This document shows, one piece after another, positions 1 to 29,254 of a stretch of DNA of 29,254 bases. The notes under the pieces were generated by a model, which did no database searches, was not told the DNA's origin, and was given only the letters and a program-made list of their open reading frames with translations. Source of the DNA: a virus; IMG/VR virus record IMGVR_UViG_3300035698_000213, positions 1 through 29,254 of that record. The stretch is one strand, 5' to 3'. Numbering within the stretch: position 1 is the first letter of the stretch; each line of letters begins with the position of its first letter. The translations under genes and the position numbers were made by a program.

Positions 1-99
1 ATGTATGCGAAGCCGCGCAAATAAAAATGCGTGTCCATTTTAAATTGTGTTATCGTTTTTGTTATCGTTTTGTTATTTATCCATTAATGACACATTGAC
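1..99. other. Leader upstream of the small terminase; possible 3' end of an earlier gene
   Basis: No complete gene lies here. Frame 1 is open from base 1 to a TAA at 22-24 and could be the last codons of a gene that begins outside the window, but this is too short to judge. The remainder is A/T-rich and holds the tandem repeat listed separately. In lambda-like phages the packaging (cos) site lies next to the small-terminase gene, so this stretch is a reasonable place to look for one. That is inference from position only. Confidence 0.3.
49..81. repeat. Tandem GTTATCGTTTT repeat upstream of the small terminase
   Basis: Two copies of GTTATCGTTTT (starting at 49 and 61) are followed by a third, degenerate copy GTTATTTATC (72-81). 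The period is 11-12 bp, about one helical turn, so a protein bound to each copy would sit on the same DNA face. The array ends 18 bp before the small-terminase start codon. It could be a set of terminase-binding sites or an operator; the sequence does not decide. Confidence 0.5.
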
Positions 100-672
100 A
101 TGAAACGATCCGATTTTGCAAAACTTTGTGGCGTCACGCCGGCATATTTGGCCAACTATGTTCGCCGCGGAAAAATCATTGTTGATGGAAAAGATGTTGA
201 CATTTCAAATCCAACCAATGCGGAATTTTTAGCCAAGCGGACCGACGGAACCGCACCGGATCCGAAGGACCAAATCAAATTGGAGTTGGAAGAAGAATTG
301 ACACCGGCACAAAAGAAGGATGTCAAACGCCGGAAGACCGATGACCAACGGAAGATCATCGCCACGTTGGAAAAATTGGAAGCCGAAGCGAAGTTGAAAA
401 AAATGCAAGCGGCCAAACTTAGTGGTGAAGCCATTCCACTTGACGTGACATTGGAAGTGATCCAACAATTTGGTCAATCTTTTTTGACGGCGTTCCGTGA
501 CTATTGTGAAAACTTTGCCATGGATATGTCACACAAATCACGTTGGACAAATGAACAATTGGCGGATTCACGTGGAAAAATTATTGATGGAATGAACACA
601 TCCATGAAGAATGCACAAATAATTGCCAAGGCAGACATTGACAAGTTGGCGGAATCTTTTAAAAATAAATAA
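100..672 (+). CDS. Phage terminase small subunit (Nu1-like)
   Basis: Probable DNA-recognition subunit of the packaging motor, 190 residues. Residues 1 to about 45 look like a short winged helix-turn-helix of the Nu1/MerR kind (it starts MKRSDFAKLCGVTPAYLANY, followed by a basic wing). Residues about 55-110 are very rich in Lys and Glu and predict a long helix or coiled coil, as expected for oligomerisation. The C-terminal third would contact the large subunit. The gene is followed directly by the GpA-type large subunit (stop 670-672, next ATG at 673), which is the main support for the call. The match rests on architecture and position, because small terminases diverge quickly. Confidence 0.75.
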   Translation: MKRSDFAKLCGVTPAYLANYVRRGKIIVDGKDVDISNPTNAEFLAKRTDGTAPDPKDQIKLELEEELTPAQKKDVKRRKTDDQRKIIATLEKLEAEAKLKKMQAAKLSGEAIPLDVTLEVIQQFGQSFLTAFRDYCENFAMDMSHKSRWTNEQLADSRGKIIDGMNTSMKNAQIIAKADIDKLAESFKNK

Positions 673-2739
673 ATGACGGATTTTGATTTGGAAAGAATTG
701 CCGAAGCGTTATCAATCGCCGGAACATCATCACAATTGTCACGCATCCGGCCGTCGGATTGGGCGGAACAACGTCGAATGATGACACCGGACGTGTCAAC
801 CATATCCGGAAAATTCAAATATTACAATTCACCATATCTTCGCGACATCGTTGATTTCTTTTCACCGGATTCACCACACCAAGTTGGCGCATTCATGAAG
901 GGTTCGCAGATTGGAAACACACGTGGAGTGATTGAAAATGCGATTGGTTGGATCGTTGAAAACCAACCATCCAATGTTTTGTATTTAGTCGGCCATTCCG
1001 AATTGGTGAATCCATCCATGATGAACATCGACCGGATGATTGATGCCACGGAAATTCGCCATTTGATCCGGTCCACAACACAACGTTTGCGCAAAACAAA
1101 GTCCGGTGACACCGACAAGATGAAGGAATTTCCAAATGGATATTTGAAATTGGGCCATGTCAACCACAAGTCATTGCGGAATGAATCATTTCAATATGGA
1201 TTCATTGATGATTATGAAGCAATGAAAGGTGCGACCGATGCGGCCGGTGACACCGAATCATTGATTCTTCATCGGTTCGCTGGTTATGCCAAGAAACGAA
1301 AGGTCATGTTCATGTCATCGCCGGAATTAAAAAACAATTCAAACATTGAACCAATTTTTTTGAAAGGTGATCAAAGATATTGGCACGTGCCGTGTCCGAA
1401 TTGCAATGAATTTATTGTGTGGAAATGGGAGGTTGAAGAAGATAAAAAGAAAATTGGCGGCATCGTTTATGAATTGAAAGATGGTTTGTTGATTCCGGAT
1501 TCGGTTGGTTATCAATGCCAAAAGTGTCAACACATATTTGATGACCGGAACAAAATGGAAATGTTGAATGATGGCAAGTTTATTCCAACGGCCACACCAT
1601 CACGTGAAGGATATGTTTCATGGCATGTGTCCGCACTTTATGCGCCGGCGTTCATGTACGGTTGGACGCATTATGTCCGCGAATATTTGGAAGCGTTTCC
1701 GGTTGGTGGACAAGAAGTTGAAGCCAAGGCCAAAACATTTTTCAATCTTGGAATGGGTTTGACATATGAAGAAAAGACAGAGGCACCAAGCGGTTCACAA
1801 TTACAATTGAACATCCGGAAATACTCCATTGGTGTTGGTCCGGAACGGATGTCCATGAAGGATGGAAACGGTCGGATCTTGTTGTTGTCCATCGCGGTGG
1901 ATTTGAATGGCGTGGTGGATGATTGCCGGTTGGATTGGGAGGTTGTCGCACACACGGAATCCGGATCCACATATTCAGTCAACCACGGATCCATTGGCAC
2001 ATTCATTCCACGTGAAGGAACACGGAAGAAAAAAACGGACCGTGACCGGTGGACATATAAACACAACACACAACGGTCCGTGTGGCCGGTGTTGGATGAA
2101 ATCATTGGAATGAAATATGAAATTGAAACCGAAGGTGGAGGCGTGAAGATCATGCGGATATTTTGTGGCGCAATGGATGTTGGACATTATGATGACCACG
2201 CGTGGCCATATATAGATTCACGAAAACAATTTGCGTGGTTTGGATTGAAAGGTGAAGGCACCACGGACAACACAAACATCCGGACAAAACATTTGGCGGT
2301 GGAACACAATCTTTCATATTATAAAATTGGAAAGACACGCGCCAATCTTTTCATTGTGAATGTGAATTTGGTGAAAGATGATTTGGCCGCACGGATGCGT
2401 TTGGAATATGATCCAAACATTCAGAATCAACAACCGGCCGGTTTCTTGAATTATCCGGAACCATCGGATGGAAAGTATTTGTTTGACAATTATTTTATTC
2501 ACTTTGAAGCGGAACACCGTGTGAATGAAAGACGTGGTGACGGAAAGGTGATTGGAACCAAATGGAAAAAAAAGAAGTCCACCGCGCAAAATCACTTCTT
2601 TGATATTTCAGTTTATACAATGACCGTCCGTGAAATTTGGGTGGATAAGATCATGAAAGAAGCCGGATTGAAAACACCAACTTGGTCGGATTATTGTGAT
2701 TATATTTTGCGCCGCGGACAATGGAAGAAAAAAAGATAA
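673..2739 (+). CDS. Phage terminase large subunit, GpA family
   Basis: ATP-driven packaging motor and nuclease that cuts concatemeric DNA and pumps it through the portal. At 688 residues it has normal GpA length. The deviant Walker A is KGSQIGNTR at 76-84: the usual QVGKT lysine is replaced by Asn, but a Lys sits at the front of the motif, as in lambda gpA (KSARVGYSK). A Walker B-like stretch YGFIDDYE lies near 175-182. A four-cysteine zinc-ribbon signature is at Cys241/Cys244 and Cys282/Cys285, typical of GpA proteins. The C-terminal half should hold the nuclease domain; I did not assign its metal ligands. It is translated directly after the small subunit. The family call is firm. Confidence 0.92.
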   Translation: MTDFDLERIAEALSIAGTSSQLSRIRPSDWAEQRRMMTPDVSTISGKFKYYNSPYLRDIVDFFSPDSPHQVGAFMKGSQIGNTRGVIENAIGWIVENQPSNVLYLVGHSELVNPSMMNIDRMIDATEIRHLIRSTTQRLRKTKSGDTDKMKEFPNGYLKLGHVNHKSLRNESFQYGFIDDYEAMKGATDAAGDTESLILHRFAGYAKKRKVMFMSSPELKNNSNIEPIFLKGDQRYWHVPCPNCNEFIVWKWEVEEDKKKIGGIVYELKDGLLIPDSVGYQCQKCQHIFDDRNKMEMLNDGKFIPTATPSREGYVSWHVSALYAPAFMYGWTHYVREYLEAFPVGGQEVEAKAKTFFNLGMGLTYEEKTEAPSGSQLQLNIRKYSIGVGPERMSMKDGNGRILLLSIAVDLNGVVDDCRLDWEVVAHTESGSTYSVNHGSIGTFIPREGTRKKKTDRDRWTYKHNTQRSVWPVLDEIIGMKYEIETEGGGVKIMRIFCGAMDVGHYDDHAWPYIDSRKQFAWFGLKGEGTTDNTNIRTKHLAVEHNLSYYKIGKTRANLFIVNVNLVKDDLAARMRLEYDPNIQNQQPAGFLNYPEPSDGKYLFDNYFIHFEAEHRVNERRGDGKVIGTKWKKKKSTAQNHFFDISVYTMTVREIWVDKIMKEAGLKTPTWSDYCDYILRRGQWKKKR

Positions 2740-2764
2740 ATTTTAAATCATAAATAAAAATAGA

Positions 2765-3481
2765 ATGAAGATGAAAATTGGCGTGGTGATGCCACACCGG
2801 AATGATCGTGACATGTTTTTACCACAATTCCACAAGTGTTTGGAACATCAAACATTGAAACCGGACGTTGTTGAAATAATTGATTGGCCGGCGAAGTCCG
2901 AAGCGGTGGACATCACACCAAGATATCGTGACGGATATGAACGCATGCGTGGAAAAGGTTTGGACGTGATATTTTTCATGGAAATTGATGACTATTATGC
3001 GCCGGATTATTTGGAAAAGATGTGTGCCGGTTGGCATCGCCATCATCGACCGGCGGTGTTTGGTACGAATTACACAATTTATTATCATTTGCACATCAAG
3101 AAATATTTCATCTTTGAACACTTCCGGCGTTCATCAATGATGTCAACAATGTTGATTCCGGATCTTGAAATAAATTGGCCAAGCGATGAAGATCCATATG
3201 CAGATTTGCACGTGTGGAAACAATTCAAAGATCAAGCGTTGAAAGATAAAGTGAACAACGGTGCGTGGATGACATTCAAGCCGGACCACCATTTGTGTGT
3301 TGGAATCAAACATGGCATTGGAATGTGTGGTGGTCGGATGCATATTGATCATCTATATAAATATAAACACATGGATTCGGACGTGGCATTTCTTTCATCC
3401 ATCGTGGATCCGGAATCAATGAAGTTTTATCAATCACTTGAAATGGATCATTTTTTGGACACCGGTGGTTCCATTAAATAG
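2765..3481 (+). CDS. GT-A-like glycosyltransferase (family 2-like)
   Basis: Predicted nucleotide-sugar-dependent glycosyltransferase, 238 residues. The N-terminus (MKIGVVMPHRND, then a Gln-Thr-Leu-Lys-Pro stretch) resembles the first Rossmann-like strand of GT2 enzymes. FFMEIDDYYAPDYLEKM near 70-86 matches the DxD-type metal and sugar-nucleotide site and the following helix. No membrane segment is visible, so it should be cytoplasmic. It lies between the large terminase and a promoter, at the end of the packaging unit. Acceptor is unknown: phage DNA bases, a virion protein or host envelope sugars are all possible. The fold is reasonably supported; the substrate is not. Confidence 0.7.
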   Translation: MKMKIGVVMPHRNDRDMFLPQFHKCLEHQTLKPDVVEIIDWPAKSEAVDITPRYRDGYERMRGKGLDVIFFMEIDDYYAPDYLEKMCAGWHRHHRPAVFGTNYTIYYHLHIKKYFIFEHFRRSSMMSTMLIPDLEINWPSDEDPYADLHVWKQFKDQALKDKVNNGAWMTFKPDHHLCVGIKHGIGMCGGRMHIDHLYKYKHMDSDVAFLSSIVDPESMKFYQSLEMDHFLDTGGSIK

Positions 3482-3534
3482 TTCCATCAATGATGGAAAA
3501 TATTTTTGAATGGAAAGGGTTGTGTCTATTTTCG
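3482..3534 (+). promoter_or_regulatory. Promoter 1 with 17-bp palindrome, upstream of the tail block
   Basis: A perfect palindrome TTCCATCAATGATGGAA lies at 3482-3498. A TTTTTG -33-like element ends at 3508, and TATTTTCG at 3527-3534 differs by one base from the Bacteroidota -7 consensus TAnnTTTG. Exactly 28 nt separate the TGATGGAA half of the palindrome from the -7 element, as at the other two copies (16576 and 28328). Transcription would start near 3540, giving roughly a 50-nt leader before the sheath gene at 3589. Confidence 0.65.
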
Positions 3535-3588
3535 TGACCACTTTGGAAGTCGGACAATTAGACGCAATGAAATAAAAAAATTCAAGAA

Positions 3589-5103
3589 ATGAGTGACGCC
3601 GTTGGTTTAGAAAGAATATCCAAAATTGTTGGATATAAAATAGTTAAGGCGAATTTTTCAAACAACACGCCAAATTTGCCACAACGCATTGCCATTCTTG
3701 GTGAAGCGAACAATGCAAATCAATCCGGATTGTCAGTTGTTCCGGAACAAATCACAAGCGCAAAAGAAGCCGGTGACACATATGGTTTTGGTTCACCAAT
3801 TCACATCATGGCGCGGATCCTTTTTCCGATTTCGGGCGGAGGCATTGGCGGCATTCCGGTTTGGATTTATCCACAATTAGAAGCGGCCGGTGCAACTTCA
3901 AAGTCATTTGACGTGACACCGACCGGAACGGCCACCGGCAATGGCACGCATTATTTGAAGATCGCCGGACGTGACAATGTTGATGGTGAATATTATGCCG
4001 TGACAATTGCAGACGGTGACACCACCGCGGACATCACCGCGAAATTGGCGGATGCCGTCAACAATGTGAGTGGATCACCAATGTCCGCGGATGATTTCAC
4101 ATATGAAGTTCGATTGGAATCAAAATGGAATGGATTGACCGCAAACGGTTTGTCCGCATCGGTTGACACAACCGAAGCGTCCGACATTGGAATAACATGG
4201 ACAGTCGAAGATCGCGGTGACGGTGCCGGAACACCATCGATTTCCGCCGCACTGAATTTATTTGGAACGAATTGGAACACGATTGTCATCAATTCATATG
4301 GCGTTCACAACGCCACGTTGGACACATTGGAATCATTCAATGGTGTTGCGGATCCAATCAATCCAACCGGAAGGTATCACGGTGAAATCATGCGTCCATT
4401 CATCGCATTAACCGGAACCACGGAAGATGATCCAAGCGCGGAAACAGAATTGCGCAAAACGGCAATGACAATTGCATTGTGCGTCGCACCGGCGTCAAAC
4501 GGTCTTCCAATGGAAGCGGCCGTGAACGTTGCAAGATTATTTGGAAGAATTGCACAAGACAATCCACATCTTGACATTCAAGATCAACAATATCCGGACA
4601 TGCCGGTTCCATCGGATGGTGACATTGGTTCAATGGCGGCATATGGAAACCGTGATTTGTTTGTTGGCAAAGGTTGTTCAACCGTTGAATTGGTTGCCGG
4701 AAAATATAAAGTTGTGGATTTTGTCACATCATATCATCCGGACGGCGAATTGCCACCGCAATTCAGATATGCAAGAAATTTGAACATCGATTGGAATATT
4801 CGATATAGATATTATTTATTGGAGTTGGCAAACGTGGTTGGAAAAGCCATTGCGAATGACGGTGACACCGTTTCCGCAACCAACGTGATCAAACCAAAGG
4901 GTTGGAAATCTGTTGTGTCAAAATTGGCCGCGGATTTGGCAGATGATGCCGTGATTGCGGATGCCGCATTTATGCAAGATTCAATTGAAGTTTCGATTTC
5001 GGACACCAATCCGGATCGATTGAACACAACATTTTCATATAAAAGAACCGGAACGGCACGGATCAGTTCGACCAATGCAAAAGCCGGTTTTAATTTAGGA
5101 TAA
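3589..5103 (+). CDS. Contractile tail sheath protein (Mu gpL-like)
   Basis: Main sheath subunit that surrounds the tail tube and contracts to drive injection; 504 residues, the usual size. The middle (about 105-215) is a beta-rich, Thr/Asp/Gly-rich outer domain. The C-terminal half carries the polymerising core, with the late segments RNLNIDWNIRYRYY (about 395-408) and the closing beta strand near 480-500 typical of sheath proteins that exchange strands with neighbours. It is followed at once by the tube gene, the near-invariant sheath-tube order of Mu-like myophages. It is the first gene after promoter 1. Confidence 0.87.
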   Translation: MSDAVGLERISKIVGYKIVKANFSNNTPNLPQRIAILGEANNANQSGLSVVPEQITSAKEAGDTYGFGSPIHIMARILFPISGGGIGGIPVWIYPQLEAAGATSKSFDVTPTGTATGNGTHYLKIAGRDNVDGEYYAVTIADGDTTADITAKLADAVNNVSGSPMSADDFTYEVRLESKWNGLTANGLSASVDTTEASDIGITWTVEDRGDGAGTPSISAALNLFGTNWNTIVINSYGVHNATLDTLESFNGVADPINPTGRYHGEIMRPFIALTGTTEDDPSAETELRKTAMTIALCVAPASNGLPMEAAVNVARLFGRIAQDNPHLDIQDQQYPDMPVPSDGDIGSMAAYGNRDLFVGKGCSTVELVAGKYKVVDFVTSYHPDGELPPQFRYARNLNIDWNIRYRYYLLELANVVGKAIANDGDTVSATNVIKPKGWKSVVSKLAADLADDAVIADAAFMQDSIEVSISDTNPDRLNTTFSYKRTGTARISSTNAKAGFNLG

Positions 5104-5119
5104 ACAAAAAACACAAATC

Positions 5120-5524
5120 ATGAACGTTGGCGGCGATATTTTAGAAATTACATGTAATCATCCAACACTTGGATCATTCGTATTTCATCCGGTTGCAAAT
5201 TCGGATTTCAGTTTGGACACCGGTGGCATCCGTGGAAACGATGATGCGGACATGGTGACCGGATCCGGTCAAAACATTAAACAAATGAACAACAAACGTT
5301 GGTCATTTGAAGGTCCGTTGGCGTGGGATGCAAACACACGTGAAGATTTGGAAACATTGGAATCAATGGGTGCGGATGCGGTCGATGGTGATTGGACGTT
5401 TTCATTGGCGAATGGTTCAATTTATCAAGGTTCCGGAAGTCCGGTTGGCGATATTGTTGGCAATACGAACACCGCACAAATTCCGGTCAAATTATCCGGA
5501 GGTGGAAAACTTAAAAAGCAATAA
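5120..5524 (+). CDS. Tail tube protein (Mu gpM-like)
   Basis: Predicted subunit of the inner tail tube, 134 residues. The sequence is beta-rich, opening with a short strand and the segment TCNHPTLGSFVFHPVANSDF, followed by a Gly/Asp-rich loop and the phrase NKRWSFEGPLAWD, a layout seen in tube proteins of contractile tails. It ends in a basic GGGKLKKQ tail. The main support is its size and its place between the sheath and the tail-assembly chaperone. Confidence 0.75.
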   Translation: MNVGGDILEITCNHPTLGSFVFHPVANSDFSLDTGGIRGNDDADMVTGSGQNIKQMNNKRWSFEGPLAWDANTREDLETLESMGADAVDGDWTFSLANGSIYQGSGSPVGDIVGNTNTAQIPVKLSGGGKLKKQ

Positions 5525-5555
5525 ATCAAATATTAATCTTTTAAACCTTTAACAC

Positions 5556-5960
5556 ATGGCCGTTGAAAAAGTGAACGCGAACACCGCGCGAAAGGATATT
5601 GAATCATGGTTGGATTCAAAGAAAATGCGTGCGTCAAGACGTGAAAAACGTGAAGCACAAAGTGAAGATCTAATTGCCGCCGTCCAAGAAGGCGTTTTGG
5701 CATATGATGACAAGACACATGAATTGAATCACACGTTGATCAATCCACCGGAAGATGGATTGGTGAAGGAAATGAAATATAAACACCGCGTCCGTCCAAT
5801 TGACGTGGAACCATATTTGAAAGGAGTTCAACCAACCGATGCAGATGGACGCGTTCGCGCGTGGATCCAAGCGTTGACCGGACAACCAATGAACGTTGTT
5901 CGCAAACTTGACACGGAAGATTATAGTTTGGCACAATCCATTGCCCTTTTTTTCCAATAG
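5556..5960 (+). CDS. Tail-assembly chaperone, short (non-frameshifted) product
   Basis: Predicted chaperone that coats the tape measure during tail assembly, like lambda gpG, P2 gpE and Mu gp41. The unshifted product is 134 residues, highly charged (many Lys, Glu and Arg in the first 45 residues) and ends SIALFFQ. A slippery T TTT TTC heptamer lies five to seven codons from the stop, so part of the ribosomes should shift into the -1 frame and make a longer protein (see 5556-6133). Placement between tube and tape measure fits the family exactly. No sequence-level family match is claimed beyond this organisation. Confidence 0.75.
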   Translation: MAVEKVNANTARKDIESWLDSKKMRASRREKREAQSEDLIAAVQEGVLAYDDKTHELNHTLINPPEDGLVKEMKYKHRVRPIDVEPYLKGVQPTDADGRVRAWIQALTGQPMNVVRKLDTEDYSLAQSIALFFQ

Positions 5961-6133
5961 TCAGTCACACAACGGAAAGCATCGATAACATGATAAAAAG
6001 TGTTATCCGCACTTACAATTGGACACCGGATGTGATTGATCTTCTTTTTTATGATGACATTGATCATCACGGTTTGATATATTGGCACAATGACGCCAAA
6101 GAAATTGAAAAGAAATTAAAAGAAGATAAATAA
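5556..6133 (+). CDS. Tail-assembly chaperone, -1 frameshift fusion (G-GT type)
   Basis: If ribosomes slip back one base on TTTTTTC at 5948-5954, translation continues from 5954 with no stop until TAA at 6131-6133. This adds 59 residues to the first 133, for a 192-residue product. The extension contains the small frame that could otherwise start alone at ATG 5990 (47 residues, MIKSVIRTYNWTPDVIDLLF...). That the -1 frame stays open from the slip site straight into this small ORF, and stops just before the tape-measure start at 6135, is strong support for the lambda G/GT-like arrangement. Confidence 0.72.
5948..6007 (+). promoter_or_regulatory. Programmed -1 frameshift signal: slippery heptamer plus hairpin
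   Basis: In the chaperone frame the bases read CTT TTT TTC, giving the perfect X XXY YYZ heptamer T TTT TTC at 5948-5954. Both tRNAs can re-pair after a one-base backward slip. Downstream, GATAACA (5984-5990) and TGTTATC (6001-6007) form a perfect 7-bp stem with a 10-nt loop. The hairpin begins 29 nt after the heptamer, farther than a classical stimulator, so its role is uncertain. The heptamer itself is convincing. Confidence 0.75.
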
Positions 6134-6134
6134 A

Positions 6135-8063
6135 ATGTCCGCCGCCGGTTTCATCGTTCCAACTACATTCACCGCCGTTGATATGTTCACGCCAAAAGTT
6201 GTCGGCATGACCAACACAACGTCCACGTTTGCCGCAAAAGCATCCGTGAACATCGCGCGTGTTGATCGTGCGTTTACAAGAATGACACCGGCCATTTCTT
6301 CCGGCACACGGCAAATCTTGCAAATGGCAAAAGCGGCCATTGGTATTGGTGCCATCATTGGAACATTCCAATTGGTGACATCATCAATCAAAGATTATGA
6401 ATCCGCACTTGATTCCGCACAAGCCATCACCGGAACATCCAATGCGGAATTTGCATTGTTTCAAACACAAATTGAAGACGTTGCGACATCCACAAAGAAG
6501 TCCGCAATTGATGTGGCCAAAGGTTTTGAAATCGTTGGATCACAACAACCGGAATTGTTGAAGAATGCGGCGGCACTTGGTGTTGTCACCGATGCGGCAA
6601 TAACATTGTCCAAGGCATCACGCGATGATTTGTCCGTTTCCGCGGCATCATTGACCGGTGTGATGAATCAATTTGATCTTGGTGCGGACCAAGCGGCACG
6701 GACCATGAATGTCTTGGCGGCCGGTTCCGTTGTCGGATCTGCAAACATCACACAAGTTGGTGAATCAATGAAAAACTTTGGTGCGGTTGCATCCGGTGCA
6801 AATATCACATTGGAACAATCCGTTGGTTTGGTTGAAACGGTTGGAAAATTTATGTTGGTTGGCGCGGAGGCCGGAACCAAATTGCGTGGATCCGTTTTGA
6901 AATTACAACAAGCCGGATTAGGATATGCCAACGGCCAATTTGAAATCAATTCCGCATTAGAAGAAGCGCGTGCAAAATTTGAAAGTTTAGCCACGGCCAA
7001 ACAAAAAGATGCGTTTTTGTCCAAGACATTTGGATTGGAAAATATATCCACCGGAAAAATATTATTGAACAACATTGGATTGTTCCAAGAATTGACCGCC
7101 GGCGTCACCGGAACGGACACGGCATATGTCCAAGCGGCACAAAACACATCCAATCTTTCAACCAAGTTGGATGAATTGAAGGCACGGTTTGTCAACATCA
7201 TTGTGGCAAGTGACAACACATCCGCCGGATTGGCCGGTGTTTCTGCAATCGTTGTGTTTTTGACGGATAATTTGGACACCGTGATTTCCGTTGGTGTTGC
7301 ATTCATCGGAACATGGTTGGCAATCAAAGCGGTGTTGATGATTTCAAAAGCCGCATTATTTGCATACAATGTCGCACTTGGAATTTCCACCGTGATTCAA
7401 AACAAAAACTTGTTTGCACTTCGCGCCAATGCGATTGCAATGAAAACCGTTGCCATTGCCACCAAAGTCATCACGGCGGCGCAATGGTTATGGAATGCCG
7501 CAATGATGGCGAATCCAATTGGTTTGATCATTCTTGCAATTGCCGCATTGGCCGCCGCAATTTATTTCATTGTGGATGGTTGGAATGAATGGGGTGCATC
7601 CATTGCATTCATTGCGTCAATTCTTGGTGGACCATTCTTGGCGGTGATCATGACCGTTGTTGGAATCATCATGTCGGTCCGAAGGAATTGGCAAATGTTG
7701 ACCGATGCATTCACCAATGGTGGATTTGTTGAAGGGATCAAGGCAATTGGAAAAGTGTTGTTGGATGTGGTGTTGATGCCAATGCAACAAATCATGGAAA
7801 TGATTGCCAAGTTGACCGGCGCAAATTGGGCGGCGGAGTTTGCCAACAACATTGAAGACTTCCGGAAAGATCTTGGATTGAATACAGAAACGGAAGAAAC
7901 CGCATCCGCGGCCAATCCAAAACAAGCCGAACAAGAAGGAATGGCGAACGCCATCAACACGAACAACGCAAATGTGACCATCGACAACAAATCCGGATTG
8001 GATGCATCCACGGATAATGAAGACATTGTGAATATTCACACAACACCATCATTCGCACTTTGA
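6135..8063 (+). CDS. Tail tape measure protein
   Basis: Sets tail length and is ejected with the DNA. It has 642 residues, short for the family; at about 0.15 nm per residue this suggests a tail near 95-100 nm. Residues about 100-350 resemble the TP901-type tape-measure core: helical, Ala-rich, with segments such as FEIVGSQQPELLKNAAALGV and MKNFGAVASGANITLEQSVG. Two hydrophobic zones follow, at about 365-400 and 455-515 (PIGLIILAIAALAAAIYFIV among them), which may help membrane passage. The C-terminus is Asn/Asp-rich and less ordered. It starts two bases after the chaperone fusion stop. Confidence 0.88.
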   Translation: MSAAGFIVPTTFTAVDMFTPKVVGMTNTTSTFAAKASVNIARVDRAFTRMTPAISSGTRQILQMAKAAIGIGAIIGTFQLVTSSIKDYESALDSAQAITGTSNAEFALFQTQIEDVATSTKKSAIDVAKGFEIVGSQQPELLKNAAALGVVTDAAITLSKASRDDLSVSAASLTGVMNQFDLGADQAARTMNVLAAGSVVGSANITQVGESMKNFGAVASGANITLEQSVGLVETVGKFMLVGAEAGTKLRGSVLKLQQAGLGYANGQFEINSALEEARAKFESLATAKQKDAFLSKTFGLENISTGKILLNNIGLFQELTAGVTGTDTAYVQAAQNTSNLSTKLDELKARFVNIIVASDNTSAGLAGVSAIVVFLTDNLDTVISVGVAFIGTWLAIKAVLMISKAALFAYNVALGISTVIQNKNLFALRANAIAMKTVAIATKVITAAQWLWNAAMMANPIGLIILAIAALAAAIYFIVDGWNEWGASIAFIASILGGPFLAVIMTVVGIIMSVRRNWQMLTDAFTNGGFVEGIKAIGKVLLDVVLMPMQQIMEMIAKLTGANWAAEFANNIEDFRKDLGLNTETEETASAANPKQAEQEGMANAINTNNANVTIDNKSGLDASTDNEDIVNIHTTPSFAL

Positions 8064-8064
8064 C

Positions 8065-8523
8065 ATGGATTTGAAATTGAAAGATGAAGGAAACGGCGGT
8101 GAAGTCATATATGAAGATTTTGATTTGACCACAATCTTTGGTCTTGGAAATTTGATTTATTTGGCATTATTCGGTGGCAACAATGGCCATGTCACACCAA
8201 GTGTCCGCGCGAAGAATGATCAAGCGTTTGATTTTTGGGCCAATTCATTTCTTCCGGCCGGACAACAATTCAATTCACGAACGGAACACACCATTTCCAA
8301 TGTCGCATTGAATAGTCAAGGCCGCGCGGAAATCGAAAAGTCCGCCAAAAAAGATCTTGAATTTTTATCCGAATTTGCGGACGTGTCCGTGGTGGTGATC
8401 ATTGAAGATGAAAAAAAATGTTCCATCAATGTCCAAATCGATCAACCGGACAATTTGGAAAATCCAACATTCCGTTTCATTTGGGATGCGTCATCAAGTG
8501 AATTAATATCCGAAGAAATATGA
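8065..8523 (+). CDS. Baseplate protein, Mu gp46-like
   Basis: Small baseplate wedge-associated protein, 152 residues. It begins MDLKLKDEGNGGEVIYEDFDL, reads FGGNNGH and then has the Phe/Trp pair of FDFWANSFLP near 50-60, features I associate with the Mu gp46 family. A helix with SAKKDLEFLSEFADVSVVV follows, and the C-terminal strands read like the gp25-like wedge fold. The next gene, baseplate J (gp47-like), starts inside its stop codon (ATGA at 8520), as in Mu-type phages where gp46 and gp47 are adjacent. Confidence 0.7.
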   Translation: MDLKLKDEGNGGEVIYEDFDLTTIFGLGNLIYLALFGGNNGHVTPSVRAKNDQAFDFWANSFLPAGQQFNSRTEHTISNVALNSQGRAEIEKSAKKDLEFLSEFADVSVVVIIEDEKKCSINVQIDQPDNLENPTFRFIWDASSSELISEEI

Positions 8524-9701
8524 TTTCAATTCCAACTTTATCAACATTAATTTCCGAAGTCAAAACAGACTTGGAAACGCAATATGGATCCAATGTGTCA
8601 ACGTTTGGAAAAGTCTTCTTATATGCCGTCATATTGGTCCAAGCCGGCAAATTGAAGATCATGTATTTGATTCTTGGAAAACTTCAAAAAAATATATTTG
8701 TGGACACCGCGGATCCGGAAGCCACCGGCGGAACATTGGAACGATGGGGAAGAATTAAATTGAACCGGAATCCGTATGCGGCCACAATTGGTGAATATAC
8801 ATTGACCGTCACAAGTTCCGTTTTGCCATTTGCGGCATTCACCATTCCGGCGGAAACGTTATGGCGTGCTAAAGGCACCAATCTTCGAAAGAAATACATC
8901 AATGACAATGACATTGCAATTGTTGCCGCATCACAAAACATCACCATTCGCGCATTGGAAGGTGGTGAAGATTCACGGTTGTTGGTTGGTCGCACATTGC
9001 GTTTGATGCAACCGGTGGAAAATTTAGATAGTGACGGAATAATATATTCCGAAGATGTGATTCCACAAAGTGAAGAAAACATTGAAACATATCGCACCGC
9101 CGTCATTGAGGCATTCAGATTGGAACCACAAGGTGGTGCCGCGTCCGATTATCGGATTTGGTCGGATGACGTTTCCGGAATCGCACAAGTTTATCCATAT
9201 GCAAAACCGGCATCATCCGCGGATGTGATCGTTTATGTGGAGGCCATCGCGGTTGATTCATCGGATGGTTTTGGAACCGCACCAAACACAATGTTGATTG
9301 ATTGTCGCGCGGTGTTTGAACAAGATCCGGACACATCATTGGCGATTGATGAACGTGGCCGCCGTCCACTTGGTGTCTTCATTTTGGATGTTGTTTCCGT
9401 GGATGTCCAACCAATCGTTGTCACGGTTCCATCAAGTGATTTCACAACGTATGAACAAGGTGTGATTCAAACAGCCATGGAAGAAAGGTTGGCAACAATC
9501 CGTCCATTCATTCCGGCGGCGGACATCGCATCCGCACAAGATGATGTTTTGGATGTGAACATTTTGACATCCGTGATTTTGACCGCGTATGCCGGAAGAT
9601 CATTTGGCACCGTCACCATGACCGTGGATGGCGTTCCATTAATCACCAACACATTTGATTCTGGATATATTCCATATTTATCATCAATTTCATTTCCATA
9701 A
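8520..9701 (+). CDS. Baseplate wedge protein J family (Mu gp47-like)
   Basis: Structural baseplate wedge, 393 residues, a typical length for the J family. The N-terminus carries the helix preceding FVDTADPEATGGTLERWGRIKLNRNPYAAT (about 60-90), which is the classic J-family start: a 'not-yet-placed' residue block followed by weights of Gly-Thr-Leu-Glu-Arg-Trp-Gly. The beta-strand core near 95-140 (GEYTLTVTSS... FTIPAETLWRAKG) and the segment ENIETYRTAVIEAFRLEPQGG (about 180-200) are also family-like. It overlaps the gp46-like gene by four bases and is followed after three bases by the gp48-like gene. Confidence 0.85.
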   Translation: MISIPTLSTLISEVKTDLETQYGSNVSTFGKVFLYAVILVQAGKLKIMYLILGKLQKNIFVDTADPEATGGTLERWGRIKLNRNPYAATIGEYTLTVTSSVLPFAAFTIPAETLWRAKGTNLRKKYINDNDIAIVAASQNITIRALEGGEDSRLLVGRTLRLMQPVENLDSDGIIYSEDVIPQSEENIETYRTAVIEAFRLEPQGGAASDYRIWSDDVSGIAQVYPYAKPASSADVIVYVEAIAVDSSDGFGTAPNTMLIDCRAVFEQDPDTSLAIDERGRRPLGVFILDVVSVDVQPIVVTVPSSDFTTYEQGVIQTAMEERLATIRPFIPAADIASAQDDVLDVNILTSVILTAYAGRSFGTVTMTVDGVPLITNTFDSGYIPYLSSISFP

Positions 9702-9704
9702 AAT

Positions 9705-10853
9705 ATGGCACGTCTTGAAAACATATTGGCAGACATTAAGCAATTGACAAAACAATTGTTGCCAACCGGCCGTGCGTTCCGGATGCCATTGAACGGATTC
9801 TTCCAAAAGATGATGGATGGATTGGCGGCAAGTGAATCAAGATATTTGGATGATTCATTTTCATTGTTGGATTCATTGTTGCCGGACAACGCAAATTTTT
9901 CCACCGATGATGCGGACCAATGGGAAACAAGACTTGGAATATTGGAATCGATTGGCGCAACATTAGAAGATCGCAAATCCGCCATTTCAAGAAAGTTGGC
10001 ACATCCATCAACCATCAAAGCGCGTCAAAATTATGTCTATTTGGAAGGCCAATTGCGTGATGCCGGATTTGATGTTTATGTTCATGAAAATCGTTTTTCG
10101 GATGGATATGGTGAACTTGACGGATATTCGACACAACAACCGGAAGACTTTTTTCCAACCGAAGGTCCGGATCTAATTTCGGACGGATCATTTTTGATTG
10201 CGTCACCGTTGCCATGGGATGTGTCGAATAGTGCCGGAAATATGGTTGTCAATGGAAATGGATATTTGGCAATATCAAACGTACATGCCGGATCCGATTA
10301 TGTTGAACAAATATTGGTAGATTCGATTGATGCCGATGGCACATTGTATCGAATGCGCGTATATGGTTCCGGAACATTAGATGAAATTACGGTTCAATTA
10401 TTAGATGGTGGAGGCGGAAATATATTATTGTCAAGATTATTCACCGGCATAAATGGTCGCACGGTGATTTGGGATTTTGATTCAAGTGATTTTGCTTCCG
10501 GATCCGCGGCGGAATTGATCCGGATTGTGGCCGGTGCGGATCCGAATGGCGAAGTGGAATATATTTCATTGAACACCATTATCAATCCGGATGATTATGC
10601 ATATTTAGATGAAGATTATTATGGTCTTCAATACACCAATTATGTGGTCAACTATATTGACCGGACGCGTGAATTGTTTTATGATTTCGGACCACACTTG
10701 AAATCAACATTTTTCATTGCCGGTCCGGATTTGGATGATATTTCGAATTTATATGTGGACGTTGATGCGGCACGGATCAATGAATTGCGTCAATTGATTT
10801 TGCGATTGAGGCCGGTTCAAACAAAGGCATTTTTATTCATCAATGAAGTGTGA
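9705..10853 (+). CDS. Baseplate/tail protein, Mu gp48-like (DUF2313), with inserted beta domain
   Basis: Residues 1 to about 140 match the start of the DUF2313/YmfQ family: IKQLTKQLLPTGRAFRMP, then DDADQWETRLGI and a conserved Arg-Lys helix. The C-terminal part, about 290-382, returns to family character and ends LRQLILRLRPVQTKAFLFINEV. The family is normally about 200 residues; this one has 382. The extra stretch, about 150-290, is beta-rich, Gly/Asp-rich and resembles a jelly-roll carbohydrate-binding domain. Its codons (ATA, TTA, GTA) look different from the flanks. In Mu, gp48 sits between J and the tail fibre, so a sugar-binding insert here would be at the host-facing side of the baseplate. 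Confidence 0.75.
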   Translation: MARLENILADIKQLTKQLLPTGRAFRMPLNGFFQKMMDGLAASESRYLDDSFSLLDSLLPDNANFSTDDADQWETRLGILESIGATLEDRKSAISRKLAHPSTIKARQNYVYLEGQLRDAGFDVYVHENRFSDGYGELDGYSTQQPEDFFPTEGPDLISDGSFLIASPLPWDVSNSAGNMVVNGNGYLAISNVHAGSDYVEQILVDSIDADGTLYRMRVYGSGTLDEITVQLLDGGGGNILLSRLFTGINGRTVIWDFDSSDFASGSAAELIRIVAGADPNGEVEYISLNTIINPDDYAYLDEDYYGLQYTNYVVNYIDRTRELFYDFGPHLKSTFFIAGPDLDDISNLYVDVDAARINELRQLILRLRPVQTKAFLFINEV

Positions 10854-11620
10854 TGGCAAATCTTGTTTTAAATATTAACAATTCCGCCGTGGTGAAACAC
10901 ACCGCACGGTTGGAAAAAATGCACCGGTCCGCACTTCCGGTGTCAATCCGTGGCGCATTAAACAATGCGTCATTTGATGTCAAACAAAAGACAATGCCGA
11001 AGACATCCAAGAAGGCGTTTGAAAACCGCCAACGGAATTTCTTCAAAGCCAATTCACGTGTGGACATGGCCAAAGGTTTCAACGTGACCACAATGAAATC
11101 AACCGTTGGATTCACGGAAGGAAAATTGAAAGGATCCAACAACCAGGCCATCAAAGATTTGGAAGATCAAGAGCATGGCGGAGGCATTGGCGGTCGCGCG
11201 TTTATTCCATTAGATCCGGCGCGTGTTTCATCTTCCGGTTCACGTCCGGTCAAAGTGAAATATCGATTGAAAGAATTGAAGAATGTTGTCAACGCAAACA
11301 AGGTTGTTGGATCTTCCAAGAAACAAAAATTTGTGAAGGCCGCATTCCGTGCGTCACAACTTTATGGAAAGAATGCGTTTGTTTTAGGAAACAATCAAAA
11401 AGGTGGACGCGTCACATTGTCGCACATCATATCCATCCGGAAGATTGGACGTGAAAAGATCAAGATCAAACGTGTTCCGGTTTATAGTTACAAGAAAGGA
11501 TTTGTTTCACGTGTGAAGCCAACGCAATTCATGCGACGCGCATCCATGGAAAGCGGATTGAAGATTGAACAATTTTATTTGACACAAGCGCGGAAACAAT
11601 TTGAAAGATTGAACAAATGA
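10853..11620 (+). CDS. Basic virion protein, possibly a tail-completion protein (gpZ/gp10-like)
   Basis: The ATG at 10853 is preferred over a GTG at 10850 because it forms the TGATG stop-start overlap with the gene before; this gives 255 residues. The protein is strongly basic (many Lys and Arg). The N-terminal segment SALPVSIRGALNNASFDVKQ (about 25-45) resembles the Ala-Leu-Asn helix that opens minor tail protein Z and related HK97 gp10-like proteins. The C-terminal half reads as mixed beta strands with many Lys (KIGREKIKIKRVPVYSYKKG). The position, between gp48-like and N-like genes, is not the usual place for a tail-completion protein, so the role is tentative. Confidence 0.45.
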   Translation: MANLVLNINNSAVVKHTARLEKMHRSALPVSIRGALNNASFDVKQKTMPKTSKKAFENRQRNFFKANSRVDMAKGFNVTTMKSTVGFTEGKLKGSNNQAIKDLEDQEHGGGIGGRAFIPLDPARVSSSGSRPVKVKYRLKELKNVVNANKVVGSSKKQKFVKAAFRASQLYGKNAFVLGNNQKGGRVTLSHIISIRKIGREKIKIKRVPVYSYKKGFVSRVKPTQFMRRASMESGLKIEQFYLTQARKQFERLNK

Positions 11621-12831
11621 GTTGGATTGAAAGAATACAAAATGAAATCATAATTGTGACCGGCGATGGCAAAGAATATCGACCATCATATTTGAATCCA
11701 CAACGTGAAACACAATTTCATTTGTCGCAATTCGATTTCATAAACAAGCGCGGAACATTGGCGCATCGTGGCGCGGATAAAGGCAAAATATATACTTTGG
11801 AATTATATTTTCAAGGTGAAGAAAACGTGGAGGTTGCGGCGGCGTTTGACAAGTCCACACGCGATCCACGCGCATGGGAAATTTCGCATCCATTATATGA
11901 TGCCATCACGGTCCAACCAAGCCGGATCCACCAAGACAACACAAGATTCAATGTGTCAAAATTTACATGCACGGTCATTGAAACAATCATTGATGGTTTG
12001 CCGGCATCATCGGTGTCACCAAAAGATCAATTGGATTCCGATTTGGCAGAAACACAAGAAGCCATTGCCACGGAATTTGAATTTGAAGATTTCACCGTTT
12101 CCGACAATGCACAATTGGCCGGAAAAACGGCGGATGTATATGCCGAAGGCCAAAAGGGTTTGCCGGCGATTTCCGCGGACGCATATCACAACAAGTTCAA
12201 AGTGGCCAACGCGGCCATTGCGAATGTCACCACCGCACCATTGAATGCGATGCGAAAGATGCAAGCGGTCATTGATGCACCACATCAATTTGCGGCATCC
12301 ATCCATAACCGGTTGGACACGTTGGAAAATACATTTAATAAATTGCAAACATCGTTGGAAAATTTAACCACACGAAAAGACAAAGTGGCGCATGAAGCGT
12401 TCGCCGCCGGAACCGTGTTGGCGATGTTGATGGCCGTGACCACCGGAAGCACAGTGACAACCATTGGTGAAGTGTTGACATTAGGCATTCGCATTGGTGC
12501 CAACTTCAATCAATTGATGACGGATTTGGATTCATTGCAAGCTAACAACGCCGGTCAAGTGAATGTGTATGTTCCAAACGGCGTGATCATTGAAAAATTA
12601 AGGCGAAACACAAACTTTGCCATTTCTTATTTGAAGGAAATCGCACTTGGAATTGCCGTTGAACATTCCGTTGTTTTGGAAGAAGATTCAAACGTGATTA
12701 TTTTGACGCATCGATTTTATGGATTGGATCCGGATGATGAAAAATTGGAAGAATTGATTGACATCAATGACATTGGTTTGAATGAAATGTTGCGTGTCCG
12801 GAAAGGTCGCACAATCAAATATTTGATATAA
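11617..12831 (+). CDS. DNA circularisation / tail protein N (Mu gpN-like)
   Basis: Baseplate-associated protein, 404 residues. The N-terminal 110 residues fit the DNA_circ_N family: MSWIERIQNEIIIVTGDGKEYRP, then HLSQFDFINKRGT and a YTLELYFQGEEN strand, followed by aspartate/tryptophan positions in DKSTRDPRAWEISHPLYDAI. In Mu-like phages gpN lies next to gpP in the baseplate hub, and here the gpP-like gene begins directly after the stop. A Gly/Ala-rich helical middle and a C-terminal region with FAISYLKEIALGIAVE complete it. The name reflects the family, not a proven circularising activity. Confidence 0.8.
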   Translation: MSWIERIQNEIIIVTGDGKEYRPSYLNPQRETQFHLSQFDFINKRGTLAHRGADKGKIYTLELYFQGEENVEVAAAFDKSTRDPRAWEISHPLYDAITVQPSRIHQDNTRFNVSKFTCTVIETIIDGLPASSVSPKDQLDSDLAETQEAIATEFEFEDFTVSDNAQLAGKTADVYAEGQKGLPAISADAYHNKFKVANAAIANVTTAPLNAMRKMQAVIDAPHQFAASIHNRLDTLENTFNKLQTSLENLTTRKDKVAHEAFAAGTVLAMLMAVTTGSTVTTIGEVLTLGIRIGANFNQLMTDLDSLQANNAGQVNVYVPNGVIIEKLRRNTNFAISYLKEIALGIAVEHSVVLEEDSNVIILTHRFYGLDPDDEKLEELIDINDIGLNEMLRVRKGRTIKYLI

Positions 12832-13857
12832 ATGATTTTAAAAATTAACAGCAAACAATTTGATCACTTCAATCAATTGACAATTGATTTGAAATATAAT
12901 GCCGTGGCATCAACATTTGACATCAAGTTTTTTTTCGATCCGGATCTTCATTCGGATCTTCATGACTTCCGAAATTTTCCAACCGTATCAATTGAACACA
13001 ATGATGAATTGATTTTGACCGGTCGGATCATCACACATGTTTTGCCGCGATCCGTGGCGAAGCAACAAAACACGGTGGCCGGATATTCATTGGCCGGAAT
13101 CTTGGAAGACACCACCATTCCATTGTCATTGTTTCCACTTCAAACGGACGGAAACACATTGAAATCATTGTGTGAAGAATTATCAAAACCATTTGGAATT
13201 GACGTGGAGGTTGACGCGGAGGTTGCAAGCGATGCGGACGGATCATTTGAACAAATCACCGCCGAAGAATCCGACACGGTGAAAGGATTTTTGGCAGAGT
13301 TGGCCGCACAAAAAAACATTGTTTTGTCACACACCGAAAATGGCGCATTGTATTTGACAAAAGCCAAGACCACCGGAACACCGGTGTTGGAAATTGATGA
13401 AGGTGGCGTTCCGGATTTGGCAATGTCTTTGAAGTTTAATGGACAAGGCATGCACCAATCATTGGTTGTGATGAAAGATGCAGATCCGGAAGCCGGATCC
13501 GCCGAAGAAGTCACGGCCACCAATCCATTTGTGTCCATTGAAAAGTCCATGAACAAAGTGATGACAAGTGGAGTTGATGCGGATTTGGCATCCATGGCAA
13601 AAACCGCACTTGGTCAAGATCTTCGAAACATTTCTTTGACATTAGATTTCGACCGGTTGGATCCGACCGGAAAGATCATCCGACCAAATCAAATCATCAC
13701 CGTTCGTGATCCATTGTTGCGCATGTCAAACAAGGTCCGTTGGTTTGTGGACCACGTAAAATTGACGGCCACACCAAAATCATTGAAATCTTCCATCACA
13801 TGTTTTCTTCCGGAATCATTGAATGGTGAAGATCCATCATATATCTTTGACACATGA
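12832..13857 (+). CDS. Baseplate hub protein (Mu gpP / late-control D-like)
   Basis: Central hub protein that links the tail tube end to the spike, 341 residues. The alternating-strand N-terminus (LKINSKQFDHFNQLTIDLKYNAVASTFDIKF) and the segment LILTGRIITHVLPRS near 60-75 are typical of gpP/gp44 and late-control D proteins. Family-like also are TVKGFLAELAAQKNIVLSHTENGALYLTKAKTTG (about 147-180) and the late TGKIIRPNQIITVRDP. It is flanked by the N-like gene (no gap) and the spike gene (ATGA overlap at 13854), the same order N-P-45 as in Mu. Confidence 0.82.
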   Translation: MILKINSKQFDHFNQLTIDLKYNAVASTFDIKFFFDPDLHSDLHDFRNFPTVSIEHNDELILTGRIITHVLPRSVAKQQNTVAGYSLAGILEDTTIPLSLFPLQTDGNTLKSLCEELSKPFGIDVEVDAEVASDADGSFEQITAEESDTVKGFLAELAAQKNIVLSHTENGALYLTKAKTTGTPVLEIDEGGVPDLAMSLKFNGQGMHQSLVVMKDADPEAGSAEEVTATNPFVSIEKSMNKVMTSGVDADLASMAKTALGQDLRNISLTLDFDRLDPTGKIIRPNQIITVRDPLLRMSNKVRWFVDHVKLTATPKSLKSSITCFLPESLNGEDPSYIFDT

Positions 13858-14390
13858 TGCGCATTGTTCAATATATATCCGCACGCGTGGAAATCTTTCG
13901 TTGGTTCAAATTCAACATTTCGACAACGAACACACAAGAAGTCCGCGCGGCCGGACCATTCGGAATTGATGCGGTGCCGGTGAAAGATATGATGGCCATT
14001 ATGACCAACACGAAAATCAAAGGAAAAGGCGTTGTGATTGGTGTGTTGAATGTGAATGAATCCGCCGGTGCCGGTGAAGTTCGAATATATTCATTGGATG
14101 TGGACATGGCGGAACAAACATATCTTCATGTGAAGGCGGATGGAACAATTGAAATTGGTGGTGACACGGACAACGCGGTGCGATATTCGGAATTGGAAAC
14201 CGCTTTTAATCAATTGAAAGATGATCATGATGCATTGGTGACGGATTATTTGGCACACGTCCATATCACATCCGCAACCATTGGTGTTGGTCCGGCATTG
14301 GGTATATTGCAACCACCGGTGTCAACGGAAGGACCATCCACCGCGGACATCACCGGTGCCAAAGTTGATGAAGTAAAATTGCCAACATAA
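13854..14390 (+). CDS. Baseplate central spike (Mu gp45 / P2 gpV-like)
   Basis: Membrane-piercing spike protein, 178 residues. Residues about 30-100 form an OB-fold-like stretch (RAAGPFGIDAVPVKDMMAIM, then GKGVVIGVLN and EVRIYSLDVD). A short DGTIEIGGDTDNAVRY repeat-like beta-helix segment follows, and a helix ELETAFNQLKDDHDALV precedes the tip. His135-x-His137 (AHVHI) matches the iron-binding HxH motif found at the apex of gpV and gp45 spikes. The gene starts in the stop of the hub gene. Confidence 0.8.
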   Translation: MMRIVQYISARVEIFRWFKFNISTTNTQEVRAAGPFGIDAVPVKDMMAIMTNTKIKGKGVVIGVLNVNESAGAGEVRIYSLDVDMAEQTYLHVKADGTIEIGGDTDNAVRYSELETAFNQLKDDHDALVTDYLAHVHITSATIGVGPALGILQPPVSTEGPSTADITGAKVDEVKLPT

Positions 14391-14402
14391 ATAAATAAAA
14401 TT

Positions 14403-14708
14403 ATGGGATTATATTTTGATAGTGAAGCCATTTATATTCAAAGCCGGACAACGAAAGCGGCGAAGTTGACGGCCATTGACACGTTGATTGAAACGTTGGA
14501 AGATCTTATGTTGACCGCGGCGGCAACCGGCAATGTTGAAGAATATCAATTGAACGATGGACAAACAACCATCCGGACAAAATATCGTGATCCAATGGCG
14601 ATTGAAGAAACCATTCAATTGTTGGAAAGAAGACGGCAAAGATTATTGAACAATTTAAATTCACGGATCGTTCGTGCGGTCGATGTTAAAAACTTTAAAA
14701 GAAGATAA
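14403..14708 (+). CDS. Head-tail connector, gpW-like
   Basis: Small connector, 101 residues. The pattern of an N-terminal helix (TAIDTLIETLEDLMLTAA), a short turn with TGNVEEYQLNDGQTTIRTKYRD, and a second helix (AIEETIQLLERRRQRLLNNL) resembles lambda gpW, whose beta hairpin lies between two helices. As in lambda, it stands directly before the portal, whose ATG shares the last base of this stop. That combination supports a head-tail joining role. Confidence 0.65.
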   Translation: MGLYFDSEAIYIQSRTTKAAKLTAIDTLIETLEDLMLTAAATGNVEEYQLNDGQTTIRTKYRDPMAIEETIQLLERRRQRLLNNLNSRIVRAVDVKNFKRR

Positions 14709-16348
14709 TGGCAGATTCAAAAAAATTGACATTGGCCGGAAAGATGATTTTCGGCATGGCCCGATTCGCTAATAAAAGACTTGGAATCAATTTGACCACG
14801 GAACCGGTCAAGACACCAACGGTGAAAAATATCTTTGGAAGTGGATCCGCGTTTTCATGGTCATATGATGGTGAAAAAAATCTTGGTGAAATAGGACCGG
14901 CGCGTGATTATTATTTGGATTATGCGATGTTGCGGATCCGTTCGTGGCAAGCGTATTTGGAAAGCGAAATGGCACAAGCGATTTTGAACAAACACAAATT
15001 GTGGATCATCGGAAAGGGTTTGCGATTGCAGAGTGAACCGGATCCAATTGTTTTGAAATCGGAAGGTGTGAATATTTCGGAAGATGAAGTTTCCGATTTG
15101 ACAGAATTGACCGAAGCGCGGTGGAAAGTGTATGCCAAAAACACCATGTCATCATATTCCGGAATGCAGAATTTAAACATGATCGCAAATGATGCATATA
15201 AAAACACAATCATTGGCGGTGACGTTTTAGTGATAATGCATTATATCAACGGCCAAGTGAAGATTCAATTGGTGGATGGAAGTCATGTTGATTCACCATC
15301 ATATGGTGGTTCAATCAATCGCGACAATGGAAACGCATTGCATCACGGTGTTGAAATGGACCAAACCGGAAATCATGTGGCATATCATTTGAATTTTTCC
15401 AATCGCCGGATCCGTGTTGCGGCAATGAACAATGGAATCCGTGTTGCGTTCATGGTGTACGGTTTCAAATATAAATTGGATGATCACCGTGGAATGCCAT
15501 TGGTGGCCGTTGTCTTGGAAACCATGAAGAAGATGGAACGATACAAAGAAGCCACCGTTGGTTCCGCCGAAGAAAGACAGAAAATCGCGATTTATGCGAA
15601 ACACACAAGTCAATCCACCGGCGAATCACCATGGCAAGATCGATTGGCACAAGCCATTGATGCATCCGGTGATGAAGACATTGCCGTTGACATGTCCGGA
15701 ATTGAATTGGCGGACACCGTGGCGGTCTCAACAAATAAACAATTGATCAACATGCCAATTGATTCGGAATTGGGAATGTTGGAATCAAAGAATGAATTAT
15801 ATTTTAAAGAATTTTATGATACAAATTTTGACTATTTGTGCGCGGCATTAGAAACACCACCAAATGTTGCCATGGGAAAATATACGGATTCATTTTCGGC
15901 ATCACGTGCGGCAACTAAAGATTGGGATCACACCGTTGGCATCAAACGTGAAGATTTTTCATTTCAATTTTATCAACGCATTTTTGATTTTTGGTTTCAA
16001 GTGGAGGTTTTGAAAAATAAAATTCAAGCACCAAAATATTTGGAAGCCATACAAGAAATGAATGAAATGTTGGTTGCGGCATATACCACCGCACGTTTCA
16101 CCGGTCCACATTTTCCACATATTGATCCGAAGAAAGAAGCGGATGCGGTTCGTGTTAAATTAGGAACGGCCGGTGCGCATCTTCCATTGATGACACAAGA
16201 AGAAGGTGCGGAGGAATTGGCCGGTGGTGATGGAAAAGTGATCACCAAAAGATTCGGAAAGGAATTGGAAAAAGCGGAGGTGGTTAAAATTCCAACCAAC
16301 GCACCACCACCGGAAGAAGAAGGTGATGGCGATGGTTTGAATGAATGA
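14708..16348 (+). CDS. Portal protein, lambda family
   Basis: Dodecameric DNA channel at the head-tail vertex, 546 residues, normal for the lambda gpB group. Family features include ARDYYLDYAMLRIRSWQAYLES (about 60-80), the segment GGDVLVIMHYINGQVKIQLVDGSHVDSPSYGG near 170-200, MPLVAVVLETMKKMERYKEATVGSAEERQKIAIYAKHTSQ (about 265-300) and the late DYLCAALETPPNVAMGKYTDSFSASRAA (about 375-405). The C-terminus is Glu/Gly-rich (PPPEEEGDGDGLNE). It is convergent with the antisense regulator gene, with only two bases between stop codons. Confidence 0.9.
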   Translation: MADSKKLTLAGKMIFGMARFANKRLGINLTTEPVKTPTVKNIFGSGSAFSWSYDGEKNLGEIGPARDYYLDYAMLRIRSWQAYLESEMAQAILNKHKLWIIGKGLRLQSEPDPIVLKSEGVNISEDEVSDLTELTEARWKVYAKNTMSSYSGMQNLNMIANDAYKNTIIGGDVLVIMHYINGQVKIQLVDGSHVDSPSYGGSINRDNGNALHHGVEMDQTGNHVAYHLNFSNRRIRVAAMNNGIRVAFMVYGFKYKLDDHRGMPLVAVVLETMKKMERYKEATVGSAEERQKIAIYAKHTSQSTGESPWQDRLAQAIDASGDEDIAVDMSGIELADTVAVSTNKQLINMPIDSELGMLESKNELYFKEFYDTNFDYLCAALETPPNVAMGKYTDSFSASRAATKDWDHTVGIKREDFSFQFYQRIFDFWFQVEVLKNKIQAPKYLEAIQEMNEMLVAAYTTARFTGPHFPHIDPKKEADAVRVKLGTAGAHLPLMTQEEGAEELAGGDGKVITKRFGKELEKAEVVKIPTNAPPPEEEGDGDGLNE

Positions 16349-16350
16349 TA

Positions 16351-16545
16351 TTATTCATCATATAAATATGGTGATTTATATCGTTCCGGTTGTGAATCCA
16401 CAAAATCTTTCAACACCGGTTTCAACATCGAAGTCATTGGAATGCCTTTGTGTTTCGATATATTGACAAGTTGATTGTGAAGAATTGGATCCAAGCGCGG
16501 AATGCGAATTTCAACGGCCGGTGATTTTTTTCCATGTTTATCCAT
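16351..16545 (-). CDS. Ribbon-helix-helix DNA-binding protein (Arc/MetJ-like), antisense within the head block
   Basis: Small predicted transcription regulator, 64 residues, and the only minus-strand gene I accept in the window. The pattern is that of a ribbon-helix-helix repressor: a strand AVEIRIP near 10-16, helix 1 about 18-34, a Gly-Ile-Pro turn, and helix 2 about 37-51 (MTSMLKPVLKDFV), preceded by a basic arm (DKHGKK). It lies between the portal and protease genes, transcribed leftward, and its start is 31 bp from the 17-bp palindrome at 16576-16592. The palindrome therefore lies in the divergent region between it and the protease gene. Binding there is inferred. Confidence 0.75.
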   Translation of the reverse strand: MDKHGKKSPAVEIRIPRLDPILHNQLVNISKHKGIPMTSMLKPVLKDFVDSQPERYKSPYLYDE

Positions 16546-16635
16546 TCCATAAAATTATATTTTAAACTATTATGATTCCATCATTGATGGAAATAATTTT
16601 GAACACCGGTTGTCCATATCTATTTTTGAAGCCAT
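16546..16635. promoter_or_regulatory. Divergent intergenic region between the RHH gene and the protease gene
   Basis: This 90-bp, A/T-rich region separates a leftward regulator gene from the rightward protease gene. It holds the second palindrome and promoter 2. Leftward TAnnTTTG-like candidates exist (for example TAATTTTA read on the minus strand just before the regulator start), but none has a clear -33 element, so the regulator's own promoter is not settled. Confidence 0.5.
16576..16628 (+). promoter_or_regulatory. Promoter 2 with 17-bp palindrome, upstream of the head protease
   Basis: TTCCATCATTGATGGAA (16576-16592) is a perfect palindrome around a central T, differing from the first copy (3482) only in that centre. 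TTTTG at 16597-16601, a 19-nt spacer, and TATTTTTG at 16621-16628 give a full match to the Bacteroidota -33/-7 pattern. The -7 element ends seven bases before the protease ATG, so the transcript would be leaderless or nearly so. The palindrome sits just upstream of the -33 element, a position that suits activation better than simple steric blocking. Confidence 0.72.
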
Positions 16636-17655
16636 ATGCCAAAAGCCATATACATATATTCGGACATTCATTCATCCATTGCGGAGGCATTCGCGGAAAA
16701 AATGGATGAATCAAGTGAAGAAGATGTGACCGTTCGTGTCAATTCGGCCGGCGGTGATGTTTTTGCCGGATGGGCAATGATCCAAAAGATTCGTGAACAT
16801 GATTCAATTTCCGCCATTAAGGTTGACGGATGGGCGTGTTCAATGATGGCGTTCGCACTTTTATTTGTGGACCAAGTGGAATGTCATTCCGCATCATCAT
16901 TCATGTTCCATCGTGCGCATGGATATGTTGGAAGCGATGATGATCAAAAAGCATTGGACAACGCCAACAAAGATCTTCGCGCCGCAATGAAGAAAAAATT
17001 GGACGGAAAGAAATTCAAAGAAATCACCGGAATCACAATTGACATGTTGTTTGATGCCGAAGAAAGACGTGACATTTGGTTGACCGCAAAAGAAGCGAAG
17101 GCAATTGGATTGGTTGACAAGATCGTTCCAATGTCCGTTGCCGCAAAAGCGAAGATGGCCGGAATGAATAAAGATGAAATTTTATCAATCGCCGCACAAT
17201 TTGAAGGTGATCCAAAACCAAGTAAAATGACAAAAATCAACATGACAATTGATACGTTGAAAAGCGAACACAAAGAAATTTTTAATGCCGTGGTGGAATC
17301 CACAATTGATGCAGAACGCGACCGCGTGAACGCATTCTTGGCATATATGGAAGCGGATCCGGAATTGGTGGTGAAAGCTATCAAAGAAGGCACACCGATG
17401 TCACAAACCATTGGTGCAGAAATGCAAGTGAAATTGGCCGCCATTGGTAAATTGAAAAAAATTGAAGGTGGAACACCGGAAGGACCAAAAGCCGGTGATA
17501 AAGGAAAAACACCAACACCGGAAGCCGAAGCGAAACCACTTGTCATTGAAACGAAAAATGGAAACGTTTCCATTTCGGCCGAAGACGTAAAAGAACAACG
17601 AACGTCCATTGCGGCCGCCGTTGAATCAGCAAAAGAAGGAATTAAAACAATTTAA
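16636..17655 (+). CDS. ClpP-type head maturation protease with C-terminal scaffold region (lambda C / Nu3-like)
   Basis: Self-cleaving prohead protease, 339 residues. The ClpP-like domain spans about 1-170: opening strand AIYIYSDI, NSAGGDVFAG (36-45) for the oxyanion-side strand, the nucleophile Ser69 in GWACSMMAF, catalytic His92 in FMFHRAHG and a likely acid Asp146 in RRDIWLTAKEAKAIGLVD. Residues about 195-339 are helical and charged, with a Gly/Pro-rich linker, as expected of a scaffold. In-frame ATGs at 17227 and 17242 could start a separate 140-residue scaffold, as lambda Nu3 starts inside C. The start was kept because the first strand is needed for the fold. Confidence 0.87.
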   Translation: MPKAIYIYSDIHSSIAEAFAEKMDESSEEDVTVRVNSAGGDVFAGWAMIQKIREHDSISAIKVDGWACSMMAFALLFVDQVECHSASSFMFHRAHGYVGSDDDQKALDNANKDLRAAMKKKLDGKKFKEITGITIDMLFDAEERRDIWLTAKEAKAIGLVDKIVPMSVAAKAKMAGMNKDEILSIAAQFEGDPKPSKMTKINMTIDTLKSEHKEIFNAVVESTIDAERDRVNAFLAYMEADPELVVKAIKEGTPMSQTIGAEMQVKLAAIGKLKKIEGGTPEGPKAGDKGKTPTPEAEAKPLVIETKNGNVSISAEDVKEQRTSIAAAVESAKEGIKTI

Positions 17656-17658
17656 ATC

Positions 17659-18099
17659 ATGAGCCAAACAACACCATTGAACAACGGTCAACAATCGATC
17701 ACACACACGAACACGGAAAAGATATTTGTGTTCAAAAATCGATATGACAATTTTGAATATAACAATGACACATATGTTGATGTGAATTTGTATTGTGGTC
17801 AATTGATGGGTGAAATTGCCGCCACGCGGAAAATCGTTCCACTTGACACCGGTGCATCCGATGGTTCACAAAATCCAATTGGAGTGTTGGCAAGTGATCA
17901 CACCGTTGATGCCGGAACAACAAAATCCGTTGCACTTTGTGTGGCCGGTGATGTTGTTGAAAATTTGATAATATTCCAACCGGATATGAATTTGAATGAT
18001 GTCATTGATGGTCGCACGTTGCGCCAAAGAATTGGATCCGACACGGTTGGAATCAAGTTGGTTGGCAACAACGATCATTCCGAATATGACAACGAATAA
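17659..18099 (+). CDS. Head decoration protein (lambda gpD-like)
   Basis: Predicted trimeric protein that stabilises the expanded capsid, 146 residues. The central region MGEIAATRKIVPLDTGASDGSQNPIGVLASDHTVDAGTTKSVALCVAGDVVE (about 50-102) follows the head-decoration family closely: the Gly-x-Ile-Ala-Ala-Thr strand, the Asp/Ser-rich loop, Asn-Pro-x-Gly-Val-Leu and the final Gly-Asp-Val. It lies between protease and capsid genes, exactly as D does in lambda. Confidence 0.85.
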   Translation: MSQTTPLNNGQQSITHTNTEKIFVFKNRYDNFEYNNDTYVDVNLYCGQLMGEIAATRKIVPLDTGASDGSQNPIGVLASDHTVDAGTTKSVALCVAGDVVENLIIFQPDMNLNDVIDGRTLRQRIGSDTVGIKLVGNNDHSEYDNE

Positions 18100-18136
18100 G
18101 AATTAAAAAAAAAAGAAAACGAATAAATAAAAAATC

Positions 18137-19210
18137 ATGAGTTTAGCAATCAACACCGCATTAGCAAGAGCCGAATTGACCAAAGCATTGGTGGATGTTT
18201 ACAAAGAACGTCCAAAAGTTTATGGATTTTTGCGTTCGTTTTTTCCAACAAAAACGGCATCCACATTGACCGTTTCAATTGAAGTGAAGCGTGGAAATGA
18301 AAAAGTGGCGGTTGATGTTGAACGTGGCACCGAAGGAAACCGGAATGTCATGGGAAAATCGACGGAAAAGATTTTTAAACCACCACTTTACAAGGAATAT
18401 TTTGATGCCACACAATTGCATGTTTATGATCGTTTGTATGCATCAACCGAAATTTCCACGGCAATGTTCACGCAATTCTTGGAAGGATTGGCCGAAGGCA
18501 TTGGAGTGTTGGAAGATTCGATTGAACGCGCATATGAATTGCAATGTTCACAAGTTTTGCACACCGGAATTGTTCAATTGAACGCCGGAACAAATATTGA
18601 TTTCAAAAGAAAGGCGGCACAAATTGTTGATTTGACAGACATCAACGCGAATCGATATTGGTTGGCGGCGAATGATGCCACGGCCACACCACTTCAAGAT
18701 TTGTTGGATGGTGCAAAATTAATCAGACAAAACGGAAAATCACAAGGCGGCATTTTCAATGTCATTCTTGGTGGACGCGCATTGAATGCGTTGTTGGACA
18801 TGCCACATGTTCAAACAAGACATGATGTGAAATCATTTGATCTTGCATCCGTAAATATGCCACAACAAAATGCGGTTGGTGCCAACTTACATGGCGCGAT
18901 TTCTTCCGGATCTTATATGTTTATATTATGGACATATCCGGAATATTATGATGCGGCAAGTGGAACGTCAACACCATACGTTGATGAAACATATGCAATC
19001 ATTTTACCACAACAACCAAGATTCAAAATGTCATTTGCCGCGGTTCCACAATTGTTGACCGGTGGCGGTGCGCCAAAAGTCGGTGCGTTTGTTTATACGG
19101 ATTTTCCGGATGAAAGAAACCAAGCGCATGATTTCATCGTTCAATCTGCCGGTGTTGCAATACCAACGGCCGTTGATCAAATTTATTCGGTGAAAGTATT
19201 GGCATCATAA
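18137..19210 (+). CDS. Major capsid protein (lambda gpE family)
   Basis: Main shell subunit with the HK97-type fold, 357 residues; E-family proteins are about 340. Supporting parts: the N-terminal RPKVYGFLRSFFPTK, which resembles the E-family opening; VSIEVKRGNEKVAVDVERGTEGN (about 45-70), the GEYYDA-like KPPLYKEYFDA (about 82-92); FTQFLEGLAEGIGVLEDSIERAYELQCSQVLHTG (about 112-145); and the closing PQQPRFKMSFAAVPQL block near 295-312. An A-rich 37-nt leader, unusually long for this gene block, precedes the ATG. Confidence 0.9.
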   Translation: MSLAINTALARAELTKALVDVYKERPKVYGFLRSFFPTKTASTLTVSIEVKRGNEKVAVDVERGTEGNRNVMGKSTEKIFKPPLYKEYFDATQLHVYDRLYASTEISTAMFTQFLEGLAEGIGVLEDSIERAYELQCSQVLHTGIVQLNAGTNIDFKRKAAQIVDLTDINANRYWLAANDATATPLQDLLDGAKLIRQNGKSQGGIFNVILGGRALNALLDMPHVQTRHDVKSFDLASVNMPQQNAVGANLHGAISSGSYMFILWTYPEYYDAASGTSTPYVDETYAIILPQQPRFKMSFAAVPQLLTGGGAPKVGAFVYTDFPDERNQAHDFIVQSAGVAIPTAVDQIYSVKVLAS

Positions 19211-19227
19211 TTGCAAAAAATTAGTTG

Positions 19228-19569
19228 ATGAAATATCGCGTTCGCGTTTTAGAGTTAGCCGGAAAAGGCAAGAAGGTCCACAAAAGTCAAGACATCATTG
19301 ATGCGAATGCATTGGATGAAAGAAACATTGACGCATTGGTTGCAAAGGGATTCATTGCAGAAATTCCGGAAAAAAGTGACAAGGTTGTGAAGGTAGATCC
19401 GGCACCATCGGATCCGGATCCATCACAAGATCCACCGGCACCACAACCAACGCCATTTGATGACATCACAAAAGCGGATTTGAAAGTGTGGTTGGAGGCA
19501 AAAGAAATTGCATATAATCCGAAGGCAAACAAAACGGATTTGTTTCAACTATATGAAGACAATTTTTGA
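19228..19569 (+). CDS. Small protein after the capsid with a C-terminal HeH/SAP-like helix pair
   Basis: The ATG at 19228 is chosen over a TTG at 19225, giving 113 residues. The N-terminal half is basic (MKYRVRVLELAGKGKKVHKSQ) followed by a helix and a short beta turn. A Pro/Asp/Ser-rich linker (about 55-80) leads to ITKADLKVWLEAKEIAYNPKANKTDLFQLYEDNF, which has the Leu-Lys-x-Leu-Glu-x-Lys-x-Ile-x-Tyr-x-Pro pattern of HeH/LEM-like modules found in phage head-tail connectors. Its place after the capsid matches lambda FI. Function is uncertain. Confidence 0.5.
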   Translation: MKYRVRVLELAGKGKKVHKSQDIIDANALDERNIDALVAKGFIAEIPEKSDKVVKVDPAPSDPDPSQDPPAPQPTPFDDITKADLKVWLEAKEIAYNPKANKTDLFQLYEDNF

Positions 19570-19593
19570 TCATTACACGTGAACGAAATGAGA

Positions 19594-19629
19594 AGGCGGC
19601 GGCAAGTTGAAAAACGTGCCGCCGTTTTT
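19594..19629 (+). terminator. Rho-independent terminator after the capsid block
   Basis: CGGCGGCA (19597-19604) and TGCCGCCG (19617-19624) form a perfect 8-bp GC-rich stem with a 12-nt loop; the stem extends a few bases further through G-U and A-U pairs into the following T run (19625-19629). It lies 25 bp after the previous stop and just before the next gene, so it could uncouple high capsid-level transcription from the connector genes. Confidence 0.75.
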
Positions 19630-19641
19630 GATTAAAAAAAA

Positions 19642-20025
19642 ATGAGTTTAAAAACACAAGCCAAGGCACAAATACATGATATTTTGACCAACACAAATGA
19701 GTGGTCCGAATCCATGACGTTTGAAGATGAAGGTGGAAACACCGGTGTTGCCGTTGGAATGTATATTGAACACGCCACATCCATGGATGAATCCGGAAAC
19801 AAGATCATTGGCCGTGAAGGCCGTGTGACCGTGACGGAAGAAGCGTTGACGGATGATGCCGCATTGACGGTCCGCAATAGTGATGGCGATGTGGATTTGA
19901 ACAATTGGAAAGTCACCGTGACACACCAAAATGGTTTGTCCGTAAAATATAGAATTGAATATTTTCAACCGGATGAAAGTCTTGGAATGGTTGTTTGTTA
20001 TCTGAAAGATTATGCCGCAAATTAA
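19642..20025 (+). CDS. Head-tail joining protein, possibly lambda FII-like
   Basis: 127 residues, beta-rich. The C-terminal half, VRNSDGDVDLNNWKVTVTHQNGLSVKYRIEYFQPDESLGMVVCYLKD (about 74-123), has the alternating strands and surface loop of lambda FII-type connector proteins. The N-terminus has a helix (LKTQAKAQIHDILTNTNEW). Position, after capsid and before a terminator-like protein, agrees. It follows the terminator and shares 14 bases with the next gene. Confidence 0.5.
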   Translation: MSLKTQAKAQIHDILTNTNEWSESMTFEDEGGNTGVAVGMYIEHATSMDESGNKIIGREGRVTVTEEALTDDAALTVRNSDGDVDLNNWKVTVTHQNGLSVKYRIEYFQPDESLGMVVCYLKDYAAN

Positions 20026-20617
20026 CGGTGCCATATCGGAACAAGGTTTTGAAAAGATCGCCGCGCGAATCGGTGAAATCTTGGCGGATGAATTATCCAA
20101 CCAAGCGGAATTGAATTATGATGACGTGGATCTTCAATCAAAAGTTTGGGTTGAACGGTTCATTCCATTTGATCACACAAATTGTCCGGCGATCAATGTG
20201 AAATGTCGGACCGGAACGTTTGACAACCATTCGGAAAATGGCGCGGCCGCACGTGGAACACACATCATTGATGTTGATGTTTATACGAAAGCCAAAGGCG
20301 ATGACAACGATGCCGGTGATGGATTGGCGGCGATAAAATGCAAACGTCTTCTTGGCATATGTCGCGCGATCATTGAAAATCCAATATATAAGCAACTTGG
20401 ATATGCACACGGATTTGTTTTTGGAAGAAGATCCACCGGTTTCATCATTCCGGATGACCTGGAACAACCACAACAAAACGTTTGTGTTGGACGTGTGACA
20501 TTTGAAGTGATCGTGAAAGAAACAACGGACACCATCAACGCCAACATGGTGGATGGAATGGAAACAACAATGTTTTTGGAAGAAACGGATGATGGATATT
20601 ATTTCATTGTTTATTAA
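20012..20617 (+). CDS. Possible tail terminator / Gp37-like protein
   Basis: 201 residues, starting inside the end of the previous gene. The layout is an N-terminal helix (EQGFEKIAARIGEILADELSNQ), a strand pair around VWVERFIPFDHTNCPAINVKC, a strand with HIIDVDVYTKAKG (about 89-101), a central helix (AIKCKRLLGICRAIIEN) and a C-terminal strand, as in tail terminator (gpU-like) and Gp37-type proteins. No diagnostic motif is recognised, so the call rests on layout and the connector-region position. Confidence 0.45.
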   Translation: MPQINGAISEQGFEKIAARIGEILADELSNQAELNYDDVDLQSKVWVERFIPFDHTNCPAINVKCRTGTFDNHSENGAAARGTHIIDVDVYTKAKGDDNDAGDGLAAIKCKRLLGICRAIIENPIYKQLGYAHGFVFGRRSTGFIIPDDLEQPQQNVCVGRVTFEVIVKETTDTINANMVDGMETTMFLEETDDGYYFIVY

Positions 20618-20638
20618 TAATTATATAATTTTAGAATT

Positions 20639-20956
20639 ATGAGTATATCAGACGCATTATTGTTTTCCGGTGCCGCCGGCGGAACAAAGGTTGTGACCAC
20701 CACACCGGTCACGGAATTACAATTTCGCGGTTTTACACCGGACACGGAATCCGCAACCATCAACACATTGATTGGTGTGAAGAAAGATCCGGACAATGCG
20801 GATGCATACATTGAAGAAGATTGTTTGGATTTTCACATTGAAAATGAAGACTATACATCCATAAATCGTGGAACGGTTGTCAAGGTCCGTCCGCCATATT
20901 TGTATTTCAAAGAAATTGGATTTGGTTCCACGGATCAATTGAATTTAATCTTTTAA
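20639..20956 (+). CDS. Small beta-rich protein of unknown function
   Basis: 105 residues. It starts SISDALLFSGAAGG, then TELQFRGFTPDTESATINTLIG and ends KVRPPYLYFKEIGFGSTDQLNLIF. No known family is recognised. It lies between the connector genes and the large fibre, with a 21-base A/T-rich gap holding the palindrome AATTATATAATT, and is only six bases from the fibre gene. It may be a virion or fibre-attachment protein, but nothing in the sequence proves that. Confidence 0.55.
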   Translation: MSISDALLFSGAAGGTKVVTTTPVTELQFRGFTPDTESATINTLIGVKKDPDNADAYIEEDCLDFHIENEDYTSINRGTVVKVRPPYLYFKEIGFGSTDQLNLIF

Positions 20957-20962
20957 AAATTA

Positions 20963-23695
20963 ATGTTTTCACAAGGTTTCAACATATTAAAAAAACGCGT
21001 TTTTGGAGGCGCACCAACATTTTCGGTGTCACCATCCGCGTCCAATATCACCGGACATTCGTTTGATATTGTTGGAACGGTAAGTGAAGCCGCCACCATT
21101 TATTCATATTTGGTGACACGTGATGATCCGCAACCATCGGACGCCACGATAATTGCAAGCGGTGAAAGTATTGCCGGAACCGGATCCGGTTTCACAATAC
21201 CACACACCGGATTGGCCGTTGATAGTCAATTTGATGCGTGGATTATTGCCGTTGGTGTTGGTGGATCCACGAATGCCGTTGAAGTCCAAGTTGATTTGTG
21301 GTTGCCAACGGACATTGCAACAAATGAATTGACATTGGAATTTGATGACGCGAATGTGATCAAAGGTGCACACGCCACGGCGGTTCGCGGTGTGTTGGAC
21401 AAATCTGCATTGTTGGCACCAACAAATGAATATTCTTCCGATTTTTCCGCCGGTGAAAATGGATGGACCGCGGTTCGTGCGACCGTTGTTGGTCAAATTT
21501 CGGAAGCTGGTGAAGATGATTGTTTAAAACTTTGGGCAAGCGCGGACAACAACACACACTTCGGACAAATAAATTCCGGAATTACCGCATTGAAAGCGTA
21601 CCGGATCCGGTTTCGTTATTATGTGCCATCCGCCAACACAAATGTTGATGGATTAATTTCATCATCCTATATTTCCACAACCGATGAAACACACACAATC
21701 GCCGCACCGGTAAAAGACACATGGATTCAAACGGAATGGTCATATGGATTCCAATCCACCAACGCGGTGTTGTATATGTGGCCAACAAAAGCCGGTTCCA
21801 AATCATTCATTGGCGCAAATTCCGCGGATGATGATTATTTTTTAATAAAAGACATTGAAATTGATTCCGTTGCCGGAAACCATTTTGGCACTTTCGATGC
21901 GGTCGGAATGCCAACAAACACCAACGGAAGCGGAAAGGGTGGATTTGATGGCACAACGGAAGTGATTCGATGTGTTGAAGGTGCCACACCATTTGCGTCC
22001 GATACGGAAGGCGAAATGATCATGGTCAGCACAAGAAGCAACAAAGGCACAAAACAAGGTGTTGGAATGGGTATTGGATCCAATGCGGACAATTTGAATG
22101 CGTTGATTTTGGAACATGCAAACACAACAAATTTGAATCATGTCCGGATTGTTTGTTTGTCCAATGGCGGCAATGATCGGATCCGATACAAAGCATCGGA
22201 TGCAAATGACACGGTGTTGATCATTTCCGGATCTTCCAATGGTTCGCGCTATCGATTCAGCGTCAATGATGTTGAATGTGAAGTTCAATCCATTGTTGGA
22301 TCCAACAATGGAAATTGGTGTGATCATATGGTTGGCGCAAACATTTTTGAAATTGGCCGTGAACCGATTTTGGGGGATGAATATCAAGAAGGCGATGGCT
22401 ATGGATATTATTATTTTTCCGCGGAATTATCGGATGCCAATCGTGCATTGATGATTGGATATGCCAATGCAAAATATACCGTTTTCACCGAAGTTGAATC
22501 ATTTGAAGATGCACGTTTGTCCGCGTTGGAATTTAATTGGAGGATTTCACCAAATCCAATGCCGGAATTGCAATCACCATTTCCGGAATTATGGTATGAA
22601 AATGACACAATCACACGTCAACGTGTTACAACATTAACGTCCGAAGACATCCGTGGAATGTTCAACATTGGAAATCAAGGATATTCCACAATTTACACAT
22701 CCGATTTCACCGCCGGTGTGGATGGTTTTAGTGCATATTCCGCCAACACTATTGTTTCATATAATGAAACCGTCAATGGTGAATCCGGTTGGCTAAAATT
22801 CACAACGGCCAATGCGGTTGCAGATCAAAAAGGTGCCGGCCGTTTGACATACACCGCAAACAAACACTATCATGTGACCGCGCGGATTTATATAGATCCG
22901 GCCAACACATATGTTGATGGTTGGATGCATTTCACAAATGGATCCGTGGTCAGGCCGGAATATCGTGAAATTGGTGGTGGTGAATGGGAAATGAATTTTC
23001 ATTGCCGGGCAAATCATGGCACCATGAATCTTTGGATGATTGATGCGGCCGATGCCGCGCCGGCCGAAGCCGGACAAATCATGTATGTCAAAGATATTGT
23101 GGTGAAAGAAATCACCGGATTTGTAATTGATCCGGAAAATCTTCCGGAATTTAATGCCGGCGGCACATCAATTGATTTTGACGGCGCGAATAATTATGCC
23201 GCGGATTTTGTTGGAAGATTATTTGCCGCCATTACTTCCAACACCGGTGGATTGTGGATCTTGAAATTCATTGATCAAGAAGGCACCGGCGTTCATAATT
23301 ATCCAATTTATATTGATGATCAATCCGGATCCGCGGAATATATCCGAATTGGATTGAATGCGGCGGATCAAATATCAATGGTTGTCCGTGAAGGTGGCGT
23401 GAACAATTCGTTGGTGTGGACCGCCACCGGACGTGGAGGTGAAACCAACATTGCCATTGCAAGTGATGGTTCCACATATCGTGCATATGACAAAATGTTG
23501 GAAGTGGCATTGGCAAGTGGAACCGACAACGGAAAGTGGTTGAATGATATTGCAAACATTGATCAAATTGAAATTGGCCGATATGAAAATGCGTCATTGA
23601 TATATGATTTCGGATTGATTGAAATCATGTATTTCAACGCGGATGTGACACCGGAAATTTTCCGTCAACTTTTTAAATATCGCGAAACATTATGA
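20963..23695 (+). CDS. Large receptor-binding / tail fibre candidate with duplicated carbohydrate-binding architecture
   Basis: 910 residues, the largest gene in the window. A short N-terminal attachment segment precedes an Fn3-like module (about 16-112, VSPSASNITGHSFDIVGTVSE). Then come two copies of one unit: a jelly-roll carbohydrate-binding-like module (about 158-305 and 578-722) followed by a concanavalin/LamG-like module (about 310-515 and 725-905). The copies share phrases such as SDFSAGENGW against SDFTAGVDGF, PSANTNVDG against DPANTYVDG, IKDIEID against VKDIVVK, and FEIGREP against IEIGRYE. It should bind a host surface glycan. No chaperone or peptidase domain is visible at the C-terminus. 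Confidence 0.75.
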   Translation: MFSQGFNILKKRVFGGAPTFSVSPSASNITGHSFDIVGTVSEAATIYSYLVTRDDPQPSDATIIASGESIAGTGSGFTIPHTGLAVDSQFDAWIIAVGVGGSTNAVEVQVDLWLPTDIATNELTLEFDDANVIKGAHATAVRGVLDKSALLAPTNEYSSDFSAGENGWTAVRATVVGQISEAGEDDCLKLWASADNNTHFGQINSGITALKAYRIRFRYYVPSANTNVDGLISSSYISTTDETHTIAAPVKDTWIQTEWSYGFQSTNAVLYMWPTKAGSKSFIGANSADDDYFLIKDIEIDSVAGNHFGTFDAVGMPTNTNGSGKGGFDGTTEVIRCVEGATPFASDTEGEMIMVSTRSNKGTKQGVGMGIGSNADNLNALILEHANTTNLNHVRIVCLSNGGNDRIRYKASDANDTVLIISGSSNGSRYRFSVNDVECEVQSIVGSNNGNWCDHMVGANIFEIGREPILGDEYQEGDGYGYYYFSAELSDANRALMIGYANAKYTVFTEVESFEDARLSALEFNWRISPNPMPELQSPFPELWYENDTITRQRVTTLTSEDIRGMFNIGNQGYSTIYTSDFTAGVDGFSAYSANTIVSYNETVNGESGWLKFTTANAVADQKGAGRLTYTANKHYHVTARIYIDPANTYVDGWMHFTNGSVVRPEYREIGGGEWEMNFHCRANHGTMNLWMIDAADAAPAEAGQIMYVKDIVVKEITGFVIDPENLPEFNAGGTSIDFDGANNYAADFVGRLFAAITSNTGGLWILKFIDQEGTGVHNYPIYIDDQSGSAEYIRIGLNAADQISMVVREGGVNNSLVWTATGRGGETNIAIASDGSTYRAYDKMLEVALASGTDNGKWLNDIANIDQIEIGRYENASLIYDFGLIEIMYFNADVTPEIFRQLFKYRETL

Positions 23696-24150
23696 CACGA
23701 ATTATAGTCCAACCAACAAAAGGATTGTTGAAAAAGATCATGGCGATCCGTGAACAATTTGGCCAATTTGAATATTTCAAAACCGATGAAAACGGCGATG
23801 TGGACATGACCGATTTTGGTATTCATGACATCGCAGATGTGGACACAAACGGTGATCTTATCATGGAAACCGTTTCCACGCCATTCATGTATAAAGGCGA
23901 AGCCATGTATCGACAAGACACAACGCCGGTGATGATTGAAAGCAAGACACCAAAGATCATTGCAACCAACAAAGTTTGCGTGATTTATGAAAAAGTGTTT
24001 CGCGGATATGATGGATTATCACAAAAGGAAAAGAATGCAATCATTGCGATCATTGAAACCGGAATATGGATTGGTTTGTTGACAGATCCGGACAATCATG
24101 TGCGTGTTGGATTAAAAAAACAAATGCGTCACAATTCAATTCTTCATTAA
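23692..24150 (+). CDS. Small protein downstream of the fibre, unknown function
   Basis: 152 residues, starting inside the fibre stop (ATGA at 23692). The first part is helical and basic (PTKGLLKKIMAIREQFGQFEYF); the middle has an Asp/Gly-rich acidic turn pair (DENGDVDMTDFGIHDIADVDTNGDL) that recalls calcium-binding loops; the rest is beta-rich with a helix near 115-125. I do not recognise a family. Location suggests a fibre partner or assembly factor. Confidence 0.6.
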   Translation: MTRIIVQPTKGLLKKIMAIREQFGQFEYFKTDENGDVDMTDFGIHDIADVDTNGDLIMETVSTPFMYKGEAMYRQDTTPVMIESKTPKIIATNKVCVIYEKVFRGYDGLSQKEKNAIIAIIETGIWIGLLTDPDNHVRVGLKKQMRHNSILH

Positions 24151-24151
24151 A

Positions 24152-24493
24152 ATGTCACCAACACAATATATCGCAAAACACAACACGTTCATTTCACTTG
24201 GATTGGTGATCACAATAGCGGTTGCCATTTTTTATGCCGGCGTGACAATGGCCACGGTCCAAGCCACGTTGAAAAATCAAAATGAAGATTTGATTGAAAT
24301 CAAAGCGGACACCAAATCCAATGGCGTCAAAATTGAATTGGTTCATGACATGTCGAAGTCACAACATTTTGACATTGAAGAAATCAAAGGTTGGCAAAAG
24401 TCAATCAACGGTCAATTGAACACCAACAAAGAATTGAAAGATGTGATTTTGTCGGACATGAAGGTGATCAAAAATCACATTGAAAAAGAATGA
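24152..24493 (+). CDS. Small single-span membrane protein with coiled coil
   Basis: 113 residues. A hydrophobic segment at about 13-35 (FISLGLVITIAVAIFYAGVTMA) is followed by a charged, helical region (about 40-112) with heptad-like spacing. It is therefore an N-terminally anchored membrane protein. It begins a run of membrane genes leading into the lysis cassette. Its role is unknown; a holin regulator or an inner spanin-like function are options, unproven. Confidence 0.6.
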   Translation: MSPTQYIAKHNTFISLGLVITIAVAIFYAGVTMATVQATLKNQNEDLIEIKADTKSNGVKIELVHDMSKSQHFDIEEIKGWQKSINGQLNTNKELKDVILSDMKVIKNHIEKE

Positions 24494-24786
24494 CCGCGGC
24501 GAAGCAAATTCAAATGGTCAAATGGGTTGCCGGAACATTTGGTGGATCCATCATTGGTTTGGTCATTTGGGGTGCGACATTGACAAGTGAAGTTTCACAA
24601 ATGCGTGGTGAAATGGATGAATTGTGGTCCAACTATAATCACGAATTGAAAGAAAAAGAATTGATGATTTCGGAGTTTGCGAAATTCAAACAACAAATTT
24701 TGGACATGGAAAAAGCCGCGGAAAAAGAAGCGGACAACAACATGATCAAGAAGTTGTTTGAACATCAACAAAAAAATAAAAACTAA
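24490..24786 (+). CDS. Second small single-span membrane protein with coiled coil
   Basis: 98 residues, overlapping the previous stop by four bases. A hydrophobic segment at about 10-32 (VAGTFGGSIIGLVIWGATLT) is followed by a strongly charged coiled-coil region. Layout repeats that of the preceding gene without obvious sequence identity. It stands directly before the holin-like gene, so an accessory role in lysis or in envelope penetration is plausible. No family recognised. Confidence 0.6.
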   Translation: MTAAKQIQMVKWVAGTFGGSIIGLVIWGATLTSEVSQMRGEMDELWSNYNHELKEKELMISEFAKFKQQILDMEKAAEKEADNNMIKKLFEHQQKNKN

Positions 24787-24797
24787 ATTTTCAAATC

Positions 24798-25007
24798 ATG
24801 AATAAATTGAAAAAACTTCCGTCAAATTTTTACAAGCCAACACCGGTCATGGCGCGAAGAATCGGTGACGGATTATTATTGATTTCAACAATGATGACCG
24901 CATACACAATTGGACAAGAAGGCATGGAAACATTGTCATTGATTTTCTTGTTTGTCGGTGCCATTGGAAAATTCGTTTCCAATCTTTTCACCGAATCGGA
25001 AAAATAA
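24798..25007 (+). CDS. Holin-like membrane protein
   Basis: 69 residues with two predicted membrane spans, about 22-40 (IGDGLLLISTMMTAYTIG) and 43-62 (METLSLIFLFVGAIGKFVSN), a basic N-terminus (NKLKKLPSNFYKP) and an acidic end. Small size, two spans and position directly upstream of the endolysin candidate are the usual features of a class II-like holin. Topology is not proven. Confidence 0.65.
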   Translation: MNKLKKLPSNFYKPTPVMARRIGDGLLLISTMMTAYTIGQEGMETLSLIFLFVGAIGKFVSNLFTESEK

Positions 25008-25010
25008 ATT

Positions 25011-25640
25011 ATGCGGAGGTATCGCGATTTTCTTCATCAATATCATGACCAAAAATATTTGACAATGCGAACATATACAGATATGCAATTGATCGACCGT
25101 GTGAAAAACATTGGTGGTCGAATTACACCGGACAAATATTTGATCATTGGCGTTCAATCATTGGCGGATGACTTCAATGTGTTTGATGATAAATTTTATC
25201 TTTTTTTCGGTGGCAAATTCATCATGGTCACATCCGGAACAACCAATGCCGGCAAACATGCGTTGTTGCACTTTGAAACAAAAGGAAATCCGGAAGGCGC
25301 GGCGGTGTTGAAAACAAATGAATTTTATTCCGATGCATACACCAACGGCAAACACCGTGGACGCATGGACGCATTGCGACAAAACGTGCCATTCAAATAT
25401 TTCCGTGATGATGACAAAGATGAAAAGGCGGAGGAAATCGGAAAAGAAATGTCCGGTGTGATTTGGGCCAATTTCCATGGCGTTTCATATGATCCAACAT
25501 CAAATATCGTGAAGGATGAAATCAATGGTTGGTCGTATGCGTGTCAAGTCTGCAATAAAATGACGGATTATCGCGAAATTATCAAGTTGACCAAGGCAAG
25601 TCCATTCAAAATTGATTATGCACTTTTAAAAGAATTTTAA
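25011..25640 (+). CDS. Candidate endolysin with an L,D-transpeptidase-like His...Ser-x-x-Cys motif
   Basis: 209 residues; the start could also be Met19 or Met25 downstream. A beta-rich region contains KFYLFFGGKFIMVTSGTTNAGK (about 61-82) and AAVLKTNEFYSDAYTNGKHRGRMDALRQ (about 97-124), which I recognise as a widespread pattern in Bacteroidota phage lysis genes. The likely active-site region is His156 in FHG, then GWSYACQV at 173-180 with Ser175 and Cys178, resembling the His/Ser/Cys signature of YkuD-type L,D-transpeptidases. No signal peptide or transmembrane segment is visible. It is preceded by a holin-like gene, so I infer peptidoglycan hydrolysis; the reaction is not proven. Confidence 0.6.
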   Translation: MRRYRDFLHQYHDQKYLTMRTYTDMQLIDRVKNIGGRITPDKYLIIGVQSLADDFNVFDDKFYLFFGGKFIMVTSGTTNAGKHALLHFETKGNPEGAAVLKTNEFYSDAYTNGKHRGRMDALRQNVPFKYFRDDDKDEKAEEIGKEMSGVIWANFHGVSYDPTSNIVKDEINGWSYACQVCNKMTDYREIIKLTKASPFKIDYALLKEF

Positions 25641-25641
25641 T

Positions 25642-26013
25642 ATGTCAACGTTGACGGAATATCATGTGTTGATGAAAGTGGCAATTGTGGAGGCAATCGC
25701 CATCATCATCTTGGCGGTCATTTTGTTTTGGCCGGTGGAGGCAATCAACATGGATGAATATGAAGAAGCCAAAAAGAAGGCCGCACACGAACGTTCGTTG
25801 CGTGTCACGATACAAGATGCCAATGAAGCCGAATCAATCAAATGGACCACACAAGAAGCCGAATTGAAGGAAAGAATCAAACAATTGGAATCAAACAAAT
25901 CAACAAACAATGAAGAATTGGAAATTGATGTTGCCATTTTTGATCATGCGGATCTTGATTCCGCAATTATCATTGGCGCAAACCAACAACACATCCGGCC
26001 AAAAGGTTATTGA
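25642..26013 (+). CDS. Inner spanin-like protein (Rz-like)
   Basis: 123 residues. One N-terminal membrane segment (about 12-31, KVAIVEAIAIIILAVILFWP) is followed by a charged helical periplasmic region with heptad character (DEYEEAKKKAAHERSL... TTQEAELKERIKQLESN), as in Rz-type inner spanins. The last third is less helical. It follows the endolysin candidate by one base. Its final 104 bases are shared, in another frame, with the next gene, as in phage Rz/Rz1 pairs. Confidence 0.6.
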   Translation: MSTLTEYHVLMKVAIVEAIAIIILAVILFWPVEAINMDEYEEAKKKAAHERSLRVTIQDANEAESIKWTTQEAELKERIKQLESNKSTNNEELEIDVAIFDHADLDSAIIIGANQQHIRPKGY

Positions 26014-26365
26014 AATCGATGGCGTCCGTGGCGTGTTTCTTCCGGAAGACTTTTATCGTGGATTGATCATTGATCAACGCAAAGGATTCACGCATTTCAC
26101 CAATTGGCAGATCACCGAAATTCAATTGATCAAATGTGATTCATTAATGCATGGCGCGGAGGTTGACCGCGACCGGTTCCGTCAAAACTTTGAATTGGAA
26201 CAAATGGATCTTCAAACACAAATGACATTGAATGAAACATTGGAAGAAACCAATGAAGATCTTGTAAAAGAAAACGGCAAATTGCGGAAAAAGATCCGGT
26301 TGTTGCCATGGTTCGCGGTCGGTGGATTTATTGCCGGCGCAATCGTAGTGGTGGCGGCACGTTGA
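25910..26365 (+). CDS. Overlapping spanin-like protein with signal peptide and C-terminal membrane span
   Basis: 151 residues. Bases 25910-26013 lie within the preceding gene in a different frame. It begins with a Sec signal peptide (MKNWKLMLPFLIMRILIPQL, ending LSLA-Q at 23-24); there is no cysteine at the cleavage site, so it is not an ordinary lipoprotein. The middle, about 85-130, is a charged coiled coil. A C-terminal span at about 131-150 (LLPWFAVGGFIAGAIVVVAA) would anchor it in the inner membrane. The layout resembles a u-spanin except that the outer-membrane lipid anchor is missing. The single Cys is in the middle (LIKCDS). Confidence 0.6.
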   Translation: MKNWKLMLPFLIMRILIPQLSLAQTNNTSGQKVIEIDGVRGVFLPEDFYRGLIIDQRKGFTHFTNWQITEIQLIKCDSLMHGAEVDRDRFRQNFELEQMDLQTQMTLNETLEETNEDLVKENGKLRKKIRLLPWFAVGGFIAGAIVVVAAR

Positions 26366-26373
26366 CAATGTTG

Positions 26374-26437
26374 TGAACATTCAATGAACATTTCCATGTG
26401 ATTTCTTTGTTTATCCGGTCCGGATGGGTTACTTTAG
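26374..26437 (+). promoter_or_regulatory. Promoter with direct and inverted repeats, upstream of the right-hand gene group
   Basis: Two direct copies of TGAACATT (26374-26381 and 26385-26392) are spaced 11 bp apart. TTTG (26406-26409), a 20-nt spacer, and TACTTTAG (26430-26437) resemble -33 and -7 elements, the latter one base from consensus. The perfect palindrome ATCCGGTCCGGAT (26413-26425) lies in the spacer, where a bound repressor would block polymerase. The box seen at the three late promoters is absent. Confidence 0.6.
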
Positions 26438-26463
26438 CAGAGTGAACACAAAAACCCAATATC

Positions 26464-26901
26464 ATGGAAGAAACAAGAATTGAAGAAACGTTGAAATTTG
26501 AAATTAAAAATCACCAAGTGGAGGTTTTCAACGATGGCATCAAGAAAATGGAAGATCAAGTTGATGGATCCATTCAGATGTTGAAAGAAGTGTTGGCGGA
26601 CGCCATCAAAAAAGGTGAAACGCACGGTTGGTTTCCATATGCCAATTTTGAATCATCTATAAAATGGACCATCATTGGTCGCAAATTAGATTTGGAAGAA
26701 TTGAAGAAGCGATGGATGAAAGAAAGCGGTCAAGACAATGCGTTTTCGTATTGGAACAACATCATCATGTGGTGGAACGTCCGCGGACATGTTGAAAATG
26801 GCGTGGAGGCGTCAAAATGCACCGCCACGGATCTTCAAAAGATTTGTTTGTTGTCGGAATTAGGAATTGACATTTTTGGAAATCAAACCGAAGAATCATG
26901 A
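26464..26901 (+). CDS. Unknown protein, helical and charged
   Basis: 145 residues starting with an acidic helix (EETRIEETLKFEIKN) and a long charged helical first half, then Trp-rich segments (HGWFPYANFESSIKWTIIG, SYWNNIIMWWNVRGHVENG). No family recognised. It is the first gene after the promoter at 26374-26437, and the next gene begins in its stop (ATGA at 26898), so they are probably co-translated. Confidence 0.65.
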   Translation: MEETRIEETLKFEIKNHQVEVFNDGIKKMEDQVDGSIQMLKEVLADAIKKGETHGWFPYANFESSIKWTIIGRKLDLEELKKRWMKESGQDNAFSYWNNIIMWWNVRGHVENGVEASKCTATDLQKICLLSELGIDIFGNQTEES

Positions 26902-27395
26902 AAGAAGTTGAAAACGAATTGGTGCGCCATTCGAATCATTTACACATCGCGGTCACGTTGTTGTTTCCGCATGCAAAGTTCATTGAATCCATTGACACAT
27001 CACATGAAGACAATTCAATTCAATTGTGTGATGATTTGGCCGTTCAAATCGGAATCACGGAACAATATTATGTTGTGGTCCAATATGATCGCGATGTGGA
27101 TGATTTTAAGGTGTCACACACGATCTTTGATCCGGCGGAGGTCTTCGCGTTCATCCAAAAAATTGTGATTGGTCACGATCCATTTGTGAAGGTCACCAAC
27201 CAAAGCAACAAAACAATGTTGGATGCGGCGCATTTTGTGGACGCGGAGGCAATGAAACATCCGGACATGACATTTGAAGATCTTTCAATTCATTTTGAAA
27301 TGATGTCCGTGAATGTCTTGGAATCAAAATCCATGTTGTTTCTTGAAATGATGTGGAATTATATTGACAACCATTTTAAATCAAAGAAGATATGA
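26898..27395 (+). CDS. Unknown protein, mixed alpha/beta
   Basis: 165 residues. The N-terminus is basic and rich in His; then two strand-like segments (NSIQLCDDLAVQIGITEQYYVVVQYDRDVDDFKVSH) resemble a small beta sheet; the C-terminal half is helical with a Met-rich stretch. I recognise no family. It overlaps the previous gene by four bases and the following small membrane gene by four bases, so the three likely form one translated unit. Confidence 0.65.
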   Translation: MKEVENELVRHSNHLHIAVTLLFPHAKFIESIDTSHEDNSIQLCDDLAVQIGITEQYYVVVQYDRDVDDFKVSHTIFDPAEVFAFIQKIVIGHDPFVKVTNQSNKTMLDAAHFVDAEAMKHPDMTFEDLSIHFEMMSVNVLESKSMLFLEMMWNYIDNHFKSKKI

Positions 27396-27544
27396 TTTGG
27401 AATTGGTTTGAATTTAGCCGTGCGGAGGTTTGGACCGCGTTGATCATTGGTTTGATCATCGCCGCCATTCTTCATTCCATTGTTCGTGATGGCACCATAT
27501 ATGGAATCCATATGTCAGATATTAAAAAAAAATTAAAAGATTAA
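27392..27544 (+). CDS. 50-residue single-span membrane protein
   Basis: The start ATG at 27392 overlaps the previous stop (ATGA), and TAA lies at 27542-27544. The sequence MIWNWFEFSRAEVWTALIIG opens with Trp and Phe and leads into a membrane segment at about 15-30 (ALIIGLIIAAILHSI), then a basic tail ending DIKKKLKD. The coupled start and the clean N-in-like charge pattern make it a likely real gene despite its size. Function unknown. Confidence 0.55.
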   Translation: MIWNWFEFSRAEVWTALIIGLIIAAILHSIVRDGTIYGIHMSDIKKKLKD

Positions 27545-27694
27545 TCAAGTGGATAAAATTCTAATTTTGCAAACTTCATTTGATGCCACCAAGAAACGGA
27601 TGGCCAAAGTTGGATTCACTTCCGATCTTCCATGTTCGGTTTTTGATGTTCACACCAACTTTGGCCATCTTTTTTGTTTAAAAAATTCAAGGTG
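27545..27694. other. Intergenic stretch with a strong inverted repeat
   Basis: This 150-bp stretch has no convincing protein gene. Two overlapping frames (starts at 27583 and 27600) give only 32 and 31 residues with atypical codons, and both run through the hairpin. A TAnnTTTG element at 27562 and the terminator-like hairpin below are the notable contents. Confidence 0.5.
27599..27675 (+). terminator. Hairpin terminator, possibly the 3' end of a small RNA
   Basis: GATGGCCAAAGTTGG (27599-27613) and CCAACTTTGGCCATC (27655-27669) pair perfectly over 15 bp, enclosing a 41-nt loop, and six T follow at once (27670-27675). The small inner stem CCGA/TCGG lies in the loop. A perfect -7-like element, TAATTTTG at 27562-27569, would start an RNA near 27576 and end here, about 100 nt; no clear -33 element is seen. 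It works as a terminator of the preceding unit or as the end of a small RNA. Confidence 0.6.
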
Positions 27695-27892
27695 ATGCGG
27701 CACAAATGGAACCACACAAGATTCAAAGGCGTCCACGGCGAATATCATATTTCATTCAGCACGTGCGAAAAATGCGGCATCAAACGGAAGACGTGGAGGC
27801 ATCGCGCCACACAATTCCAATGGCCGGATGGAACAATGGTCCATGGATCCACACCAAAATGTGAAATAATAAATCAAAAATCAAAACAATAA
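27695..27892 (+). CDS. Small basic protein with Cys-x-x-Cys motif
   Basis: 65 residues from ATG 27695; an upstream TTG at 27674 would lie in the terminator T run and is not preferred. The sequence MRHKWNHTRFKGVHGEYHIS, Cys24-x-x-Cys27 in CEKCG and a further Cys56 after a Pro-rich loop suggest a metal-binding protein, perhaps with His ligands. It is strongly basic. No family recognised. Confidence 0.55.
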   Translation: MRHKWNHTRFKGVHGEYHISFSTCEKCGIKRKTWRHRATQFQWPDGTMVHGSTPKCEIINQKSKQ

Positions 27893-27894
27893 AA

Positions 27895-28326
27895 ATGGAA
27901 GTAATTAAAAAAGATGAAGATCTAATTGCCAAGAAGACATTCGACGCATATGAAGAAGACGGAAGATCAAAAGATGCGGTATATTATCGCCACAAAGGTT
28001 TGTCAATCCGTGTGAAGGATTTGAAGAAATTGACAAAGGTGTTTGGAAAGTCGGTTGACAAGATCGTTCAATTGGAAGATGATTTGGCACACAACGCACT
28101 TTTGGCCGGTGTGCGATTGCAAGCGATCCGCCAAGGTTTTGTTCCATTGTCACGGAAAGAAGTCCATGATGGCCATTCATTGATCAAATGTGGATCATGT
28201 GGATATTGGGGAACGTCACGGATTTTGTTGGATATTAAAAATGGCAAATATTGTCCAATCTGCCATTCCATCAAGATTGATCCATTTGACGTGGAGGCGG
28301 AAATAAAAAGATTGCAAAAATTCTAA
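27895..28326 (+). CDS. Unknown protein with C-terminal zinc ribbon
   Basis: 143 residues. Residues 1-75 are charged and helical (DLKKLTKVFGKSVDKIVQLEDDLAH). The C-terminal part has two Cys-x-x-Cys pairs, Cys99/Cys102 in CGSCGYWG and Cys120/Cys123 in YCPICHS, the classic zinc-ribbon spacing. A DNA- or RNA-binding role is reasonable; no family is recognised. Three bases separate it from the previous gene. Confidence 0.7.
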   Translation: MEVIKKDEDLIAKKTFDAYEEDGRSKDAVYYRHKGLSIRVKDLKKLTKVFGKSVDKIVQLEDDLAHNALLAGVRLQAIRQGFVPLSRKEVHDGHSLIKCGSCGYWGTSRILLDIKNGKYCPICHSIKIDPFDVEAEIKRLQKF

Positions 28327-28327
28327 A

Positions 28328-28371
28328 TGATGGAACAATTTTCACGTGTTATGAAAAAAAAAATATATTTG
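28328..28371 (+). promoter_or_regulatory. Promoter 3, third copy of the TGATGGAA box
   Basis: TGATGGAA at 28328-28335 is followed, 28 nt later, by TATATTTG at 28364-28371, a perfect match to the Bacteroidota -7 consensus. TTTTC about 20 nt upstream takes the place of the -33 element. The left half of the palindrome is degenerate here. The box-to-(-7) distance is the same as at 3482 and 16576. Transcription would begin near 28376-28380, at the first arm of the leader described next. Confidence 0.65.
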
Positions 28372-28377
28372 AATCAT

Positions 28378-28492
28378 GCGAAGAACGAAAAAATCAACAA
28401 ACACATTTCCGGTGGCTTTGCCTTTATTATTGGATTTTGTTCTTCGCAGTTCATCCAATGGACGGAATTGTGTTTTTTTAAACTGCGAAGAA
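28378..28492 (+). ncRNA. Structured RNA leader with two mutually exclusive hairpins
   Basis: GCGAAGAAC (28378-28386) can pair with GTTCTTCGC (28439-28447), extended by AAAATC/GATTTT with a three-base bulge. The same middle arm, as TTCTTCGCAGTT (28440-28451), pairs perfectly over 12 bp with AACTGCGAAGAA (28481-28492), whose last base is one nucleotide before the GIY-YIG start codon at 28494. Only one of the two stems can form at once, so one structure would hide the start region and the other would free it. It is leader-like; whether a ligand, ribosome or protein controls it is unknown. Confidence 0.5.
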
Positions 28493-28493
28493 T

Positions 28494-28790
28494 ATGAATC
28501 AAAAAAACTTTTTAAATAAAACGGAAATCAATCCGTTTGGACCACCAACCACCGGTGGAATATATTTCATTTGTCACCGTGAAGATTATGGTGATGAAGT
28601 GGTGTTATATATTGGCCGCACCACCAATTTCAAGAATCGGTTGAAAAATCCGCGACATCCATATAAAAAATCAATTAAAAAATTTGATGGAAATGTTTAT
28701 GTCCGCTATTATCATGAATCTAATTCCCTAAAATTAGAAGGTTCATTGATCAAGTTGTTTCAACCAATTATGAATATTCAAAACAAATAA
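28494..28790 (+). CDS. GIY-YIG nuclease, single domain
   Basis: 98 residues, a minimal GIY-YIG domain: GGIYFI at 21-26, LYIGRT at 38-43, conserved Arg49 in NFKNRL, catalytic Glu82 in KLEGSLI and the terminal Asn94 in PIMN. No DNA-binding extra domain is present, so it may be a small homing-like endonuclease or a repair/host-takeover nuclease. Its codons include CTA, TCC-CTA and TTA runs unlike the neighbours, which may mean recent acquisition. It follows the unusual leader at 28378-28492 and is expressed from promoter 3. Confidence 0.8.
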   Translation: MNQKNFLNKTEINPFGPPTTGGIYFICHREDYGDEVVLYIGRTTNFKNRLKNPRHPYKKSIKKFDGNVYVRYYHESNSLKLEGSLIKLFQPIMNIQNK

Positions 28791-28793
28791 AAA

Positions 28794-29254
28794 ATGGCAC
28801 TAAGAGATCAACCATATCTTCCATTGTATATCCAAGATATTATGACGGATGAAAAATTAAATGAATGTCTTCCGGCCACGCATGGTGTTTATATCAAAGG
28901 ATTGATGTGTTTAATGCATAAATCAAACGAATATGGCCGCATTAAGTTAAAAAAACAAAACTTCCGGCAAGATGATCAACAAAGTGACCGGCAAAGTGAC
29001 CGGCAAAATGGAACCACCGGACGTCAATTTGCCGGCCAATTGATTCGCCATTTGCCGTACACGTTTGATGAAATTGCGATGGCCATTGATGAATTGTTGT
29101 TTGAAGATGTGATTCAATTTGACGGCACATATATATCACAAAAACGAATGGTGAAAGATGGTGAATTGTCCGCCGCGCGTGCGGCCGCCGGAATAAAAGG
29201 CGCGGAAATAACAAATAAAAAGGCGGCAAAGAAACCGGCAAAGAAACCGGCAAA
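28794..29254 (+). CDS. Replication-initiation / replisome-organiser-like protein, truncated by the window end
   Basis: Starts at ATG 28794, three bases after the nuclease stop, and is open to the last base (153 codons), so it is a 5' part only. MALRDQPYLPLYIQDIMTDEKLNECLPATHGVYIKGLMCLMHKS resembles the winged-helix N-terminus of DUF1376-like and replisome-organiser proteins common in Bacteroidota phages. The segment YTFDEIAMAIDELLFEDVIQFDGTYISQKRMVKDGELS continues the winged-helix domain. The visible end is a Lys/Ala/Pro-rich linker made of repeating codons. The domain after the linker lies outside the window. Confidence 0.72.
   Translation, partial: MALRDQPYLPLYIQDIMTDEKLNECLPATHGVYIKGLMCLMHKSNEYGRIKLKKQNFRQDDQQSDRQSDRQNGTTGRQFAGQLIRHLPYTFDEIAMAIDELLFEDVIQFDGTYISQKRMVKDGELSAARAAAGIKGAEITNKKAAKKPAKKPA

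Follow-up and report, generated by a model that had tools for sequence, protein, structure and literature searches.

Two operators before the tail and head operons of a putative Bacteroidota myophage, and a probable ribbon-helix-helix regulator of its late promoters

The 29,254 bases analysed here, called the window, make up an entire IMG/VR record. Terminase genes and a glycosyltransferase-like gene are followed by a tail operon (sheath, tube, tape measure and baseplate genes), and a head operon begins, beyond the portal gene, with a Clp-type maturation protease and continues with a major capsid protein (Table 1). From this gene order, two sites, each made of a perfect 17-bp palindrome and a promoter-like element 3' of it, stand exactly before the tail and the head operon, a link that the preliminary description of this DNA had missed. 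Beside the second site, a divergent gene encodes a 64-residue protein that is probably a regulator of the ribbon-helix-helix (RHH) type. A Bacteroidota host is pointed to by the A-rich start regions devoid of Shine-Dalgarno sequences, by the type of -7 element and by sheath relatives in Flavobacterium and Cellulophaga phages, which the window sheath matches at about 48%. The best explanation of the locus would include a Bacteroidota myophage having the two sites as its late promoters. A Mu-like transposable phage was considered and rejected, the 688-residue gene product being a terminase rather than a transposase.

Table 1. Coordinates of the features discussed (window positions unless a locus, L, is named)
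Feature	Position	Strand	Remarks
Terminase, small and large subunits	100-2739
Glycosyltransferase-like gene	2765-3481		Between terminase and tail operon; weak Pfam match
Operator 1, perfect 17-bp palindrome TTCCATCAATGATGGAA	3482..3498	.	5' of tail operon
Tail-promoter spacer, 28 nt	3499..3526	+	-33-like TTTTTG at 3503-3508
Tail late promoter (putative), -7 element TATTTTCG	3527..3534	+
Tail sheath	3589..5103	+	Opens tail operon; phrog_165 tail sheath, E 8e-80
Sheath, tube, tape measure, baseplate genes			3' of site 1
Portal	14708-16348
RHH protein, 64 aa, probable regulator	16351..16545	-	Divergent from head operon, beside site 2
RHH gene, candidate -7 element TAATTTTA	16550..16557	-	18 nt from operator 2; consensus match only
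Operator 2, perfect 17-bp palindrome TTCCATCATTGATGGAA	16576..16592	.	RHH gene on one side, head operon on the other
Head-promoter spacer, 28 nt	16593..16620	+	-33-like TTTTG at 16597-16601
Head late promoter (putative), -7 element TATTTTTG	16621..16628	+
Clp-type head maturation protease	16636..17655	+	Opens head operon; PF00574, E 2e-17; phrog_94
Major capsid protein E			After head protease
Third site of the preliminary description	28328..28371	+	Not accepted; box in first codons of ORF 28327-28497
Tandem RHH fusion	L126:2571-2915
Tandem RHH fusion	L117:2566-2916
Tandem RHH fusion	L123:14-352
Tandem RHH fusion	L131:2595-2915
Tandem RHH fusion	L174:2249-2557
Tandem RHH fusion	L149:2564-2923		Genome G022
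Tandem RHH fusion	L156:2633-2920
Tandem RHH fusion	L130:3-287

At both sites the operator has the form TTCCATCA-W-TGATGGAA and is followed, after 28 nt, by a -7 element of the Bacteroidota type. Boxes at 3491-3498 and 16585-16592, each half of a perfect 17-bp palindrome and each separated by 28 nt from a -7 element (3527-3534 and 16621-16628), had been described before, and inspection of the sequence bears this out. The -7 consensus given at the time, TAnnTTTG, is exact at the head promoter and at a proposed third site, but not at the tail promoter, which ends in TTCG (TATTTTCG); accordingly, a scan for TAnnTTTG returns sites 2 and 3 only, and the relaxed TAnnTTYG returns all three. Chance occurrence of the spacing, an objection raised at the outset, was assessed with 300 dinucleotide shuffles: the box-N28-TAnnTTYG arrangement was observed three times in the window and never in the shuffles, and the perfect palindrome-N28-TAnnTTYG twice, against a shuffle mean of 0.003. 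The window has no further copy of the palindrome at zero to two mismatches. The half-site box itself is a frequent word (13 on both strands, 4.6 expected), and TAnnTTYG words number 29, also on both strands. A -33-like TTTTG is found at both promoters; the -33 TTTG of Bacteroidota promoters is non-essential but needed for full activity (PMC2483708). The word ACACCGGT occurs near both promoters, at 3460-3475 upstream of operator 1 and at 16601-16611 inside spacer 2, and is absent at the sites of the nearest relative.

Of the three promoter places proposed earlier, two (3482-3534 and 16576-16628) are retained. The third had been called intergenic, yet it lies in a packed ORF start: the upstream gene stops at 28326, the box forms the first codons (ATG ATG GAA) of ORF 28327-28497, and this ORF overlaps the following gene (28494) by ATGA. 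There is no palindrome there, the 17-mer pairing at just two of eight arm positions by manual count. The expected number of chance pairings at a gap of 28, given 13 boxes and 29 words of the form TAnnTTYG, is about 0.006, which makes the third site nominally rare. It is nevertheless left out of the promoter set, because each of the nine genomes scanned whole (see below) is without a third operator, and it is probably a chance match. The genes on either side have features of their own: the 27895-28326 protein ends in a zinc-ribbon-like CGSC...CPIC pair, partly kept in the nearest relative, for which no family was found, and 28494-28790 encodes a GIY-YIG nuclease domain.

The relatives used for comparison are metagenomic contigs, many of them incomplete. 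The nearest, G001, has a sheath 77% identical to that of the window; TTCCTTCA-W-TGAAGGAA occurs exactly twice in G001, in the positions that correspond to the two window sites, with TATATTCG and TATTTTTG 28 nt further on. Relative to the window palindrome, one arm base and its pairing partner are both changed, and this at both sites. Nine contigs, the window phage included, were scanned end to end; they were picked for having a recognised operator and therefore inform on copy number and spacing rather than on prevalence. Each had exactly two operators, one at a tail and one at a head operon, and no others within two mismatches. The gap between operator and -7-like octamer, facing the sheath or the protease operon, was 28 nt in 18 out of 18 cases; the number of matching positions, out of six, is four or more in 17 of these octamers and five or more in 14.

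The same distance emerged when the operator was not presupposed. Among 19 non-redundant loci with a single-domain RHH gene, the palindromicity of 17-mers 5' of the head -7 element peaks exactly at gap 28 (4.4 of 8 pairs, background 2.4). If the operator is chosen blindly by palindrome alone, the -7 element lies at exactly 28 nt in 14 of 23 loci, and in three at most at any other distance; if it is chosen by symmetry and by sharing between head and tail, the corresponding figures are 14 of 33 sites and at most four. In 17 genomes, blocks shared by the head and tail regions of one phage had a median score of 21, compared to 9 for 272 mismatched pairs, although a convincing shared operator was not found in three of these genomes (G032, G035, G036). 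The joint promoter score was reached by 16 of 38 protease starts linked to an RHH gene, whereas the 451 other ORF starts included 3 that did so; when protease loci having an RHH gene were compared with those lacking one, the difference in this score gave P = 0.06. At -33 spacing, TTG is present in only 6 of 21 head promoters, most of which have a T-rich stretch at spacer positions 5 to 8 in place of the TTTG. The scan of related phages that had been suggested confirms the 28-nt spacing but not the letters: TGATGGAA was rejected as a general motif, the relatives having other letters at the same place.

Operator letters vary from phage to phage, but within most phages they agree from one promoter to the other. 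All that the two operators of G023 have in common is a TTCC...GGAA frame. Operators that are nearly palindromic can face either way (G026, G039). G022, in which the RHH protein is a fused double-domain chain, carries the asymmetric TTCCCCATTGGTTCACA twice in the same orientation. A general rule that a fused RHH goes with an asymmetric operator was rejected, since the fused G018 has a near-palindrome. Over about 80 nt, hardly any difference exists between the tail and head promoter regions of G020 (L068 and L098, 5' of protease and sheath), as might result from a recent copying of one region onto the other.

Could the palindromes be intrinsic terminators that chance to precede promoters? Site 1 is directly 3' of a stop codon and scores as terminator-like, the hairpins reach -7 to -8 kcal/mol, and nine T follow site 1 of G001. 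These hairpins are weak, however, and two of three barely beat shuffled sequences (z = -0.7, -1.6 and -2.2); a terminator has no need for identical letters at two places or for a promoter at 28 nt, and the operators of G022 and G006 are without a stem. We find this explanation hardly credible.

The 64-residue ORF includes VEIRIPRLDPILHNQLVNISKHKGIPMTSMLKPVLKDFVDSQPERY, a putative strand, helix, turn and helix. An RHH gene is conserved 5' of the protease, on the opposite strand and mostly directly adjoining, in 56 of the 78 loci checked, these being the relatives retrieved with a protease alignment. A profile built from 30 members of the family matches VapB12 (E = 4e-4) and ORF56 (E = 6e-4), and one including fused members matches AvtR (E = 0.004); in single-member searches, 10 of 30 relatives match PHROG Arc-like repressors. 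No family member tested passed the Pfam cut-off, and for this reason the short strand-helix-helix chain and the profile relationship lend moderate support to membership of the RHH (Arc/MetJ) DNA-binding family. Structure prediction brings modest evidence for the fold. RHH proteins are dimers in which an antiparallel beta-ribbon is formed between the two chains. The model of the window protein has two confident helices; neither in it nor in that of one fused relative, both modelled as single chains, was a strand seen, and the intramolecular sheet expected in the fused relative is absent from its predicted model. Foldseek neighbours are mostly RHH proteins (CopG, Arc, ORF56, AvtR and RHH antitoxins), with weak E-values of 0.4 or worse. 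In about ten relatives, two RHH domains are fused in tandem in one chain, encoded where other relatives have the single-domain regulator (Table 1).

The proposal of a phage-specific class of promoters with fixed spacing that depend on a bound protein is strongly supported by these data and can be extended to many relatives, but the likely protein, the RHH product of 16351-16545 on the minus strand, had gone unnoticed. The palindrome might instead be bound by a host protein or by another phage protein, as binding by the RHH protein is itself deduced and the half-site is common in the window (13 boxes for 4.6 expected). Against this, with an invariant host protein the operator would stay the same, whereas the operators vary among related phages and match within a phage; the RHH gene adjoins the operator; and the type of RHH strand tracks the type of operator. 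RHH proteins with an E-[hydrophobic]-R strand pair with TCC/GGA half-sites (15/23 compared to 1/15, Fisher P = 0.0005, uncorrected for ancestry). A different binder therefore appears very improbable.

We propose, with a probability of roughly 0.7, that both late promoters are activated by an RHH dimer bound at a constant distance upstream, and that this dimer also represses the gene encoding it. Early in infection, host RNA polymerase would transcribe the divergent RHH gene, and RHH dimers would next bind the 17-bp palindromes. A bound dimer would lie just 5' of the -33 region and be centred 36 bp before the start of the -7 element, that is, at roughly -48; if the -7 element is taken as centred near -7, the operator would span about -57 to -41. 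With face and distance constant throughout, the dimer might contact host RNA polymerase, and the contact would activate transcription of the virion genes, where the -33 element is usually poor. With the operator 0 to 18 bp from the -7 element of the RHH gene, binding would also limit RHH synthesis.

Alternatively, the RHH protein could be a repressor of all three promoters, which would stay silent for as long as the protein is not titrated, degraded or out-replicated. Most RHH proteins, Arc among them, act as repressors, the profile matches here are to Arc-like repressors and antitoxins, and the operator is close to the RHH gene's own promoter; the -33-like TTTTG carried by both window promoters also speaks against an activator. 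On the other hand, a repressor site need not be exactly 28 bp 5' of the -7 element, outside the core promoter, in every phage. The distance does vary on the RHH side (0 to 18, compared to a fixed 28 on the late side), and poor -33 elements are a better fit to activation. Repression of the late promoters seems unlikely to us, and activation is favoured over other effects because the operator holds a fixed upstream position. Fixed face and distance had already been taken to suggest activation; the position supports that reading, and the effect is one that we infer.

Bound phage proteins are known to activate a promoter from just upstream, as do lambda CI at OR, phi29 p4 and Mu C, and two of them, CI and p4, in addition repress an adjacent promoter; all are unrelated to the window system in both protein and promoters. 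Arc and Mnt of phage P22 are, like the window protein, short phage RHH proteins, and Arc-like PHROG matches were obtained in the relatives. Arc binds the core promoter and thereby represses the antirepressor promoter, whereas the window sites lie 5' of two late promoters at a fixed distance. AmrZ of Pseudomonas aeruginosa, an RHH protein that is both activator and repressor (PMC3325190), is a chromosomal bacterial regulator and no phage late-gene switch. From between two promoters, AvtR of Acidianus filamentous virus 6 represses the gene that encodes it and can switch on the neighbouring one (PMC5569661). It is a viral RHH regulator with two RHH motifs per chain, as in the fused relatives, with weak profile and fold matches to the present family; in contrast to the window system, it works with an archaeal virus and polymerase, oligomerises along about 100 nt and has no fixed site at two structural operons. 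The Ogr protein of P2 and Delta of P4 resemble the window regulator in that a small phage protein coordinates late transcription through one shared site before several structural operons (PMC3931495). However, Ogr is a CX2CX22CX4C zinc-finger protein (PMC3931495) and the window protein has no cysteine, hence no such motif; the P2 late promoters carry TGT-N12-ACA, the window a 17-bp TTCCATCA-W-TGATGGAA with a Bacteroidota -7 element; and the window regulator gene is divergent from the head operon. Membership among Ogr-type regulators was therefore rejected, for lack of the cysteines and for the different site. As in activator-dependent late control, one shared site lies at a fixed distance 5' of each structural operon, and the system would be best placed there, as a new variant in using an RHH protein.

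An exact search of IMG/VR with the window palindrome returned 27 contigs, none of which had been retrieved by the sheath, capsid or protease searches; single-sequence searches of IMG/VR with terminase and protease gave no relative. Comparison of the RHH protein with 50,697 phage records by tblastn gave nothing better than E = 1, and no prophage copies or relatives were found in species genomes. Named phages were rejected as carriers: of the Cellulophaga and Flavobacterium phages with related sheaths, the two isolates examined have their genes in a different order, and profile searches revealed no RHH protein in them. No description of late transcription control in Bacteroidota phages was found in the openly accessible papers searched, which include few of the subscription journals. 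We think it fairly probable that RHH late-gene activators form a widespread, hitherto undescribed group in Bacteroidota myophages, with an exact 17-bp operator that drifts with the protein, single-chain fusions and, in G022, an asymmetric form.

For an entire clade, the system supplies a specific candidate regulator with its operator and a defined promoter geometry, and the question of activation can be approached with one gene and one reporter. The natural series of co-varying protein-operator pairs, fused dimers included, gives access to the evolution of RHH specificity, and the system also bears on how an activator contacts the Bacteroidota polymerase. Finally, in 16 of 21 loci a distance of 4 to 8 nt separates the end of the head-promoter -7 element from the start codon of the protease (16621-16638 in the window), and for this reason transcripts of the head operon probably have little or no leader. 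The leader that follows the tail promoter is longer.
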